Assembly (NCBI RefSeq): GCF_005924265.1
Contig: NZ_VCLB01000009.1
Location: 62,001 to 126,000 of the forward strand
Reading direction: 5' to 3'
Source: Martelella lutilitoris
GTDB lineage: Bacteria; Pseudomonadota; Alphaproteobacteria; Rhizobiales; Rhizobiaceae
Length of the DNA stretch: 64,000 nt
Position numbers and translations under genes: made by a program. Below are positions 1 through 64,000 of the stretch, in pieces (within the stretch, counting starts at the first letter, position 1; each line of letters starts with the position of its first letter). The notes beneath the pieces were generated by a model that was not told where the DNA came from, ran no database searches, and saw nothing but the letters and a program-made list of their open reading frames with translations.

Positions 1-421
1 GATCGACCTCGCGAAGCCGGCGCGCTACGCCAAGGACGGCAGCCTCGCCAATCCCGACAGCCACCGCATCATCGACCTTTCCTTTGACGGCAAGCCAATC
101 GATCCGGAGCAGCAATTCATCGTCGCCACCAATAATTACCGCGCCGGCGGCGGCGGCAATTTCCCGGACATCGACAATGATGTGATTGTCTTCGTCGGCC
201 CGGACACCAACCGCGACGTCATCGTCCGCTATATCGTCGACCAGGGCACGATCAACCCGTCCGCCGACTTCAACTGGACCTTCGCCCCGATGCCCGGCAC
301 CACCGCCACCTTCGAAACCGGCCCGCGCGCCAAGGCCTATATCGACGACGTGAAGGGCGCCAAGATCGAAACCGCCGGCGACGGCGAGAACGGCTTTGCG
401 CTTTATCGGGTGGTTCTGTGA
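1..421 (+). CDS. cpdB: 2',3'-cyclic-nucleotide 2'-phosphodiesterase/3'-nucleotidase, C-terminal part
   Basis: The reading frame is open from the first bases (frame 2) and ends in TGA at 419-421, so only about 139 C-terminal residues are present. They match the C-terminal substrate-binding domain of the 5'-nucleotidase/CpdB family: the segment [15 protein letters not shown] is the family's glycine-rich nucleobase-binding stretch, followed by a conserved [15 protein letters not shown] region. Family members are periplasmic enzymes that hydrolyse 2',3'-cyclic nucleotides and 3'-nucleotides to scavenge phosphate and nucleosides. The metal-binding N-terminal phosphoesterase domain lies outside the window, so CpdB cannot be strictly separated from UshA-like 5'-nucleotidases, although the wording of this region fits CpdB best. 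A 9-bp inverted repeat about 80 bases downstream may terminate it. Confidence 0.8.
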
Positions 422-501
422 TCGGTTGATTTGTTTGGCAAAGCGGATTGGCAGAGGCCGGCCTGAGGCCGGCTGACAAAGCCGCCCCACCCTCTTTCGT
501 C

Positions 502-524
502 ACCCTCGGGCTTTACCCGAGGGT
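502..524. repeat. Short palindrome of the CTCGGG/CCCGAG type
   Basis: ACCCTCGGG and CCCGAGGGT form a perfect 9-bp inverted repeat around a 5-nt loop. It lies 80 bases after the cpdB-like stop and could act as a terminator, although no T-run follows. The same core recurs at 623-645 and twice at 36591-36669, so it is better viewed as a dispersed intergenic palindrome. Confidence 0.6.
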
Positions 525-622
525 CTAAGCACGTAGCCGCGCGACAAGCGTTTCGGGTTAAAAAGGCAGAAAGAACAGCGCCTTACTAACCGCTGACTCC
601 GCTCGCATGTAAGGGTGATTAG

Positions 623-645
623 ATCCTCGGGTCAAGCCCGAGGAT
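623..645. repeat. Second copy of the CTCGGGTCAAGCCCGAG palindrome
   Basis: ATCCTCGGG and CCCGAGGAT are perfect 9-bp arms around TCAAG. The copy is followed by GATGACG, as is the right half of the large element at 36591-36669, which marks them as one repeat family. The rest of the gap 422-830 shows no convincing gene. Composition becomes clearly AT-rich from about 720 onward, marking the edge of the TIR gene region. Confidence 0.65.
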
Positions 646-830
646 GACGCGGAATAGAGGGAGAATGCCGAGTCAATATTTATTTCAGCATTCGGCACGG
701 GACCCGCAATTGGAAATGGACGAGTTCTGACGTTTATCATATGAAGTATTATTCAAAATCCGAATGGAATTCGGATGCATACTATTATAGTATATATTGA
801 TCAATGAATGAATAATATTCTCCATGAGTT

Positions 831-1625
831 TTATTGTTCATATGGAGCCTTATCAAAAGGTGGTTCGTGCTCTTCCCACTTTTCAACATCGTTGCGAGTA
901 AGCGGAAGTATATTACACCCACAACTGATGGCTTGCCGTTCGCAAAGTGGACATTCTTCCATATCACACCCGTAGACATGCAATTGTCCGAGCAAAACGC
1001 CGCAATCATGACAGACTGAGGGCAGCTCTAACTCGCTATCAAGACGCGTCTCCTCACCATAGCGAATCCTTTCAAATGGCAACGTAACCAGCGCCATCGG
1101 TTCGTGCTGAGCACCTTCAATTTTGCTAGGCCATCCTTTTGCTACCAGATGCCCGTTATACTCAACGAGCTCAACTTCTCTTCCGTCCTGAAGAGTGCGC
1201 CGCGCGATGGGCGTAGTCCGGTGTCCAATTTTCTCAAGTGTCAGTTCAATCAGTTTCTCAAGATCGACGTGGCGGAGATCAACATAGCCAATGGTAGGGT
1301 TGATGCCAGGCAATTCTGTTTCATCAATCCGTACGGGAAGAATATACTCGACATCCTGTTGAAAAGATCGGGCTTGCGCCTGTTGTAGCTCGTGCAGGGT
1401 CCAGTTTTTTTTGGCGTAATGTTCGGAAACAAAAATGATGCAGAAACGCGCCTTATCTTTGTATATGAACTGAAGGTGTTGATACAGGTCTTTCCCCCAT
1501 AAGGTAGTTTGTTCAAAATTGTCATAAAATATGCGAACTCCTTTCTTTCTGAGAGAGCCGGCGAACTCTTCTACTAAAGCCCGATCTTCTCCAGCGAAGG
1601 AAACCGCGATATCATAATTTAACAA
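831..1625 (-). CDS. TIR-domain protein with C-terminal cysteine cluster
   Basis: This 264-residue protein starts with a TIR domain (about residues 2-135): [13 protein letters not shown] opens the fold, and W75 with E79 in NWTLHEL occupies the place of the catalytic glutamate of NAD-cleaving TIR domains. Residues 205-237 hold seven cysteines (C205, C208, C220, C225, C228, C235, C237) in CxxC-type pairs plus a histidine, probably a zinc ribbon. A TTG start at 1623-1625 is preferred because AGGAGA lies six bases upstream and the TIR fold begins immediately; an upstream in-frame ATG at 1673 has no such support. The gene is visibly lower in GC than its neighbours and is flanked by palindromes, which suggests acquisition. 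Bacterial TIR proteins often serve in antiphage NAD depletion; that role here is inference, and no partner gene is visible. Confidence 0.8.
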
Positions 1626-1955
1626 TGGGCTTCTCCTGAAAACAGCTGCGGTAGAAAGCAAGCATGACCTCAAAATTTAAGTCAAGCGACCACGTAGTTT
1701 AATGTATAAGGCTTCCTGCTAGCGAGATCAAAGCAGGGTTCGTTAACCCAAGTGGCAGCCGTTTACGCAATCCACGCCAAATGTTTGCTTCCCGCCCTCT
1801 TTCGACCTTCACAGGTAGTGCAACGAACGGCGGCTTCGCAGCTCGTACCAAAATCCTGCGAACGACCGCATTGGCGGCCCAAACCAGTCGTCAAAGAGTA
1901 GCCCTTCCTACGAGAAGGCTTGAGCAGCTCTAGTCCCTTAAAGGCTTGAAAAACC

Positions 1956-4556
1956 TCACCCCTCCCGAAGCATCTCCCACACCGCCGCCACAAGCTGCTT
2001 CAGATTATACGGCTTCGGGAGAAACCCAAACTTGGCGTCTTCCGGCAGGTTTTTGGCAAAGGCGTCGTCGGCATAGCCGGAGACGAAGATGAATTTCAGT
2101 TCCGGATATTGCTTGCGCGCCTCGCGCAGCAGCGTCGGGCCGTCCATTTCCGGCATGACCACGTCGGAGACGACGATGTCGACCGCGCCTTCCAGCTTTT
2201 CCAGGATCTTCAGCGCATGCACGCCGGTGTCGGCCTCGTGCACGGTGAAGCCGCGCATTTCCAGCATGCGCTTGCCCGAGCGGCGCACGGCGTCCTCGTC
2301 TTCCACCAAGAGCACCACGGCCGACTGGCCGGTGAGGTCCATATCCTCCTCGCGGGGCGCTTCGTTGTCGCTCTCATTGCCCTCGGAGAAGGCCGAGGCG
2401 ATCGGCTGGCCCTTGTGGTCCTTGGGCGCCTCGACCGTTTCCTCGGTTCCCACACGCACATGGCGCGGCAGGAGGATGATGAAGCGGGTGCCCTTGCCGA
2501 CCTCGGAGACGGCGTTGAGGAAACCGCCCGACTGGGTGACGATGCCATAGACCATGGCAAGGCCAAGGCCGGTCCCCTTGCCCACATCCTTGGTGGTGAA
2601 GAAGGGTTCGAAGATCTTGTCCAGCACTTCCGGCGGAATGCCCGTGCCGGTGTCGGCGACTTCGATTTCCACGTAATCGCGCTCCGGCACCTCGCGCAGG
2701 CCAAGGCCTGCCACCGCGCCGGCTGCGATATTGCGGGTGCTGATCGTCAGCGTGCCGCCATCGGGCATCGCGTCGCGCGCATTGACGCAGAGATTGGTGA
2801 TGACCTGGCCGAACTGGCCGGGATCGGTGCGCACCGGCCAGAGATCGCGGGCGAAATCGGTCGTCAGCCGGATATCCGATCCGCCGGTCAGCCGCTCGAT
2901 CATCATCCGGTTGTCGCCGATGACGTCGTTGAGATCGACCACTTCCGGCCGCATGGTCTGCTGGCGCGAGAAGGCGAGCAACTGCCGCACCAGGCCCGAG
3001 GCGCGGTTGGCATTGCGCTTGATCTCTACCAGATCGGCGAATTCCGGATCGGAGGCGCGCGACTGCAGGAGAAGATGATCGGCCGACAGGAGAATGGCCG
3101 TCAGCACATTGTTGAAATCATGGGCGATGCCGCCGGCAAGCGTGGCGACGGCGTTGAGCTTCTGCGTGCGCGCCATCTGCGCCTCGAGCGCCTTCTGCTC
3201 GCTGATCTCGATGACATAGACAAGGGCGACGGCATCCGGCCCGCAATCGCGCGCGGCATGGACGAAAACCCGGAAATGGCGGGCATCATCGCGCGCATGG
3301 CGCACCTCGAAGGGGGCGATCTCGCCCTGCCCGTCGGCGGCAGCCGCCAGCGCGTCGCGCGCCTTCTGCCGGTCGCCTTCCTCGATCAGCCCGCCGATGC
3401 GCGCGCCGCGCCCGACTTCCTCGCGTTTCAGAAGATCGGGGAACATGGCGAGGAAGCGCGCATTGGTGGTCAACAGGCGGCCATCGCGATCGAGCGTGGC
3501 GATTGCCATCGGCGTGTCGTCGAAGAAACGCCCCTGGCCCGCAAGGCCCGTCTCGGCGCCCTTTCCTTCCGCGCGCTTCAGCACCACGGTGCGGCTTTCC
3601 GCCGGGTGGCCGTCCCGGCCGCCGGTCAGGTCATGCAGCAGGGTCACCGGCATATGGCGCCCGGACGGCAGGCGCAGCGAGGCCTCGACCGTCTCGCTCA
3701 GCCGCTGCCCCGGCTCGGCCGCAAGCGTGTCGATCAGGGTCATGCCCTCGCCGCCAATGACATCGGAAAGACGCACCGTCCCGGCGACGAAGCCGGCAAG
3801 GTCGATGCCGAGCCAGCCGGCGAGCGTTGCGTTGAGATAGCGGATCTTTCCCTGGCCGTCCGATGTCAGAAAACCGACCGGCGCATGATCCAGATAATCA
3901 ATCGCCTTCTGCAACTCCTTGAAATAACGTTCCTGTTCCTGCCGCTCCTCGGTAATGTCGGAGATTTGCCAGATGTTGAAATTGCGGGTGTGGGCGCGGG
4001 TGTCGGTCACCGGAAAGAAACGGGCGCCGAGGCGATACCAGCGCGCCTCCCCCTTGCCCGAAAGCGGATGCGCCAGGCGGAACTCCTCCTGGTCGTCGTC
4101 GCCGCCGCGCACCGATTGCGTCAGCCGGTAGAGGGTTTCGGAGCTCTCCGGCTCCTCCGACAAGAGGGTCTCGAGGCTCGGCGGCGAACCGCCATCCGTA
4201 ACACCCGTGAGCCGGCCATAGGCCGCATTGGCGTAGACCATCCGGTCGCGGTGATCGGTGATGACGACAGCCTCGGGAAATTGATCAATAAACGGGCCGG
4301 CAAAACTGTTCTGACGGGCTCCGGGAAAGAGCTGGGCAAGGCCGGTGAGCACCGCAAGGCCGAAAAACACGCCGAGAACCGCGAAGAGCCCAAGGATCGC
4401 CAGCAGGATATCCTCCGGCAGATAGCCGCGATACTGATAGCCGATGGTGATGATCACCGCCAGAATGAGCAAGACCAGCGCAAGCTTGGCGACAACGCCC
4501 GAGCCGGGCCCACGCCTGATCACAGGCTTGGCAGCCTTTTCGCTCTGTCGAACCAT
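1956..4556 (-). CDS. cckA: Cell-cycle hybrid histidine kinase CckA
   Basis: This 866-residue membrane kinase has two adjacent N-terminal transmembrane helices (about residues 20-80), several PAS regions, a HisKA phosphoacceptor helix ([16 protein letters not shown], His-479), a HATPase domain with N, G1 ([11 protein letters not shown]) and G2 ([13 protein letters not shown]) boxes, and a C-terminal receiver domain with Asp-798 in [12 protein letters not shown]. This order is that of CckA, which in alphaproteobacteria phosphorylates ChpT and so controls CtrA and cell-cycle progression. An ATG at 4556 was chosen because GAGG lies five bases upstream; an in-frame ATG at 4604 would add 16 residues but has a poor ribosome site. 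The neighbouring FliO-like and DksA genes, recalled as a common rhizobial arrangement, support the identification. Confidence 0.93.
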
Positions 4557-4910
4557 TGCAACCTCATCATCTGCGCTTTCCGGCGGAACGTCACGGAAGC
4601 GCATATTCTCTGCATCTCTTCTTGTGCGGAAAGGCGACCGACGCCCCTCCGCCCGGCAAGCGCCAGGCCGCCCGCAAGGGACAAGCTTTAGTCATTCTGA
4701 CGCGTCAAGATAGGCTGAAATGCTTAAAATTGGGTATTGGATGGGCGAATCTCGACAGAGGACGGCGATGCCCTGCAGTTCTGCCTTGAAGGTGCCCGCC
4801 AAAAAGTTGATATTCCGGTCACAACGCGAATGAAACCATGACGCGAAACGCGAAACCGGCCACAATTGATGCCGGCTCCTTGAAGAAGACTGCCGAGCGA
4901 AAGACAGACA
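4557..4910. other. Intergenic region between divergent cckA and fliO-like genes
   Basis: About 350 bases separate the two divergent starts and must hold both promoters. No clear -35/-10 pair and no TTAA-N7-TTAA CtrA box was found by eye. An AT-rich stretch lies around 4715-4745. No small gene is supported. Confidence 0.4.
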
Positions 4911-5282
4911 ATGGGAAACATGACCTTCAGCAACGCCATTTTCGATTTCCCGCTGCTGTCACTGGGCGTCATCATCCTGGCCGTGCTGGCGATCTGGCTC
5001 CTGCTGCGTCACCGGCCGCCGTCCCCCTTCATCAAGGGCGGAAAGAACAGAAGACCGCGCCTCTATGTCGTCGATGCCGCTGCCGTCGACGCGCGCCGGC
5101 GCGTCGTGCTTGTGCGGCGCGACAATGTGGAGCATCTGGTGATGATCGGCGGGCCGAATGACATCCTGCTCGAAACCCGCATTCCAGCCCCCATCGGCAC
5201 CCGCCACCGGCCTGAGACGGCCCAGCCGCCGACAAAGAGCGACCAGCCGGCCTCGAAGAAGGCCCGGCCTGAGGCCGAGTGA
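4911..5282 (+). CDS. fliO: FliO-like bitopic membrane protein
   Basis: This 123-residue protein has one N-terminal transmembrane segment (about residues 12-30, LLSLGVIILAVLAIWLLL), a basic cytoplasmic stretch, and the FliO-type motif RLYVVDAAAVDARRRVVLVR followed by NVEHLVMIGGPNDILLE. FliO proteins help assemble the flagellar type III export gate. No other flagellar gene lies in the window, and this copy sits beside cckA, so a flagellar role is not certain; similar alphaproteobacterial proteins carry the FliO label away from flagellar clusters. The last ~35 residues are polar and proline-rich. An ATG at 4920 is an alternative start. It converges on the dksA-like gene with a shared terminator between them. 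Confidence 0.7.
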   Translation: MGNMTFSNAIFDFPLLSLGVIILAVLAIWLLLRHRPPSPFIKGGKNRRPRLYVVDAAAVDARRRVVLVRRDNVEHLVMIGGPNDILLETRIPAPIGTRHRPETAQPPTKSDQPASKKARPEAE

Positions 5283-5363
5283 TTCGCCAACAGGACGTAC
5301 GTTATCCGCGATCGCGGGAGACCCCGACCCCAACGGGCACCGCTGTTAGATCCGCAACATCAA

Positions 5364-5402
5364 ACCAAAAGGCCGCGTCCTGATCGGGCGCGGCCTTTTG
5401 GT
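5364..5402. terminator. Bidirectional intrinsic terminator
   Basis: ACCAAAAGGCCGCG (5364-5377) and CGCGGCCTTTTGGT (5389-5402) are perfect 14-bp arms around an 11-nt loop. Each GC-rich stem is flanked by A4 and T4 tracts, so it can stop transcription from both sides. It sits between the convergent fliO-like gene and the dksA-like gene. Confidence 0.9.
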
Positions 5403-5410
5403 GTGTTCTG

Positions 5411-5836
5411 CTATTCGTCGCGGTAGACTTTCTCGCGTCGTTCGTGACGCTCCTGCGCCTCGATCGACAAGGTCGCGATCGGCCGTGCGTCGAGTCGCCT
5501 CAGACCGATCGGCTCGCCCGTCTCCTCGCAATAACCGTAGGTCCCGTCGTCAATCCGCCGCAATGCCGCATCGATCTTCGAAATCAGCTTGCGCTGGCGG
5601 TCTCTCGCCCGCAATTCGATGGATCGGTCGGTTTCGGAAGAGGCCCGGTCTGCAAGGTCCGGGTGATTGGCGCTTTCGGCAGCCAGGTTATCGAGCGTTT
5701 CACGGGCTTCCCGCAAAATGTCGTTTCTCCAGGCGATCAGTTTTGCGCGAAAATAGGCCCGCTGGTTGGGATTCATGAACTCTTCGTTATCGGAGAGAAC
5801 ATAGCTACTAAGATCAATGTTCTTGTTCAAAGCCAT
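5411..5836 (-). CDS. dksA: DksA-family RNA polymerase-binding regulator lacking the zinc cysteines
   Basis: This 141-residue protein has the DksA layout: an N-terminal helix ending in MNPNQRAYFRAKL, a coiled-coil with conserved acidic residues, and the C-terminal segment YGYCEETGEPIGLRRLDARPI that matches the DksA zinc-finger region. DksA binds in the secondary channel of RNA polymerase and with ppGpp adjusts stable-RNA and amino-acid promoters. Only one of the four usual zinc cysteines remains (YGYCEET); the others are replaced, so a zinc-independent globular domain is expected. The ATG at 5836 is preceded by AGGAGA two bases upstream; the open frame extends further upstream to 5989 but that part is low-complexity and unlike DksA. 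Confidence 0.9.
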   Translation of the reverse strand: MALNKNIDLSSYVLSDNEEFMNPNQRAYFRAKLIAWRNDILREARETLDNLAAESANHPDLADRASSETDRSIELRARDRQRKLISKIDAALRRIDDGTYGYCEETGEPIGLRRLDARPIATLSIEAQERHERREKVYRDE

Positions 5837-5862
5837 TCTCCTGAACAACACCCCACGGGCGC

Positions 5863-5892
5863 TGTATATCCCAAACAAACCTGATAATTCAA
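5863..5892 (-). promoter_or_regulatory. Probable promoter of the dksA-like gene
   Basis: On the minus strand TTGAAT (5892-5887) and TATACA (5868-5863) are separated by 18 bases, with the start codon at 5836, implying a short leader of about 20 bases. The match is reasonable for a sigma-70 type promoter but is a by-eye call. Confidence 0.4.
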
Positions 5893-6236
5893 GTCTCTGC
5901 TGTAAATTTGAGCAGCTTAAAAACTGTTGAAAAAATAGGCCGAGTTTCCGGTTTTTCTGCAAAAAAAGAAGGCAACTGCCATAAAACATTCATTGAGGCG
6001 CGCAACGCCCGGTTTTGTCGGGGCCGCGATCGATTCGCTTCTCCGCCTTGCGCGCGGCACTGCTCGGTTTATGGTTCCCGGCCACGCTGTCCCTTTGCGA
6101 AAAGACCTCTTCAAGCCTGAAAAAGCAGGCGGGCTTGCCGGAATTTCGTGATAAGGACATGTTCGAACCCGCTGATCCGCCGCAAACGGCGGATTCCGCA
6201 CCGCCGAAACCGCTTCATGCCGCTTCGAGATGAGCA
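5893..6236. other. Intergenic region between dksA and sixA-like genes
   Basis: About 340 bases between divergent genes. The part near dksA is AT-rich with A and T tracts (5930-5990); the rest is GC-rich. Short open frames exist but none resembles a known protein or has a clear ribosome site. Nothing further is seen. Confidence 0.4.
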
Positions 6237-6755
6237 ATGTCGACGATCAGCCCTCACCCTGAACGGATCTATCTTTTCCGGCACGCCCAGGCCGTCTGGC
6301 CGGAGCCGACCATGCGCGACTTCGAACGTCCCCTGTCGAAGCGCGGCGTTGACGACGCCGCCGATATCGCCCGCCGGATGAAGGCGGCGGGCTACGTGCC
6401 GGAAGTCATCCTCTCGTCATCCGCCATGCGCTGCCGCCAGACTGCCGACGCGGCCTACCGCGCGCTTGATCGCATCCCCTCCTGCCGTTTTATCGACGAT
6501 TTCTATCAGGCCGCGCCGATCACCTATATCGAGGCGATCTCCGACCACGCCGAACGTCAGTCGGTGCTGATCTGCGGCCATAATCCGGGCATCGAGGAAA
6601 CGCTTCTGATGCTGATCGGTTACGAAGCCTTCAACGCGACCTGCCCCTATGGCTTTCCCACCGCCGGCCTCGCCGTACTGGACCACACCGGGGCGAAGGA
6701 AAAGACCGGCGGCGGTTCGCCGGAATGGAAGGTGACGGCTTTCCTCGCGCCGTGA
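6237..6755 (+). CDS. SixA-type histidine phosphatase
   Basis: This 172-residue protein belongs to the histidine phosphatase superfamily. IYLFRHAQA near residue 15 carries the nucleophilic histidine in an RHA (instead of RHG) motif, LSSSAMRCRQTA is the second signature, and ICGHNPGIEE carries the second catalytic histidine. It is close to SixA, which dephosphorylates phosphohistidine on HPt-type proteins. A GAGATGAGCA stretch precedes the ATG. Substrates cannot be read from sequence; the nearest phosphorelay component is cckA two kilobases away, which may be coincidence. Confidence 0.85.
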   Translation: MSTISPHPERIYLFRHAQAVWPEPTMRDFERPLSKRGVDDAADIARRMKAAGYVPEVILSSSAMRCRQTADAAYRALDRIPSCRFIDDFYQAAPITYIEAISDHAERQSVLICGHNPGIEETLLMLIGYEAFNATCPYGFPTAGLAVLDHTGAKEKTGGGSPEWKVTAFLAP

Positions 6756-6837
6756 GGACGCCGTCGCCGCCCGGCCTTTCAACCCGGTCCGCCCCTGCCT
6801 ATATTGCGGGGTGAACCGCGAAAGGAAGCCGATCTTC

Positions 6838-8313
6838 ATGCCGATCCATACGTCGCTTGGCGACAATGCCCGCATCACGCTCGACACGATTTCCGATCGC
6901 GCCTCCGATCTCATCCAGCCGACGCTGCGCCTCGGCGTCACCGGCCTGTCGCGCGCCGGCAAGACGGTGTTCATCGCCTCGCTCGTTCACAATCTTCTCC
7001 ATCGCGGACGGCTGCCAATGTTCGAGGCGATGCGTTCGGGCCGACTTTCAAATGTCAGTCTCGACGAGCAGCCGGACGATCAGATTCCGCGCTTCGACTA
7101 TGAGAGCCATATCGACCGGCTGGTGGATGACAGGGTCTGGCCCGAATCGACCCGGGCGATCTCCGAATTGCGGCTGACCATCGAATTCGAAAGCGCCAGC
7201 CGCTGGAACCGGATGTTCTCGCGCGGCAGGATCGCAATCGACATTGTCGACTATCCGGGCGAATGGCTGCTCGACCTGCCGCTTCTCGGCCAGGATTTTC
7301 GTACTTTCTCGGCTGAAACCGAGGCGCGCGCCCAAAGCGGCGCGCGCGCGGCGCTGGCCCGCGACTGGCTGGCAGCCTGCGAAGGCCTCGACTATGACGC
7401 GCCTGCAGACGAAAAGACGGTCAAGACGCTGCATGAGCGCTTTACCGCCTATCTCAGGGCATGCCGGGCCGACGAGCACTCGCTCTCGACCCTGCCGCCA
7501 GGGCGGTTCCTGATGCCGGGAGACCTCGAGGGTTCGCCGGCGCTGACCTTCGCGCCGCTTGCCGGTCTTGGCGAAGGCACGCCGAAACGCGGCTCGCTCG
7601 CGGCCCTGATGGAGCGCCGCTACGAGGCCTACAAATCGGTCGTCGTCAAACCCTTCTTCCGCAATCACTTTGCCCGCCTCGACCGCCAGATCGTTCTGGT
7701 CGACACGCTTCAGGCGCTGAGCCGCGGCCCGGAAGCGGTCGCCGATCTGGAACGCGCGCTCTCCGAAGTCCTCGCCTGCTTCCGACCCGGCCGCAACACC
7801 TTTCTGTCATCGCTGGTCAGCCGGCGCATCGACCGGGTGCTGATTGCCGCGACCAAGGCCGACCATCTGCATCACGAAAGCCACGACCGGCTGGAGAAGC
7901 TCACGCGCCGCCTGGTGGAAGATGCGGCAAAGACGATCGGATCATCCGGCGCCGGGATCGAGGTGATGGCGCTGGCTTCCGTTCGCGCCACCCGCGAGGC
8001 GACGGTCGAAAGCGGCGAAAGCCTGTTGCCGGTGATCGTCGGGACGCCGATAGAAGGCGAGAAGATCGGCTCGGAAATCTTTGACGGAAAACGGAAAACG
8101 GCGATCTTCCCAGGCGATCTTCCGGCCAATCCGGACGCCTTTTTCCGGCTGTTGCGGCGCGGCGGCAAGACACCGGACCACCTGGCCGACATCAACGCCG
8201 TGCGCTTCCGCCCGCCGGAAACCGACATCGAGGGCCAGGAGGGGCCGCTTTCGATCCCGCATATCCGCCTCGACCGCGCCCTGCAATTCCTTCTCGGAGA
8301 CCGGCTGGCATGA
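6838..8313 (+). CDS. ycjX: YcjX family P-loop GTPase-like protein (DUF463)
   Basis: This 491-residue protein has a Walker A motif, GLSRAGKT, near residue 34 and the long conserved YcjX body (DYPGEWLLDLPLL, FCRPGRNTF-like region, TKADHLHHESHDRL). YcjX proteins are predicted P-loop NTPases with stress-related links in enterobacteria; the molecular role is unsettled. ATG at 6838 is preferred because AAGGAAG lies nine bases upstream; a GTG at 6811 would add nine residues. It overlaps the next gene by four bases (ATGA), so the two are almost certainly co-translated, as in other proteobacteria that carry the ycjX-ycjF pair. Confidence 0.9.
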   Translation: MPIHTSLGDNARITLDTISDRASDLIQPTLRLGVTGLSRAGKTVFIASLVHNLLHRGRLPMFEAMRSGRLSNVSLDEQPDDQIPRFDYESHIDRLVDDRVWPESTRAISELRLTIEFESASRWNRMFSRGRIAIDIVDYPGEWLLDLPLLGQDFRTFSAETEARAQSGARAALARDWLAACEGLDYDAPADEKTVKTLHERFTAYLRACRADEHSLSTLPPGRFLMPGDLEGSPALTFAPLAGLGEGTPKRGSLAALMERRYEAYKSVVVKPFFRNHFARLDRQIVLVDTLQALSRGPEAVADLERALSEVLACFRPGRNTFLSSLVSRRIDRVLIAATKADHLHHESHDRLEKLTRRLVEDAAKTIGSSGAGIEVMALASVRATREATVESGESLLPVIVGTPIEGEKIGSEIFDGKRKTAIFPGDLPANPDAFFRLLRRGGKTPDHLADINAVRFRPPETDIEGQEGPLSIPHIRLDRALQFLLGDRLA

Positions 8314-9377
8314 CACCCAATGATCCGCGCAAACCCGCCGTCTTCGACATCGAGGAAGAAGAGCGCGAGGCCAACAATGCCGGAAGGCGAAGACCCCGCC
8401 ATTTCGACGATCCGGACGTCAGGATGACACCCGATGAGGAGGATCCGTTCCTGCGGGATGCCGAAACCATTGCGGCGGAAGCAGGCGAACCGCCGGTCGC
8501 GACCATGAAGAAGCGCGGCTTCTCCTTCTCGAAACTGGCGGCCGCCGCCTTCGGGATCGTGCTGTCGCTGGCAATCGGTCTCTGGATCGACGATCTGGTG
8601 CGCAGCCTGTTTGCCCGCGCCCCATGGCTCGGCTGGCTTGCGCTCGGCGCCGTGATCGTCGGCGTCCTGGCCGCGATCGTGGTCGCGGCGCGCGAGGCGA
8701 TCGCGATCCTGAGGCTCGGCGCGATCCAGACTATCAAGCTTCGTCTTGCCGAAGCCCATGCCGGACGCGACGCGGAAGCCGCCCGCAAGGCCGTCGGCGA
8801 GCTTGCGACGCTCGTCGCCGGCAAGGCCGAGACCGCCCGCGGACGCAAGCGTCTCGGCGAACTCGACGAAACCATCGTCGATGCGCCGCAGTTGGTGGAA
8901 TTTGCCGAACGCGAGATGATGGCCCCGCTCGACATCAAGGCCCGGGCGCTGATCCTCAACGCCTCCAAGCGCGTCTCGGTGGTCACCGCCATCAGCCCGC
9001 GCGCGGCCGTCGATATCCTCTATGTCTTCTACGAATCGATCCGCCTGATCCGCAATATGGCCGAGTTATACGGTGGCCGTCCGGGCTCGATCGGCCTGTT
9101 CCGGCTGATCCGCGACGTGCTCGCGCATCTCGCCGTGACCGGCTCGATCGCCGTCGGCGACAGCCTTGTCCAGCAGGTGCTCGGCCACGGGCTCGCCTCC
9201 AAGCTGTCCGCCCGGTTCGGCGAGGGCATGATCAACGGGCTGATGACGGCGCGCATCGGCATCGCCGCCATGGATCTCTGCCGCCCCATGCCGTTCACCG
9301 CCCTCAAGCGGCCGGGAATCGGCGATTTCATCAACGATCTCGGCCCGGGCGAGAAGCGCGATCTATCAAAGCCCTGA
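8310..9377 (+). CDS. ycjF: YcjF-like inner-membrane protein (DUF697, TIGR01620 type)
   Basis: This 355-residue protein has an acidic disordered N-terminus (about 70 residues), two transmembrane helices (about residues 75-95 and 108-130), and a C-terminal DUF697 domain with LRLGAIQTIKLR, a helical linker, and conserved RAAVDILYVFYESIRLIRNMAELYGGRPG. It partners ycjX in many proteobacteria. Translation is coupled to ycjX through the ATGA overlap. Function is not established; a membrane-stress role is suggested by its homologues. Confidence 0.88.
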   Translation: MTPNDPRKPAVFDIEEEEREANNAGRRRPRHFDDPDVRMTPDEEDPFLRDAETIAAEAGEPPVATMKKRGFSFSKLAAAAFGIVLSLAIGLWIDDLVRSLFARAPWLGWLALGAVIVGVLAAIVVAAREAIAILRLGAIQTIKLRLAEAHAGRDAEAARKAVGELATLVAGKAETARGRKRLGELDETIVDAPQLVEFAEREMMAPLDIKARALILNASKRVSVVTAISPRAAVDILYVFYESIRLIRNMAELYGGRPGSIGLFRLIRDVLAHLAVTGSIAVGDSLVQQVLGHGLASKLSARFGEGMINGLMTARIGIAAMDLCRPMPFTALKRPGIGDFINDLGPGEKRDLSKP

Positions 9378-9490
9378 CCGCCCATCCACCCGCGATGCGG
9401 GCAGACAAACCAAAGCTTAACGTTTGCCCTTCATTCTTGCCGCTCAACCGAAACCAGACCTGCCATGCGCAGTTGCCCGGAAGCGCCAAG

Positions 9491-10039
9491 ATGACACGAC
9501 GGCCAGCACGCCTGTTCAGTTCCGCGATGATCGCCGCAGCCCTCGTCGCGGCCCTGCCCGCAAACGCCGCTGCGGAAAGCGCCGACAGCGCCTTCTTCCG
9601 CATGGTGGCCGGCAAATGGTCGGGCCCCGGCAAGATCGTCGAGGGCAAGATGAAGGGCACCCGCTTCCGCTGCGAACTCGACGGGCTTCCGATCGAGGGC
9701 GAAAAGGACGGGTTCAAGCTCGACGGCAAATGTCGCGCGGGCCTGTTTTCCCACCCGATGACCGCCGTGTTCATCCGCGAGGCAGACGGCTATCGCGGCC
9801 GCTTTCTCGACGGCGAGGACGGCGACGGCCTGGAGGTGACCGGCGGCTCGGTCGAAAACGGCAAGGCGGTGATCGAACTCAGACGCGAGGATGTCGAGGG
9901 CGCGCTGGTCACCAGCCTGAAAGGCCCGGAAGACCTCAACATCACCCTGCTGATCAAGGGCGGCACCCGCTACGTGCCGGTCATCGGCCTGTCGCTCAAA
10001 CGCCAGACGGACCCGCTTTCGGTCGGATCGATCGACTGA
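9491..10039 (+). CDS. Secreted protein of unknown function
   Basis: The 182-residue product starts with a signal peptide (basic MTRRPARLF, a hydrophobic AMIAAALVAAL core, cleavage near ANAAAES), so it is probably periplasmic. The mature part is rich in beta-type segments (MVAGKWSGPGKIVEG, FRCELDG, DGKCRAG) with two cysteines that could form a disulphide. No family was recognised with confidence; the shape recalls small lipocalin-like periplasmic proteins. The ATG at 9491 fits the signal peptide. The frame is open further upstream only because it is a shadow of ycjF. Its TGA ends six bases before a RIME element. Confidence 0.75.
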   Translation: MTRRPARLFSSAMIAAALVAALPANAAAESADSAFFRMVAGKWSGPGKIVEGKMKGTRFRCELDGLPIEGEKDGFKLDGKCRAGLFSHPMTAVFIREADGYRGRFLDGEDGDGLEVTGGSVENGKAVIELRREDVEGALVTSLKGPEDLNITLLIKGGTRYVPVIGLSLKRQTDPLSVGSID

Positions 10040-10045
10040 TACGGC

Positions 10046-10152
10046 CTAGCGCATCGGCCCGAAAATCGGAATCGATTTTCAGAAAGCACGATGCGTAGAT
10101 TCAATAGGTTAGAGCGTCCTTTGTACGTCCGAATCGACGCACGGCGCTCTAG
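10046..10152. repeat. RIME1-like rhizobial intergenic mosaic element, copy 1
   Basis: A 107-bp element running from CTAG to CTAG, with two palindromes: CCGAAAATCGGAATCGATTTTC in the left half (split here as CGAAAATCG/CGATTTTC) and GTCC/GGAC-type arms in the right half before GCACGGCGCTCTAG. It is very similar to the copies at 62660 and 22646 (inverted), and less so to 59322. The terminal CTA on the plus strand (10149-10151) is the TAG stop codon of folK. Confidence 0.88.
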
Positions 10153-10664
10153 CTTTTCCACCAGGACCCGTCATCGCTGACAGGGTCGATGCCGTCCCTT
10201 TCCGCCGCATCGCGCCAGCCGACGACCGTGCGGCCCTCCACCACAAGATCCGGGGCGATTTCGGAAAGCGGCACGAGCACGAAGCCGCGCTCGGTCATGC
10301 GCGGGTGCGGGACGGTGAGAAGATCGCTTTCCTGTTTGATATCGCCGAAGGTCAGGATATCGATATCGATGAGGCGTGGGCCCCAGCGCCTGTCGCGCAC
10401 CCGTTTCAGCCGTTTCTCGATGTCGAGGCAGAAGCGCATCAAATCTTCGGGCGCCCGTTGCGTCTCGATCAGGGCACAGCAATTGATGAATGGCGGCTGT
10501 TCGACCGGCCCCCAGGGCGGCGTGCGATAAAGGCGCGAGACGGCGATGACCCGGGTCTGAGGGTCTGCGTCGAGAAGAGCCAGCGCCCGGGCCATGGCTT
10601 CGGTCGGTTCGCCCAGATTGCCGCCAAGGCCGAGCGTGGCGCGGACCGTCTCATTCGACATCAT
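10149..10664 (-). CDS. folK: 2-amino-4-hydroxy-6-hydroxymethyldihydropteridine pyrophosphokinase
   Basis: HPPK transfers pyrophosphate from ATP to 6-hydroxymethyl-dihydropterin in folate synthesis. The 171-residue protein shows LGLGGNLGEP at the N-terminus, SRLYRTPPWGPVEQPPFINCCA, and the signature RDRRWGPRLIDIDIL with the two magnesium-binding aspartates, then LTVPHPRMTERGFVLVPL. It is the last gene of folP-folB-folK; its start overlaps the end of folB (ATGATGTCGAATGA), so translation is coupled. ATG 10661 is an equally possible start. Its TAG stop lies inside the neighbouring RIME element. Confidence 0.94.
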   Translation of the reverse strand: MMSNETVRATLGLGGNLGEPTEAMARALALLDADPQTRVIAVSRLYRTPPWGPVEQPPFINCCALIETQRAPEDLMRFCLDIEKRLKRVRDRRWGPRLIDIDILTFGDIKQESDLLTVPHPRMTERGFVLVPLSEIAPDLVVEGRTVVGWRDAAERDGIDPVSDDGSWWKS

Positions 10665-11022
10665 AAGCGACCTTGGCCTCGGCATGGTCGAGAAGGCCGG
10701 GAACGGGGGCGGAGGGTTTGCGCACCGTCACCTCGATCCGCTTGATGGCATCGTAGTGGCGCGAAACCGAAACGGCGATCGCATGCGCCAGCGCCTCGAT
10801 CAGCTTGAAGCGGCGGCCGGTGACGACGTCCTTGGTGATGCGGTAGACCTCGCCGTAATCCACAGCCTCGGAGAAATCGTCATGCAGCACCGCCGCCTCG
10901 TCCTCGATATGCATGACGATATCGACGTAGAAGCGCTGGCCGAGCCGCTCCTCCTCTTCCATCACGCCGTGGGTGGAAAAGAAGGCGCAGTTTTTCAGGG
11001 TGATCACATAGCGGCCGTTCAT
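10651..11022 (-). CDS. folB: Dihydroneopterin aldolase
   Basis: The 123-residue protein converts dihydroneopterin to 6-hydroxymethyl-dihydropterin and glycolaldehyde. Family marks include the N-terminal ITLKNCAFFSTHGVMEEEERLGQRFYVDI with the conserved glutamates, VDYGEVYRI, and the C-terminal IEVTVRKPSAPVPG. The size is typical (about 120 residues, tunnel-fold octamer). It overlaps folP by four bases (ATGA) and folK by about 14 bases, forming a tight three-gene folate operon. Confidence 0.95.
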   Translation of the reverse strand: MNGRYVITLKNCAFFSTHGVMEEEERLGQRFYVDIVMHIEDEAAVLHDDFSEAVDYGEVYRITKDVVTGRRFKLIEALAHAIAVSVSRHYDAIKRIEVTVRKPSAPVPGLLDHAEAKVAYDVE

Positions 11023-11891
11023 GATGGGTCTCCGGTGTGTCGCGCGATCATGGCATCGGCGAATGCAAGCGCCGCGCGATTGGCGCCGACATTGTGCACA
11101 CGGAAAATCGCGCCGCCTGCAAGGCGGGTGATCGCGGTGGTCGATGCGGTTGCGAAATCGCGGGTCAGATTGTCGTCGGCGCCGCCGATTGCGGCAACGA
11201 AGCGCTTGCGCGATGTGCCGATCAGGATCGGCAGGTCGAGCGCATGAAGCGCGTCGAGATGCGCCATGATCGCCAGATTGTCCTCGACATCCTTGCCGAA
11301 ACCGAATCCCGGATCGATGACCAGCTGGCTGTCGTCAATGCCCGCTGCGCGCGCCGCTGCGAGCGCCTTGTCGAGGAAAAAGAGCTGGTCGGCGACGGCG
11401 TTGGCAAGCGTTTCGCGGTTCCGGCTCGTATGCGTCAGACAGTAACCTGCCCCGGTCTCCGCCGCGATCCGCAAGATTTCCGGCTCGGCCGTGCCGCCGC
11501 TCACGTCATTGATGATGTGCGCGCCGGCGGCGACGGCCCGACGCGCTGTCTCGGCGCGATAGGTGTCAATGGAAATCAGCGCCCCGGTCTTTTCCGCCAA
11601 TGCTTCGATGACCGGCAGAACCCGCGCCTGCTCTTCCTCAGCGGTTACCGGAGCGGCGCCAGGCCGGGTCGACTCCCCGCCGATATCGAGAATGGCCGCG
11701 CCCTCCTCGACAGCCCGCAGCGCGTGCACGACGGCAGCTGTCGAGGAGGCAAACTGTCCGCCATCGGAGAAGGAATCAGGCGTCACGTTGATGATGGCCA
11801 TCAGCACGCCGACGGGCCCGAGTGCAAGCCTACGGCCTTCGGTGCAGGAAAATGTGCGCGGCCTGAAGCAGGTCGTCGGGGCTAGCATCAT
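11019..11891 (-). CDS. folP: Dihydropteroate synthase
   Basis: The 290-residue enzyme condenses hydroxymethyl-dihydropterin pyrophosphate with p-aminobenzoate and is the sulfonamide target. It shows the two DHPS signatures, MAIINVTPDSFSDGGQF and ILDIGGESTRPGAAPV, then ISIDTYRAE, HIINDVSGG, LVIDPGFGFGKD and the ILIGTSRKRF substrate loop. The start at 11891 has GAGGG seven bases upstream; an in-frame ATG at 11948 would add a non-conserved 19 residues. First gene of folP-folB-folK. Confidence 0.95.
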   Translation of the reverse strand: MMLAPTTCFRPRTFSCTEGRRLALGPVGVLMAIINVTPDSFSDGGQFASSTAAVVHALRAVEEGAAILDIGGESTRPGAAPVTAEEEQARVLPVIEALAEKTGALISIDTYRAETARRAVAAGAHIINDVSGGTAEPEILRIAAETGAGYCLTHTSRNRETLANAVADQLFFLDKALAAARAAGIDDSQLVIDPGFGFGKDVEDNLAIMAHLDALHALDLPILIGTSRKRFVAAIGGADDNLTRDFATASTTAITRLAGGAIFRVHNVGANRAALAFADAMIARHTGDPS

Positions 11892-11967
11892 GGCCCTACC
11901 CTCTTTGCTTACGGATGGATCCGTCGCTTCGGTGTTGCGCTCGGCCAACCGCGCCGCGCGGCATCTG

Positions 11968-12288
11968 TCAGCCCTGCTCGTCGGGCACGCGCACCGTCAG
12001 CCCGTCGAATTCCGGACGCATGGTGATCTGACAGGACAGACGCGAATTGGCGCGCAGGTCGACGGCGAAATCCAGCATGTCCTCTTCCATCGGCTCCGGC
12101 TCGCCGACCTTTTCGAACCATTCCTCATCAACATAGACATGACAGGTGGCGCAGGCACAGGCGCCGCCGCATTCGGCCACGATGCCCGGAACGCCGTTGC
12201 GCACCGCGTTTTCCATCACGGTCGAGCCTTCCTCCACCTCGAGATCGTAAACAGTGTCATCATTACCGATGATTTTCAGTTTGAGCAT
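11968..12288 (-). CDS. Adrenodoxin-type [2Fe-2S] ferredoxin
   Basis: This 106-residue protein has the adrenodoxin/putidaredoxin cysteine spacing: C40-x5-C46-x2-C49-x36-C86, in ECGGACACATCHVYVD and SRLSCQI. Such ferredoxins pass electrons to cytochrome P450s or to iron-sulphur assembly and haem-A or quinone synthesis enzymes. The ATG at 12288 has AAGG eight bases upstream; an upstream in-frame ATG at 12324 adds non-conserved residues. It lies just upstream of folP in the same direction and may be co-transcribed, but there is no functional link to folate known to me. Confidence 0.92.
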   Translation of the reverse strand: MLKLKIIGNDDTVYDLEVEEGSTVMENAVRNGVPGIVAECGGACACATCHVYVDEEWFEKVGEPEPMEEDMLDFAVDLRANSRLSCQITMRPEFDGLTVRVPDEQG

Positions 12289-12820
12289 GTCATGGACCTT
12301 AGTGTTCAAAGTGCCGGGCGGCATCGGGGTTGACGGGTTCTTCCCTCATTCCGCGCGAACAGTCAATATTTACGACCGGCGTCCTTGCCCCGACCGCGGC
12401 AACCGCGTTCGCGGGAAGTTCGCCAATGTGTGGAAAGCCTCAGAAAAGGCGCATTATGGTTAATATTTGCTAAATGACGGAATTTGATCGCTTTTTGCAG
12501 CTCTTTTCGGCCGCATTTCAAGGCCAAACCGGCTTGTGGTCGGATACGGCCTGTCGGATGATGTTGTGTGGCTTTTATGAATATGCGATTGAAAACGGGG
12601 GTAATCCCTTGAAATAGAAGACATTTGCCTGTCTTCCACGACCTGCCGCCGCAAGCGGCGGTCGAAGCGGCAAGGCAAATGACGGCTGTTTCGAACCTGT
12701 GTGCCGGCCATCCGCCCTCCATAAGGGTCAGGCGGAACCGGTTTTGAAGTTTCAGGGTCTTTCGGGTGCTTCGGCTTGAGGCGAGCATCCGGGAAGGCCC
12801 GTGTGTCACGAGGCGTATCC
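12289..12820. other. Long intergenic region upstream of the giant gpr gene
   Basis: About 530 bases between divergent genes. It contains an AT-rich tract near 12455-12485 and a perfect CCGCCG-CAAG-CGGCGG hairpin at 12646-12661 without a T-run. No convincing ORF with a ribosome site was found. It must hold the promoters of the ferredoxin and gpr genes and could give gpr a long 5' leader. Confidence 0.4.
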
Positions 12821-15800
12821 ATGGCGAAACAATCAGGCGGCACTTCGCTCGACGATCAGGCCCTCCACGCGCTGGAGGATGCCCTGTCACCCGATCCGTC
12901 CGAGCAGAACGCCGACGGCGATGCGCCGCGCGAACAGGAAACGCAGCCGCGCAAGGAAAGCGTGTTCGGGCGTCAGGCCGCCAAGAGCGCCCGCGCCGAG
13001 GAAGAGCGCGCCAACGCCCCCCGGCCCAAGTCGCCCGCCTTCCGTCCCGCAAATGATCCGGGCATGCTGTCGACGCAGCGCGTGCTCAAGGCCTTCGAAC
13101 GCCGTTCCACCATCAAGGCCCTGCGCACGTCCACGATCATGTCCGCCGGCTGGCTGGCACTCGGCGTCACGGGAACGCTGGTGGCCTTCGGCAGCCGGAT
13201 CTTCAATGCCTCCTCCTTCGCCGACATTCTGAGCATTGACGGCATCGGCCTGGCCGCAGCGCTGACCGTCGCCCCGATCTTCGTCTTCTACGCCTTCAAC
13301 ATCATGCTGGCACGCGCGCGCGACATGCAGGAAGCCGCCCGCTCCATGGCCGAGGTGGCGTTGCGCCTGTCCGATCCGGACGAGAACGCCGCCCAGCAGG
13401 TGCGCAGCGTCAGCCAGGCCGTCCGCCGCGAAGTCTATGCCATGAACGAAGGCATCGAACGCACGATTGCCCGCGCTTCGGAACTTGAAAACCTTGTTCA
13501 TTCCGAGGTCAATGCGCTGGAACGCAGCTATGCGGACAACGAAATGCGCATCCGCAACCTGGTGCAGGAACTGACGGCAGAGCGCGAGGCCGTGGTCAGC
13601 CACGCCGCCCGTCTCAGGACCTCGATCCTTGGCACCAATGACCAGTTGAAGGACCAGATCGGCACGGTCATGGACGAACTCACGCGCAAGGTGAGCACGG
13701 CCGGCGACGGGGTTGCCGAAATGCTCGAGACCCGCGCCGCCGTGATCAACGAGAACACCGCCCGCGCCGTCGCCTCGATCGGCGACCTGCTGGAAGACCG
13801 TTCGAGCGCGCTCAGGGGCGAATTCGACCGCAGCTATGGCGAACTCTCTGACCTCTTCGACAAGCGCTTCAACGATCTCTCGCAGCGTTTCGACGAACGC
13901 GGCCGCACGCTGATCGGCGACTTCACCGCAAGCGCCACCGCGCTCAATGAGGAGACGGAGCAGCTGACCTCCGCTCTTGCCGAACGCGGTGGCAAGCTGG
14001 AGACGCTTCTCGGCGAACGAACGCAGACCCTGCGCACGGTTGCCGAAGAAAGCGAGACCGCGATGAACGCCGCGCTGGAGCGGGTCGTCGGCGGGCTGTC
14101 GACGACGCTCAGCGAAAGCCAGACCCGCTTCAACCGGCAGATCAGCGAGACGGACGAGGAAATCGCCCGCCAGGTCGAGGAACGCAGCCAGTATGTCGAC
14201 CAGCGCCTCGAGGCAACGATCTCGCGTCTCGGGACCGATCTCGACAGCCGGCTCGATGCCTTCACCAGCGCCTTCGAGGAGAGCGGCAGCGCCATGGAAG
14301 GGCGGATCGACCATACGCTCGGCCGCTTCAACCAGATCTTCTCCGAAGGCGGCTCGAGCATCGGCTCGATGCTGTCCCATGCCTCCGACCGGCTGCAGGA
14401 GCAGATGACGGATCACACGCTGGCTCTGGCCACAACCCTTTCGACCAGCACGGAAATGCTCGACCAGACGCTCAAGACCCGCGTCAACGAAGTCAGCGAG
14501 ACTTTCAGCACCGATCACGGAAGGCTCGAAAAGGTCTTCTCCGATGCATCGGAACGACTGGAGGAAAAGCTCGCCCGGTTCAACCAGCAGATCGCCGGCG
14601 GCGAGGCCAATATCAGCGCAACGCTGGATGATGCCGGCGAAAGGCTCGGCGAACGCCTCAACGACCAGGCGATCATGCTCGCCACCACGTTGTCGACCAG
14701 CGAGGAAGCGTTTGCCATGTCGCTCGAGGGCCATACCGCCCGGATCGAGGAGCGGATGCGCGAGGGCAATGAACGCCTGAGCGGCACGCTGACGGGCGCT
14801 TCGGACCGGATCGACAGCCAGCTTGCGCAGTTCAACGAACGCATCGGCAGCGGAGAGAACGGCATTGCCGCCGTTCTGGACAATGCCTCGCAGCGCCTGC
14901 AGGAGCGCATGAACGACCATGCGGCCGGGCTGGCCACGACGCTGTCGATCAGCGAGGAAACCTTCGGCGAAAGCCTCGGCGCGCATACGGAAAGGCTGCA
15001 GACGGCCCTGCGCGAAGGTCAGGAGCGGCTCGACGGCTCGCTTTCCGGCGCTTCCGAACGGCTTCAGTCGCAACTTGCGAACTTCGACGCTACGGTCAAC
15101 GCGGGCGAGACGGGGATCGCCTCGGCGATGTCGTCGGCGACGGAACGCCTCAACGAACAGATGAACGACCAGGCGATCATGCTCGCCACCACGCTTTCGG
15201 CGGCCGAGGAGACCTTCGCCCAGACGATCGACGCCCGAACCGCAAGGCTCGGAGAAACGCTCGAAAACGGCCAGGGCCGGCTCGATCGCGCACTTGGCGA
15301 AACAACAGGCCATCTCGATCGACAGTTGGAGCAGTTCAACGCGCGTCTCGACAGCAGCGAAGCAGGGATCACCGCGGCGCTTTCCGGCGCCAGCGAACGG
15401 ATCGAGACGCAGCTTTCCGAAAAATCAGACCTGCTGTCCCTCAGCCTTTCCTCGGCGCAGACCGCGCTCGAGGAGACCTTTGACGCGCATGAGCGTCGCC
15501 TGAGCGATGCGAGCGAGAAGGGCCGCGAGCGGATCGCGGAGACGCTCGACAATACCGGCCAGCGCTTCGAGACCTCAATCGGAAACGCGGCAGAAAGGCT
15601 TGAGGCCGGCTTGAGCCGGCGCGAGGAAAGCATCAGCGCTGCCCTCTCCGGCGCCTCCGAGCGACTGGACGAGCGTCTTTCCGACCATGCCATGATGCTG
15701 GCTGCGACCCTTTCGACCAGCGAGGAGAGCCTCGGCCAGACGATCGATTCTTCGACCTCGCGTCTTGCCGAAACGCTGGCGGAAAGCCAGACGCGCCTGA

Positions 15801-18800
15801 CCGGCGCCTATCGCGATGTGGCAACGAGCCTTCAGGAGACGGTCGACACCCAGGCCAGGGCGCTCGACGGTCGGATTTACGAAATCGACGACCGCATCAC
15901 GAAAACCTTTGCCGAGCGCGAAACCGGCATCCGCAGTGCGTATGAAGACGGCCAGGCACGGCTGGAAGACAGCCTGCGTCAGGGAACGGGCGCGGTCGAA
16001 AGGGCGATCGAGCGGGCGAGCACGGACATTTCCGAGACGCTCGCCGACGGCACGACCAGCATTTCCGCCACGATTGCCGCCTCCTCCAGCCTGCTTGAAA
16101 TGTCGCTGGAAGGCCGCGAGACCGCGCTGCGCGAAACCATCGACAAGGCCGGCATGGCGCTTGAGGACCGGCTGCGCGGTTCAGCCGGCGCGATCGCCGA
16201 GAAGGTTTCCACCGCGGCGGGCCTGATCACCCGCTCGGCCGAGACGATGACCGGTCGGGTCGAGACATCCTTCGGCGCGCTCGGCGAGAGCCTCGACAGG
16301 CACGGCCAGAGCGTGGAATCCGGCGCCATCCGCATCGAAGGCCTCGTCGACGAGGCCGGTCGCCGGCTCGACAGGGCGCTGACCGACCATGCAAGCGCCA
16401 TCGAAAATACCGGCAGCGCGGTGGAAAACCGCCTCACCGCCTCGCTCTCCGGCCATGTCGAACGGCTGGCCGAGACCGGCGAGACGACGCGCAGCCGGCT
16501 GGAGGCAACCTTTGCGGAGCAGAATTCCGGCTTCGAGCACGCCACGCAGGAAGCCGCCGACAGGCTTACCGCTTCCGCCGACGCCGCGCGCATCCGTATC
16601 AGCGATACCCTTGCCGAGAACGCAACGCGGCTGGAACAGGCGAGCGAAACCGTCGCCAGCAACCTGAACGAGACATTGCTCACCCACGAAAACGCCTTCA
16701 TGCTGACCGGCGCCCAGCTCGACGAGCGTCTCGGCGGCACGCTGGACGAGAAGGCGCGCTTGATCGAGACGACGAGCAGTATCGCCGCCGATCGGCTCAG
16801 CGAGGCTCTTGACGCCCGCCGCAGCGCCATCGCCGCAACGCTTGAGAACGGCCAGGCGCACATCGAAAACCGCTTCTCCGGCCTCGAAAACGCTCTCGAC
16901 CAGGGCCTCGTCAGGATCAGCGACACCATGGATCGCCGCTCCGGCGAGCTTGCCGGGCGCATCCGCGAAACGGTTTCCGAAACCTCCGCCGATATGGAGC
17001 GCAGCGCCGAGGACGCCCGCTTCAAGCTGGAACAGGCAGGCCAGGGCTTTACCGAGCAGGTTTCCGGCGCCGTCGCTGCCGCGCGGCAGAGCATGGAAGG
17101 TTCGGCCCACGAAATCTTCGACCGCGCCCGCCAGATGCAGGCGGAGCTTGCCAATCAGGCGGCCATTGCCGGCGAACATGCCTCGGAAAACAGCACGCGG
17201 ATTTCCGAGATCCTGTCCGCCACCAGCAGCCGGATCGACAACCAGATCGAGACGATCCGCCGGACGATGGGCGACGCCGAGCAATTGCTGGCCGAACGCG
17301 GCGAACGGCTGAACAGCGGCATTGCCGGCACGGCCGACATGCTGTCCGGCCAGCTCGAGGCATCCGAGAAATCGATGACCGAGCGGGCGCAATCGCTGCG
17401 CAACAGCCTCGGCGCCCAGATGAAGGCGCTGGAAGAAACGCTTGGCACGGTCGATCGCGTGCTGGCCGCGCGCGGCGACGCCGTCGGCAACGCGCTCGAC
17501 GAACGCGCCCGCGACATGAATTCGATGCTCGCCGGCCACACGAGCGAGCTCAGCAGCCTGATCGAGGAGAAGGCGCGCCCGCTGATCGAGAGCTATGGCG
17601 AGACCGGCCGGCTTGCCGCCGAGCGGATCCACCAGGCCTCGGAGGAAGGCAGCCGCCAGCTACGCGCCGACGGCAATGCGCTTGCCGGCAATGTCGAGGC
17701 GCTCGTCAGCCACCTCTCCCAGAGCCACCAGATGCTCGCCGGTCTGGTCGATCAGGCCGCCGCCCGCCTCTCGTCTGCCGACGAACAGCTGGCAACGACC
17801 GCAGGCCGCATCAGCGAGACCGCGGAGCGTTCGTCCGCCTCGCTCGAACACACCAGCAGTCTGCTCGGCGCCAAGGTCGATGCGCTTGACGGCAGCGCCG
17901 CCGGGGCGCTCGAGACGGTGCAGAGCCTGGTCGCGCAGATCGAAAGCCATGCCGGCGTGCTCGACCGGGCCTCGAACCTGATCGAGACCGCGCAGTCGAA
18001 CCTCGCCAGCACGCTGTCCGAACGCCAGGAGGCGCTTGGCCTTCTGTCGACCGGCCTTGCCGAGCGCTCGCAGGAAATCGAGAAGGGACTGAAGGGCGTT
18101 GCCGCAGCAGTGGCCGCATCCATGGAGAAGACCGGCCGGGATGCCGAAACCATGTCGCTCAACGTTGCCGAGACCATGCGCAGCTCGGTGGAGGACGCCG
18201 CAAAGCGGTTTGCGGGGGCGACCAAGGAAATCGAGCGGATTTCCACCGAGATCCGCGCCGAGCTTGACGACACGCGCGAGGCGGTCAAACGCGGCATTCA
18301 CGACATGCCCGAAGAGGCGCGCGCGAGTGCCCAGGCCATGCGCAAGGCCGTGGAAGACCAGATCCGCGCCCTCGAGGACATCTCCTCGATGATCGCGACC
18401 TCGCGCTCGCAGATCTCCGCGCCCGAAGCGCCGCGCCCGCAGGCGAAGAAGGAAGAACCTGTCGCCCAGCGGCCGTTTACCAGCCCGCCGGCCGGATCGC
18501 TCAGCGCGCCGGGACTGTCTGCTTCAATGCCGAAGCAGCCCGCCCGCGAGCCGCGCCAGCAGGCGGTCGCACGGTCTGCCGCAAGCAATGCGCCGGGCGG
18601 CGAAGGCTGGATCAGCGATCTTCTGAGGGCAGCCGCCCGAGAGGAGGCCGGCCAGCGCGAGAGCCAGCAGGCAAGGACCGCCCAGTCAACGGCCGGCGAG
18701 CGCAAGCCCAACCAGGTCGTCGACTCCCTGAACTCGCTGTCCGTCGACATCGCCCGCGCCATCGACCACGACGCCTCGGTCGAACTCTGGGGACGTTACC

Positions 18801-19057
18801 AGCGGGGCGAACGGGACGTCTTCACACGCAGGCTCTACACGCTGAAGGGCCAGCGCACCTTTGACGAGATCAAGGCGAAATATGAGGGCGACCGCGAATT
18901 CAAGACGGCCGTCGACCGCTATATCGCCGATTTCGAGAAGCTGCTTTCGGACGTGATGCGCAAGAACCGCGACCGGACCGCCGTCCAGTCCTACCTGACG
19001 TCGGACACCGGCAAGGTCTACACCATGCTCGCCCACGCTGCCGGGCGGTTGAAATAG
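12821..19057 (+). CDS. Growth-pole-ring protein, giant membrane coiled-coil (GPR/RgsE family)
   Basis: This 2078-residue protein has a charged N-terminus, two transmembrane helices (about residues 104-126 and 141-163), then some 1,700 residues of alanine/glutamate-rich apolipoprotein-like coiled-coil, and a short conserved C-terminal domain (VVDSLNSLSVDIARAIDHDA, WGRYQRGERDVFTRRLY). Size, layout and composition match Agrobacterium GPR and Sinorhizobium RgsE, which form a ring at the growing pole and are needed for polar elongation in Rhizobiales. The identification rests on architecture and remembered family features. The ATG at 12821 has GAGG eight bases upstream; an upstream in-frame start at 12776 is less convincing. 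An 84-residue internal repeat is described separately. It is transcribed alone. Confidence 0.85.
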   Translation: MAKQSGGTSLDDQALHALEDALSPDPSEQNADGDAPREQETQPRKESVFGRQAAKSARAEEERANAPRPKSPAFRPANDPGMLSTQRVLKAFERRSTIKALRTSTIMSAGWLALGVTGTLVAFGSRIFNASSFADILSIDGIGLAAALTVAPIFVFYAFNIMLARARDMQEAARSMAEVALRLSDPDENAAQQVRSVSQAVRREVYAMNEGIERTIARASELENLVHSEVNALERSYADNEMRIRNLVQELTAEREAVVSHAARLRTSILGTNDQLKDQIGTVMDELTRKVSTAGDGVAEMLETRAAVINENTARAVASIGDLLEDRSSALRGEFDRSYGELSDLFDKRFNDLSQRFDERGRTLIGDFTASATALNEETEQLTSALAERGGKLETLLGERTQTLRTVAEESETAMNAALERVVGGLSTTLSESQTRFNRQISETDEEIARQVEERSQYVDQRLEATISRLGTDLDSRLDAFTSAFEESGSAMEGRIDHTLGRFNQIFSEGGSSIGSMLSHASDRLQEQMTDHTLALATTLSTSTEMLDQTLKTRVNEVSETFSTDHGRLEKVFSDASERLEEKLARFNQQIAGGEANISATLDDAGERLGERLNDQAIMLATTLSTSEEAFAMSLEGHTARIEERMREGNERLSGTLTGASDRIDSQLAQFNERIGSGENGIAAVLDNASQRLQERMNDHAAGLATTLSISEETFGESLGAHTERLQTALREGQERLDGSLSGASERLQSQLANFDATVNAGETGIASAMSSATERLNEQMNDQAIMLATTLSAAEETFAQTIDARTARLGETLENGQGRLDRALGETTGHLDRQLEQFNARLDSSEAGITAALSGASERIETQLSEKSDLLSLSLSSAQTALEETFDAHERRLSDASEKGRERIAETLDNTGQRFETSIGNAAERLEAGLSRREESISAALSGASERLDERLSDHAMMLAATLSTSEESLGQTIDSSTSRLAETLAESQTRLTGAYRDVATSLQETVDTQARALDGRIYEIDDRITKTFAERETGIRSAYEDGQARLEDSLRQGTGAVERAIERASTDISETLADGTTSISATIAASSSLLEMSLEGRETALRETIDKAGMALEDRLRGSAGAIAEKVSTAAGLITRSAETMTGRVETSFGALGESLDRHGQSVESGAIRIEGLVDEAGRRLDRALTDHASAIENTGSAVENRLTASLSGHVERLAETGETTRSRLEATFAEQNSGFEHATQEAADRLTASADAARIRISDTLAENATRLEQASETVASNLNETLLTHENAFMLTGAQLDERLGGTLDEKARLIETTSSIAADRLSEALDARRSAIAATLENGQAHIENRFSGLENALDQGLVRISDTMDRRSGELAGRIRETVSETSADMERSAEDARFKLEQAGQGFTEQVSGAVAAARQSMEGSAHEIFDRARQMQAELANQAAIAGEHASENSTRISEILSATSSRIDNQIETIRRTMGDAEQLLAERGERLNSGIAGTADMLSGQLEASEKSMTERAQSLRNSLGAQMKALEETLGTVDRVLAARGDAVGNALDERARDMNSMLAGHTSELSSLIEEKARPLIESYGETGRLAAERIHQASEEGSRQLRADGNALAGNVEALVSHLSQSHQMLAGLVDQAAARLSSADEQLATTAGRISETAERSSASLEHTSSLLGAKVDALDGSAAGALETVQSLVAQIESHAGVLDRASNLIETAQSNLASTLSERQEALGLLSTGLAERSQEIEKGLKGVAAAVAASMEKTGRDAETMSLNVAETMRSSVEDAAKRFAGATKEIERISTEIRAELDDTREAVKRGIHDMPEEARASAQAMRKAVEDQIRALEDISSMIATSRSQISAPEAPRPQAKKEEPVAQRPFTSPPAGSLSAPGLSASMPKQPAREPRQQAVARSAASNAPGGEGWISDLLRAAAREEAGQRESQQARTAQSTAGERKPNQVVDSLNSLSVDIARAIDHDASVELWGRYQRGERDVFTRRLYTLKGQRTFDEIKAKYEGDREFKTAVDRYIADFEKLLSDVMRKNRDRTAVQSYLTSDTGKVYTMLAHAAGRLK
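14408..15679 (+). repeat. In-gene tandem repeat, 252-bp (84-residue) units, within gpr
   Basis: Units begin at 14408, 14660, 14912, 15164 and 15416, with a fifth spacing of 264 bases to a further start at 15680. Each begins with a variant of NDQAIMLATTLSTSEE and contains a GASERL-type segment about 42 residues later. The exact 252-base register of the first four spacings indicates duplication within the coiled-coil region (residues about 530-955). Confidence 0.9.
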
Positions 19058-19274
19058 GGCAGGCTATCGAACTGACGAACAGGCTGAGGGGCGGTAGCGA
19101 AGATCGCCCTTTTGCTTGCCGACATTGCACTCGGCACACCGGCCGTGACCGTTGGCCTTGCCAGCAGAGCCATGCCCGGCTTAGCCCGAAGTTCGAACGA
19201 TTTAGTCCATCGAATTTCAGGAATAATCTCGGCGAGTTTTTTTGGCGAGCGGCCAAGATGCGCCGCCCGTTGCG

Positions 19275-20285
19275 CTAAAGCCTGCGCGAGACCGGCAGGA
19301 CCGAGAGATTGCCCAAGGCTGACTGCAGCGCGCCCCAGACGCCGCGGCGGTTGACGATCATGACGGCGATCGCGATCGCGCCCATGGCCATCAGATACCA
19401 GGTGCCCCAGTCGGCGGCGATCCAGCGCAGCAGGAAGAACAGCACCGTGCCGATGATCGGTCCTTCGATGGAACCGAGCCCGCCGATGACGACGATGAAG
19501 ATGACGAAGGCCGTCCATTCATTGACGCTGAAGGCGGCATCGGGCGTGATTCTCAGCTTCTGCAGGAAGATGAAGGCGCCGGTCAGGCCCGTGTAGAAGG
19601 CGGCGAAGACATAGACCATGAATTTGACCGCCTCGACGCGCACGCCGACGCTTTCCGCTGCCGGCGCGCTGTCGCGGATCGCCGTCAGCGCCAGACCCCA
19701 GCGCGAGCGCAGAAGGCCCCACACGGCGGCGATGGAAACGACGCCGAGGCCAAAGGCGATGTAGTACATGATCATTTCGCGGGCAAAGCGGTCGGCCGAA
19801 AGCGAGCGGACAATTGCAACCGGCAGCGATATCCCCGATCCCCCGCCGAGCGCGCCGATCTGCGCCATGGAAAGCCGGAAGACCTCGGCGATCACCCAGG
19901 TGCCGATGGCGAAATAGGCGCCCTTCAGACGGAAGGCGACCCAGCCTGTCGGCACCGCGATGACGGCCGTGGCGATGGCTGCCGCCGGGATGGCGACGAG
20001 CAGCGGCACGTTCAGGAACATGGCAAGCGCGAAGAACAGGTAGCCGCCGAGCCCGACGAACGCCTGCTGACCGACTGAGATCAGCCCGGTATAGCCCGCA
20101 AGCAGGTTCCACATCTGGGCAAGCGCCAGAAGGCTGAAGGCCTCCATCAAAAGCCGCATGCCCGCAGGCCCGGTCCACAGCGGCGCGACGGCAAGCAGAA
20201 CGAGCGCTGCCGCCAGAACCGTGCGCAGGCCGGGCGAGACGAAATCGCGCGAGACGGGCGGCGCGGTCGGAACGGAAAGGGTCAT
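19275..20285 (-). CDS. livM: Branched-chain-type ABC transporter permease LivM
   Basis: This 336-residue integral membrane protein has about nine hydrophobic helices and the LivM marks AGYTGLISVGQQAFVGLGGY and FRLKGAYFAIGTWVIAEVFR, with the EAA-like GGLGSIEGPIIGTVLF loop near the C-terminus. It pairs with LivH to form the membrane channel of a HAAT-family importer. It is the last gene of the leftward cluster gntR-prx-livK-G-F-H-M, whose divergent partner is the catechol meta-pathway operon, so an aromatic compound or its side-chain acid is a more likely substrate than leucine; that is inference. Confidence 0.92.
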   Translation of the reverse strand: MTLSVPTAPPVSRDFVSPGLRTVLAAALVLLAVAPLWTGPAGMRLLMEAFSLLALAQMWNLLAGYTGLISVGQQAFVGLGGYLFFALAMFLNVPLLVAIPAAAIATAVIAVPTGWVAFRLKGAYFAIGTWVIAEVFRLSMAQIGALGGGSGISLPVAIVRSLSADRFAREMIMYYIAFGLGVVSIAAVWGLLRSRWGLALTAIRDSAPAAESVGVRVEAVKFMVYVFAAFYTGLTGAFIFLQKLRITPDAAFSVNEWTAFVIFIVVIGGLGSIEGPIIGTVLFFLLRWIAADWGTWYLMAMGAIAIAVMIVNRRGVWGALQSALGNLSVLPVSRRL

Positions 20286-20294
20286 CGGCTCACC

Positions 20295-21155
20295 TCACAT
20301 TTTCGGAAACAGGCCGCGCGGCCGCACGACGAGAAGGGCGAGGAACACGAGATGCCCCGCCAGGATCTGGTAGCCGGCGTCGATCTGGGCGCCGACCGTC
20401 TGGGCGATGCCGAGAATGATGCCGCCGGCAAGCGTGCCCCAGAGGCTGCCGAGACCGCCGATGATCACCGCCTCGAAGGCGAAGATCAGGCGCGCCGGGC
20501 CGGCCGACGGATCGAAATTGGTTTTCATCGCCAGGAAAATGCCGGCCACGCCGACGACAACGCTCGCCATCATCGTCGCCAGCGCGAAGATATGGGCGTT
20601 CTTCGCGCCCATCAGCGGCACGATTTCCGGGTCATCGGAGGTGGCGCGCAAGAGCCTGCCGAGCGATGTGCGATAGAAGATGAACTGCAGGATGGCGATC
20701 ACCGCCACCGCCGCCGCGAACATCATGAGCGGCAGATAGCCGACGGCAAGGCCACCGCCGAGCGACAGGCTGCCGGTGTCGAACCCGCCGGTGGCAAGCC
20801 GCTGGCTGTCGGCGGAAAAGATCTCCAGAAGCGCGTTCTGGATGATGATCGACATGCCGAAGGTCACCAGGATCGGGGGAAGAATGTCCTTGCCCAGCAT
20901 GCGGTTTAAGAGAACGCGCTGGTTGAGGTAACCGGCAGCCCCCAAAATGGCGAGAACCGCGACCGCGGCGATCGCCGGATGGATCGCCCAGCCGGCGACG
21001 AAGGCGACCATGAGATAGGCCGCCGTGACGATGAAATCGCCATGGGCGATGTTGATGAAGCGCATGACGCCGAACATCAGGCTGAGGCCTGCGGCAAAGA
21101 GCGCATAGAGGCCGCCGAGGAGGACGCCCTGCAGCACAGCGTTGACGAAAACCAT
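20295..21155 (-). CDS. livH: Branched-chain-type ABC transporter permease LivH
   Basis: This 286-residue permease has eight or so transmembrane segments and LivH features: GGLYALFAAGLSLMFGVMRFINIAHGDF at the N-terminus, and the conserved IGGLGSLWGTLAGGIILG loop. A run of two ATGs (21158, 21155) follows GGAGG; the second gives the better seven-base spacing and was chosen. The first ATG overlaps the livF stop as ATGA, so translation is coupled. It acts with LivM, LivG, LivF and the binding protein at 22749-24026. Confidence 0.92.
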   Translation of the reverse strand: MVFVNAVLQGVLLGGLYALFAAGLSLMFGVMRFINIAHGDFIVTAAYLMVAFVAGWAIHPAIAAVAVLAILGAAGYLNQRVLLNRMLGKDILPPILVTFGMSIIIQNALLEIFSADSQRLATGGFDTGSLSLGGGLAVGYLPLMMFAAAVAVIAILQFIFYRTSLGRLLRATSDDPEIVPLMGAKNAHIFALATMMASVVVGVAGIFLAMKTNFDPSAGPARLIFAFEAVIIGGLGSLWGTLAGGIILGIAQTVGAQIDAGYQILAGHLVFLALLVVRPRGLFPKM

Positions 21156-21877
21156 CATGAAGCCTCCTTCAGATCGGACGCGCCGAAATAGGCGGCGGCG
21201 ATTTCCTTGCGGGTGAGCGAGGCGGGCGTACCCGTCAGCGTCACCCTGCCCTCCATCAGGCAATAGACCCGGTCGGCGACGGCAAGCGCCTGCCCGACAT
21301 CCTGCTCGACGACGAGCACCGACGCCCCCGAGGCGCGGATTTTCGGAAGGGCCCGGTAGATGTCGCGGATGATCTTCGGCGACAGGCCGAGGCTGATCTC
21401 GTCGCAGAGCAGAAGCACCGGGTTCGACATCAGCGCCCGGCCGATCGCGACCATCTGCTGCTGCCCGCCGGATAGCGCCGTGCCGGGATTTTTCCGTTTC
21501 TCAACGAGATCGGGAAACAGATCATAGACCGCCTCGAGGTTCCAGGCGCCCTTGCGCCCGCCTGCGGCCCCGATCAAGAGGTTTTCCTCGACCGAGAGCG
21601 AGGGGAAGAGCCTGCGCCCCTCGGGCACAAGCGCAATGCCGGCGCGATGGATGCGATCGGCCCGCCAGCCCGCTATGGCCTCGCCGTTGAAGGAGAGCGC
21701 CTTAACGTGCGACGGAACCAGGCCGGTCAGCGCCTTGAGGAAGGTGGATTTTCCAGCGCCATTGGCGCCGATCAGCGCCACAGCCTCACCTTCGCCAACC
21801 GAGATATCGACGCCGAACAGCGCCTGGAAATCACCGTAGAAGGCTTCAAGCCCCTTTGCTTCAAGCAGTTTCGTCAT
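21155..21877 (-). CDS. livF: Branched-chain-type ABC transporter ATPase LivF
   Basis: This 240-residue ATPase has Walker A GANGAGKST, signature LSGGQQQMVAIGRAL, Walker B LLLCDEISLGLSP, and the LivF N-terminus LLEAKGLEAFYGDFQALFGVD. Start at 21877 (MTKLLEAKG) overlaps the end of livG by 17 bases, as is common in liv operons. An upstream extension in the open frame to 21961 is a shadow of livG. Confidence 0.93.
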   Translation of the reverse strand: MTKLLEAKGLEAFYGDFQALFGVDISVGEGEAVALIGANGAGKSTFLKALTGLVPSHVKALSFNGEAIAGWRADRIHRAGIALVPEGRRLFPSLSVEENLLIGAAGGRKGAWNLEAVYDLFPDLVEKRKNPGTALSGGQQQMVAIGRALMSNPVLLLCDEISLGLSPKIIRDIYRALPKIRASGASVLVVEQDVGQALAVADRVYCLMEGRVTLTGTPASLTRKEIAAAYFGASDLKEAS

Positions 21878-22595
21878 CAACGGCAATCCCCATGTAGATT
21901 TCCTGAACCAGCGGATCGGCCATGACGGCGGCGGGCTTGCCATCGGCGACGATGCGGCCAAAATCGATGACGATCAGCCGCTCGACCACCGCCGTCAGCG
22001 CATGCACAACATGCTCGATCCAGATGATGGACACGCCCGCATCGCGAATGCCGCAGACCGTTTCGACGAGATCATGACACTCCGCCTCCGTCAGCCCGCC
22101 GGCGATCTCGTCGAGCAACAGAAGCTTCGGTCCGGAGGCAAGCGCACGGGCAAGCTCCAGCCGCTTGCGCTCCAGAAGCGTCAGGCTGCCGGCCGGCCGG
22201 TTGGCCTCGCCCATCAGCCCGGTGCGCTCGAGAATCTCGGCGCAGACCTCCCTGCCCCCGCCGCTTCCCGGCGCGCCGAAGGCGGCGGCCACCAGCAGGT
22301 TTTCGTAGACGCTCATGCCGGTGAAGGGGTGCGGGATCTGGAACGAGCGGGCAATGCCCATGCGGCAGCGCTCGGCGGCGCTCTTGCGGGTGACGTCGCG
22401 GCCCTCGAAGAAGATGGCGCCCGACGACGGCGACAACGCGCCGCCGATCAGGTTGAACAGCGTCGACTTGCCGGCGCCGTTCGGGCCGATGATGCCGAGC
22501 GCCTGGCCTTCCGGCAGGTCGAAGGCGACATTGTCGGCGACCGTCAGCGCGCCGAAATGCTTGTTGACGCCCGAAAGCGAAAGGATCGTCGTCAT
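21861..22595 (-). CDS. livG: Branched-chain-type ABC transporter ATPase LivG
   Basis: This 244-residue ATPase has Walker A GPNGAGKST, signature LTLLERKRLELARAL (the LivG variant of LSGGQ), and Walker B LLLLDEIAGGL, with the LivG N-terminus LSGVNKHFGALTVADNVAF. GGGAGAG lies six bases before the ATG. It is separated from the binding-protein gene upstream by about 150 bases that hold a RIME element, which may change the ratio of binding protein to transporter mRNA. Confidence 0.93.
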   Translation of the reverse strand: MTTILSLSGVNKHFGALTVADNVAFDLPEGQALGIIGPNGAGKSTLFNLIGGALSPSSGAIFFEGRDVTRKSAAERCRMGIARSFQIPHPFTGMSVYENLLVAAAFGAPGSGGGREVCAEILERTGLMGEANRPAGSLTLLERKRLELARALASGPKLLLLDEIAGGLTEAECHDLVETVCGIRDAGVSIIWIEHVVHALTAVVERLIVIDFGRIVADGKPAAVMADPLVQEIYMGIAVDDETA

Positions 22596-22645
22596 GAAAA
22601 CTCTCCCGGCGGGGTCCGGAGCGGGCGCGCCCCGGACCGCACGCT

Positions 22646-22752
22646 TTGGAGCGCCGTGCGTCCATTCGGATGCGCAAGGGACGCTCTATCGTGTTGAAAC
22701 GACGCATCGTGCTTTTCGAAAATCGATTCCGATTTTCGGGCCGATGCGCTAG
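22646..22752. repeat. RIME1-like element, copy 2 (inverted orientation)
   Basis: A 107-bp element in opposite orientation to copy 1, ending GATTTTCGGGCCGATGCGCTAG on the plus strand; the outer left end is degenerate (TTGGAGCG instead of CTAGAGCG). It lies between livK and livG. Its terminal CTA (22749-22751) is the TAG stop of the binding-protein gene. Confidence 0.87.
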
Positions 22753-24026
22753 CCGATCGGCTTCATTGTGCCCGTGAGCGGGATTTCCGGATGGTCCTTG
22801 TTCTCGACGATCTCGAGAACCGGCTTGTCGCCGTCCATGTGCCACTGGCCGCCGACCAGCGGCGTCTTGGCGACATTGGGAACCGGACCCTTGGAGAAAT
22901 CGATCGGGCCGACAATGGAGTTGTAATTGGTCGCCGCGATCGCCCTTGCGATCGAATCCGGATCGGAGATGTCTTCGGTGCGCTTCAACGAATCGACCAC
23001 GACCTCGAACAAAGCGTGCTTGAAGCCGAGCGGCATGGTCCAGGGATTGCCGGTCGCCTGCTCGTAGGCCTTGGCAAGCTCGGCCGATGACTGGCCGGTG
23101 AAGCCGGACGAGAACGGATGATAGGGCGACCACCAGACCTCCACCGAAAGACCGTCAGCGCGCTGGCCGAGACCGGCGACAGCCTGCGGAAACTCGGTGG
23201 CCTTGGCGACATTGACGACCTTCGGGGCAAAGCCCTGCTGGGCGGCTTGGGTCCAGAAGGTGGTGAAATCCGGCGGCACGACAACGCCGGTGACAATTTC
23301 CACGCCGGCATTCTTGAAAGCGGAAATCTGCGCGGAAAAATCGTCGGAGCCGGACTGGAAGCGGCCAGGATCGACGAGCGAATAGCCGCGCTTTTCCATG
23401 ACCGGCGGGAAGCCCACCGTCTTGTCGCTCCAGCCGTTGCCGTCCGGATCATTCGGCCAAAGCGCGCCGACAACCTTGTTGGTCGGCACCGCGTCCCACA
23501 TGTTGATGAAGGTGGAGATGACGTCCTCAAGCCCCCAGAAGAAGTGGTAGGTGTACTGGAAGCCGACCTTGGGGTCGCCCTGCCGGCCGAAGAAATGCGG
23601 CTGCCAGGGCGTATCATTGGTCACGCAGGGCACGCCGTTGAGCTCGGCCTGGTCGGCCACCGGGTTGGTGGTGTCGGGCGTCGAGGCGGCGCAGAGAATG
23701 TCCACCTGGTCGCTGAAAATAAGGTCCTGAGCGACCGACGAGGCGCGGTTCGAACTCGACTGGCTGTCCTTGACGATGATCTCCACGGGATGTTTCGTGC
23801 CGTTGATCATCAGCCCGTCAGCAAGGCCCTTGGAGAACTGCTCGATGGTGAAGCGATCCGGCTCGGCGAAGATGGCGAGCGGTCCGGTTTCCGGCGAGAC
23901 GAAGCCGATCTTGATCGTCTTCGCCGCCGCAATCGCCGGCATGGCGAGTCCGCCGGTCGCGGCGAGCGTTCCGGCCACGCCCGTGGTCTTGATGAACGTC
24001 CTGCGCGTGATGAATTTTCTGGACAT
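22749..24026 (-). CDS. livK: Branched-chain/aromatic-type ABC transporter substrate-binding protein, Tat signal
   Basis: This 425-residue periplasmic protein starts MSRKFITRRTFIKTTG, a twin-arginine (RRTFIK) signal, then TIKIGFVSPETGPLAIF, the start of the peripheral-binding-protein fold for LivJ/LivK-like receptors. GGAGG precedes the ATG at 24026. Members of this subgroup commonly bind aromatic acids, amides or branched amino acids. The neighbouring meta-cleavage operon suggests the ligand is an aromatic compound degraded via catechol. A Tat signal on a Liv-type receptor is common in rhizobia. The stop codon TAG is supplied by a RIME element. Confidence 0.9.
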   Translation of the reverse strand: MSRKFITRRTFIKTTGVAGTLAATGGLAMPAIAAAKTIKIGFVSPETGPLAIFAEPDRFTIEQFSKGLADGLMINGTKHPVEIIVKDSQSSSNRASSVAQDLIFSDQVDILCAASTPDTTNPVADQAELNGVPCVTNDTPWQPHFFGRQGDPKVGFQYTYHFFWGLEDVISTFINMWDAVPTNKVVGALWPNDPDGNGWSDKTVGFPPVMEKRGYSLVDPGRFQSGSDDFSAQISAFKNAGVEIVTGVVVPPDFTTFWTQAAQQGFAPKVVNVAKATEFPQAVAGLGQRADGLSVEVWWSPYHPFSSGFTGQSSAELAKAYEQATGNPWTMPLGFKHALFEVVVDSLKRTEDISDPDSIARAIAATNYNSIVGPIDFSKGPVPNVAKTPLVGGQWHMDGDKPVLEIVENKDHPEIPLTGTMKPIG

Positions 24027-24280
24027 GGGGTTTCCTCCTCCTGAACGTCCTGTCGTGCACGAACCCGCTTTTCGGCACAGCCTCACCCATTCCGCGCGCG
24101 ACAGGCGTGCGCGGATCAAACGAAACCGGCTCGGAAAAGGTGTTTGTTCAAATACCGCCGGCGACCTCCCGCTCGCCGACGCGCCTCGCTCTGGGCGGAC
24201 GCCGTCCGGTCGCACAAAAGCGTCGGCACGGCTCGTTTCGTCCGCGTGTTCCTGACAGGGCCGAAACGGTTCCCTTCAGG

Positions 24281-24814
24281 CTATTTTCCCGTTTCTCCCG
24301 CTCCCCTTTCGGGGAATTTCCTCAGCGTGTTCTCGATGCCGCGCAGCGTGTTCGTCACGTCGGCCCAGAGATTGGGCCCGCTCTGGATCGCCACCGCGCC
24401 GATCACATTGTCCTGCTTCACCCAGATCTGCGCCGGCTCGAATGTGAGCGCCGGGGCCTCCGGCTCGCCGCTGTCGCGCGTGACATAAAGCCCGAAGGCT
24501 TCAGCAATCGCCGCGACATCCAGCGAATGGGCGAGCGGCAGGCGAATGAGTTGCATCTCCTCCTTCAGCCGCTCCGTCTCGGCCCGTCCGTCGGCCGATG
24601 CGGCGATCAGGCGAATGCCGCGAATGGCGAAATCGCCGATCCGGTCGTCAAGCTCCTTCAGCGCGTTGCGCGTCCACTTGCAGTGACGACCGCGATGAAA
24701 GGCGATGTATGTGCCGCCTTCCGGCGCGTCCACCGCAAGATCAAACAGACCGTGCGAGACGGTTTCGCACCGCAATGAGGGAGCCTCGATACCCGGAACA
24801 AGCCGCGCAATCAT
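24281..24814 (-). CDS. Peroxiredoxin-like (AhpC/TSA-type) protein
   Basis: The 177-residue product resembles the peroxiredoxin-like branch of the thioredoxin superfamily: IAFHRGRHCKWTRNALKELDDR places Cys-45 where the peroxidatic cysteine sits, followed by the charged helix. A separate resolving cysteine is not evident; Cys-16 is the only other cysteine. GAGG lies seven bases before the ATG. The gene begins ten bases after gntR and is followed by the binding protein, so it is part of the transport operon. It might protect the oxygen-sensitive iron of catechol 2,3-dioxygenase or a redox step of uptake; both are guesses. Confidence 0.65.
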   Translation of the reverse strand: MIARLVPGIEAPSLRCETVSHGLFDLAVDAPEGGTYIAFHRGRHCKWTRNALKELDDRIGDFAIRGIRLIAASADGRAETERLKEEMQLIRLPLAHSLDVAAIAEAFGLYVTRDSGEPEAPALTFEPAQIWVKQDNVIGAVAIQSGPNLWADVTNTLRGIENTLRKFPERGAGETGK

Positions 24815-24823
24815 GGCCGGGCC

Positions 24824-25540
24824 TCACGCGGTAAGCTTCATCTCCGCAAGCCGCGCCTCGATTTCGGGTACGGTGCGGAAAATATGGTCGGCGGTCAGCT
24901 TCTCGGCGCGCGCCGCATCGCGGGCGATCACAGCCTCGAAGATCGCCTGGTGCTCGCCGCGGACGTCGCGCGGAATGCATCGTTTCTGCGCGAACGAGAT
25001 CTGCAGATAGCGGACGGAATGGCTGTAGAGCATGGACCGGCAGTTCAGCAGCCAGACATTGGTGCAGGCCGCCGTCATCGCGTCATGGAAGGCGCGGTTG
25101 CGCTTTTCCCAATCGCTGACCAGTTCATCCTCGCGGCCGACGGCTTCGGTTTCCAGCTTGGCAAGCCGATGATGGGCAGCAACGAAGGCGCTTTCCCAGT
25201 CGTCATCGCCCGTCTCGATCGAGTGGCGCACCGCACGGGCCTCAAGCAGCGCCCGCATCTCGACGATAGACTTGAAATCCTCGATCGAAATGGTCGCGGC
25301 GCGAAAGCCGCGCTGACCCTCGGTGGTCACCAGATTCTCGGCCAGGAGCCGCGACAACGCCTCGCGAACGGTCGAAGAGCCGACCCCGAAGGTCGCGCGC
25401 AGATCCTCGACGCGCATCCGGCTTTCCGGCGGGATCTCGCCACAGAGAATCGCCCGGCGCAGCGCTTCGTAGACGAGTTCGATCGTCGTTCGGCTGCCCG
25501 ATGTGGCGCTGATTTCCTCGACCTTCTTCAGATGTGTCAC
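24824..25540 (-). CDS. GntR/FadR (FCD) family transcriptional regulator
   Basis: This 238-residue regulator has a GntR winged helix (VYEALRRAILCGEIPPESRMRVEDLRATFGVGSSTVREALSRLLAE region) and a C-terminal FCD ligand domain with likely metal ligands in FHDAMTAAC and HQAIFEAVIARDAARAEKL. GTG at 25540 is preferred because GGAGAGG sits directly upstream; ATG 25588 is the alternative but has no good ribosome site. It heads the leftward operon and faces the catechol meta-pathway operon; two inverted repeats between them fit its binding sites, so it probably represses both until a pathway intermediate binds. Confidence 0.88.
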   Translation of the reverse strand: MTHLKKVEEISATSGSRTTIELVYEALRRAILCGEIPPESRMRVEDLRATFGVGSSTVREALSRLLAENLVTTEGQRGFRAATISIEDFKSIVEMRALLEARAVRHSIETGDDDWESAFVAAHHRLAKLETEAVGREDELVSDWEKRNRAFHDAMTAACTNVWLLNCRSMLYSHSVRYLQISFAQKRCIPRDVRGEHQAIFEAVIARDAARAEKLTADHIFRTVPEIEARLAEMKLTA

Positions 25541-25604
25541 GACCTCTCCGTTCCTTGCGGCGTGCTTGTCTTTTTCAATGCTTAACATAACGACGGTCAA
25601 AAAC

Positions 25605-25629
25605 AACGATAAAATTACAAAATATCGTT
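25605..25629. promoter_or_regulatory. Probable GntR operator 1
   Basis: AACGATA (25605-25611) and TATCGTT (25623-25629) are perfect 7-bp arms separated by 11 bases. Spacing and half-site (ATCGTT followed by a T-run) match operator 2 forty-five bases away, and both lie in the shared region between gntR and the xylT-like gene. Binding by the adjacent GntR protein is inference. Confidence 0.55.
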
Positions 25630-25649
25630 TTTAATCTTCATTTATCCAA

Positions 25650-25680
25650 AATCTCGTTTTTATGTTTGACAAACGAGATT
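25650..25680. promoter_or_regulatory. Probable GntR operator 2 overlapping a -35 box
   Basis: AATCTCGTTT (25650-25659) and AAACGAGATT (25671-25680) are perfect 10-bp arms with an 11-base spacer. TTGACA at 25666-25671 lies in the spacer and right arm and is a likely -35 of the rightward catabolic operon, although no strong -10 was seen. Occupancy would block RNA polymerase. Right half-sites of both operators share the form AAATNTCGTTTTTA. Confidence 0.62.
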
Positions 25681-25725
25681 GCCGGGCGCAGTGTCTGACC
25701 ATCGGTTTCGACTGCGGGAGGAGAG

Positions 25726-26091
25726 ATGACCGAAAGCAATGACAGGAAAGAACACACGATCCGTATCGCCGGCCGTTCAAGGGCCTTTTCCTGCAGGGAC
25801 GGCGAACCGGTTCTGTTTTCGATCGAACGGGCGACATCGTCGCATGAGCGTCCGCCGGTCAGGATCGGCTGCCGTCGCGGCGGCTGCGGCGCCTGCCGGG
25901 TTCGGGTCATCTCCGGAAGCTATGAAACCTTGAAAATGAGCCGTTATCACGTTTCCGAGCAGGAGCAGGAGGAAGGCTATGCGCTTGCCTGCCGGCTCAT
26001 CGCCCGGAGCGATCTCGTGATTGAAACCGCCTATCGTCCGCCGCGTGCGCCGGACGAGACGCGAAACGAGAGACAACGGGAAGAAGTCTGA
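25726..26091 (+). CDS. xylT: XylT-like [2Fe-2S] plant-type ferredoxin
   Basis: This 121-residue ferredoxin has ligands C49-x4-C54-x2-C57 (GCRRGGCGACRVRV) and C89 (ALACR). Such ferredoxins (XylT, DmpQ, NahT) reduce the oxidised, inactive Fe(III) of catechol 2,3-dioxygenase and are encoded just before it, exactly as here. GGAGGAGAG precedes the ATG. It is longer than usual at the C-terminus by a basic, polar tail. It is the first gene of the meta-pathway operon, immediately after the operator region. Confidence 0.9.
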   Translation: MTESNDRKEHTIRIAGRSRAFSCRDGEPVLFSIERATSSHERPPVRIGCRRGGCGACRVRVISGSYETLKMSRYHVSEQEQEEGYALACRLIARSDLVIETAYRPPRAPDETRNERQREEV

Positions 26092-26115
26092 GAACAGGTA
26101 AGGAGGAACGCCAAA

Positions 26116-27036
26116 ATGTCTCAGGAAGGTCTGCTGCGCCCGGGCATCGCCCAGTTGCGCGTTCTCGACATGGACGAATCGATCACCCACTATGTGGACC
26201 GGCTCGGCCTCGAACTCGTGAGCAAGGAAGCCGACGGTCGCGTCTACCTGAAGGGGTATGACGAGTTCCACCGTCATTCGGTGGTGTTGCGCGAAGCCGA
26301 TCGCGCCGGCATCGATTACTTCGCCTTCAAGGCCGACAGCCAGGAAAGCGTCGACAATTTCCGCCGCCGTATCGAGGAATGGGGCCTGGCCGTGGATGAC
26401 GTGCCTGCCGGCGAACAGCCCGGCGTCGGTCCGCGCATCGGCTTCACCATCCCCTCCGGCCACCGCATCGAGCTTTTTGCCGACATGGAGCTTTCCGACA
26501 ACGGCCCGGACACACGCAACCCCTACACCTGGAAGACCGAGCCGCGCGGCATGCGCGCCCAGCGCATGGACCATTGCCTGCTCTACGGTCCGAATATCGA
26601 CCAGGTCGAGGAATTCTTCACCAAGGTGCTCGACTTCCATCTCCCCGAGCGCGTCGATCTTCCCGACGGCACGTTGGCGATCTGGATGACGGTGTCGAAC
26701 AAGGCGCACGACATCGCCTTCGTCAAGCATGAAGAACCCGGCAAGCTGCACCACCTGGCCTTCTTCCTGGAAGACTGGAACGCGATCGGCAATGCGGCCG
26801 ACATCATGACCCGCTACGACATGAGCCGCGACCTCGGCCCGACCCGACACGGCATTACCCGCGGCCAGACGATCTATTTCTTCGATCCGTCCGGCAACCG
26901 CAACGAGGTCTTCTCCGGTGGCTACACCGCCTACAAGGACCATCCGACCCGCATCTGGGATCACAACAATGTCGGTCGCGGCATCTTCTACTACGAGCGC
27001 CAGCTCAACGAAGCCTTCCTGTCGGTCGTGACCTGA
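26116..27036 (+). CDS. xylE: Catechol 2,3-dioxygenase
   Basis: This 306-residue extradiol dioxygenase opens catechol at the meta position to 2-hydroxymuconic semialdehyde. It has two vicinal-oxygen-chelate domains; the Fe(II) ligands are H153 (QRMDHCLLYGP), H213 (KLHHLAF) and E264 (GNRNEVF), matching the XylE spacing, and the signature GQTIYFFDPSGNRNEVF is intact. AAGGAGG lies before the ATG. It follows its ferredoxin by 24 bases and its stop overlaps the next start (TGATG). Active on catechol or an alkyl catechol; substrate range cannot be read from sequence. Confidence 0.96.
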   Translation: MSQEGLLRPGIAQLRVLDMDESITHYVDRLGLELVSKEADGRVYLKGYDEFHRHSVVLREADRAGIDYFAFKADSQESVDNFRRRIEEWGLAVDDVPAGEQPGVGPRIGFTIPSGHRIELFADMELSDNGPDTRNPYTWKTEPRGMRAQRMDHCLLYGPNIDQVEEFFTKVLDFHLPERVDLPDGTLAIWMTVSNKAHDIAFVKHEEPGKLHHLAFFLEDWNAIGNAADIMTRYDMSRDLGPTRHGITRGQTIYFFDPSGNRNEVFSGGYTAYKDHPTRIWDHNNVGRGIFYYERQLNEAFLSVVT

Positions 27037-27467
27037 TGGATGTCACCCGCACATCGCTGCGGCTGACCGCCGCCGCCGCCCACAAGGCCGTGGGCGCGGC
27101 GGTGGATAAGGCCATCGAACTCGGCGTCGCGGTCAATGCCTGCGTCGTCGATGCCGGCGGCAATCCCCTCGCCTTCCTGCGGGGAGACGGCGCCTTCCTG
27201 CCGTCCGGCAAGATCGCCCGCGACAAGGCCTATACGGCGGCGGGCTTCAACGCGGCGACGGGCGCCTTTTACGAGGCGCTTGCGGGGGAGCCGGCGGTTC
27301 TCGCCGGCATTACCGGCCAGCCGGGCGTTGCCGCCTTTCCCGGCGGCCTGCCGATCCGGGCGGACGGCGAACTCATCGGCGGCATCGGCGTTTCCGGCGC
27401 CTCGGCCGAAGAGGACGAGATTTGCGCCCGGGCCGGGCTCCAGGCGATCGGCCTCTCGGAGCAGTAG
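27036..27467 (+). CDS. HbpS/GlcG-like haem-binding domain protein
   Basis: This 143-residue protein is a GlcG/HbpS (DUF336) member: LTAAAAHKAVGAAVDKAIELGVAVNACVVDAGGNPLAFLRGDGAF and the later GITGQPGVAAFPGGLPIRADGELIGGIGVSG are the family's core. Members bind haem or small ligands and often sit in catabolic operons without a proven role. Its ATG overlaps the dioxygenase stop (TGATG), so it is translationally coupled. It may buffer iron or assist cofactor loading; that is inference. Confidence 0.85.
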   Translation: MDVTRTSLRLTAAAAHKAVGAAVDKAIELGVAVNACVVDAGGNPLAFLRGDGAFLPSGKIARDKAYTAAGFNAATGAFYEALAGEPAVLAGITGQPGVAAFPGGLPIRADGELIGGIGVSGASAEEDEICARAGLQAIGLSEQ

Positions 27468-27506
27468 AATTTACCAAGGGCTTGAAAAGCATAAAGGATC
27501 ACGATC

Positions 27507-28982
27507 GTGCTCAAGATCAACCTGCGCGAGGCAATGCATTTCATCGACGGCGAATATACCGCGGGCAGCTCCGGCAAGACCTTCGACAACGTCTCGCCGG
27601 TGACCGGACGCAAGATCGGCATCGTGCATGAGGGATTGAGACCGGAAGTGGATGCCGCCGTTTCCGCCGCCCGCGCCGCGCTTTCCGGCCCCTGGGGCTA
27701 TCTGCCGCTTGCCGAGCGCGCTGCCCTGCTGCATGCCGTCGCCGACGGCATCACCAGGCGTTTCGATGATTTTCTCGAGGCCGAGATCCTCGACACCGGC
27801 AAGCCGAAAAGCCTTGCCTCCCATGTCGACATTCCGCGCGGCGCGGCCAATTTCAAGGTCTTTGCCGACCTGGTGAAGAACGTCCCGACGGAAAGCTTCA
27901 TGCTGGATACGCCGGACGGCGCCGGCGCGCTGAACTACGGCGTACGCAAGCCGAAGGGCGTCATCGCCGTGATCTCGCCGTGGAACCTTCCGCTGCTGCT
28001 GATGACGTGGAAGGTCGGACCGGCGCTGGCAAGCGGCAACACCGTCGTCGTCAAGCCGTCGGAGGAAACCCCGCTGACGGCGACGCTTCTGGGCGAAGTG
28101 ATGAACGAGGCAGGCATTCCGAAGGGCGTCTTCAACGTCGTCCACGGCTTCGGGCCGGAGTCGGCCGGCGCCTATCTCACCGAACATCCGGGCGTCGACG
28201 CCATCACCTTCACCGGCGAGACGCGCACGGGCGAGGTCATCATGCGTTCGGCCGCGAAGGGCCTGCGCCAGGTGTCGATGGAATGCGGCGGCAAGAATGC
28301 CGGCATCGTCTTCGCCGACTGCGACATGGACAAGGCGATCGAAGGGACCATGCGGTCTGTCTTCGCCAATTGCGGCCAGGTCTGTCTCGGGACCGAGCGC
28401 CTCTATGTCGAGCGGCCGATCTTCGACGAATTCGTCGCGCGGCTGAAACGGGAGGCCGAGGGCCTGAAGCTCGGCGCACCGGAAGAGGCCGGCACCAGTC
28501 TCGGCCCGCTGATTTCGCAGGAGCATCGCGAAAAGGTGCTCTCCTATTTCGAGCTGGCGAAGAAGGACGGCGCGACGGTCGTCACCGGCGGCGGCGTGCC
28601 CGACATGGGCGATGAGCTTTCCGGCGGCGCTTGGGTCGAGCCGACCATTTTCACCGGCCTGCCCGAGAGCGCCCGCGTCATCCGCGAGGAGATCTTCGGC
28701 CCGGTCTGCCACATCGCGCCCTTCGATACGGAAGACGAGGCGATCCGCCTTGCCAATGACACCGAATACGGCCTCGCCAGCGCCGTGTGGACGGAGGATT
28801 TGAGCCGCGCCCACCGGGTCGGACGCCGGATCGAGGCGGGCATCGTCTGGGTCAATTCCTGGTTCCTGCGCGATCTCAGAACCGCTTTCGGTGGTTCCAA
28901 ACAGTCGGGCATCGGCCGCGAGGGCGGCGTTCACGGCCTCGAGTTCTACTCGGAGCTGACGAATGTCTGCATCAAACTCTAG
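27507..28982 (+). CDS. xylG: 2-hydroxymuconic semialdehyde dehydrogenase
   Basis: This 491-residue NAD-dependent aldehyde dehydrogenase oxidises 2-hydroxymuconic semialdehyde to 4-oxalocrotonate. It shows the catalytic pair SMECGGKNAGIV (general-base Glu) and NCGQVCLGTERL (nucleophile Cys), with the N-terminal HFIDGEYTAGSSGKTFDNVSPVTG. A GTG start at 27507 has AAAGGA eight bases upstream. The context (dioxygenase upstream, decarboxylase and tautomerase downstream) fixes the substrate class. It is the entry to the oxalocrotonate branch. Confidence 0.94.
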   Translation: MLKINLREAMHFIDGEYTAGSSGKTFDNVSPVTGRKIGIVHEGLRPEVDAAVSAARAALSGPWGYLPLAERAALLHAVADGITRRFDDFLEAEILDTGKPKSLASHVDIPRGAANFKVFADLVKNVPTESFMLDTPDGAGALNYGVRKPKGVIAVISPWNLPLLLMTWKVGPALASGNTVVVKPSEETPLTATLLGEVMNEAGIPKGVFNVVHGFGPESAGAYLTEHPGVDAITFTGETRTGEVIMRSAAKGLRQVSMECGGKNAGIVFADCDMDKAIEGTMRSVFANCGQVCLGTERLYVERPIFDEFVARLKREAEGLKLGAPEEAGTSLGPLISQEHREKVLSYFELAKKDGATVVTGGGVPDMGDELSGGAWVEPTIFTGLPESARVIREEIFGPVCHIAPFDTEDEAIRLANDTEYGLASAVWTEDLSRAHRVGRRIEAGIVWVNSWFLRDLRTAFGGSKQSGIGREGGVHGLEFYSELTNVCIKL

Positions 28983-28991
28983 GACAACATC

Positions 28992-29786
28992 ATGAGCAGC
29001 GAAGAAAACATTCAAAAGGCCGCCGATCGTCTCTGGCAGGCCTGGCAGGCGGGCGAGACCACCGCACCGATCCGCGACCTCCTCGACGAGGGCGACGTGG
29101 CGGCGGCCTATGCCGTGCAGGAGATCAACACCCGGCGCTGGCTGGGCGGAGAGGAACGCCAGCTCTCCGGCCGCAAGATCGGGCTGACCTCGAAGGCGGT
29201 GCAGAAGCAGCTCGGCGTCGGCCAGCCCGATTACGGCATGCTGTTTGCCGACATGGAGGTGATGGACGGCGAGGAGATCGCCTTCTCGCGCGTGATGCAG
29301 CCGAAGGTCGAGGCGGAGATCGCCTATGTGATCGCGGCGCCGCTCACCGGCGGCTTCATCACCATGGTCGATCTGATGGCCTCCATCGGCTACGTCGTGC
29401 CGGCGATCGAGGTCGTCGGCTCGCGCGTTGCCAACTGGGATATCCGCATCACCGACACGATTGCCGACAACGCCTCGTCGGGCCTCTACGTGCTCGGCCA
29501 GAGCCCGAAGCGCCTCGGCGATTTCGACCAGCGCATGTGCGGCATGGTGATGTTCAGGAACAACCAGCCGGTCTCCGTCGGCGCGGGCGCGGCCTGCATG
29601 GGCTCGCCGCTCAACGCCGCCCTGTGGCTGGCGCGCACCATGGCGAAGGCCGGCCGGGCGCTCGGACCCGGCGACGTCATTCTCTCCGGCGCGTTGGGGC
29701 CGATGGCTCCCGCCGCCCCTGGCGACGTGTTCGAGACCCGCATCAACGGGCTCGGCTCGGTTCGCGCCGCATTTTCGAAGGATTGA
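28992..29786 (+). CDS. xylJ: 2-oxopent-4-enoate (2-hydroxypenta-2,4-dienoate) hydratase
   Basis: The 264-residue enzyme adds water to 2-hydroxypenta-2,4-dienoate giving 4-hydroxy-2-oxovalerate. It belongs to the MhpD/XylJ hydratase family, with [25 protein letters not shown] and the metal ligands in [11 protein letters not shown]. It is related to the decarboxylase at 31753-32520; the two probably form a complex, as XylJ and XylI do. Nine bases separate it from the dehydrogenase. Confidence 0.93.
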
Positions 29787-29790
29787 GACG

Positions 29791-30735
29791 ATGGAAAAGA
29801 TCAAATGCGCCATCATCGGCTCCGGCAATATCGGAACCGACCTGATGATCAAGGTCATGCGCAAGTCGAAGACGCTGGAAATGGCCGCCATGGTCGGCAT
29901 CGACCCGAAATCCGATGGGCTTGCGCGCGCCGCCCGCCTCGGCGTCGCGACCACGCATGAGGGCATTGACGGGCTGACGAAGCTCGACTGCTACAGCGAC
30001 ATCCGCATTGTTTTCGACGCAACCTCGGCCGGCGCCCACAAGCGCCATAACGAGGTTCTGCAGCGCGACGGCAAGCAGGTGGTCGACCTGACCCCGGCGG
30101 CGATCGGTCCCTACACGATCCCGGTCGTCAATCTCGACGCCAATCTCGCCGAGCCGAACGTCAACATGGTCACCTGCGGCGGCCAGGCGACGATCCCGAT
30201 CATCGCCGCCGTCAACCGGGTCAGTCCCGTGCGCTACGGCGAGATCGTCGCCTCGATCTCCTCGCGCTCGGCAGGTCCCGGCACCCGCGCCAATATCGAC
30301 GAATTCACCGAGACGACAGCGGCGGCGATCGAGAAGGTCGGGGGCGCTGAACGCGGCAAGGCGATCATCATCCTCAACCCGGCCGAGCCGCCGATCATGA
30401 TGCGCGACACCGTCTACTGCCTCTGCGACGAAGCCGATCAGGAGGCGATCCGCAAGTCAATCCACGACATGGTGGAAGAGGTGCGCGCCTATGTGCCCGG
30501 CTACCGGCTGAAACAGGCGGTGCAGTTCGAGCATATCGGCTCCAACGCCCCGCTGCATATTCCGGAAATGGGCGGGGATTTCACCGGCCTCAAGGTCACG
30601 GTGTTCCTCGAGGTGGAGGGCGCCGCCCACTACCTGCCCGCCTATGCCGGCAATCTCGACATTATGACCTCGGCGGCGCTGAAGACCGCCGAGCGCCTCG
30701 CCGAAAAACGCAACTGGATCGCAAAGGCCGCCTGA
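29791..30735 (+). CDS. xylQ: Acetaldehyde dehydrogenase, acylating
   Basis: The 314-residue enzyme converts acetaldehyde, NAD and CoA to acetyl-CoA. It has a Rossmann N-terminus ([19 protein letters not shown]) and the catalytic cysteine in [12 protein letters not shown] near residue 132. It works in a channelled complex with the aldolase encoded next, so that acetaldehyde is not released. The aldolase ATG starts one base after this stop. Confidence 0.96.
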
Positions 30736-30736
30736 G

Positions 30737-31756
30737 ATGACCAAGCTCTACATACAGGACGTCACGCTGCGCGACGGTATGCACGCCGTGCGCCACCAGT
30801 ATGATCTCGGCCATGTCCGCGCCATTGCCGAGGCGCTTGACGAGGCCGGCGTCGATGCCATCGAGGTCGCCCATGGCGACGGGCTGACGGGCTCGACCTT
30901 CAACTACGGTTTCGGCAAATGCACCGACGAGGCTTGGATCTCCGAGGCTGCCAAGGTGGTGAAGAAGGCGAAGCTGACGACGCTGCTTCTGCCCGGCATC
31001 GGCACGATCCACGACCTGAAGCGCGCCCGCGACATGGGCGTCGCCTCCGTGCGCGTCGCCACCCACTGCACCGAGGCCGACGTTTCCGCCCAGCACATCG
31101 CGGCTGCGAAGGAAATGGGCATGGACGTCTCCGGCTTCCTGATGATGAGCCACATGAACACGCCGGAAAAGCTCGCCGAACAGGCAAAGCTTATGGAAAG
31201 CTACGGCGCGGACTGCGTCTACGTGACCGATTCCGGCGGCAGGCTCACCATGAAGGACGTCGCCGCCCGTTTCGAGGCCTATAATGCAGTGCTGAAGCCC
31301 GAAACCCAGCGCGGCGCGCATATGCACGAGAACCTGTCGCTGTCTGTGGCTAATTCGGTTACCGCCGTCGAGCACGGCGCGACCCGCGTCGACGCCTCGC
31401 TTGCCGGCATGGGCGCCGGCGCCGGCAACACGCCGATCGAGGCCTTCATCGCCGTTGCCAATCTCTACGGCTTCGAACATGGCTGCGACCTCTTCAAGCT
31501 GCAGGATGCGGCCGAGGAACTGGTGCGCCCCCTGCAGGACCGGCCGGTGCGTGTCGACCGTGAAACCATGACGCTCGGCTATGGCGGCGTCTACTCGTCC
31601 TTCCTGCGCCACGCGGAACGGGCGGCGGAAGCCTATGGGCTCGACACGCGCGATATTCTCGTCGAGGTGGGCCGGCGCGGCATGGTCGGCGGCCAGGAGG
31701 ACATGATTGTCGATGTCGCCCTCGACATGATCAAGGAAAAGGAGCTGGCGATATGA
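30737..31756 (+). CDS. xylK: 4-hydroxy-2-oxovalerate aldolase
   Basis: This 339-residue HMGL-like TIM-barrel enzyme splits 4-hydroxy-2-oxovalerate to pyruvate and acetaldehyde. It starts [19 protein letters not shown] (metal-binding Asp and catalytic His), and has [28 protein letters not shown] and [16 protein letters not shown]. It forms the DmpG-DmpF type complex with the preceding dehydrogenase. It overlaps the next gene by four bases (ATGA). Confidence 0.96.
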
Positions 31757-32520
31757 CCGATATCAGCGCAATTGCGGAGATTGTCGACCGGGCAGCGATG
31801 ACGGCGACGGAAATCCCGCAGTTTTCCGACACGGCGGCGCTTTCGATGGACGAGGCCTATGCCGCCCAGGCCTTGTCGCTTCAGCGGCGCTATGCGCGCG
31901 GCGAAAAGCGCGTCGGCATCAAGATGGGGCTGACTTCGCGCGCCAAGATGATGCAGGTCGGCGTTACCGACGTGATCTGGGGCCGCCTGACCGATGCCAT
32001 GCGCGAGGAGGAAGGCGGAACCGTCTCGCTCTCGAAATATGTGCATCCGCGCGTCGAGCCGGAAATCGCCTTTTTGATGAAGAAGCCGCTTTCGGGCAAG
32101 GTCTCGGCGCTCGAGGCAATGGAGGCGGTCGCCGCGATCGCGCCGGCGCTGGAGATCATCGACAGCCGCTACAAGGCCTTCAAGTTCGATATCGGCGACG
32201 TCATCGCCGACAACTCGTCCTCGTCCGGTTTCGTCATCGGCCAGTGGTCCGATGCGTCAACCGATATCGCCAATCTCGGCATGGTTCTTTCGATCAACGG
32301 AGAACCGCGCGAGATCGGCTCGTCGGCCGCCATTCTCGGTCATCCGGTCCGCTCGCTCGTCGCCGCCGCGCGCATGGTGGCGGCTGCCGGCGAGGAGCTG
32401 AAGGCCGGCGACATCGTGCTTGCCGGCGGCGCCACGGCTGCCATTCCGATGGCTGCCGGACAGGCCGTGACGCTCGAGGTCGAACGGCTCGGCACCGTCG
32501 CCTTCAACGTGGGAGAGTGA
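31753..32520 (+). CDS. xylI: 2-oxo-3-hexenedioate (4-oxalocrotonate) decarboxylase
   Basis: The 255-residue enzyme decarboxylates 2-oxo-3-hexenedioate to 2-hydroxypenta-2,4-dienoate, the hydratase substrate. It shares the fold of the hydratase: [20 protein letters not shown] and [15 protein letters not shown] carry the metal site. The start overlaps the aldolase stop. The gene after it encodes the tautomerase, so the oxalocrotonate branch is complete. Confidence 0.93.
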
Positions 32521-32521
32521 C

Positions 32522-32722
32522 ATGCCTTTCATCGACGTGACCATGATCGAGGGCCGCAGCAATGCGGTGAAGGAAAAGCTGATCGAAAAGCTGACCGAGG
32601 CGGTTGTCGAAACCACCGGCGCGCCGATCGAGAGCGTGCGCGTGGTCCTGCGCGAAGTGCCGGGCCATCACTGGGGCATCGCCGGCAAGCCGAAATTCCC
32701 CGCCCCCGACGCCGGATCATGA
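32522..32722 (+). CDS. xylH: 4-oxalocrotonate tautomerase
   Basis: This 66-residue protein is processed to expose Pro-2 (MPFIDV), the catalytic base that converts 2-hydroxymuconate to 2-oxo-3-hexenedioate. GRSNAVKEKLIEKLTEAV and VRVVLREVPGHHWGIAGK keep the two active-site arginines; the usual phenylalanine of the HFGIGG segment is replaced by tryptophan (HHWGIAG). One base separates it from the decarboxylase, and its stop overlaps the next ATG. Confidence 0.94.
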   Translation: MPFIDVTMIEGRSNAVKEKLIEKLTEAVVETTGAPIESVRVVLREVPGHHWGIAGKPKFPAPDAGS

Positions 32723-33288
32723 CCGAGGGGTTCGTCGAACCGGGCGAGGAAGGCCCGGTCACGGTTCAGGTCTCGCGCCGGGTGCGCCCCGGACGCGAGG
32801 CCGACTACGAGGCCTGGCTGCGCGGCATCGTCGAGGCGGCGAAGGCCTTTCCCGGCCATATGGGGGTCAACATCCTGAAACCCTCCGGCAAGACCGGCGG
32901 ACGCTATGTGCTGATCTACCGCTTCGACAGCTTCGCCCATTGCGAGGCCTGGGAGAATTCGGCCGAAAGGGCGGATTTCGTCGACCGGCTCGGCGATCTG
33001 GTGGAAGGCGAGACCGAGCGCCGTCGCGTCACCGGGCTGGAAGCCTGGTTCGAACTGCCGGAACTGCCGGTATCAAAACCCGCGCCGCGCTGGAAGATGT
33101 CGATCGTGCTCATCGCCGTGGTTTTCGTCCTGGTCTATCCCCTGCAGCTGATCGTGCCGCCAATCGTTCCGGACTGGCCGCATTGGGCCAAGACCCTGAC
33201 AATCGCCGTCATTCAGGTGCTGGCCATGACCTATGTCGTCATGCCGCGCGTGACGAAAGCGTTGAAATCCTGGCTGTTTGCCGGCTGA
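32719..33288 (+). CDS. ABM-domain protein with two C-terminal transmembrane helices
   Basis: This 189-residue protein carries an antibiotic-biosynthesis-monooxygenase (ABM) fold (about residues 15-105: VTVQVSRRVRPGREADYEAWLRG, FPGHMGVNILKP, YRFDSFAHCEAWENS) and two hydrophobic helices (about residues 130-150 and 160-180). It overlaps the tautomerase gene by four bases (ATGA) and ends the operon. Stand-alone ABM-TM proteins of this type are widespread, with no proven reaction. Its place at the end of a catabolic operon suggests a membrane-linked role in quinone or aromatic handling, but that is only inference. Confidence 0.8.
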   Translation: MTEGFVEPGEEGPVTVQVSRRVRPGREADYEAWLRGIVEAAKAFPGHMGVNILKPSGKTGGRYVLIYRFDSFAHCEAWENSAERADFVDRLGDLVEGETERRRVTGLEAWFELPELPVSKPAPRWKMSIVLIAVVFVLVYPLQLIVPPIVPDWPHWAKTLTIAVIQVLAMTYVVMPRVTKALKSWLFAG

Positions 33289-33307
33289 CCGCGGTCTCCG
33301 GCCGCCG

Positions 33308-34249
33308 TCAGCGCGACGCCGGGGCTGGCCTGCGGCGGGCGCGCAGGAGAGACGAGGTGTAAATCGCCAGCGCCGCCCAGATCAGGGCAAAGGCGAGCAG
33401 CTTAACCGGCTGCAGCGGCTCGCGGAAGACCAGCACCGCGATCAGGAAGATCATGCTCGGCGCGATGTACTGCATGATGCCGATGGTCGAGAGCTTCAGC
33501 AGTTTTGCGGCATTCGCATAGATCATCAGCGGAATGGCGGTCGCCGCACCGCAGCCGATCAGAAGCAGCGCATCGCTCAGCGAGCCGAGGAAATGGCCGT
33601 TGCCGGTCGCCTCCAGCCAGATGATATAGGCCGCCGCCGGCAGGCTCATGATCAGCGCCTCCAGGGTGAAGCCCGGATTGCCGCCGATCGGCACGATCTT
33701 GTGCAGGAAGGCATACATGCCGAAGGAAAACGGCAGCAGCAGCGCGACGATCGGAATGCTGCCGATCTCGACGGCCATGATGACCACGGCCATCACGGCG
33801 AGCGCGATGGCAACAAGTTGCGTTCTCGAAAGCCGCTCGCGCAGGATCACCGCCGCGAGAGCAATCGAAAACAGCGGATTGATGAAATAGCCGAGCGCCG
33901 CGTCCACTGTGTGCGCATTCGAGACGGCCCAGATATAGGTGCCCCAGTTCACGCAGATGAAGACGCTGCAGAGCGCGACGACGGCAAGGATCCTCGGCTT
34001 GCGGCAGGCGGCAACGATTTCGCCGCCCTGCCCGGCATACGCCACGACGACGCCGGCAAAGGGCACCGACCAGATGATGCGGTGGGCGAGCACCTCCAAG
34101 GGCGGCAGATGCGCCACCAGCTTGAGGTAGAGCGGCAGGAAACCCCACATCATAAAGACGACGAGCGCCAGGACGAAGCCTTTGACCGTATCGCCATCGG
34201 CAACCGTCTTCACCGGCGCGGTCACGGCCGTGTCACTCTCGCTCGTCAT
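33308..34249 (-). CDS. rarD: RarD family EamA-type transporter
   Basis: This 313-residue membrane protein has ten predicted helices and the RarD marks: GFVLALVVFMMWGFLPLYLKL, LAHRIIWSVPFAG, NWGTYIWAVSNAHTVDAALGYFINPL and GIMQYIAPSMIFLIAVLVFREPL. RarD proteins are drug/metabolite superfamily permeases of unknown substrate. ATG at 34249 was chosen; an in-frame ATG at 34324 would add a non-conserved 25 residues. It converges on the catabolic operon with only 19 bases between stops and no evident terminator. Confidence 0.92.
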   Translation of the reverse strand: MTSESDTAVTAPVKTVADGDTVKGFVLALVVFMMWGFLPLYLKLVAHLPPLEVLAHRIIWSVPFAGVVVAYAGQGGEIVAACRKPRILAVVALCSVFICVNWGTYIWAVSNAHTVDAALGYFINPLFSIALAAVILRERLSRTQLVAIALAVMAVVIMAVEIGSIPIVALLLPFSFGMYAFLHKIVPIGGNPGFTLEALIMSLPAAAYIIWLEATGNGHFLGSLSDALLLIGCGAATAIPLMIYANAAKLLKLSTIGIMQYIAPSMIFLIAVLVFREPLQPVKLLAFALIWAALAIYTSSLLRARRRPAPASR

Positions 34250-34361
34250 GGCGCTTTCCCATTGGTTGACGCAAGGCAGATATCGACGATAGGCGCGGCG
34301 CGCCACCCGTTTCTGTTGAAGCACCCATCAACAAAGGTGATGGATGACGGTCGGCCACGCG

Positions 34362-35981
34362 CTATTCCGCCGCAACGCGGCCGGCAAGCGCGCGGTTCTT
34401 CATCAGCTTGAAGGTGATGGAATCCATCAGCGCCTGGAATGATGCGTCGATGATGTTCTCCGAAACGCCCACCGTCCACCAGCGCACGCCGTCATCATCG
34501 ATGCTCTCGATCAGAACGCGGGTGATCGCCTCCGTGCCGCCGTTGAGGATACGCACCTTGTAGTCCGCCAGCTTGAGATCGGCGATCTCGGACTGAAACT
34601 TGCCGAGATCCTTGCGGAAGGCCCTGTCGAGCGCATTGACCGGGCCGTCGCCTTCCGAGACCGACATGACAGTTCGCCCGTCGATCTCCAGCTTGACCAC
34701 CGCCTCCGACACGGTCTTGATCCGGCCGTGGCTGTCATAGCGGCGCTCGACCATGACGCGGAAACTGTCGACATGGAAGAAGTGCGGCACGCTGCCGAGT
34801 TCGCGCAACGCCAGAAGCTCGAAGCTCGCATCCGCGCCCTCATAGGCATAGCCCATGGATTCGCGTTCCTTGACGATCGCAATCAGCTTGTCGAGGCGCG
34901 GATCGTTCTTGGCAACGGCGATGCCGCGGCGCTTCAGCTCGTTGATGAAGTTCGACTTGCCGCCCTGGTCGGAAACCATCACCTTGCGCGTATTGCCGAC
35001 CTTTTCCGGATCGACATGTTCATAGGTGCGCGGGTCCTTCAACAGCGCGGAGGCATGAATGCCGGCCTTGGTGGCGAAGGCGGATGCGCCGACATAGGGC
35101 AGTTGCGGGTCCGGCGCGCGGTTCAACAGCTCGTCGAACCCATGGGAAAGCGCGGTGAGCTCGGCAAGTTGCTCGTCATCGAGACCGAGCATATAGCGTT
35201 CGGCGTAGCGCTCCTTCAGCGAAAGCGTTGCCGCCAGCGTGATGATATTGGCATTGCCGCAGCGTTCGCCGATACCGTTCAGCGTGCCCTGCACCTGGCG
35301 CACCCCGGCCCGCACGGCGACAAGCGAATTGGCGACCGCCTGGCCCGTATCGTTGTGCGCGTGGATGCCGAGCGACGTCCCGGGAATGCCGCTTGCGATC
35401 ACATCGGCGATGATTTCGGCGATCTCGTCCGGTTGCGTGCCGCCATTGGTGTCGCACAGCACGACCCAGCGCGCGCCAGCGTCGTATGCCGCTTTGGCGC
35501 AGGCGAGCGCGTAAGCGCGGTTTGCCTTGTAGCCATCGAAGAAGTGCTCGCAATCAACCATCGCCTCCTTGCCCGATTGAGCGACGGCGGCCACGCTTTC
35601 GGCGATGCAGGCAAGGTTCTCGTCATTGGAGATGCCGAGCGCCACGTCCACATGATAGTCCCAGCTCTTGGCCACCAGACAGACGGCATCGCCTTCCGCG
35701 GCAATCAGCGCGGCGAGCCCCGGATCGTTGGAGGCGGAGACGCCGGCGCGCTTGGTCATGCCGAAGGCCGTCATCTTCGCGGATTTCGTGCGCCGCGCGG
35801 CGAAGAAGGCCGTATCCGTCGGGTTCGCGCCCGGATAGCCGCCCTCGACATAGTCGATGCCGGCCTGGTCCAGCATGTCGGCAATGGCGATCTTGTCCTC
35901 CACCGAGAAGTCGATGCCCGGCGTCTGCTGGCCGTCGCGCAATGTGGTGTCGAACAGATAGATGCGCTCGCGCTTTTCCAT
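34362..35981 (-). CDS. cimA: Citramalate synthase
   Basis: This 539-residue protein joins pyruvate and acetyl-CoA to form (R)-citramalate, on the threonine-independent route to isoleucine. It has the HMGL-like barrel (IYLFDTTLRDGQQTPGIDFS, LGIHAHNDTGQAVANS, GTLNGIGERCGNANI) and a C-terminal LeuA-type regulatory domain (residues about 400-530). GGAG lies nine bases before ATG 35981; ATG 35996 is possible. Homocitrate synthase-like or 2-isopropylmalate synthase-like alternatives are less likely given the length and signature. Confidence 0.93.
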   Translation of the reverse strand: MEKRERIYLFDTTLRDGQQTPGIDFSVEDKIAIADMLDQAGIDYVEGGYPGANPTDTAFFAARRTKSAKMTAFGMTKRAGVSASNDPGLAALIAAEGDAVCLVAKSWDYHVDVALGISNDENLACIAESVAAVAQSGKEAMVDCEHFFDGYKANRAYALACAKAAYDAGARWVVLCDTNGGTQPDEIAEIIADVIASGIPGTSLGIHAHNDTGQAVANSLVAVRAGVRQVQGTLNGIGERCGNANIITLAATLSLKERYAERYMLGLDDEQLAELTALSHGFDELLNRAPDPQLPYVGASAFATKAGIHASALLKDPRTYEHVDPEKVGNTRKVMVSDQGGKSNFINELKRRGIAVAKNDPRLDKLIAIVKERESMGYAYEGADASFELLALRELGSVPHFFHVDSFRVMVERRYDSHGRIKTVSEAVVKLEIDGRTVMSVSEGDGPVNALDRAFRKDLGKFQSEIADLKLADYKVRILNGGTEAITRVLIESIDDDGVRWWTVGVSENIIDASFQALMDSITFKLMKNRALAGRVAAE

Positions 35982-36024
35982 GTCGTGGGTCTCCATCCCA
36001 TTTGATCGGCCGTTTTCGGCCTTG

Positions 36025-36528
36025 TTATCCGGCATCCGCTTCATTTTCGGGCGGCCATTGTTCGGTGTCGTGGTCGGGGTGCTGGCGGTTGCTTTCGGCA
36101 ATCGCGTCATTGCCGCCCGACAGGTCGGAACGATCGGTCGGCATCTCACGCAGATCGAAAAGCGCATGGAAGAACGGCGCCCGCCCCTCGACGCCATCCT
36201 GCGAGACCGGCGGAAAGGCCGAGGGATCATCCAGGCTGCCGAGCGCGACCGCGATATGATCATCCCCCACGGTCTCGAAGAACAGCGGCGTGCCGCAGGC
36301 CGCGCAGAAGCCGCGCCGGACCTGATCGGAGGAACGAAACCAGCCCGGCGCGCCGCGCGTGATGGTGAAACGCGCATGATCCGCGCCGGCAAGCGCCATG
36401 AAGTAATTGCCCGAGGCCTTCTGGCACATGCGGCAATGGCAGATATGCGGATAGGACAGCGCGCCGTCGACACGGTAGCGCACCGCCCCGCACTGGCAGC
36501 CGCCGGAGAAGGAAGGTGTCGTCGTCAT
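36025..36528 (-). CDS. GFA/CENP-V family zinc protein
   Basis: This 167-residue protein has the zinc-binding pattern of the glutathione-dependent formaldehyde-activating (GFA) family: GGCQCGAVRY, HICHCRMCQKASG and RRGFCAACGTPLFFE. Members bind zinc; only a few act in formaldehyde-glutathione chemistry, so no reaction is assigned. The C-terminal ~25 residues are polar and non-conserved. It lies just upstream of cimA in the same direction, probably by chance. Confidence 0.88.
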   Translation of the reverse strand: MTTTPSFSGGCQCGAVRYRVDGALSYPHICHCRMCQKASGNYFMALAGADHARFTITRGAPGWFRSSDQVRRGFCAACGTPLFFETVGDDHIAVALGSLDDPSAFPPVSQDGVEGRAPFFHALFDLREMPTDRSDLSGGNDAIAESNRQHPDHDTEQWPPENEADAG

Positions 36529-36590
36529 GGTCGGCCCCCGACACTGACTGACGGATCGGCGCTTTTGAGTGCGCCACCCTCGCTTACCGG

Positions 36591-36669
36591 GTCATGCTCG
36601 GGCTTGACCCGAGCATCCAGGCCACACTGAAAACGCTGCCTGGATTCTCGGGTCAAGCCCGAGGATGAC
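36591..36669. repeat. Large near-perfect inverted repeat, 32-bp arms
   Basis: The arms 36591-36622 and 36638-36669 pair at 30 of 32 positions around a 15-base loop. Each arm also contains its own small CTCGGG-(5 nt)-CCCGAG hairpin, so the whole can fold either as one long hairpin or as two small ones joined by a CCAGGC/GCCTGG stem. The small hairpin recurs at 502-524 and 623-645. It lies between cysS and the GFA gene, both leftward. Confidence 0.88.
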
Positions 36670-36721
36670 GCTCCGGGAGGGTGCATCGGGATTGATGAGA
36701 GCAATGGGCGGACGACAGTCT

Positions 36722-38143
36722 TCACCGCTTGACCTCCCAGGTGGTTTCGCGCTCGCCGGTTTCCTTGTTCTTCGAATCCTTTAGCTGAATCCCCTGAGAT
36801 GCCAGTTCGTCGCGGATACGGTCAGCCTCGGCCCAGTTTTTTTCGCGGATGAAGGCGAGGCGTTGGGTGACGGCGGCCTCGATTGCTGCCCTCTGTCCGA
36901 CGTCCACCTCAGGAGCTTCAGGCAGGACGCCGAGCAATTCTGCGCTGGCGGCAAAGACGGGAAGCTTTCCGGCATCCGCATTCGCCTCCTGGGCAAGCGC
37001 GTGAAGGCGCTGGATGGCCGCGACGGTGTTGAGGTCGTCATGAAGCGCTTCGCGTACGCCTTCATCGACCGCCGCGTCTGCGGCTTCTGTGACCGGCCAG
37101 CGCGCGAGCAGCCGCTCCGCCTCCTCCAGCCGCTTCACCGAAAAATCGATCGGCTCGCGGTAATGGGTCATCAGCATGGCGAGCCGCAGCACCTCGCCCG
37201 GCCATTTGCGGCCGCCGAAATTCTCCGTCTCCAGCAGTTCGTGGATGGTGAAGAAATTGCCCTCCGACTTGGACATCTTCCGGCCCTCGACCTGCACGAA
37301 GCCGTTATGCATCCAGACATTGGCCATGACGTGGTTGCCGTGGGCCGAGCAGGACTGGGCGATCTCGTTTTCGTGGTGGGGGAAGATCAGGTCGAGACCG
37401 CCGCCGTGAATGTCGAAGGTCTCGCCGAGGTGTTTTTCCGACATCACCGAGCATTCGATATGCCAGCCGGGGCGGCCGTTGATGGTCTCGGTCTTGCCTT
37501 CGAAGGTGAAATGCCCGTCCCAGCCGGGCTCGTCGGCGGCGCTTTCCTTCCACAGCACGAAATCCGCCGGGCTCTTCTTGTGGCTTTCGACAGCGATGCG
37601 GGCGCCCGCCTGCTGGTCTTCCAGGTTGCGCCGTGACAGGCGGCCATAATCGGGCATGGACGGCACGTCGAACAGAACCTCCCTGCCCTCCGCACCCTGC
37701 GCGACATAGGCGTTGCCCTTGTCGATGAGCGTCTGGATCATCGCCACCATGCCGTCGATATGCTCGGTCGCGCGCGGTTCCACCGTCGGCGGTAAAACGC
37801 CAAGGGCCGCGATATCCTTGTGAAACTGGTCGGCGGTCTTTTCCGTCACCTTGCGGATCGCCTCGTTCAGCGGCAGGTCCGGATAATCACGCTTTGCCCG
37901 CGCGTTGATCTTGTCGTCGACGTCGGTGATGTTGCGGACATAGGTGACGTGGTCCTCGCCATAGAGATGGCGCAGCAAACGATACAGCACGTCGAAGACG
38001 ATCACCGGCCGCGCATTGCCGATATGGGCAAAGTCGTAGACCGTCGGCCCGCACACATACATGCGCACATTGTCGGGATCGATCGGCCGGAATTCGGCCT
38101 TTTCGCGCGTCAGTGTGTTGTAGAGCTTCAGGGCGTCGCCCAT
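36722..38143 (-). CDS. cysS: Cysteinyl-tRNA synthetase
   Basis: This 473-residue class I synthetase charges tRNA-Cys. It has the zinc cysteine in YVCGPTVYD, the HIGH-like motif [25 protein letters not shown] and [11 protein letters not shown] zinc ligands, and the KMSKS motif [16 protein letters not shown] lies seven bases before the ATG at 38143. Length and motifs are normal. Confidence 0.97.
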
Positions 38144-38532
38144 GTCCAGTCTCCCGAAATCCAGTCTTGATGCACGCACAGGCCAGCGGCCCGGCCGGGT
38201 CGTCTGTCAGAGAATGGATTTCAGGACAAGAACGGCCGGCCAGCGAGACGCTAGCGAATAATCGTGCAGATAATGCAAAGGGCCGTGTTCATGGCAGACC
38301 TTATGCCCCGCGCACGCCAAGGCGTCAAGAGCCGACCCTTGATTCGTTGGGCGATCAGTTAAAACCCCTTTACCTGAAATATAAGTAATAAATATAAATG
38401 TAATAATGTATAAAAATGAGATACGTAAAATAAAACTAATACATAATATAGTATTGACTGTTTACAGTTATATTTTCTTTAACCATTATAATGTTGAATT
38501 TATACTTGAGATAATTCACGAGGGCACAAACC
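38144..38532. promoter_or_regulatory. AT-rich leader/promoter region of the omp gene
   Basis: The stretch from about 38370 to 38520 is very AT-rich against a high-GC background. It contains TTTACA (38461-38466) and a perfect TATAAT (38487-38492) with a long 20-base spacing, and TTGACT at 38454. A strong promoter for the outer-membrane protein at 38533 is likely, though which boxes are used is uncertain. No small gene is supported. Confidence 0.45.
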
Positions 38533-39234
38533 ATGATCAGATCAATCAGTATTATTGCACTTACGGCGGCTTCCGCAGTGCCGGCATTGGCAGCGGATAT
38601 CGTCACCCCGCCACCGTCCCTGCCGCCGGTCGCTCCGCCTCCCGCCGTCTTTGACTGGACGGGCTTTTATGTCGGCGCTCTGGCCGGCTATCACTGGACG
38701 GACGCAGACCCGCACACCTTTCGCGTCGTTCAGGACCATATCAGGATCGACAACTGGCTGGGCGGCGGCTTTGTCGGCGCCAACTACCAGTTTGCAAACA
38801 ATCTTGTCGTCGGCATCGAAGGCGAATTCGACTACCTCGCCGGATCGGGAAACGAGAGCCTCCAGGTGGTGATCTCCAACAAGACGGAGACGGCCGAGGG
38901 CAAGCTGGATCTCGGCTGGTCGGGCTCGCTGCGCGGGCGCTTCGGCTATGCCTATGAAAACACCATGCTGTTCGGCACCGCAGGCGGTGAGCTGGCAAGC
39001 GGGCGCGGCACGGGTAGTTTCAACGGACAATCGATTGACACCGGCACGCGCACGGTCAAGGCCTGGACTATCGGCGCCGGCATCGAGCACGCCTTCACCG
39101 ACAATTTCTTCGCCCGCGCCGAATATCGCTATTCCTATTATCCGAAAATCAGCCACGACTTCAGCTGGGACAAGGATTTTAGCATCGAGGCGAGCCGGAA
39201 CAAATTTCAGGTCGGACTCGGCTACAAGTTCTGA
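38533..39234 (+). CDS. Omp25/Omp31-type outer-membrane beta-barrel protein
   Basis: This 233-residue protein has a signal peptide (MIRSISIIALTAASAVPALA, cleavage before ADIV), a proline-rich linker, and an eight-stranded barrel of the rhizobial/Brucella Omp25/31 family: FDWTGFYVGALAGYHW at the first strand, ARAEYRYSYY and the terminal FQVGLGYKF with a C-terminal phenylalanine for BAM recognition. Such proteins are abundant surface proteins with structural and host-interaction roles. It has its own AT-rich promoter region and stands alone. Confidence 0.9.
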   Translation: MIRSISIIALTAASAVPALAADIVTPPPSLPPVAPPPAVFDWTGFYVGALAGYHWTDADPHTFRVVQDHIRIDNWLGGGFVGANYQFANNLVVGIEGEFDYLAGSGNESLQVVISNKTETAEGKLDLGWSGSLRGRFGYAYENTMLFGTAGGELASGRGTGSFNGQSIDTGTRTVKAWTIGAGIEHAFTDNFFARAEYRYSYYPKISHDFSWDKDFSIEASRNKFQVGLGYKF

Positions 39235-39384
39235 GCAGCCGCAGCGGCCGGATTTAGCAATCAGCACTGCCCCGAAAAAAGCACGCGAACCGCTTTTTGG
39301 AGTTCGAGAAATGTTGCTCTCGGCGCGAGCGCATCGTATCCAGGAAGGGATGTATCCGTTGCCATCTGCTTGGGGGGAAGCCGC

Positions 39385-39954
39385 GTGAATTGGAAAGCCT
39401 CGACTCTGATCGGTCTTGTCGCAATCGTATCGGCAGGCTGCGTCAGTGAAAGCAGCCCCTTCTCCCACGCAAATCCCGCCTTCGAAAAATACTACAACGG
39501 ACCGACGGCGAAGAGCAAAGCACTCGAGAAGTCTTTCTCCGGCCACACGCGGATGACCTATGAGCCGATCCACGGGACTCAGGTGGAGTATTTTTCGCCC
39601 GACGGACGTACATACCTCTGGTACCCGGGCAACAAGGTCGTGCTTCCGGGGCTTTGGGAAATGCGAAGCTATACCATGCCCAATCTGGACCTCACCAACA
39701 TCAACAGGCCTGTGCTCCGCGTCGAGGAGGTCATACCGCTCTGTTTCCAGTACGGAAAGAAAACCTACAATCCCGCCACGCGCAAGCATGGAGACTACTG
39801 GAGCTGCTCAATAGCAAGCCCTCGTCCGATAACCAGGGGTGAACTCCGGCGAGGCGATATCTTCAGGCTCTCGGAGCGTGTGAAGTCGCCATTCATCCTG
39901 CCAAAAGACAAGACCACCTTCACGGCATTGTTGAAGCAGTGCGGCGACTGCTAG
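39385..39954 (+). CDS. Putative lipoprotein of unknown function
   Basis: This 189-residue product starts with a GTG preceded by GGGGGGAAG, then a hydrophobic signal ending in the lipobox VSAGC, so lipid attachment is expected. The mature part has tryptophans and cysteines (YLWYPGN, GLWEMRSY, CFQYGKKTY, YWSCS, CGDC) recalling DUF995-type rhizobial envelope proteins, but the family assignment is weak. An in-frame TTG at 39370 would spoil the signal. Its TAG stop is the first CTAG of the repeat at 39951. Confidence 0.65.
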   Translation: MNWKASTLIGLVAIVSAGCVSESSPFSHANPAFEKYYNGPTAKSKALEKSFSGHTRMTYEPIHGTQVEYFSPDGRTYLWYPGNKVVLPGLWEMRSYTMPNLDLTNINRPVLRVEEVIPLCFQYGKKTYNPATRKHGDYWSCSIASPRPITRGELRRGDIFRLSERVKSPFILPKDKTTFTALLKQCGDC

Positions 39955-40056
39955 AGCGGTTCCGCCTTTGGTGGGAACGCGACTCCGCTCCATCTACTTG
40001 TTTTGACGCATTTTCGCGAACACCAGATGTTTCCATCCGACTGCGAAATGGTCTAG
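39951..40056. repeat. RIME-like element of a second type
   Basis: A 106-bp element from CTAG to CTAG, with the internal phrase CTACTTGTTTTGACGCATTTTCGCGAA, broken here into CTACTTGTTTTGACG and CATTTTCGCGAA, recalled from other rhizobial intergenic repeats. It differs from the four RIME1-like copies inside but shares their length and CTAG ends. Both neighbouring genes, which converge, end with TAG codons lying in these ends. Confidence 0.7.
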
Positions 40057-40505
40057 TCGCCGATGACCACCGTCATGTTGTCCAGTCCGACGGACTGGGC
40101 CAGGCTGAAGAGTAGCGCCGCATTGTCGGGATGAAGCCGCACGCAACCATGCGAGGCGCGGGAGCCGAGACGCGACAGCTGGTCGGTCCCGTGAACCGCA
40201 TAGCCGTGATAGAAAAAGATGGCATAGGGCATCGGCGCATTGTTGTATTTGCGCGACCGGTGGTTTTTCGACAGCCATTCCGCGCCGTAGATGCCCTCGG
40301 GCGTAGCGTAGCTGCCCGCTCCCGTCGATACCGGCCAGACATAGCGTTCATAGCCGCCGACGATGACTTTCATTGTCTGGCTGCGGAGGCTGACGGCTGC
40401 GACAACCTTGCCGGGCTCGAAAATGTCACCGCCCGACTTGCGGGCCGCGTCGGCAACGGACGCCGTCGCCAACAACGCGATGAGCGCGACAAGAAAAGAC
40501 CGCAT
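40053..40505 (-). CDS. L,D-transpeptidase (YkuD family)
   Basis: This 150-residue protein has a signal peptide (MRSFLVALIALLATASVADA) and a YkuD catalytic domain; the motif H105-G-T-D then S118-H-G-C121-V-R123 carries the catalytic cysteine. L,D-transpeptidases cross-link peptidoglycan or tether lipoproteins to it in the periplasm, a major activity in polar-growing Rhizobiales. ATG at 40505 fits the signal. The TAG stop comes from the repeat at 39951-40056. Confidence 0.92.
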   Translation of the reverse strand: MRSFLVALIALLATASVADAARKSGGDIFEPGKVVAAVSLRSQTMKVIVGGYERYVWPVSTGAGSYATPEGIYGAEWLSKNHRSRKYNNAPMPYAIFFYHGYAVHGTDQLSRLGSRASHGCVRLHPDNAALLFSLAQSVGLDNMTVVIGD

Positions 40506-40622
40506 GATATCCCCCGGATACACATAAACCCTTGAAGTCAAGTTATGCGCACCGGGGAATTCATTCAACGCGTTACTGCAAACAAGGTAAACAATTCAGA
40601 CTTGACGCGCGCGTTACTGGTA

Positions 40623-41573
40623 TCAGGGCGCGAGCGTAGCAGCAACCAGATCGACGACCTTCTTCGCTTCGATCGTCATGGCGACATGCTGTTCCGGCTT
40701 GTCGTGCCAAGCGCTCGGCGGGAAGAACGGGCCGGCCGGCTTCTGCAGGGTCAGGCCATCGGCAATCCCGCCGCAGACGACGCGCACAGTTCCTGCCCGA
40801 AGGCCGAAAAGCTCCGGCGCGACCACATAGACGCAGGCGCAGCTGTCATGCACGACCATGCCGTCATCCACCTGCTGGCTGTAGAAATCGATATAGGGAT
40901 CGGAGATCTTCGCGAGCAGTTCGACCGCCGGGCCGCCGCGCAGCGCCAGATCCTTCATCGTCGTGCGGGTCATCACCGTCTGGATCGTCACGTCGAGGCC
41001 GATGATCACCACTTTCCACGGCGCGGTGAAGACCGCGTCGGCGGCTTCCGGGTCGCCGTGGATATTGGCCTCGGCCGCCGGCGTCACATTGCCGTTGCGC
41101 TCAAACGCGCCGCCCATGACGACCACCTGTTTGACGAGACCGGCGATCTCCGGATCGCGGGCAAGCGCCAGCGCCAGATTGGTCATGCGGCCGACGGCGA
41201 CGATCTCGACCTCGCCCGGATTTTCCCTGACGGTATCGATGATGAACTGAAAGGCAGGGCGCGGGTCGAGCGGCACATCGTCGACCGTCTCGGGCATTTC
41301 GATGTCGCCGAGACCGTTCACGCCATGCACGACCACCGGCCAGGGCGCCATCGGGCGGGCAGGATCATAGGTCTCGTCGGCGCCGCGCGCGACCGGGGCG
41401 GAAATGCCGAATTCACGCTTCAGGAACTGCGCGTTGCGGGTGGTGGTGTCGGCGGACGCATTGCCGAAAACCGACGTGATGCCGAGAAGCTCGATATCGG
41501 GGTGACGCTCGAGGAACAGCAATGCCATGGCATCATCAATGCCCGGGTCCGTGTCGAAAATAACCTTGTGCAT
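40623..41573 (-). CDS. Nucleoside hydrolase (inosine-uridine preferring type)
   Basis: The 316-residue enzyme cleaves the N-glycosidic bond of ribonucleosides. The N-terminal motif HKVIFDTDPGIDDAMAL binds the catalytic calcium, and VVVMGGAF and NIHGDPEAA are family marks, with a conserved C-terminal HD-type (VHDSCACVYV) region. ATG at 41573 matches the family start; the open frame reaches 41693 but without homology. Purine or pyrimidine preference is not clear. Confidence 0.92.
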   Translation of the reverse strand: MHKVIFDTDPGIDDAMALLFLERHPDIELLGITSVFGNASADTTTRNAQFLKREFGISAPVARGADETYDPARPMAPWPVVVHGVNGLGDIEMPETVDDVPLDPRPAFQFIIDTVRENPGEVEIVAVGRMTNLALALARDPEIAGLVKQVVVMGGAFERNGNVTPAAEANIHGDPEAADAVFTAPWKVVIIGLDVTIQTVMTRTTMKDLALRGGPAVELLAKISDPYIDFYSQQVDDGMVVHDSCACVYVVAPELFGLRAGTVRVVCGGIADGLTLQKPAGPFFPPSAWHDKPEQHVAMTIEAKKVVDLVAATLAP

Positions 41574-41714
41574 GAAAACGAATCCTGCTTCTTGAAAGAT
41601 CATAAACCGGCTGAAGCGCCGCCCGTGAAACGACCTACACGATCCGGGCGAAAAAGGAAACGATGACCGGTTCACGGCCATGCCCGCGCCCACCCCTCAC
41701 GGAGCACGACCCCA

Positions 41715-42500
41715 TTGTTCGAAGCCAGCCTCCACCTGCTGCTCATCCTGTTTGCCGCGGCCTTCATCGCGGGCTTCGTTGATTCCATTGCCGGCGGCGC
41801 GGGCCTGATCACCATTCCGGTCATGCTGATTGCCGGCATCCCGCCGCTTCAGACCCTCGGCACCAACAAGCTGCAGGGCATTTTCGGCGCGGCCTCGGCG
41901 ACGATCTCCTATGCCCGCGGCGGAAGGGTGGATCCGAGAACGCAATGGCCGATGGCGCTTCTCGCCTTCGGCGGCGGCGCGCTCGGCGCGGCGCTGGCAA
42001 CGGTGATTTCCGGCGACATTCTGCTGGCGGTCCTGCCCTTTCTGCTCGCCGGCATTGGGCTCTACTTCGCGCTGCGCAGCGGGCTGGACGATACCGACCG
42101 GCAGCAGCGCCTTGCAGTGCCCGTCTTCGCCGGGCTCGTGGTTCCGGCAATCGGCTTTTATGACGGGCTGTTCGGGCCCGGCACCGGGTCCTTCTTCATG
42201 ATCGCTTTCGTCACGCTTGGCGGGCTTGGCATGCTGAAGGCGACGGCGCGCACCAAGATGCTCAATCTCTCATCCAATCTCGGCGCCTTTGCCGTCTTTC
42301 TCGCCGGCGGGGCGATCCTGTGGAAGATCGGCCTTGTCATGGGGGTCGGCCAGTTTCTCGGGGCCCAGACCGGCTCCAGACTGGCAATGAAGCGCGGCGC
42401 CAAGATCATCCGGCCGCTACTGGCAGTCTCCAGCCTCGCCATGGCCGCCAAGGTGTTTCTCGACGAACAGAACCCGGTCTATCAGTGGCTCATGATGTAG
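41715..42500 (+). CDS. TauE/SafE family membrane protein
   Basis: This 261-residue protein has about eight transmembrane helices and the TauE/SafE (COG0730) marks FIAGFVDSIAGGAGLITIPVML and GTNKLQGIFGAASATISY, with YDGLFGPGTGSFF in the second half. Members are thought to export sulphur-containing or other organic anions. The start is a TTG at 41715, the first in-frame codon before the first helix; ribosome-site support is weak. It converges on cobU with an 11-base overlap of 3' ends. Confidence 0.88.
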   Translation: MFEASLHLLLILFAAAFIAGFVDSIAGGAGLITIPVMLIAGIPPLQTLGTNKLQGIFGAASATISYARGGRVDPRTQWPMALLAFGGGALGAALATVISGDILLAVLPFLLAGIGLYFALRSGLDDTDRQQRLAVPVFAGLVVPAIGFYDGLFGPGTGSFFMIAFVTLGGLGMLKATARTKMLNLSSNLGAFAVFLAGGAILWKIGLVMGVGQFLGAQTGSRLAMKRGAKIIRPLLAVSSLAMAAKVFLDEQNPVYQWLMM

Positions 42501-43023
42501 GTTTCATCGTCATCGGCAGGCCCGCCGCCATGAAGACCACTTCGTCGGCCGCGGCCGCGACCTTCTGGTTCAAGAGCCCGGCTTCGTCGCGGAATTTTCT
42601 GGCGAGCGCGTTGTCGGGCACGATGCCAAGCCCGACCTCGTTTGCAACAAGAAAGAGCGGATAGGGAGAATCGGCGACGAAACCGGCAAGCCTGTCGCCT
42701 TCCCCGCCAATATCCATATCGCGGAGAATGAGGTTCGTGACCCACAGCGTCAGGCAATCGACGAGAACCACGGGTCGTTCCGATCGCGCAAGGCCTTCAA
42801 GGCATGCCAACAGATCAAGCGGCGTCTCATGCGTCTGCCACCCTGCGCCGCGCGCGGCCTTGTGGTGGGCGATCCGAGCGTCCATTTCCGCATCAAGCGC
42901 CTCGGCCGTCGCGACATAATGGAGATTGCCGGCCGCCTGGCGCGCCAGTTTTTCGCCGTGGGACGATTTGCCAGATCGCGCGCCGCCGAGAATGAGGCAG
43001 GTTTTCCGACCCATCGCTTGCAT
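42490..43023 (-). CDS. cobU: Adenosylcobinamide kinase / guanylyltransferase
   Basis: The 177-residue bifunctional enzyme (CobU, CobP in rhizobia) phosphorylates adenosylcobinamide and transfers GMP in late cobalamin synthesis. It shows the P-loop LILGGARSGKS, the HHKAARGAGW region with the guanylated histidine, VDCLTLWVTNLI and ANEVGLGIVPDNALARKFRDEAGLLNQ. ATG 43014 is an alternative start. No other cob gene lies nearby and no cobalamin riboswitch box was seen in the 220 bases upstream. Confidence 0.94.
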   Translation of the reverse strand: MQAMGRKTCLILGGARSGKSSHGEKLARQAAGNLHYVATAEALDAEMDARIAHHKAARGAGWQTHETPLDLLACLEGLARSERPVVLVDCLTLWVTNLILRDMDIGGEGDRLAGFVADSPYPLFLVANEVGLGIVPDNALARKFRDEAGLLNQKVAAAADEVVFMAAGLPMTMKPTS

Positions 43024-43244
43024 CCGCAACGCCCCCGTCCTGCCTGCCGCCTGAAAGGAAAATGCGCCGGAAAACGGTTCGGACATGAAAGCGGACGATT
43101 CGTAGATCAAAGAGGCGTCCGCGCTGTTGATCATGTCCGGCGCACACCGCCGAAGACCATCTCCGGGCGACCGCAAACCATCAACCGGCGCATCATTGAT
43201 ATAACGTCGCAGCACCTGTTTCACAAGGCGCTGACCGAAGGATC

Positions 43245-44249
43245 TCAGAGAGCCGCGGCGACCTTGCCGGCCACATCCTCCGGCAGCCAGGCCTTCCAGA
43301 CATCGGGATAGGTCGCAAGGAAATAACGGGCGCCGGCCTCGTTTCCGGCGTCGTTCGCGCTCATGAAGGCCAGAACCTCGCTGACGGTGCCGTTGCTCCA
43401 CGAACGATTGTTGAAATAGTCCATCAGGTCCTTCTGCTCCGCGGCGAACGCGCCGGAGACCAGGGTGTAGACGGCAGAGACGGGATAGGCGTTGAGCTTC
43501 GGATCGGTGCAATCGGCGATGATCGTGCAGCTGTCCCATTCCTGCTTGCTGAACTCGACGCCGAAGCTGAGCTTGACCATGTCATATTCACCGAGAAGCG
43601 CCGTCGGCGCCCAATAATAACCAAGCCAGCCCTGTTGCGCTTCGAAGGCACGTGCGACGGAGGCATCGAGCGCCGCACCCGATTGGGAATCCACCAGTTC
43701 AAACCCCTTTTCCGCGCCGTTGAGCGCGCGGAAAAGATTGGTCGTAGAAACCCGGCAGGCCCAGCCCGCCGGACAGTTGAACACGGCGGGCTTTTTGCTG
43801 CCCCCGGCGGGCATGAACAGCTCCGGATGGCTGAGCGCCTGCTGAACGGTGGTGATTTCAGGATGCGCGTCGACGATGAATTTCGGTATCCACCACCCCT
43901 GGACGCCGCCCTCGTTCAGAAGCGGCGCCCCGAAAGCGACGCGTTTCTCGGCAACGGCCTGGTCGAGCGCCGGCGTAGCGCTCTCAAACCAGAATTCGGG
44001 AATGATCTCCGGCTCGCCGGAGGCGATGATGCTCTCCATGGTGCTGTCCGTATCGCCGGGCACCATGGTCACCGAGCAGCCGAAACCCTTTTCAAGGATC
44101 AGCCGGTCAACCCAGGCGGCGAGCCCCGCCGAGGACCAATTGAGCTCGGCGATCGAAACCGCGCCACAGTTGTCCCGCGCGTTTGCGCCATCGGCAAGCA
44201 GAGCAAGAGCGCCGAACAGAATTGAGGCGGTGGCGATATGCGCGTTCAT
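43245..44249 (-). CDS. Glycine betaine/choline-type ABC substrate-binding protein (OpuAC/ProX)
   Basis: This 334-residue protein has a signal peptide (MNAHIATASILFGALALLAD, then GANA) and an OpuAC-type binding domain with aromatic residues for the quaternary ammonium group (PEFWFESATPAL, GWWIPKF, GYYWAPTALLGEYDMVKL). It probably binds glycine betaine, choline or proline betaine in the periplasm. No permease or ATPase gene is next to it, so it is an orphan receptor here. ATG at 44249 suits the signal, although the ribosome site is poor. Confidence 0.85.
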   Translation of the reverse strand: MNAHIATASILFGALALLADGANARDNCGAVSIAELNWSSAGLAAWVDRLILEKGFGCSVTMVPGDTDSTMESIIASGEPEIIPEFWFESATPALDQAVAEKRVAFGAPLLNEGGVQGWWIPKFIVDAHPEITTVQQALSHPELFMPAGGSKKPAVFNCPAGWACRVSTTNLFRALNGAEKGFELVDSQSGAALDASVARAFEAQQGWLGYYWAPTALLGEYDMVKLSFGVEFSKQEWDSCTIIADCTDPKLNAYPVSAVYTLVSGAFAAEQKDLMDYFNNRSWSNGTVSEVLAFMSANDAGNEAGARYFLATYPDVWKAWLPEDVAGKVAAAL

Positions 44250-44577
44250 GGCCTTGGGTCCGTCCCTTCTCCGGGATATCCGCCGAGCCCTGGACCGGTA
44301 CTGGCCGCAGAAACCCGAGCGAGTTCGATTTTTGTCAAGAGTAGTGCTCGAAGGCTCAAATGACAAACACGGGCTTCGGCTTTTTTTATGGCGAAGTTCG
44401 CCGAGAATACGTCATTGCTAACCAAGCAGTAAGGTTCTGCCGCTAGAAAAAAGCCAGCGGACGGTTGCGCGGCGACAAAGCCCCGACCTTTTCAAGTATC
44501 TGCGTGATCGGGGTGCCGTTTAGGGTACTGCGTATGCAGCCGCCGCGCGTTTTCACCGCCCTCTCTCGCGGGCAGCA
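44250..44577. other. Intergenic region with no recognised feature
   Basis: About 330 bases between two leftward genes. A possible weak stem, CCCCGA with TCGGGG about 23 bases apart near 44480-44520, is too open to call. No gene, repeat or clear promoter was found. Confidence 0.4.
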
Positions 44578-45705
44578 TCAGGAAACGATGGTCAGCCGCT
44601 CGGCAGCGCGCGTGATCGCGGTATAGAGCCAGCGCTCGCGGGTGTCCCTGAAGGCCCAGCTCTCGTCAAACAGAACGACATTGTTCCACTGCGAACCCTG
44701 CGCCTTGTGGACCGTCAGCGCGTAGCCATAGTCGAAATCGTCATAGCGTTTCTTCGTGGACCAGGGGATTTCCGTCTCGCTGTCCTCGAAGGCCGCCTTT
44801 AAGAGCTTGATCCGCGCCGCGCCGCGATCGGGGTCATCCTCTTCCGGGTTCACCAGAAGATTGATCCCCGGCTTTACCGTTTCCTTCGAAGCGGACATCA
44901 CCTTCCACAGCGAGCCGTTGAGCAGGCCTTTGGCCGGGTCGTTTCGCAGGCAGACGAGCTTGTCGCCGGCCTGCGGATAGACCTGCGAAAACCCCTTGAG
45001 CTCGCGAAGGCGCTGATTGTAGCGCCGACGCGTGCGGTTGGTGCCGACGAGAACCTGATCGGCCTCCAGCACGAGTTCCTGGGTGACGTCGCGCTTGGTG
45101 ATCACCTTTGCCTGGCCGTAATCGCCGAGCGGAATTTCATCACCCTCGCGCACCCGCATCGCAAGGTCGATGATCGGATTGTCGCGCGCCTGGCGGTGGA
45201 TCTCGGTCAGAAGATAATCGGGCTCGTGATTGGTGAAATAGCCGCCGCCGGAGACGGGCGGCAACTGACCGGGATCGCCGAGCACCAGAACCGGCGTGCC
45301 GAAACTGACGAGGTCCTGGCCGAGTTTCTCGTCGACCATCGAACATTCGTCGATGATGATCAGCGCCGCCTTGGCGAGCGGGCTCTGCCGGTTGATCGAA
45401 AACATCGGCGCGACCGAGGTCTTCCCGGTCTCCTCGTCCTCGATCATCTCCTCGCCCTTGGGACGATAGATCAGGGAATGAATGGTGCGGGCGTTGGTCG
45501 CCCCGCGCGAGCGCAGTACCTGTGCGGCCTTGCCGGTGAAGGCGGCAAACAGCACCTCGCCATCGACATGTTCGGCAAAATAGCGCGCAAGCGTGGTCTT
45601 GCCGGTTCCGGCAAAGCCGAACAACCGGAACACCGGCGACCGGCCTTCCTTCAGCCAGCGCGAAACAGCCTTGAGCGCCTCATCCTGTTGCGGTGAAAAC
45701 TCCAT
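44578..45705 (-). CDS. RecD-like / UvrD-type superfamily I DNA helicase
   Basis: This 375-residue ATPase has Walker A FGFAGTGKTT, a Walker B-like IIIDECSMVDE, GDPGQLPPV, the arginine-bearing VGTNRTRRRYNQ, and a C-terminal UvrD_C_2 segment (DYGYALTVHKAQGSQWNNVVLF, LYTAITRA). It resembles short RecD2/Dda-like 5'-3' helicases without the N-terminal RecD extension; many rhizobia encode such a protein as a stand-alone gene. ATG 45705 matches the conserved start (MEFSPQQDEAL). Role in repair or replication is inferred. Confidence 0.88.
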   Translation of the reverse strand: MEFSPQQDEALKAVSRWLKEGRSPVFRLFGFAGTGKTTLARYFAEHVDGEVLFAAFTGKAAQVLRSRGATNARTIHSLIYRPKGEEMIEDEETGKTSVAPMFSINRQSPLAKAALIIIDECSMVDEKLGQDLVSFGTPVLVLGDPGQLPPVSGGGYFTNHEPDYLLTEIHRQARDNPIIDLAMRVREGDEIPLGDYGQAKVITKRDVTQELVLEADQVLVGTNRTRRRYNQRLRELKGFSQVYPQAGDKLVCLRNDPAKGLLNGSLWKVMSASKETVKPGINLLVNPEEDDPDRGAARIKLLKAAFEDSETEIPWSTKKRYDDFDYGYALTVHKAQGSQWNNVVLFDESWAFRDTRERWLYTAITRAAERLTIVS

Positions 45706-45848
45706 GGCCGTGACTTGGCAGGATTCGCCGCGGCGGGGCAACAAAAAAAACTTGCCCCCTCTTGGAATAAAACAGGGGGCCGACGTGTCTATGGGGTGAA
45801 CGCTTCATTTCGAACCCCGACGCGATGAACCGAAACGGACTGAAAGAC

Positions 45849-46235
45849 ATGATCAGGAAAGCATCCATTCTTGCCGCCGCCGCGCTGATTGCCGTGGCCG
45901 GCGCCGCCTTTGCCGGCACCACCACCTTCCGCGCCATGGACACCTATGACGGTCAGGTATTGGCCGCTCAGAACGGTCACACGCTCTACACCTATGACAA
46001 GGACGCAAGGGACGTATCCGCCTGCTATGGTAGCTGCGCCGCCGATTGGCCGCCATATATCGCCAACCCCACCGCGCAACCTTTTGGACATTTCTCGTTT
46101 GTGGTGCGCAAGGACGGGCAGAAACAGTGGGCTCTGAATGGCGAACCTCTCTATTTCCGGGCAAATGACAAGAAGCCCGGCGACGTTACCGGCGCAAGCG
46201 TCAGCAATCTCTGGCAGGTCGCGCGCCCGGCCTGA
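45849..46235 (+). CDS. Secreted COG4315 repeat protein
   Basis: The 128-residue product has a signal peptide (MIRKASILAAAALIAVAGAA, cleavage before GTTTF) and two copies of the secreted-repeat motif that defines COG4315/Lipoprotein_15: HTLYTYDKD and EPLYFRANDKKPGD. Two cysteines (ACYGSCAADWPP) may form a disulphide. No lipobox is visible, so it is probably free in the periplasm. ATG 45825 is an alternative start. The ECF sigma frame begins inside its 3' end, and the two are likely co-expressed. Confidence 0.82.
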   Translation: MIRKASILAAAALIAVAGAAFAGTTTFRAMDTYDGQVLAAQNGHTLYTYDKDARDVSACYGSCAADWPPYIANPTAQPFGHFSFVVRKDGQKQWALNGEPLYFRANDKKPGDVTGASVSNLWQVARPA

Positions 46236-47397
46236 CCGCGAACCAGCGCGGCGACGCGATGCCGCCTCGCCCGAACGCTTGTTCGAAACGGAGCTGCGGC
46301 GCTGCCTGCCGCAGCTCGGCCGCATGGCGCAGTGCCTCGCCGGTTCGCCAGAAGACGGCGCCGACCTGTTGCAGGATACGATCGAACGCGCCCTCTCCCA
46401 TCGCGCGCAATGGCATGGCGACAATCTTGGCGGATGGCTCTATGCGATCATGGTGCATATCAACGCCAATCATTTCCGCCACAACAACACGCTGTCCTTT
46501 CTCGAACTGGACCTGGCCGAGGACCTGCCGGACGACAGCGCGGACGAAGATCTCGAACTCGACCGGCTGATGCTTGCCGATGGGCTCGACGCCTTGCAGC
46601 CGGACGCCCGCGACATCGTGATTCTATGCGATATCGAAGGCCTCAGCTATGAGGAGATCGCCGAGCGGCTTCACGTGCCGGCGGGTACGGTGATGTCGCG
46701 CCTGTCGCGGGCGCGCCGCCGCCTTGCGGCCCGCTTTGCAGGAGATGAAGCCTCACCGCAGCATCGGCCAGAGGCTTGCCACCAGCACCAGAGCCATGAC
46801 GATGTTGAACCATTTGAGCCGGTTGCCGTAGGACAGCCAATGCCTGAGCCCCGAGCCGAATCCGGCCCAAAGCGAAATGCTGGGGATCGTGATCAGGCCG
46901 AACACGACCGCCACAATTACGACGGAGCGACCGTACTGGGCGGGATCGGTAAAGACGGACATGGCCGTCAGCGCCATGATCCAGCCCTTCGGGTTGACCC
47001 ACTGGAAACCGGCCGCCTGAAGGAAGCTGAGCGGCCTGCCGGTCGTCGCCTCGCCGGAAGCCATCTTCCGCGTCGTGCCGATTTTCCAGGCGATCCAGAG
47101 AAGATAAAGGGCGCCGGCAATCTTCGCGAAAACAAGGATGGGCGGAAAGGCGGTGATGACCGCGCCCAGACCGGCGCCGACGCCCGCCATCAGAATGGCG
47201 AAACCACAAACGACGCCGGATATGTGCGGCAGCGTGCGCAAAAAGCCGAAATTCACCGTCGAGGCGAAGACCATCATATTGTTCGGGCCGGGCGTGATCG
47301 AGGCCGCAAGCGCGAAGCCGAGCAATGCCAGAAGCGTGTCATGCGTCATCGCCATGCCCCTCTTGCCTCAGGCTCGTGCCGGAACGGCGTCCCCTGA
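46165..47397 (+). CDS. ECF-type sigma factor with an abnormally long open frame
   Basis: The sigma part spans about 46280-46740: region 2 (LPQLGRMAQCLAGSPEDG, LLQDTIERAL, GGWLYAIMVHINANHFR) and region 4 (LQPDARDIVILCDIEG, YEEIAERLHVPAGTVMSRLS, RARRRLAARF). It probably controls the preceding secreted-protein gene; no anti-sigma gene is visible. The start is uncertain: ATG 46138 or 46165 overlaps the upstream gene, while TTG 46279 suits the family length. The frame has no stop where such proteins end; it stays open to 47397, wholly antisense to lysE. That extension is probably not conserved. A TGA in another frame at 46746-46748, just after the sigma homology, hints at a single-base frameshift. 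Coordinates give the frame as sequenced. Confidence 0.6.
   Translation: MTRSPATLPAQASAISGRSRARPDREPARRRDAASPERLFETELRRCLPQLGRMAQCLAGSPEDGADLLQDTIERALSHRAQWHGDNLGGWLYAIMVHINANHFRHNNTLSFLELDLAEDLPDDSADEDLELDRLMLADGLDALQPDARDIVILCDIEGLSYEEIAERLHVPAGTVMSRLSRARRRLAARFAGDEASPQHRPEACHQHQSHDDVEPFEPVAVGQPMPEPRAESGPKRNAGDRDQAEHDRHNYDGATVLGGIGKDGHGRQRHDPALRVDPLETGRLKEAERPAGRRLAGSHLPRRADFPGDPEKIKGAGNLRENKDGRKGGDDRAQTGADARHQNGETTNDAGYVRQRAQKAEIHRRGEDHHIVRAGRDRGRKREAEQCQKRVMRHRHAPLASGSCRNGVP
46753..47349 (-). CDS. LysE/RhtB family amino-acid exporter
   Basis: This 198-residue protein has six hydrophobic helices and the LysE family marks ASITPGPNNMMVFASTVNFG near the N-terminus and FLQAAGFQWVNPKGWIMALTA in the middle. 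It probably exports an amino acid or a related compound. ATG 47349 has GAGGGG seven bases upstream; ATG 47355 is possible. It lies tail-to-tail with the sigma gene, which reads antisense through it. Confidence 0.92.
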   Translation of the reverse strand: MTHDTLLALLGFALAASITPGPNNMMVFASTVNFGFLRTLPHISGVVCGFAILMAGVGAGLGAVITAFPPILVFAKIAGALYLLWIAWKIGTTRKMASGEATTGRPLSFLQAAGFQWVNPKGWIMALTAMSVFTDPAQYGRSVVIVAVVFGLITIPSISLWAGFGSGLRHWLSYGNRLKWFNIVMALVLVASLWPMLR

Positions 47398-47437
47398 TCC
47401 GGCGAAACGGGGCGAGCATCTCCTCGCCCCTTTATCC

Positions 47438-48010
47438 TCACATGCCCTGCGGACCGCGGTTCATCGAGGCAGGTCCCGTGCGGCAGATCTCGACAAGGCC
47501 GAGCGGCCGCATGATCGAGATGAACTGATCGACCTTGGAGACCTTGCCCGTCAGTTCGAACAGGAAATGCTCGACCGAGGCATCCACCACCTTGGCCTCG
47601 AAGGCATCGGCCAGGCGCAGCGCTTCCTGGCGCTGGTCGCCATTGCCGACCACCTTGATCAGCGCCACCTCGCGTTCGACCGGCGGGGCGATCCCGAGTT
47701 CGCGGGCGCGCACGGAAAGATCGACCACCTTGTGCACCGGCACCTGCCGGTCAAGCTGCGCCTTGATCTGCTCCAGTACGTCCGGCGTGCCCTTGGTGAC
47801 GATGGTGATGCGCGAAAGGTGCGCCTCATGCTCGGTCTCCGAAACCGTGAGACTCTCGATATTGTAGCCGCGGCCTGAGAACAGGCCGATGACGCGGGCG
47901 AGGACGCCCGGTTCGTTGGCCACGACCACGGAGAGCGTGTGGCGCTCCGGCGGCGCGGTGGGGCTGGAGATGAAATAGGCTGAACCGGTCGGCTGTAGTT
48001 TGGCGTTCAT
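47438..48010 (-). CDS. ilvH: Acetolactate synthase regulatory (small) subunit
   Basis: This 190-residue subunit has an N-terminal ACT domain (HTLSVVVANEPGVLARVIGLFSGRGYNIESL) that binds valine and a C-terminal ALS_ss_C domain (REVALIKVVGNGDQRQEAL, EHFLFELTGKVSKVDQFI). It activates and confers valine feedback on the catalytic subunit encoded 21 bases upstream. Length is normal. Rhizobial annotations also use ilvN. Confidence 0.96.
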   Translation of the reverse strand: MNAKLQPTGSAYFISSPTAPPERHTLSVVVANEPGVLARVIGLFSGRGYNIESLTVSETEHEAHLSRITIVTKGTPDVLEQIKAQLDRQVPVHKVVDLSVRARELGIAPPVEREVALIKVVGNGDQRQEALRLADAFEAKVVDASVEHFLFELTGKVSKVDQFISIMRPLGLVEICRTGPASMNRGPQGM

Positions 48011-48031
48011 TGTTTCAAACCTTTCTCAAGC

Positions 48032-49810
48032 TCAGACGAGCTGACGACCCTTGGCATCGATGGCGGTTGCGACGGCTTCGTCATTGGCCTCGTCCGGCAG
48101 CAGCATGTCGTTATGCGCCCTGCCCGACGGGATCATCGGGAAGCAATTGGCGAGATTGGCGACGCGGCAATCGAAGATCACCGGCTTCGGGCTGTCGATC
48201 ATCCGCTGGATCGCCTCGTCGAGATCATCCGGATTGTCGCAGTAGATCCCTTCCGCGCCATAGGCTTCCGCCAGCTTGACGAAATCGGGCATCGCCTCGG
48301 TATAGGAGTGCGACAGACGGTTGCCGTGGAGCAGTTGCTGCCACTGGCGGACCATGCCCATATACTGGTTGTTGAGTATGAAGATCTTGATCGGCGCATT
48401 GTGCTGGATCGCCGCCGACATCTCCTGAATACACATCTGGATCGAGGCATCGCCGGCCACGTCGATGACGAGCGCTTCCGGATGGGCGATCTGGACGCCA
48501 AGGGCTGCCGGCAGGCCGTAGCCCATCGTGCCGAGACCGCCCGACGTCATCCAGCGCTTCGGCTCCTCGAAATCGAAGAACTGCGCCGCCCACATCTGGT
48601 GCTGGCCAACCTCGGTGGTGATATAGAAGTCCCGGCCCTTGACCGCCGCGTTCAGGCGCTCCAGCGCATATTGCGGCATGATCACGTCCTTGTTGGGCGT
48701 ATAGGCGAAGCAGTCGCGCCCGCGCCAGCGCTCGATATTACCCCACCAGTCATCGAGCGACGGCTTTTCGGCCGGCAGAGCCCGCCAGGCGCGGACCATC
48801 TCTTCGAGAACATGGGCGACATCGCCGAGGATCGGGATATCGACATGAATGTTCTTGTTGATCGAGGACGGGTCTATATCGATGTGGATTTTGGTCGAGT
48901 TCGGCGAGAAGGCGTCGACGCGGCCGGTAATGCGGTCATCGAAGCGCGCGCCGATACAGACCATGACGTCACAGTCATGCATCGCCATATTGGCCTCGTA
49001 GGACCCGTGCATGCCCAGCATGCCCAGCCAGTTCTTGCCCGAAGCCGGATAGCAGCCAAGGCCCATCAGGGTCGAGGTGATCGGGAAGTCGGTGAGGCTG
49101 ACCAGTTCGCGCAGCAGCCGCGTGGCGTCATCGCCGGAATTGACGACGCCGCCGCCGGTGTAGAGGATCGGGCGTTTCGCCTTCGCCATCAGCTCGACCG
49201 CCGTGCGGATCGCATCGGCATTGCCATTGACCTCCGGACGGTAGCTCTCGCGGATCGGATGGCCTTTGAGCGGCGTATAGCGCCCCTTGGCAAACTGGAC
49301 GTCCTTCGGGACATCGACGACGACGGGGCCGGGACGCCCGCTCTGGGCGATACGGAAGGCCTCGTGGATGACATTGGCGAGCTCGTTCACGTCCTTGACC
49401 AGCCAGTTGTACTTGGTGCAGGGCCGGGTGATGCCGACGGTGTCGCATTCCTGGAACGCATCGGAGCCGATCAAGGTCGTCGGAACCTGGCCGGAAATGC
49501 AGACCAGCGGAACGGAATCCATCAGCGCATCCTGCAGCGGCGTGACCGCATTGGTCGCGCCCGGGCCGGAGGTGACCAGCATGACGCCGACCTTGCCGGT
49601 GGAGCGGGCATAGCCTTCGGCCGCATGGCCCGCGCCCTGCTCGTGACGCACAAGCACATGGGCGATCTCGTCCTGCTGAAAGATTTCGTCATAGATCGGC
49701 AGCACGGCGCCGCCGGGGTATCCGAAGATATGTTCAACCCCGTTTTCTTTCAGCGCCTGCAAAACGATCTCGGCGCCTGTCATCAAATTGTCCGTCGCGG
49801 TCATCGTCAT
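48032..49810 (-). CDS. ilvI: Acetolactate synthase catalytic (large) subunit
   Basis: The 592-residue thiamine-diphosphate enzyme forms acetolactate and acetohydroxybutyrate for valine, leucine and isoleucine. It shows VEHIFGYPGGAVLPIYDE (catalytic Glu), FAD-binding central domain and the ThDP motif GDASIQMCIQEMSAAI to NNQYMGMV. ATG 49804 is an alternative start. It is preceded by a leader peptide and a terminator that form an attenuator, and followed by the small subunit. Rhizobial annotations also use ilvB. Confidence 0.96.
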   Translation of the reverse strand: MTMTATDNLMTGAEIVLQALKENGVEHIFGYPGGAVLPIYDEIFQQDEIAHVLVRHEQGAGHAAEGYARSTGKVGVMLVTSGPGATNAVTPLQDALMDSVPLVCISGQVPTTLIGSDAFQECDTVGITRPCTKYNWLVKDVNELANVIHEAFRIAQSGRPGPVVVDVPKDVQFAKGRYTPLKGHPIRESYRPEVNGNADAIRTAVELMAKAKRPILYTGGGVVNSGDDATRLLRELVSLTDFPITSTLMGLGCYPASGKNWLGMLGMHGSYEANMAMHDCDVMVCIGARFDDRITGRVDAFSPNSTKIHIDIDPSSINKNIHVDIPILGDVAHVLEEMVRAWRALPAEKPSLDDWWGNIERWRGRDCFAYTPNKDVIMPQYALERLNAAVKGRDFYITTEVGQHQMWAAQFFDFEEPKRWMTSGGLGTMGYGLPAALGVQIAHPEALVIDVAGDASIQMCIQEMSAAIQHNAPIKIFILNNQYMGMVRQWQQLLHGNRLSHSYTEAMPDFVKLAEAYGAEGIYCDNPDDLDEAIQRMIDSPKPVIFDCRVANLANCFPMIPSGRAHNDMLLPDEANDEAVATAIDAKGRQLV

Positions 49811-49856
49811 TTTTCCGTTTCGATGGTCTCTAGGTGTTTGCGTTCCTATCGGGCAT

Positions 49857-49881
49857 AAAAAAAGGCCCCTTCAAGGAGCCT
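49857..49881 (-). terminator. Attenuator terminator of the ilv operon
   Basis: On the minus strand AGGCTCC and GGGGCCT form a 7-bp stem (one G-T pair) around TTGAA, followed at once by a run of seven T. It lies between the leader peptide and the first ilv gene, the normal place for an attenuator. Confidence 0.9.
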
Positions 49882-49885
49882 GTCG

Positions 49886-49937
49886 TCGCGCATGGGTGGC
49901 TTATGCCGGATGGTTACACCATCCTGCCCATGCGCGA
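49886..49937 (-). promoter_or_regulatory. Pause/antiterminator hairpins of the ilv leader
   Basis: TCGCGCATGGG and CCCATGCGCGA are perfect 11-bp arms (49886-49896, 49927-49937) enclosing GGATGGT-TAC-ACCATCC (49908-49924). The outer left arm overlaps the region just before the terminator stem, so pairing here depends on how far a ribosome has moved along the leader ORF. The exact alternative fold was not computed. Confidence 0.65.
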
Positions 49938-49970
49938 TCCCACCACAATAAGAAGTTCTTTCATAGCCAT
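49914..49970 (-). CDS. Leu/Ile/Val leader peptide of the ilv operon
   Basis: The 18-residue ORF reads MAMKELLIVVGSRMGRMV and has five consecutive branched-chain residues (LLIVV), the hallmark of an attenuation leader. ATG 49964 (MKELLIVV) is an alternative start. When charged Leu, Ile or Val tRNA is scarce the ribosome should stall at LLIVV and allow transcription past the terminator at 49857-49881 into the acetolactate synthase genes. Ribosome-site support is weak, but position, sequence and following hairpins agree. Confidence 0.85.
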   Translation of the reverse strand: MAMKELLIVVGSRMGRMV

Positions 49971-50082
49971 GCTTGGCTGATAGCCCGTCTTGCCGCATCA
50001 GTCAACGCGCATTGCAAGAAAAATAGCCAAACGGGCGATCGAGTGAAATTAAATTAGGCAGAACTGGCGGCGCCCGCCGAGG

Positions 50083-50988
50083 CTAAAGCGCTGCGGGATC
50101 GAGCCTTTTCCAGTCGACGCCCATCTGGTTGCGAAACCATGTCATCTGCCGCTTGGCATATTGCCGGGTTGCGGCACTCGCCCGCTCGATGACGGTTTCG
50201 CGGTCCATTTCCCCGTTGAGCATCGCAGCGATCTCGCGCACGCCGATTGCCCGCATCACCGGCATTTCGGGAGCAAGGTCAAGGGCCAGCAACGATCGCA
50301 CCTCCTCAACCGCTCCCTCATCCAGCATGGCCGAAAAGCGGCGGTTTATCCGGTCATGCAGGACCGGGCGCTCCGGCAGAATGACCACTTTCTCCGCTGC
50401 CTCCGGGCAGATCAGCGGCGGCGGCGTCTCTGCCTGATAGTCCGCGATCGATCGCCCGGATGCCTCCTTGACTTCAAGCGCGCGCACGATCCGCTGCCCG
50501 TCGGCAGGCTCCAGCCGCGCCGCCATCACCGGATCGCGGTCGGCCAGAATGCGATGAAGCGCCTCGGGGCCCTCTTCTGTCAGCGCCCGCCGCCAATGCG
50601 CACGGATATCCGACGGGACATCCGGCATTTCGGCAAGCCCCTCGGTCAGGGCCTTGAAATAGAGCCCCGTGCCGCCGACGAAAATAGGTACCCGCCCCTC
50701 GCCTTCAAGCCGCTCCACCAGCGCACCCGCTTCTCTCAACCATGCGCCCGTGGAATAGTCGGCCCCTGCGGCAACATGCCCGTAGAGATCATGCTCGATC
50801 CCCTCCATGTCTTCCTCCGAGGGACGCGCCGTCAGCACCCGCAGCGCGTCATAGACCTGCATGCTGTCGGCGTTGATCACAGCGCCGCCGGTCTCACGCG
50901 CGCGCCGAAGAGCATAAGCGGACTTGCCGCCCGCTGTCGGCCCGGTTATCAGGACCGCACGCAGTTTTTTGTCCAAGGAATTCGCCAT
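50083..50988 (-). CDS. miaA: tRNA dimethylallyltransferase
   Basis: The 301-residue enzyme transfers dimethylallyl to A37 of tRNAs reading UNN codons. It has the P-loop LITGPTAGGKSAYAL, INADSMQVYDALRVLTARPS, VGGTGLYFKALTEGL and the C-terminal RQYAKRQMTWFRNQ. The ATG at 50988 shares bases with the divergent serB start (CCATGG), so the two start codons overlap. The open frame goes on upstream to a TTG at 51015; the ATG matches the family better. Confidence 0.95.
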   Translation of the reverse strand: MANSLDKKLRAVLITGPTAGGKSAYALRRARETGGAVINADSMQVYDALRVLTARPSEEDMEGIEHDLYGHVAAGADYSTGAWLREAGALVERLEGEGRVPIFVGGTGLYFKALTEGLAEMPDVPSDIRAHWRRALTEEGPEALHRILADRDPVMAARLEPADGQRIVRALEVKEASGRSIADYQAETPPPLICPEAAEKVVILPERPVLHDRINRRFSAMLDEGAVEEVRSLLALDLAPEMPVMRAIGVREIAAMLNGEMDRETVIERASAATRQYAKRQMTWFRNQMGVDWKRLDPAAL

Positions 50989-51874
50989 GGTTCTCGTTGC
51001 CACGCTTGTCGCCAATCCGTCAAACCCTGTTGTGACGTCGGAGCGGGTTTCAAAGCTTTCCGGCGCGGTTGCGGTGGAAAAGATCGACTGGCTGAACGAG
51101 GGCGTCGCCGTCGACCTCTACATTGCCCATCATGTCGGCCGCCAGGAGGCCGAAACGGCGATCCGGGCGGAGATCGCAAACCTGCCCGTCGACCTCGTGA
51201 TCCAGCCGCAGGTCTGCCGCCGCAAGAAAGCGCTACTGGCGGATATGGATTCCACCATGATCGGACAGGAGTGCATCGATGAGCTGGCCGCCGAAGTCGG
51301 GCTGAAGGAAAAGGTCGCGGCGATTACCGCGCGGGCCATGAATGGCGAGATCGAGTTCGAGCCCGCCGTGCGCGAACGCGTTGCCCTGCTTGCGGGTCTT
51401 GATATCGGCATTGTCGACGAAATCATCGAAAAACGCATCACGCTGACGCCGGGCGGCAAGGAACTGGTCGCGACGATGCAGGCCAATGGCGGCTATACCG
51501 CGCTTGTCTCCGGCGGCTTCACCGTCTTCACCAGCCGCATTGGCGCAATGATCGGCTTTGACGAGAACCGGGCCAACACGCTGATCGAAAAGAACGGCAA
51601 GCTGACCGGCCAGGTTGCGGACCCGATCCTTGGCCGGCAGGCCAAGATCGAGGCGCTGCACGATGTCGCCAAGAAGCGCGGCATCGCGGAAACCGAGATC
51701 ATGGCCGTCGGCGACGGCGCCAATGATCTCGGCATGCTGGAACTGGCAGGCTCCGGCGTGGCGCTCCACGCCAAGCCCACGGTCGCCGAGAAGGCCGATA
51801 TCCGGATCGATCACGGCGACCTGTCGGCGCTGCTTTACATCCAGGGTTATCGCCAGGAAGATTTCGTCCGATGA
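50987..51874 (+). CDS. serB: Phosphoserine phosphatase
   Basis: The 295-residue enzyme releases phosphate from O-phosphoserine in serine synthesis. It shows the HAD motif I LLADMDSTMIGQECIDELA (nucleophile Asp), ALVSGGFTVF, and motif III/IV VAVGDGANDLGML-like VGDGANDLGMLELAGSG. AAGGA lies seven bases before the ATG. An N-terminal ACT-like stretch of about 80 residues precedes the catalytic domain, as in other SerB proteins. It overlaps the acetyltransferase gene by four bases. Confidence 0.95.
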   Translation: MVLVATLVANPSNPVVTSERVSKLSGAVAVEKIDWLNEGVAVDLYIAHHVGRQEAETAIRAEIANLPVDLVIQPQVCRRKKALLADMDSTMIGQECIDELAAEVGLKEKVAAITARAMNGEIEFEPAVRERVALLAGLDIGIVDEIIEKRITLTPGGKELVATMQANGGYTALVSGGFTVFTSRIGAMIGFDENRANTLIEKNGKLTGQVADPILGRQAKIEALHDVAKKRGIAETEIMAVGDGANDLGMLELAGSGVALHAKPTVAEKADIRIDHGDLSALLYIQGYRQEDFVR

Positions 51875-52431
51875 AACTTGCCGAGACCGAGCGACTGATT
51901 ATCCGCAACTGGGAGGATCGCGACCGGGACCTTTTCCACGAGATCAACTCCAATGATACGGTCATGGCCTTCTTCCCCATGCGGCGCAGCCGCACCGAGA
52001 GTGATGAAATGCTCGAGAGGCTGCGCGATATGATCAGGGACACCGGTTACGGGTTCCCTGCTGTCGCGCTAAAGAACACCGGCGAAGTCATCGGCTTTAC
52101 CGGGCTGAACCTCATCAACAACGCGAACATCAAACCGGACGGAACGCCCGAGATCGGCTGGCGGATGGTCACGCGGCACTGGGGCAAGGGCTACGCAACC
52201 GAGGCCGCCCGCGCCATGATCGCACTGGCCTTCGATGAACGCGGCCACGACCAGCTCGTTTCATTCGCTGTCGCCGACAATCATCGCTCGACGGCGGTTA
52301 TGGAAAGGCTCGGCATGCGGCGGGATTTCGAAGGCGACTTCGACCATCCTTCGGTGCCCGACAGCCACCCCCACCTGAAACGCCACGTGCTCTATCGCCT
52401 GCACAAGTCGGACTGGAAACGCTCTGGCTGA
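51871..52431 (+). CDS. GNAT family N-acetyltransferase
   Basis: This 186-residue protein begins MKLAETERLIIRNWEDRD, typical of the RimJ/RimL-like GNAT branch, and has the acetyl-CoA motif region IGWRMVTRHWGKGYATEAARAMI and the C-terminal NHRSTAVMERLGMRRDFEGDF. The substrate cannot be read. The start overlaps the serB stop (ATGA), so it is co-translated with serB. It converges on the Do-like protease gene with five bases between them. Confidence 0.9.
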   Translation: MKLAETERLIIRNWEDRDRDLFHEINSNDTVMAFFPMRRSRTESDEMLERLRDMIRDTGYGFPAVALKNTGEVIGFTGLNLINNANIKPDGTPEIGWRMVTRHWGKGYATEAARAMIALAFDERGHDQLVSFAVADNHRSTAVMERLGMRRDFEGDFDHPSVPDSHPHLKRHVLYRLHKSDWKRSG

Positions 52432-52436
52432 GGCCG

Positions 52437-53945
52437 CTATTCCAACACCAGGCTCTTGATGCTGAGCGTTCCGTCAGGTTCGGCGACCATGATCGAGACA
52501 CTGCGACGCCCCTCGGAAATCAGTTCGACGATGCGCGAGCGAACCTGCTGCGGCGTCGTCACCGCGTCCTGACCGACCTCGGCGATCACCATGCCGGGCA
52601 CCAAGCCTTCGGCGGCGGCAGCACTGCCCTCTTCCACCTCGGCGATCAGAACGCCTTCGACATCGCCGTCAATCTGATAGAGCGCGCGGCCATTGTCGTC
52701 GAGTTCGGCAAGCGTCATCCCGTAGAGCCTGATCGACAGGCCGGGCGTAGCGAGGTCGCCCTCCGGCGCGGGTTCGTCGTCCGGAACAAGCGTTGCCTCC
52801 ACCTCCTCCGGCTCCTCCAGCAATTGCGGCGTCACCTGAACCGTCATCCGCTCGCCGTCACGGATGATTTCGACATCGATCGGCTCGCCGATCCGGCCCT
52901 CCGCGACAAAGCGCGGCAGGTCGCGGGGGCTATCAACCTCCTGTCCGTCGAAAGAGAGGATGATGTCGCCTTCCTCTAGCGGACCGCCGTCGGAGGGGCC
53001 GCCCTCGATGATCGAGCCGACGGCGACGCCCGCCGGATCATCGGCGCCGAGCGAGGCGGCCAGCGCGTCACTCACCTCCAGCACGCGAATGCCGATCCAG
53101 CCCCGGCGGGTCTGGCCGTATTCGATCAACTGGTCGATGATGTTTTCGGCAAGCTCGCTCGGCACGGAAAAGCCGATGCCGATCGAGCCGCCCGACGGCG
53201 ACAGGATTGCCGTGTTGATGCCGATCACCTCGCCATCCATGTTGAACAGCGGTCCGCCGGAATTGCCCTTGTTGATCGCGGCATCCGTCTGGATGAAATT
53301 GTCATAGGGCCCGTCGAGTTCGCGCCCGCGCGCCGAGACGATGCCGAGCGTAACCGAACCGCCAAGCCCGAAGGGATTGCCGATCGCCAGCACCCATTCG
53401 CCGATCCGGACCTTGCGCGAATCGCCGAATTTCACCGCCGGCAGCGGCTGTTCGGGCTCGACCTTGAGGACGGCAAGGTCGGTCTTGTCATCAACGCCGA
53501 GAAGCGTCGCGTCGAGCGAAGTGCCGTCGGACAGCGTCACCTCGATCGTGTCGGCATTGTCGATGACATGATTGTTGGTGACGATGATGCCCGAGGGATC
53601 GATAATGAAGCCGGAGCCGAGCGAGGAATATTGCCGGCTGCGCGGGCCCTCCTCGCCCTCGAAGAAATCCTTGAACAGATCCTCGAACGGCTGGCCCTCG
53701 GGGACATCCGGCAGAGGCCGCGTATCGCCGGAGGGACCGCCGTCTTCGGAGATCGAGATATTGACGACGGATGGAAGCAGGCCCTCGGCGATATCCGCAA
53801 CGGAAACGTCAGAAAGCGTCTGGGCCTTGGCCGGCGTCATCGCAGCCGAGACCGGCAGCATGGCGGCAACGGCAATAAGGCCAGCGCCGGCGATGTGGCG
53901 GGCCACGGACCGGCGAGCAGGAAAATTGCGCTTGGCAGTCGTCAT
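52437..53945 (-). CDS. Do-like (DegP/MucD) periplasmic serine protease
   Basis: This 502-residue protein has a signal peptide, a trypsin-like domain with the triad H (VTNNHVI), D (KTDLAVLK) and S (GNSGGPLF), and two PDZ domains (about residues 270-370 and 400-495). Such HtrA proteases degrade or refold damaged periplasmic proteins. GGAGG precedes ATG 53945. It ends the co-directional set hflK-hflC-DUF2065-Do, a usual alphaproteobacterial arrangement that links membrane and periplasmic quality control. Choice between degP, degQ and mucD names is arbitrary. Confidence 0.93.
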   Translation of the reverse strand: MTTAKRNFPARRSVARHIAGAGLIAVAAMLPVSAAMTPAKAQTLSDVSVADIAEGLLPSVVNISISEDGGPSGDTRPLPDVPEGQPFEDLFKDFFEGEEGPRSRQYSSLGSGFIIDPSGIIVTNNHVIDNADTIEVTLSDGTSLDATLLGVDDKTDLAVLKVEPEQPLPAVKFGDSRKVRIGEWVLAIGNPFGLGGSVTLGIVSARGRELDGPYDNFIQTDAAINKGNSGGPLFNMDGEVIGINTAILSPSGGSIGIGFSVPSELAENIIDQLIEYGQTRRGWIGIRVLEVSDALAASLGADDPAGVAVGSIIEGGPSDGGPLEEGDIILSFDGQEVDSPRDLPRFVAEGRIGEPIDVEIIRDGERMTVQVTPQLLEEPEEVEATLVPDDEPAPEGDLATPGLSIRLYGMTLAELDDNGRALYQIDGDVEGVLIAEVEEGSAAAAEGLVPGMVIAEVGQDAVTTPQQVRSRIVELISEGRRSVSIMVAEPDGTLSIKSLVLE

Positions 53946-54052
53946 CTTGCCTCCGTCTAAGCCTTTGTCGCGGCGGGTTTTCGAAAAACCGGCATGCGCT
54001 TTGCCGCCGACGTCCAGTCGATTGCCATCATAGCGGAAGGCGAGCGGCAAGC

Positions 54053-54244
54053 CTATCCGCGGATCAGCCAGACCAGGCCGACGCCGAGAGTCACGGCGAT
54101 CAGACCGGTCACGCGCAACGCGCCCTCCGGCACCGTCGGCAAAAGCCGCGCCATGGCAATGAGCAGCGAAGGGGCCAGCGCGTAGACCAGCCCCTCGATG
54201 ATCAGATAAAACGCAAATCCGATCAAAATATCCTGCGGCAGCAT
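54053..54244 (-). CDS. DUF2065 small membrane protein
   Basis: This 63-residue protein has two hydrophobic helices (FAFYLIIEGLVYALAP and VTGLIAVTLGVGLVWLI) and the DUF2065 layout with a conserved PEGALR between them. DUF2065 genes commonly lie between hflC and the Do protease, as here; the stop of hflC and this start share one base. No function is known. Confidence 0.88.
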   Translation of the reverse strand: MLPQDILIGFAFYLIIEGLVYALAPSLLIAMARLLPTVPEGALRVTGLIAVTLGVGLVWLIRG

Positions 54245-55194
54245 TACTCGGCTGCCTGCTCTTCAACCTCTTCCGCCGGAGCGCCGCCGGGCAGTGCCGG
54301 GCTGAGCGGCAGAGAACTGGCGCCGCTTGAGCGGAAATACTCGAAGAACTCCGAATCCGGCGACAGAACCATGGTCGAGTTATCCCCGAGCACTTCCCTG
54401 TAGGCGTTCATCGAACGGTAGAAGTAGAAGAATTCCGGGTCCTTGCCAAAGGCTTCACCGAGAACACGGTTCCGCTCGGCATCGCCTTCACCACGCAGAA
54501 CCTGCGCATCACGGTCGGCCGCCGACTCGATTTCAACCACTTCACGGTCGGCGGCAGCGCGCCGCACCTCGGCTCGTTCACGACCACGCGCGCGCGTCGC
54601 CTCCGCCTCGGCCAGACGTTCCGAACGCATCCGTGCGTATGTCTCGTCCGAAACCTCCTGCGTCAGGTCCGTTCTACGGATACGCACGTCGACAATCGAA
54701 ATGCCGAGCGCCTCAGCCGCCGGGCGGAGTTGGTCGCCGACTTCCTTCATCATGGCGGTCCGCTCGGTTGAAAGCGCTGCCTCAAAGCCGCGCAGGCCGT
54801 AGACCCGGCGCAATGCCGAATCAAGACGGGTGCGGAGCCGCGAGACCGCAGCCATACGATCACCAGAAACGGATTCGCGGAAACGCTGTGCGTCCGTAAT
54901 CCTGTAAACAACGAAAGCATCAACCTCGTAGAACTTGCCGCCCGAAACCTGGACACGGATATCGTCCAGATCAAAACGAAGGTCCTGATTGGAGACAAAC
55001 TGGACCTGATCGGCCCCTGCAAACGAGAACGGCAGTTTGAAATAGATGCCGGGGTCTGTCTTGACCGTGTAGATCTTGCCGAAACGGATCACCAGCGCCT
55101 GTTCACGCGGATTGACCACAAAAATCGATGCGTAGAGCAACAACGCCAGAGCAGCGATACCGCCAAGCAGAACGAATATGCGATTTGAAGACAT
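54244..55194 (-). CDS. hflC: HflC, SPFH-domain modulator of FtsH
   Basis: The 316-residue protein has one N-terminal transmembrane helix (about residues 6-25), an SPFH/band-7 domain (VVNPREQALVIRFGKI, DPGIYFKLPF) and a long alanine/arginine-rich coiled-coil (AEATRARGRERAEVRRAAAD). With HflK it forms a large membrane cage that regulates the FtsH protease. The start overlaps the hflK stop by one base. Confidence 0.95.
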   Translation of the reverse strand: MSSNRIFVLLGGIAALALLLYASIFVVNPREQALVIRFGKIYTVKTDPGIYFKLPFSFAGADQVQFVSNQDLRFDLDDIRVQVSGGKFYEVDAFVVYRITDAQRFRESVSGDRMAAVSRLRTRLDSALRRVYGLRGFEAALSTERTAMMKEVGDQLRPAAEALGISIVDVRIRRTDLTQEVSDETYARMRSERLAEAEATRARGRERAEVRRAAADREVVEIESAADRDAQVLRGEGDAERNRVLGEAFGKDPEFFYFYRSMNAYREVLGDNSTMVLSPDSEFFEYFRSSGASSLPLSPALPGGAPAEEVEEQAAE

Positions 55195-56360
55195 TATTGG
55201 TTCGCTCCCTGGCTGTTCTGTGACGTTGACGCGGATGAGCTACCGCTGCCCGTAGTGGCAGCATTTGCCCTGGCGGCCGAATTACGGTCGATCGCGTCGA
55301 GCGGCAGATAGGGAACAACACCCTCTCCGTCCTCATCCATGATAACGTTCTTCGACCTGGAGAAGACTTCCTGCATGGTCTCGAGATAGAGCCTCTTGCG
55401 GGTGATCTCGGGCACGGCCACATAGGTTTCGTAGATCGAATTGAACCGATCCGCCTCACCAAGTGCTTCCATGACCACGCGATCCTTGTAAGCGGCCGCA
55501 GCTTCGCGGATCTGGGCCGCTTCACCGCGCGCCTGACCCAAAGCCCGGTTTGCATACTGGTTTGCCTCTTCGAGGAAACGATCCTCATCCTGCTCGGCAC
55601 GCTGCACTTCGTCGAAGGCATCGGCTACTTCGGCCGGAGGCGCAGCATCCTCGATGGAAACGGCGGCAATCGTCAGTCCGGCGCCGTATTCGTCCATCGT
55701 GGTCTGGATAATCTGCTTCACGTCTTCCGAAATGCCTTCACGATCATCGCGAAACACATCCTGGGCCGGCCTGCGGCTGACAACTTCGCGCATCGCGCTT
55801 TCGGCGACCTGCTGAAGCGTCTCAATCGGATTTTCGACGTTGAACAGATAGGCCTGCGGGTCGGTCACGCTGTAGAGCACGGCAAACTGAACGTCGACGA
55901 TGTTCTGGTCACCGGTCAGCATGATGCCGGTCCGCGTGGAATTTCGCGAGCCGATATTGAGCTGCTGTTCCGTGATATTCGCCTTCTCGACCGTTTCCAC
56001 CGGCCACATCATGAAATGCAGGCCAGGCCCGGAAATATCGGGCTTGGGAACACCGAAGCGAAGCTCAACGCCACGCTCTTCCGGCTGGATCGTATAGATC
56101 GACTGCATCACCCAGAAGACCGCCAGCACGACGATGACGATCATCACCAGACCGATGCTGAAGCCGCCCGGGAACATGCCCTTGAACTGATCCTGGCCCT
56201 TGCGGAAGAAGTCCTCGATGTCCGGCGGGCCGCCATTGCCGCCACCGCCATTGCCGCCGCCACCGGGGCGCCGGGGACCTTGACCCCACGGACCCTGATT
56301 GTCGCCGCCGCCACCGCCCCCTCCCCAGGGACCGCCGCCATTCTGATTGCTCCAGGGCAT
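55194..56360 (-). CDS. hflK: HflK, SPFH-domain modulator of FtsH
   Basis: The 388-residue protein has a glycine-rich cytoplasmic N-terminus with a PWSNQ start, one transmembrane helix (about residues 68-88) and an SPFH domain (YTIQPEERGVELRFGVPK, GPGLHFMMWPVE), a coiled-coil and a serine-rich tail. It partners HflC. A gap of about 150 bases separates it from folA upstream. Confidence 0.95.
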   Translation of the reverse strand: MPWSNQNGGGPWGGGGGGGDNQGPWGQGPRRPGGGGNGGGGNGGPPDIEDFFRKGQDQFKGMFPGGFSIGLVMIVIVVLAVFWVMQSIYTIQPEERGVELRFGVPKPDISGPGLHFMMWPVETVEKANITEQQLNIGSRNSTRTGIMLTGDQNIVDVQFAVLYSVTDPQAYLFNVENPIETLQQVAESAMREVVSRRPAQDVFRDDREGISEDVKQIIQTTMDEYGAGLTIAAVSIEDAAPPAEVADAFDEVQRAEQDEDRFLEEANQYANRALGQARGEAAQIREAAAAYKDRVVMEALGEADRFNSIYETYVAVPEITRKRLYLETMQEVFSRSKNVIMDEDGEGVVPYLPLDAIDRNSAARANAATTGSGSSSASTSQNSQGANQ

Positions 56361-56513
56361 TCACACCTCTTCCAAAATAGTCCGTTCCTGGCTGCAGAAC
56401 CATTGCCGCAGCCGCGCATTGACGCATTAAGCGTTTGTCCCGTTATAGGGACGCGACAGGGCGCTTTCAACGCGATCGGTCAACTGTGCGCCGAAATCGC
56501 GGTAAATTCCTGT

Positions 56514-57029
56514 TCATCGGGCTTTGCGGGCATAGACCACATAGCGCGTCGGATAGTCGTCCTTTTCGCCGGCCGGCAGGTTCTCGCTGCTTTCAGGTTG
56601 CCAAAGCGCCGGATCGATCACAGGAAAAGTGGTCTGCCCGTCGGCCTCGGTTTCCACATGGGTGATGCGCAAACGGTCGGCGAGCGTCATCGCCTGCCGG
56701 TATATCTCGCCACCGCCTTGCACATAGATTTCGTCGAGGCCCTTTTCGGCAGCATCCTTGCGGGCCAGCGCAACAGCCTCTTCAAGGCTCGGCACGACAA
56801 TGCATCCGGGCGCCAGGAAATCCGGGTTGCGCGAGATGATGATATTCATCCGCCCCGGCAGCGGCTTTCCAATCGACTGATAGGTCTTGCGTCCCATGAT
56901 CTGGGGCTTGCCCATGGTCAGAGCCTTGAACCGCCGAAAATCCGATCCCAGGTGCCAGGGCATCGCCGCGCCGTTGCCGATCACGCCGTTTTTCGCGACG
57001 GCGGCCATGATTACGATTTCGGCAGTCAT
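56514..57029 (-). CDS. folA: Dihydrofolate reductase
   Basis: The 171-residue enzyme reduces dihydrofolate with NADPH. It shows VIMAAVAKNGVIGNGAAMPWHLGSDFRRFK with the active-site acid, IMGRKTYQSIGKPLPGR, and VQGGGEIYRQAM. GGAGG precedes ATG 57029. It directly follows thyA, which makes the dihydrofolate it recycles; the two lie 28 bases apart, the classical pair. Confidence 0.95.
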   Translation of the reverse strand: MTAEIVIMAAVAKNGVIGNGAAMPWHLGSDFRRFKALTMGKPQIMGRKTYQSIGKPLPGRMNIIISRNPDFLAPGCIVVPSLEEAVALARKDAAEKGLDEIYVQGGGEIYRQAMTLADRLRITHVETEADGQTTFPVIDPALWQPESSENLPAGEKDDYPTRYVVYARKAR

Positions 57030-57057
57030 CAACCCCGCCTCCTCACATGTCTGTCGC

Positions 57058-57852
57058 TCAAACCGCAATCGGCGCCTTGATCGACGGCGCGGCCTCATAA
57101 CCCTCGAGGACAAAATCCTCGAAGGTGAAGGCGAACAGATCGTCGACGTCCGGATTGAGCCGCATCACCGGCAGGCGCCCCGGAATGCGGGAAAGCTGCT
57201 CGCGCGCCTGCTCAAAGTGGTTGGCGTAAAGATGGGCGTCGCCCAGCGTGTGGACGAAGTCGCCAGGCTTCAGGCCGGTCACCTGCGCCACCATCAGCGT
57301 CAGCAGCGCATAGGAGGCGATATTGAAGGGCACGCCGAGGAAGATGTCGGCGGAGCGCTGGTAAAGCTGGCAGGACAGTTTTCCATCGGAAACATAGAAC
57401 TGGAACAGGCAGTGGCAGGGCGGCAGCGCCATGTTGTCGACCTCTGCCGGGTTCCAGGCGGTGACGATATGGCGACGACTGTCGGGGTTGTTGCGGATGC
57501 TCTCGACCACTTTCGCGATCTGGTCGATATGGCCGCCGTCCGGCGTCGGCCAGGAGCGCCACTGCGCGCCGTAGACGGGGCCGAGATCGCCGTTTTCGTC
57601 GGCCCATTCGTCCCAGATCGAGACGCCGTTTTCCTTCAGATAGGCAATGTTGGTGTCGCCCTTCAGGAACCACAGCAATTCGTGGATGATGGAGCGCAGA
57701 TGCAGCTTCTTCGTCGTGAGAACCGGAAAGCCCGCCGCAAGGTCATAGCGCATCTGGTAGCCGAAAACGGAGCGCGTGCCCGTGCCGGTCCGATCCGCCC
57801 GGTCGGTTCCGTTTTCAAGCACGTGGCCCAGAAGATCCAGATATTGGCGCAT
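57058..57852 (-). CDS. thyA: Thymidylate synthase
   Basis: The 264-residue ThyA methylates dUMP using methylene-tetrahydrofolate. It has [19 protein letters not shown], the catalytic cysteine in [13 protein letters not shown], and [30 protein letters not shown]. The length equals that of the E. coli enzyme. It is the first of the co-directional genes thyA-folA-hflK-hflC. Confidence 0.97.
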
Positions 57853-57984
57853 AATGCTCCCTCGTTCGAAGTCGGTTTTCTCTTCTATCGCGACGAAAGG
57901 CGCCGCGAAAAGGGCCCGGAGACGCCTTTCCCCGCCTTTTGCGCGCCACCCCCCTTTGCAGAAGCTTTTGAAACACTTATATCA

Positions 57985-58318
57985 AGCGTGCCGGCTTGAC
58001 CGGCTATGGTGATAAACGGCGTTGTAATAAGCTCATTGGACCCGGGGGCGGTACCCGGCGCCTCCACCACAAACAGGCGGTTCAGGCCTTTTTGTGATGG
58101 GGGCGAAACAGGATCGACAAGAGTGTAAAGAACGACCTTTTACCCGGCATGATACCACCGTTATCGGGTCAAACGAGTAGTTGCAAATGACAACAAAGCT
58201 CAGGGTTACGCTGTAGCTGCCTAATGGCGGTTCCAGAAACCCACCTTAAGTCCTTGCGGGTAGCACTGTAAGGCGGGGTCCGGAGGCACCTGGCAACAGA
58301 AGCCTCCACCTGAATTTG
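57985..58318 (+). ncRNA. ssrA: tmRNA, circularly permuted two-piece alphaproteobacterial form
   Basis: The acceptor piece comes first, ending with T-arm, CGCCTCC, A and CCA (58059-58069). After about 29 bases of excised linker the coding piece starts with GGGGGCG (58099-58105), whose pairing with CGCCTCC rebuilds the acceptor stem. The tag frame from GCA at 58183 encodes ANDNKAQGYAVAA and stops with TAA at 58222-58224. A GGAGGC/GCCTCC hairpin (58282-58307) closes the 3' end. The order shows the permuted form of alphaproteobacteria. Outer ends are estimates. tmRNA frees stalled ribosomes and tags the protein for ClpXP; the adaptor gene sspB follows. Confidence 0.92.
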
Positions 58319-58413
58319 AACAAAATCCCCTATAAAGATTGCGCATCGGCATCAGGCGACTTAATTGGCTACAGGCAGAGCGCAATCAAACGGCCAAGGG
58401 CGGGAAAGACGTG

Positions 58414-58893
58414 ATGGGGCAAGACCATATTCGCTACGACATTCTGGCACAGGACGCACTGCGCGGCATGGTGCGCAAGGTTCTCGCAGAGGTCGCCGCA
58501 ACAGGCCACCTGCCCGGTGAGCATCACTTCTTTATCACCTTCCTGACCAATGCCCCCGGCGTGCGCATCTCCCAGGCGCTGAAGGAAAAATACGCCCAGC
58601 AGATGACCATCGTCATCCAGCACCAGTACTGGGACCTGAAGGTGACCGACAGCCATTTCGAGATCGGCCTGTCCTTCTCCGATGTGCCTGAGCGCCTCGT
58701 CATCCCCTTCAACGCCATCGTCGGCTTTTACGATCCGTCGGTGAATTTCGAGCTCGAATTCGATGTCGCCACGCTGGATCTGGAAGACGAAAAGCCGCTC
58801 GAGCCGGAAAACGAGGGTGGTGACGATGACGGCCCCGGCGGCGATGACGGCGCTTCGGTCGTCTCCCTCGATGCCTTCCGCAAGAAGCACTGA
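58414..58893 (+). CDS. sspB: SspB, ClpXP adaptor for ssrA-tagged proteins
   Basis: This 159-residue protein is of the alpha-type SspB family (DUF2203-like fold; COG3814): IRYDILAQDALRGMVRKVLAEVA, HHFFITFLTNAPGVRIS, and DVPERLVIPFNAIVGFYDPSVNF, then an acidic linker and the ClpX-binding tail SVVSLDAFRKK. It tethers tmRNA-tagged proteins to ClpX. ATG 58414 is preceded by GGGAAAG. It lies directly after the tmRNA gene, so tag and adaptor are encoded side by side. Confidence 0.92.
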   Translation: MGQDHIRYDILAQDALRGMVRKVLAEVAATGHLPGEHHFFITFLTNAPGVRISQALKEKYAQQMTIVIQHQYWDLKVTDSHFEIGLSFSDVPERLVIPFNAIVGFYDPSVNFELEFDVATLDLEDEKPLEPENEGGDDDGPGGDDGASVVSLDAFRKKH

Positions 58894-58899
58894 CAGCCG

Positions 58900-59118
58900 A
58901 TGTGCGCAGAGATCGTCAATCTCAGGATGAGCCGCAAGCGCGCGGCGCGGCAGAAGGCAGCCGACAACGCTGCTGAAAACCGGGCGATCCACGGCCGCAC
59001 AAAGGGCGAAAAGAGCCGGGACAGGCTGGAACGCGAGAAGAGCGAACGGCGCTTCGAGCAGGGCCGCATCGAAGGCCTGCCGTCGACGCTCCCTTCGCAA
59101 GGGGACAAGGACGTTTGA
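58900..59118 (+). CDS. DUF4169 small basic protein
   Basis: This 72-residue protein has the DUF4169 pattern: AEIVNLRMSRKRAARQKAADNAAENRAIHGRTKGEK, presented here as AEIVNLRMSRKRAARQ then NRAIHGRTKGEK, followed by a basic charged helix. Function is unknown. Seven bases after sspB, it is likely in its operon. Its TGA overlaps the TTG start of the next gene. Confidence 0.82.
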   Translation: MCAEIVNLRMSRKRAARQKAADNAAENRAIHGRTKGEKSRDRLEREKSERRFEQGRIEGLPSTLPSQGDKDV

Positions 59119-59327
59119 TCCGCAAGCGCTCCGTCAGCCTCCACGGCCACCGCACGAGCTTTTCCCTTGAGGATGCATTCTTCAACGAGATCCGTGACAT
59201 TGCCGACAGGCGCGATGTCAGCCTTGCCTACCTTCTCAGCGAAATCGACGAACAGCGCCCGCCGGATGTGAACCTCTCCTCCGCCGTGCGCCTGTTCGTG
59301 CTGGATGACCTGAAGGCGCGCCTATAG
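59115..59327 (+). CDS. Ribbon-helix-helix domain protein
   Basis: This 70-residue protein fits the RHH_4 family: KRSVSLHGHRTSFSLEDAFFNEIRDIADRRDVSLAYLLSEID, given here as KRSVSLHGHRTSFSLED and ISLAYLLSEID-like VSLAYLLSEID, a ribbon followed by two helices. It may bind DNA as a dimer. It begins with TTG overlapping the DUF4169 stop, and its TAG lies in the left end of a RIME element. Its target is unknown. Confidence 0.8.
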   Translation: MIRKRSVSLHGHRTSFSLEDAFFNEIRDIADRRDVSLAYLLSEIDEQRPPDVNLSSAVRLFVLDDLKARL

Positions 59328-59430
59328 CATCGGGCGAAAAAGTGGGATCCGGTTTTTCGAAAAGAACGATGCGCAGATTCAATAAGTTAGAGCGTCCTTT
59401 GTGCGTCCTAAAGGACGCACGGCGCTCTAA
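59322..59430. repeat. RIME1-like element, copy 3 (diverged)
   Basis: A ~109-bp element beginning CTATAGCATCGGG and ending GCACGGCGCTCTAA. It keeps the right-hand palindrome (GTGCGTCC-TAAA-GGACGCAC) and the phrase GATTCAATAAGTTAGAGCGTCC but has a changed left palindrome. Its left end carries the TAG stop (59325-59327) of the RHH gene. Confidence 0.83.
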
Positions 59431-59460
59431 TCGCCCGATGATCTAAAGTCCTGAAGCGTC

Positions 59461-60987
59461 CTACTCGGCCGCATCCCGCCTTTCGGCCTCTTCCGCCGGC
59501 GCGTCCGGGTTCCCGCCCGCCGTCTGCCGGTCGAGATCGGGGAAGGCGACGATGCGCAGGCCGGCAAGATCGGTATGCAGCACAATCAGCCCCTGCTCCT
59601 CGAACCAGTCGAGAAAGCGCCGGGCGCGACGCGCCGAATGCGTGCCATAGGCGCGCGCGATCATGGCGTCCGAGGGGCAGGCATCGCCGGCGATCGCCGC
59701 CTTTGCCAGCATCAGGAACACGCCCTGCAGGTCTTCGGTGACATGCGCCAGCAGCGAGACCGCCATCTGCCATTGCTCGCTTTCCACCATCGCCGCGTCC
59801 GCGCCCGAACGGGCGATCGCGAGCCGGCGGCGAAATTCGTTCATGGCAAGCGGCGCGCCGGATATTCGTTTCATCCGGCCGCGCATCAAAAAGTCCTGAT
59901 AAAGCTCTGAATCAGAACGGAAAGCTGATTCCGGAGCGCCGGCGATTTCCGCCAGCGTCATCGCGATCCAGTCGTCCTTCTCCTCATCCGACATGACCGG
60001 CGCACGGGGTCCGCGCGCGGGCGTCTCCGGCGCTTCGGCCTCTTCGGAAGACTTCGCCAGAGCGTCCATGATGTCGACGGTCGGGCGCGGACGCGGGGCC
60101 ACCCGGCGCGGGGTCGAGGCCTGACGGGCCATATCTTCCGGATCCGGCGTGAAGATCAGATCCTCCACATCCTCCGGCTTTTCCGGCAACGGCATCAGCT
60201 TCGGGCTGGAGGAGCGCGCGGAGGTTTCCACCGGCCCGATCGTCACCGCCAGAGGACGGCGCGACAACGCCGGGCCAAGCGCGACGAAATTGCCGCGCTT
60301 CAGATCGCGAAACTGTTCGGCCTGGCGGCGATCCATGCCGAGAAGATCGGCCGCGCGCGCCATATCGATGTCGAGAAAGGTCCGCCCCATCAGAAAATTC
60401 GAGGCTTCCGCAGCGACATTCTTGGCAAGCTTGGCCAGCCGCTGGGTGGCGATGACGCCGGCAAGGCCGCGCTTTCGCCCGCGACACATCAGGTTGGTCA
60501 TGGCCCCGAGTGAAAGCCGGCGCACCTCCTCGCTCACCTCGCCGCCGGCAGACGGGGCAAACATCTGCGCCTCGTCCACCACGGTCAGCACCGGATACCA
60601 GTGGTCGCGGTCGGCATCGAAAAGCGCATTGAGGAAGACGGCGGCGGCGCGCATCTGGTCGTCGATCTCGAGACCTTCCAAAGTCAGCACGCAGGAGACC
60701 CGGTGCTGGCGGATGCGGTTGGCGATACCGATCAGCTCGCCCTCGGAGCGCTCGGCATCGACGACGATATGGCCGAACGCGTCCGAAAGAGTGACGAAAT
60801 CGCCCTCCGGATCGATCACCACCTGCTGCACCCATTTCGCCGACTGCTCCAGGAGCCGGCGCAGGAGGTGGGATTTGCCCGAGCCGGAATTGCCCTGCAC
60901 CAGAAGACGGGTCGCCAGCAGCTCCTCGATATCGAGTTTGGCCACGTCACCCGCCGATGTCGTTCCCATATCGATATCGACCTGCAC
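59461..60987 (-). CDS. HerA-like DUF87 ATPase
   Basis: This 508-residue protein has Walker A VQGNSGSGKSHLLRRLLEQ, VVIDPEGDFVTLSD, Walker B VLTVVDEAQMFAP, and GVIATQRLAKLAKNVAAEA with the sensor region, typical of HerA/FtsK-related DUF87 ATPases. Residues about 300-370 are a proline-rich linker and the rest a helical C-terminal domain. GTG 60987 has AAGG six bases upstream; ATG 60969 is possible. Stand-alone HerA-like genes are common in rhizobia; no NurA nuclease gene is nearby, and the role is unknown. Confidence 0.88.
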   Translation of the reverse strand: MQVDIDMGTTSAGDVAKLDIEELLATRLLVQGNSGSGKSHLLRRLLEQSAKWVQQVVIDPEGDFVTLSDAFGHIVVDAERSEGELIGIANRIRQHRVSCVLTLEGLEIDDQMRAAAVFLNALFDADRDHWYPVLTVVDEAQMFAPSAGGEVSEEVRRLSLGAMTNLMCRGRKRGLAGVIATQRLAKLAKNVAAEASNFLMGRTFLDIDMARAADLLGMDRRQAEQFRDLKRGNFVALGPALSRRPLAVTIGPVETSARSSSPKLMPLPEKPEDVEDLIFTPDPEDMARQASTPRRVAPRPRPTVDIMDALAKSSEEAEAPETPARGPRAPVMSDEEKDDWIAMTLAEIAGAPESAFRSDSELYQDFLMRGRMKRISGAPLAMNEFRRRLAIARSGADAAMVESEQWQMAVSLLAHVTEDLQGVFLMLAKAAIAGDACPSDAMIARAYGTHSARRARRFLDWFEEQGLIVLHTDLAGLRIVAFPDLDRQTAGGNPDAPAEEAERRDAAE

Positions 60988-61064
60988 TTTTCGCCTTTGC
61001 CTTCTGTTCGGTGTTGCGCCCGTTTGTAACAGGTCAGGAGCGCCCGTGCCGAGACCTTGCCGCG

Positions 61065-61796
61065 TTACCCACAGCTTTCCGGGGTGACGATCTTCAGCGC
61101 CTCCGCGGGCAGGCCGAAGGTTTCGACCAGGCCCACCTGTCCGGCGCGCGTCAGGGTCAAGGCGCGACCGTCGCCGGCCGGCCTCAGCCAGTGCCGCTCG
61201 CAACAACGTTCAAGCATCGCGGCGCCAAGCCAGCCGCCGATGTGAGGCCGGCGCTCGCTCCAGTCGAGACAGGTCCGACAAAGCGCCCGCCGGCTCTTTC
61301 TGGCGGTCGAGAGCGAGATGCCGAACTCCGTCAGAAACGCCTCTCCCCTTTCCGTCACCATGCCGGCATTGCCGTCGAAGACGACCGCGCCGGACCGCAC
61401 CATCGAATCGGCGATGCCGACCGCGATCGCACCGGCCATGTGGTCGTAGCATGTGCGCGCCACCCTCAGCGCTTCGTCCTTCGGTCCTGTCGGGCGGTAT
61501 CGCACGGGGCCGATGGCCGAGAGCAGGCTCAGATGTTCCAGCGTTTCGGCAACCTCCGCCGACGCCAGCCGAAAATAGCGATGCCTGCCCTGTTTTTCGA
61601 CGGTGACCAGCTGCCCATCCACGAGCCTGGAAAGATGATTGCTCGCCGTCTGCGGCGAAACACCCGCGCATTCGGCCAGTTCCCCCGCCGTCAGCGCCTT
61701 GCCGCCGAGAAGCGCCGCCAGAATGCTCGCGCGCGAAACATCGCCGATGAGCGCGGCGACGGCGGCGAGCGTATTTCCCGAAACCATGTTTGTCAT
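61065..61796 (-). CDS. ArsR-type winged-helix regulator
   Basis: This 243-residue protein has an N-terminal ArsR winged helix (IGDVSRASILAALL, LTAGELAECAGVSPQTASNHLSRL, GRHRYFRLAS) and a longer C-terminal domain with three or four cysteines (CRTCLDWSERRPHIGG, ERCCERHWL) that may sense metal or redox state. ATG 61796 or 61787 could be used. It diverges from the DUF1127 gene, which it may regulate. Confidence 0.85.
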   Translation of the reverse strand: MTNMVSGNTLAAVAALIGDVSRASILAALLGGKALTAGELAECAGVSPQTASNHLSRLVDGQLVTVEKQGRHRYFRLASAEVAETLEHLSLLSAIGPVRYRPTGPKDEALRVARTCYDHMAGAIAVGIADSMVRSGAVVFDGNAGMVTERGEAFLTEFGISLSTARKSRRALCRTCLDWSERRPHIGGWLGAAMLERCCERHWLRPAGDGRALTLTRAGQVGLVETFGLPAEALKIVTPESCG

Positions 61797-61913
61797 AGCT
61801 CTCAATCTACCACCGCAAACCGCCGCCGTCAGCGTCCGTTACTTCGTTCCCGATCGAAGCATGCGCGAAGGCAGACAGGCTATTGCCTTCGTCTCCAACC
61901 GAAGGAAAAGCCC

Positions 61914-62123
61914 ATGCATGAGACCGTGATCGCCAAACCCCGCTCCCTACCGACGAAGATCGCCACAGGCGCCCGCAATCTGGCGAGGCTGATCTTCATC
62001 CGCTGGCCGCAGCGCCGCCGGCAACGCCTGCAACTCCTCGAAATGACCGACGAACGGCTGCGGGATATCGGCATCGAGCCGCATCAGGCCCGGCAAGAAG
62101 CCAGCCGTCCGTTCTGGAGCTAG
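61914..62123 (+). CDS. DUF1127 small basic protein
   Basis: This 69-residue arginine-rich protein has the DUF1127 C-terminal motif (QLLEMTDERLRDIGIEPHQARQEASRPFW, read here as LLEMTDERLRDIGI and HQARQEASRPFW). AAGGA lies seven bases before ATG 61914. DUF1127 proteins in rhizobia link to phosphate and RNA-binding stress roles. It overlaps the 3' end of mntR by four bases, tail to tail. Confidence 0.85.
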   Translation: MHETVIAKPRSLPTKIATGARNLARLIFIRWPQRRRQRLQLLEMTDERLRDIGIEPHQARQEASRPFWS

Positions 62124-62536
62124 CCCTTCTTCAAAAACGCCTCGAAGGCCGCGAGCGTCTCGTCGGAGACATGATGCTCGATGCCTTCGGCGTCGAGCTC
62201 GGCAGCCTCTTTGGGAACGCCGACGGCCAGAAGCAGATCGAAAACCAGGGCGTGGCGGATGCGTGCCTTCTCGGCCATGGCCTCGCCGGCCTCCGTCAGA
62301 AACACGCCGCGATAGGGCCGCGATGTCGCAAGCCCCTCGCGCTTCAGCCGGGAAACGGCCTTTGCCGCCGTCGGATGGGCAATGCCCATGGCTCTGGCGA
62401 TATCGACCAGTCGCGCTTCGCCGTGCTCCTCGGTCAGGTCAGCGATCAGTTCGGTATAGTCCTCCAGAAGCGCGGAGGCGCGTTCCGAGCGGGCCTTGGA
62501 GAATCGATCCGCCTGATTGTCGGTTCCGTCGCTCAT
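62120..62536 (-). CDS. mntR: MntR, DtxR-type manganese regulator
   Basis: The 138-residue protein has a DtxR winged helix (LVDIARAMGIAHPTAAKAVSRLKREGLA) and metal ligands in the dimerisation helices (RHALVFDLLLAVGVPKEAAELDAEGIEHHV, given as RHALVFDLLLAVGV and EGIEHHVSDE). It represses manganese uptake when Mn2+ is plentiful. It faces mntH across about 340 bases, and an MntR-like palindrome lies in the mntH promoter. Confidence 0.92.
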   Translation of the reverse strand: MSDGTDNQADRFSKARSERASALLEDYTELIADLTEEHGEARLVDIARAMGIAHPTAAKAVSRLKREGLATSRPYRGVFLTEAGEAMAEKARIRHALVFDLLLAVGVPKEAAELDAEGIEHHVSDETLAAFEAFLKKG

Positions 62537-62659
62537 ATCCTTCTCCCATGCCCTCCGGGACCAGACTGTCCCGATCGTCCGCCAGAAAAGCCAGTTCCTG
62601 TGGCGAAATCAAGCCCGTATACACTTTCAAGCCGCGGCTACACTTTGTCATCAGCAAGC

Positions 62660-62766
62660 CTAGCGCATCGGCCCGAAAATCGGAATCGATTTTCGGAAAG
62701 CACGATGCGTGGATTCAATAGGCTAGAGCGTCCTTTGTGCATCCGAATGGATGCACGGCGCTCTAG
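62660..62766. repeat. RIME1-like element, copy 4
   Basis: A 107-bp CTAG-to-CTAG element almost identical to copy 1, with GAAAATCG-GAAT-CGATTTTC and GCATCC-GAAT-GGATGC palindromes. It lies in the mntR-mntH intergenic region, upstream of the mntH promoter, and supplies no stop codon here. Confidence 0.9.
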
Positions 62767-62810
62767 CCGGAACCAAAGCCCGGCGAAAGGCTTTGCTCAT
62801 ATAACGCCGA

Positions 62811-62838
62811 TTGACAAAAATGTAGCCTAGGCTATATC
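62811..62838 (+). promoter_or_regulatory. mntH promoter with MntR-type operator
   Basis: TTGACA (62811-62816) and TATATC (62833-62838) are 16 bases apart. Between and partly over the -10 lies the perfect 12-bp palindrome TAGCCTAGGCTA (62823-62834), which resembles the ATAGC-N6-GCTAT core of enterobacterial MntR sites. Binding of Mn-loaded MntR would exclude RNA polymerase from mntH. Confidence 0.78.
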
Positions 62839-62877
62839 TGGAATCATTGTAAAACTCTTTTCTGCGCAAATATTAGA

Positions 62878-64000
62878 ATGTCAGACCCTCAATCCAGACG
62901 TCCCTCGCTGAGTGATCGCACCAATACGGCGATCGAACAGGCCATGGCTTCCGGCCGAATCAAGCCGCGCTCGGCGCTGCTCTTCGTCGGTCCGGCCGTC
63001 ATCGCCTCCATCGCCTATGTCGATCCCGGCAATTACGCGACGAACATCCAGGCGGGCGCCGGCTATGGCTATACGCTGCTGTGGGTCGTGCTGTTCGCCA
63101 ATCTGATCGCCATGCTGTTCCAGGGCCTGTCCGCCAAGCTCGGCATCGTCACCGGCCGCAATCTGGCGGAAGTCTGTCGCGACGAGTTTTCCAAGCCCGT
63201 TGTGATCGCGATGTGGATCGTCAGCGAGATCGCCGCCATGGCGACCGATCTTGCCGAGTTTCTCGGCGGCGCCATCGGCCTTGCGCTGCTGTTCGACATG
63301 CCGTTGATGGCGGGCATGGGCGTCACGGCGATTGTGACCTACGGCATCCTGCTGTTCGAACGGCGCGGTTTCCGCCCGATGGAGCTGATCATTGGCGCGC
63401 TGATCGGCGTGATCAGCCTCTGCTACATCGTCGAACTGTTCATCGCCCCGATCGCCTGGGGCGAGGCGGCCTTCCACATCGTCAGGCCGGACCTTCCCGA
63501 CGCCACGGCGCTGGCGATCGCCGTCGGCATCATCGGCGCGACCGTGATGCCGCACGCCGTGTTCCTGCATTCGGGCCTTACCCAGCACCGCATCAGGATC
63601 GGCAACGAGGCCGACCGCCGCCGTGTGCTGCGCTTTTCCAACACCGAGGTTGTGCTGGCGCTCGCCGTTGCCGGCGTGGTCAACATGGCGATGGTGATGA
63701 TGGCGGCAAGCGCCTTCCACAAGGGCCACAGCGAGGTGGCCGAGATCGAGACCGCCTATCACATGCTGACCCCGCTTCTCGGCGGGGCGGCAGCCGGCGC
63801 CTTCCTGATTTCGCTGATCGCTTCGGGCATATCGAGCTCGGTGGTCGGCACCATGGCGGGGCAGATGATCATGCAGGGTTTTGTCGGTTTCCGCATTCCC
63901 ATCTGGCTGCGCCGGCTGATCACCATGGCGCCGGCCTTCATCGTCGTGGCGCTCGGCGTCAATGCGACGGAAGCGCTGGTCGTCAGCCAGATCATCCTGT
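62878..64000 (+). CDS. mntH: MntH, Nramp-family manganese/divalent metal transporter, N-terminal part
   Basis: From ATG 62878 the frame is open to the window end (about 374 residues of a usual ~450). It has the Nramp metal motif DPGNYATN in the first helix, and the sixth-helix VMPHAVFLHSGL, matching the metal ligands D, N, and the MPH motif. It imports Mn2+ (and Fe2+) with protons. Low-GC upstream DNA holds its promoter and MntR operator. The gene is partial only because the window ends. Confidence 0.95.
   Translation, partial: MSDPQSRRPSLSDRTNTAIEQAMASGRIKPRSALLFVGPAVIASIAYVDPGNYATNIQAGAGYGYTLLWVVLFANLIAMLFQGLSAKLGIVTGRNLAEVCRDEFSKPVVIAMWIVSEIAAMATDLAEFLGGAIGLALLFDMPLMAGMGVTAIVTYGILLFERRGFRPMELIIGALIGVISLCYIVELFIAPIAWGEAAFHIVRPDLPDATALAIAVGIIGATVMPHAVFLHSGLTQHRIRIGNEADRRRVLRFSNTEVVLALAVAGVVNMAMVMMAASAFHKGHSEVAEIETAYHMLTPLLGGAAAGAFLISLIASGISSSVVGTMAGQMIMQGFVGFRIPIWLRRLITMAPAFIVVALGVNATEALVVSQIIL

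Follow-up and report, generated by a model that had tools for sequence, protein, structure and literature searches.

Short repeats in the genome of Martelella lutilitoris (Rhizobiales) settle at gene ends above chance, and in all these stop codons the final base comes from the element. As a whole, the data are best explained, with a probability of roughly 85% in our estimate, by IS630-type MITEs that insert in YTAR, whose G-first end rebuilds the stop and whose C-first stop insertions are removed. The analysed window comprises 64,000 nt (GCF_005924265.1, NZ_VCLB01000009.1, 62,001 to 126,000 of the forward strand) and revealed the following elements and genes, the latter called with our own hexamer gene finder and given domain names by Pfam:

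10046..10152, + strand: family A element; folK stops at its right TAG
10149..10664, - strand: folK (HPPK, Pfam); stop at 10149-10151
22646..22752, - strand: family A element whose G-first end has decayed (TTGGAGCG); the periplasmic binding protein gene stops at its right TAG
22749..24026, - strand: periplasmic binding protein (Peripla_BP_6); stop at 22749-22751
39385..39954, + strand: gene without Pfam match, taken as a lipoprotein in the initial annotation; stop at 39952-39954
39951..40056, + strand: family B element between convergent genes; its left TAG closes 39385-39954 (+), its right TAG the YkuD gene (-)
40053..40523, - strand: L,D-transpeptidase (YkuD); stop at 40053-40055
59115..59327, + strand: ribbon-helix-helix (RHH_4) gene; stop at 59325-59327
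59325..59430, + strand: mosaic, with a third repeat on the left and family A on the right; the RHH_4 gene ends at its first TAG
62660..62766, + strand: family A element, intergenic, closing no called gene; upstream of an Nramp (mntH-type) gene

All five genes that the initial annotation had described as stopping with TAG at an element end do so, and the copy beside mntH closes no called gene, as it had stated. Its description of the elements as ending, or almost ending, in CTAG is to be corrected for the RHH stop, which reads ATAG. CTAG is indeed rare, with 19 occurrences in the window against 66.2 expected, and eight of the 19 fall in five element stretches covering 533 of the 64,000 bases. 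The element at 39951-40056 belongs to a second family (B), unlike the family A copies.

From two seeds, 55 copies were collected genome-wide, namely 41 of family A (after removal of five secondary matches within the same palindromes) and 14 of family B; this number is a lower bound, as scoring covered 40 of 84 first-look candidates, and a 1.08-Mb genome sample displayed 11 more weak or partial element stretches, the RHH copy apart. With a length of 106-107 bp, the copies are too small for a transposase gene, and no called gene spans any of the 55. In 27 of them, one or both terminal TAGs serve as in-frame stops of called genes (16 left ends and 15 right ends, with both ends in four copies), and the same applies to four of the 11 extra stretches. 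The comparison with chance that had been suggested for the whole genome revealed an excess, since 27 of the 55 best-scoring copies lie at stops, compared with 30 of the 133 free non-coding CTAG sites in the sample (p = 1.4e-5). C precedes the stop TAG in 28 of 31 element stops vs 55 of 318 background TAR stops.

These counts bear on pure target choice, in which the transposase takes CTAG or YTAR, many of them in stops, with no selection on frame closure. CTAG is rare and those 30 of 133 free sites are stops anyway, and the occupancy of one-stop CTAG sites (16%) is near that of convergent intergenic CTAG (12%), both of which speak for target choice; the ratio of stop to non-stop sites nevertheless exceeds availability, being 27:28 for elements vs 30:100 for free sites (p = 8e-4). 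As occupancy could not separate stops from other 3' sites, a comparison of end bases was made.

The X end of family A comes in two types, TA|GC (TAGC) and TA|CA (TACA), the latter giving TAC, i.e., Tyr. By construction, no stop at TA can be seen with a C-first end; the fair count is that of coding frames entering TA in stop phase. Such frames were found at 34 of 83 TAGC X ends vs 1 of 47 TACA X ends, and, on the other, G-first side of the TACA copies, at 14 of 29 ends (Fisher p vs 1/47 of 2.5e-7 and 1.3e-6, respectively). The lone C-first case, L415, lies antisense to a strongly called gene, of which it is a shadow frame. For called genes, with orthologous copies collapsed by flank similarity alone, the corresponding counts were 27/77, 0/46 and 11/28, and at the 46 collapsed TACA ends no read-through of called genes in the stop-phase frame was found. 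A first comparison, based on a distance of exactly 0 to the stop (28/64 vs 0/30), was dropped, because C-first ends give such a result partly by construction. Because both ends of the TACA copies have an identical target, their contrast (1/47, a shadow frame, vs 14/29) makes pure target choice quite unlikely, and it lends support to the earlier suggestion that selection keeps frame-closing copies.

Another function of the copies, as hairpin transcription terminators or mRNA 3' ends for which they would be kept, was regarded as unlikely. Family A folds strongly (z of -8.0 and -8.5 for the two strands of 62660-62766 and -4.2 for 10046-10152), and occupancy climbs toward convergent and stop sites; yet 28 of the 55 copies lie away from stops, the C-first copies are located past stops and not within them, and the folding of family B is weak (z of -1.95 and -3.05).

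Turning to the target, the 32 copies that are intact at either end ('intact' meaning that the inner TAG and CTA are present, so that only the outer bases test the target) all revealed a Y preceding the left TA and an R following the right one; these outer bases were C..G in 21 copies, C..A in seven, T..G in four and T..A in none. The clearest empty site is that of L016, reading TA[G...C]TA AGAG when occupied vs TAA GAG in four of four relatives. Three tandem element pairs overlap by 3-4 bases, with one CTAG common to both elements in two pairs. A 4-bp CTAG duplication was ruled out, since the outer bases differ in 11 of the 32 intact copies, yet all 32 are Y..R, and also by L016. Judging from these sequence comparisons, the elements insert into the TA of YTAR, mostly CTAG, and duplicate the TA. 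The terminal CTAG is the target's Y or R together with the duplicated TA and the element's end base; it is not a stop-making device, because its TA is duplicated target and copies far from stops have it too.

The preferred reading, IS630-type MITEs with a G-first end that rebuilds the stop, would work as follows. Non-autonomous repeats of ~107 bp (MITEs) with IS630-like ends would be moved by a transposase in trans, presumably by cut-and-paste, giving the inserted structure Y-TA-[G...C]-TA-R. On insertion into a former TAA or TAG, TA and the element's first base G would form TAG at the same codon, therefore leaving the protein unaltered. The palindromic target would act alike from both sides, so that two convergent genes with a common CTAG or CTAA would both keep their stop after one insertion splits them. 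Insertions inside genes would be lost and those near promoters would be rarer; given the scarcity of CTAG, stops would therefore constitute a large share of the harmless targets. Insertions that do not rebuild the stop (C-first, TAC) would be removed, with purifying selection as the probable filter. A further-reaching idea, that stops have evolved into a safe harbour for elements targeting CTAG, with G-first termini lastingly favoured over C-first ones and end base and target co-adapted, is possible but doubtful; if true, the end base by itself would predict the fraction of copies in stops for every carrier genome.

Comparison with relatives uncovered the state of the sites without an element. 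Of 24 stop sites that could be tested, 23 have an element-free relative stopping at the identical codon. Alignments ending before position 119 were left out, and element-free tallies also exclude rows with an element within 30 nt; of the 86 rows with neither an A nor a B element in this distance, 83 stop at the site (82/85 minus the RHH row of G011). No usable relative row was obtained for L002, L003 and L128, and for L133 all that was usable was occupied. TAR is found in the closest element-free relative at 16 of 23 sites vs 318 of 983 sample stops (p = 3e-4); at L126, the G011 row contains 14 bases of element start, a remnant, and G002 (TGA) was used as closest, while counting G011 as empty would give 17/23. 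At the seven of 23 sites where the closest relative has TGA, a change from TGA to TAR would be required before insertion; a stop turnover control, small with its 40 genes, of which eight had TAR stops, displayed turnover in one of these eight.

Individual sites of the window illustrate this. The folK codon is TAG in the element-free relatives G011 and G002 and TGA in G010 and G009. At 22749-22751, G011 and G002 also have an element, which is absent in G010 (TGA). The empty 39951-40056 site in G002 is a single CTAG common to both convergent genes, and the YkuD stop that holds family B in the window holds a family A element in G011. At L023, the convergent genes overlap by 4 bp in four of four relatives; such common-stop loci show a route by which overlapping convergent genes get pulled apart.

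The proposal that elements replaced or made gene ends was not upheld, as the stop is kept in relatives lacking them, the folK TAG itself included. Of the statement that elements supply stop codons, the part concerning the third base stands, and perhaps the whole stop in the RHH gene; the rest of the stop pre-exists in relatives. That elements create new gene ends by inserting within genes and truncating them at the terminal TAG is extremely improbable: three element-free relatives (G010, G009 and G002) do read on past the RHH stop codon, but the 23/24 same-codon stops, the 83/86 stopping rows and the 0/55 copies spanned by a called gene argue against it, and truncation as a general rule is refuted by the same-codon stops. 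The RHH gene, at whose site G011 has the third repeat and family A as separate repeats, is the exception, its whole stop having perhaps come from the element.

With regard to a mobilizing enzyme, the target of IS630 is reportedly the TA of 5'-CTAG-3' (Tenzen and Ohtsubo 1991, cited in PMC2170065), as for the present elements, but IS630 is autonomous and ~1 kb long in the genus Martelella, where copies with ends found are mostly flanked by CTA...TAG. The ends of family B match IS630 ends at 20 and 18 of 26 positions and the family A X end at 17 of 26 (reference of eight ends from four loci; the scan found ends in nine of 30 loci), scores not attained in any of 8,000 random 26-mers following a TA and attained by <0.1% of G-starting ones, while the G-first end of family A is a weak match (13/26, a score reached by 3-6% of random sequences). 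A profile search gave no match to a DDE_3 (IS630) transposase in the window's own genome (G000), and matches in eight of 13 genus genomes. A helper enzyme in the same genome is customary for such MITEs but does not define them. IS5/IS427-type transposases as the mover instead of IS630 (cf. IS711) are unlikely. IS711 duplicates the TA of YTAR, as described in the available text of PMC2266754, and 12 of 13 genus genomes contain DUF4096 (IS5) transposases, several of these having CTA...TAG on their flanks; the window's own genome gave no match. Their ends, however, begin with GG and match the element ends at 11-12 of 26 positions, which is not significant (reference of 10 ends from five loci) and no better than random, while IS630 ends match three of the four element ends; an IS5/DUF4096 origin of the element ends is, therefore, not supported. 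The elements are best read as RIME1-like MITEs moved by a putative IS630-type transposase.

Comparable repeats are known from other bacteria. RIME1, reportedly described by Osteras et al. in 1995, holds a pair of large palindromes within some 100-130 bp, as does family A according to the fold analysis. By the description available (Rhizobium-specific intergenic mosaic elements, cited in PMC2573895), it also resembles family A in its length of ~107 bp, two hairpins, many copies and mostly intergenic position; to this picture the present work adds the duplication of TA, the location in stop codons and the C-first subtype. RUP of pneumococcus, a 107 bp MITE with IS630-Spn1 as proposed mover (PMC2229807), is likewise short and of the IS630 type, and resembles the present elements in its terminal repeats and TA target, but pneumococcus has a known resident IS630, not found in this genome, and the accessible text of PMC2229807 reports no use of stop codons. 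TnRErm46 of Rhodococcus equi, a resistance transposon of the IS481 family, differs by its size of 6.9 kb and its NCTAGN repeats, the available part of PMC6794481 giving no end-base survey. Bru-RS1/2 and IS711 of Brucella (PMC2266754) can be likened by description, being palindromic repeats tied to a YTAR/TA-duplicating IS. Among the accessible texts of open-access papers, a literature search found no description of MITEs in stop codons with an end-base effect.

Puzzling repeats at gene ends are turned into a testable rule, by which G-first TA-duplicating elements can use stops cost-free and C-first ones cannot, and two natural end types in one family make selection on insertion outcome approachable separately from target choice. 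For annotators, TAG stops within repeat ends can be genuine. Family A was found in 392 plasmid records, 297 of Rhizobium and 84 of Sinorhizobium, with an identity of 87-93% among the matches listed from these two genera; repetition in Rhizobium and Sinorhizobium replicons is a trait of RIME1 as well. In the RefSeq annotation accessed via PLSDB, a CDS ends four bases into the element in seven of 10 opened plasmid matches, these seven (five Rhizobium, two Martelella) having been picked because an annotated feature underlay the match; the remaining three comprise two records without a usable gene table and one without a stop there.

Two RIME1-like repeat families of about 106-107 bp, here read as MITEs, were analysed. 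Searches seeded with the family A element at window 10046-10152 and the family B element at 39951-40056 returned 41 and 14 copies, 55 together, in the window's own 4.45-Mb genome, five extra rows being left out as secondary matches inside the same family A palindromes. With 40 of 84 first-look candidates scored in the family A search, the 55 are a lower bound, and all copy sets rest on two seed sequences and are incomplete, with orthologous insertions making them less independent; a 1.08-Mb sample of the genome held 11 additional weak or partial stretches, the RHH copy apart, four of them with a terminal stop. All five window genes described in the initial annotation as ending in TAG at repeat edges do so, among them folK, whose nearest relatives are from Martelella. 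The elements were said to end or nearly end in CTAG; the stop of the RHH gene is ATAG instead, and element 39951-40056 is of the second family, B.

Both ends were intact (TAG inward at the left, CTA at the right) in 32 of the 55 copies, all 32 with a pyrimidine and a purine as outer bases (21 C..G, 7 C..A, 4 T..G and no T..A). Because the left and right outer bases are unequal in 11 intact copies, CTAG is ruled out as the duplicated unit, which is TA. In three tandem pairs the neighbouring copies overlap by 3-4 bases, and in two of these pairs a single CTAG is common to both members. Single-hairpin stretches were also seen in M. radicis (L255, bounded by TAG...TTAA), M. lutilitoris G011 (L293, bounded by TTAG...CTAA) and Martelella sp. 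AD-3 (L295), which suggests that one hairpin may move or survive by itself.

Gene calls came from a hexamer gene finder whose training set was 1.08 Mb of the own genome, annotation being used for plasmid records only. A called gene stops at a terminal TAG of the element in 27/55 copies (16 left, 15 right, 4 both), and free CTAG in the 1.08-Mb sample comprised 30 stops, 103 intergenic sites and 86 within genes. The suspected excess over chance placement was borne out, with stop:intergenic ratios of 27:28 for elements versus 30:100 for free CTAG (p = 8e-4). Occupancy of CTAG, estimated from elements against free sites scaled up from the sample, was 0 inside genes, 3% in divergent, 7% in codirectional and 12% in convergent intergenic regions, and 16% at single stops; double stops held four elements, with no free CTAG-type site in the sample and about four of any YTAR type, scaled from one. 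In other species, among copies drawn from the best BLAST matches, 12/20 in AD-3, 6/13 in genome G005 and 2/7 in genome G008 lie at stops. On Martelella and Rhizobium plasmids an annotated CDS ends four bases inside the element in 7/10 opened matches, the seven having been picked because a feature underlay the match and those from AD-3 and G011 not being independent of the genome sets; the other three were two records without gene tables and one without a stop.

For 28 stop ends the orthologous gene ends were sought, across 12 genus genomes for 12 of the ends and across four genomes for the other 16, and at least one relative without a family A or B element was found at 24. The proposal that elements replaced gene ends did not survive this comparison: an element-free relative stops at the identical codon at 23/24 sites, as do 83/86 element-free rows (82/85 leaving out the G011 row for RHH). 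Over these 23 sites the nearest element-free relative has TAG and TAA eight times each and TGA seven times, gene end L126 being tallied as TGA, not TAG, since its G011 row bears an element remnant. TAR thus stood at 16/23 sites versus 318/983 sample stops (p = 3e-4), and the seven TGA sites would need one extra change. The own gene has GCC TA[G...C]TA AGAGAAAATG at L016, and four relatives have GCA TAA GAGAAAATG or near it; the former A persists beyond the element, whose G turned TAA into TAG. Where both flanks of a stop-abutting end could be read (38 clusters), 29 have G and 9 have A as the far-side base. The exception is the RHH site, where the G011 stop falls in a third repeat and M. radicis, M. 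mediterranea USBA-857 and AD-3 read on past the codon. In G011 the third repeat and family A lie side by side, and the RHH element (window 59325-59430; L213) looks like a fusion of the two.

Some stops had served two convergent genes. At the 39951-40056 site, AD-3 lacks an element and its two genes both end in a single CTAG; the own genome carries a family B element there, and in G011 the same YkuD stop is occupied by one of family A, the far-side sequence being different. Just right of the window, L023 (G000:C18:126188-126298) parts two convergent genes whose ends share a 4-bp overlap in 4/4 close relatives. At L026 the genes are 27 and 43 bp apart in the two relatives examined, so a 4-bp overlap may not be the origin of every double-stop copy.

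A subset of family A opens, at the end here called X, with TA|CAGCATCGG (C-first) in place of TA|GCGCATCGG (G-first), the opposite end being G-first. The abundant subtype is C-first in M. mediterranea 175.2, with 37 pattern matches at no more than one mismatch, and G-first in G005, M. radicis, G011 and the own genome; the two end types probably represent separate bursts. Reading into a C-first end gives TAC, a sense codon, so that it never displays a stop at TA, and the fair measure is therefore a coding frame, scored over 45 codons upstream, entering TA such that TA starts a stop codon. Such frames reach 34/83 G-first X ends, 1/47 C-first X ends (23 of these 47 copies from M. mediterranea 175.2) and 14/29 G-first ends of C-first copies (Fisher 2.5e-7 and 1.3e-6), and 10/51 G-first ends of the other copies. 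The sole C-first case, L415, lies antisense to a called gene and is its shadow frame. When called genes were used and orthologous copies merged, the counts were 27/77, 0/46, 11/28 and 12/48, respectively, and no in-frame read-through was seen among the 46 C-first X ends. C-first copies at stops are oriented 11:0 (p = 0.001), these 11 clusters coming from seven genomes, five from M. mediterranea 175.2; where a gene 3' end faces the C-first end, the element begins at least 5 nt beyond the stop. From the contrast between end types we infer selection on the outcome of insertion, though an insertion bias dependent on end type may yield the same contrast.

As to the mobilising transposase, TA-flanked ends were located in 9/30 IS630-family loci, the majority reading CTA|GAGC...GCTC|TAG. 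Matches to them were above random for both ends of family B (20/26 and 18/26) and the X end of family A (17/26), and weak for its other end (13/26); IS5-type ends did not match the element ends. DDE_3 and DUF4096 gave 0 matches in the own genome, so the helper would be lost or of an unscanned kind. A title cited in PMC2170065 names TA within CTAG as the preference of IS630, and passages of PMC2229807 describe RUP as a 107-bp MITE with IS630 as its proposed mover. According to an extract of PMC6794481, TnRErm46 targets CTAG and provides TAG stops for some target genes, so that the idea of a CTAG element sparing its target gene is already published for one transposon; the excerpts of open-access literature searched held no description of an end-base effect.

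Two RNA features also lie in the window:
57951-58310, tmRNA gene, with a match to the permuted tmRNA family as well
49847-49968, minus strand, Atu_C8 sRNA

A further palindromic repeat (TCGGGTCAAGCCCGAGGATGACGC) occurs at window 36587-36671 and 611-652, one copy being a near-perfect inverted pair; it has no CTAG boundaries.
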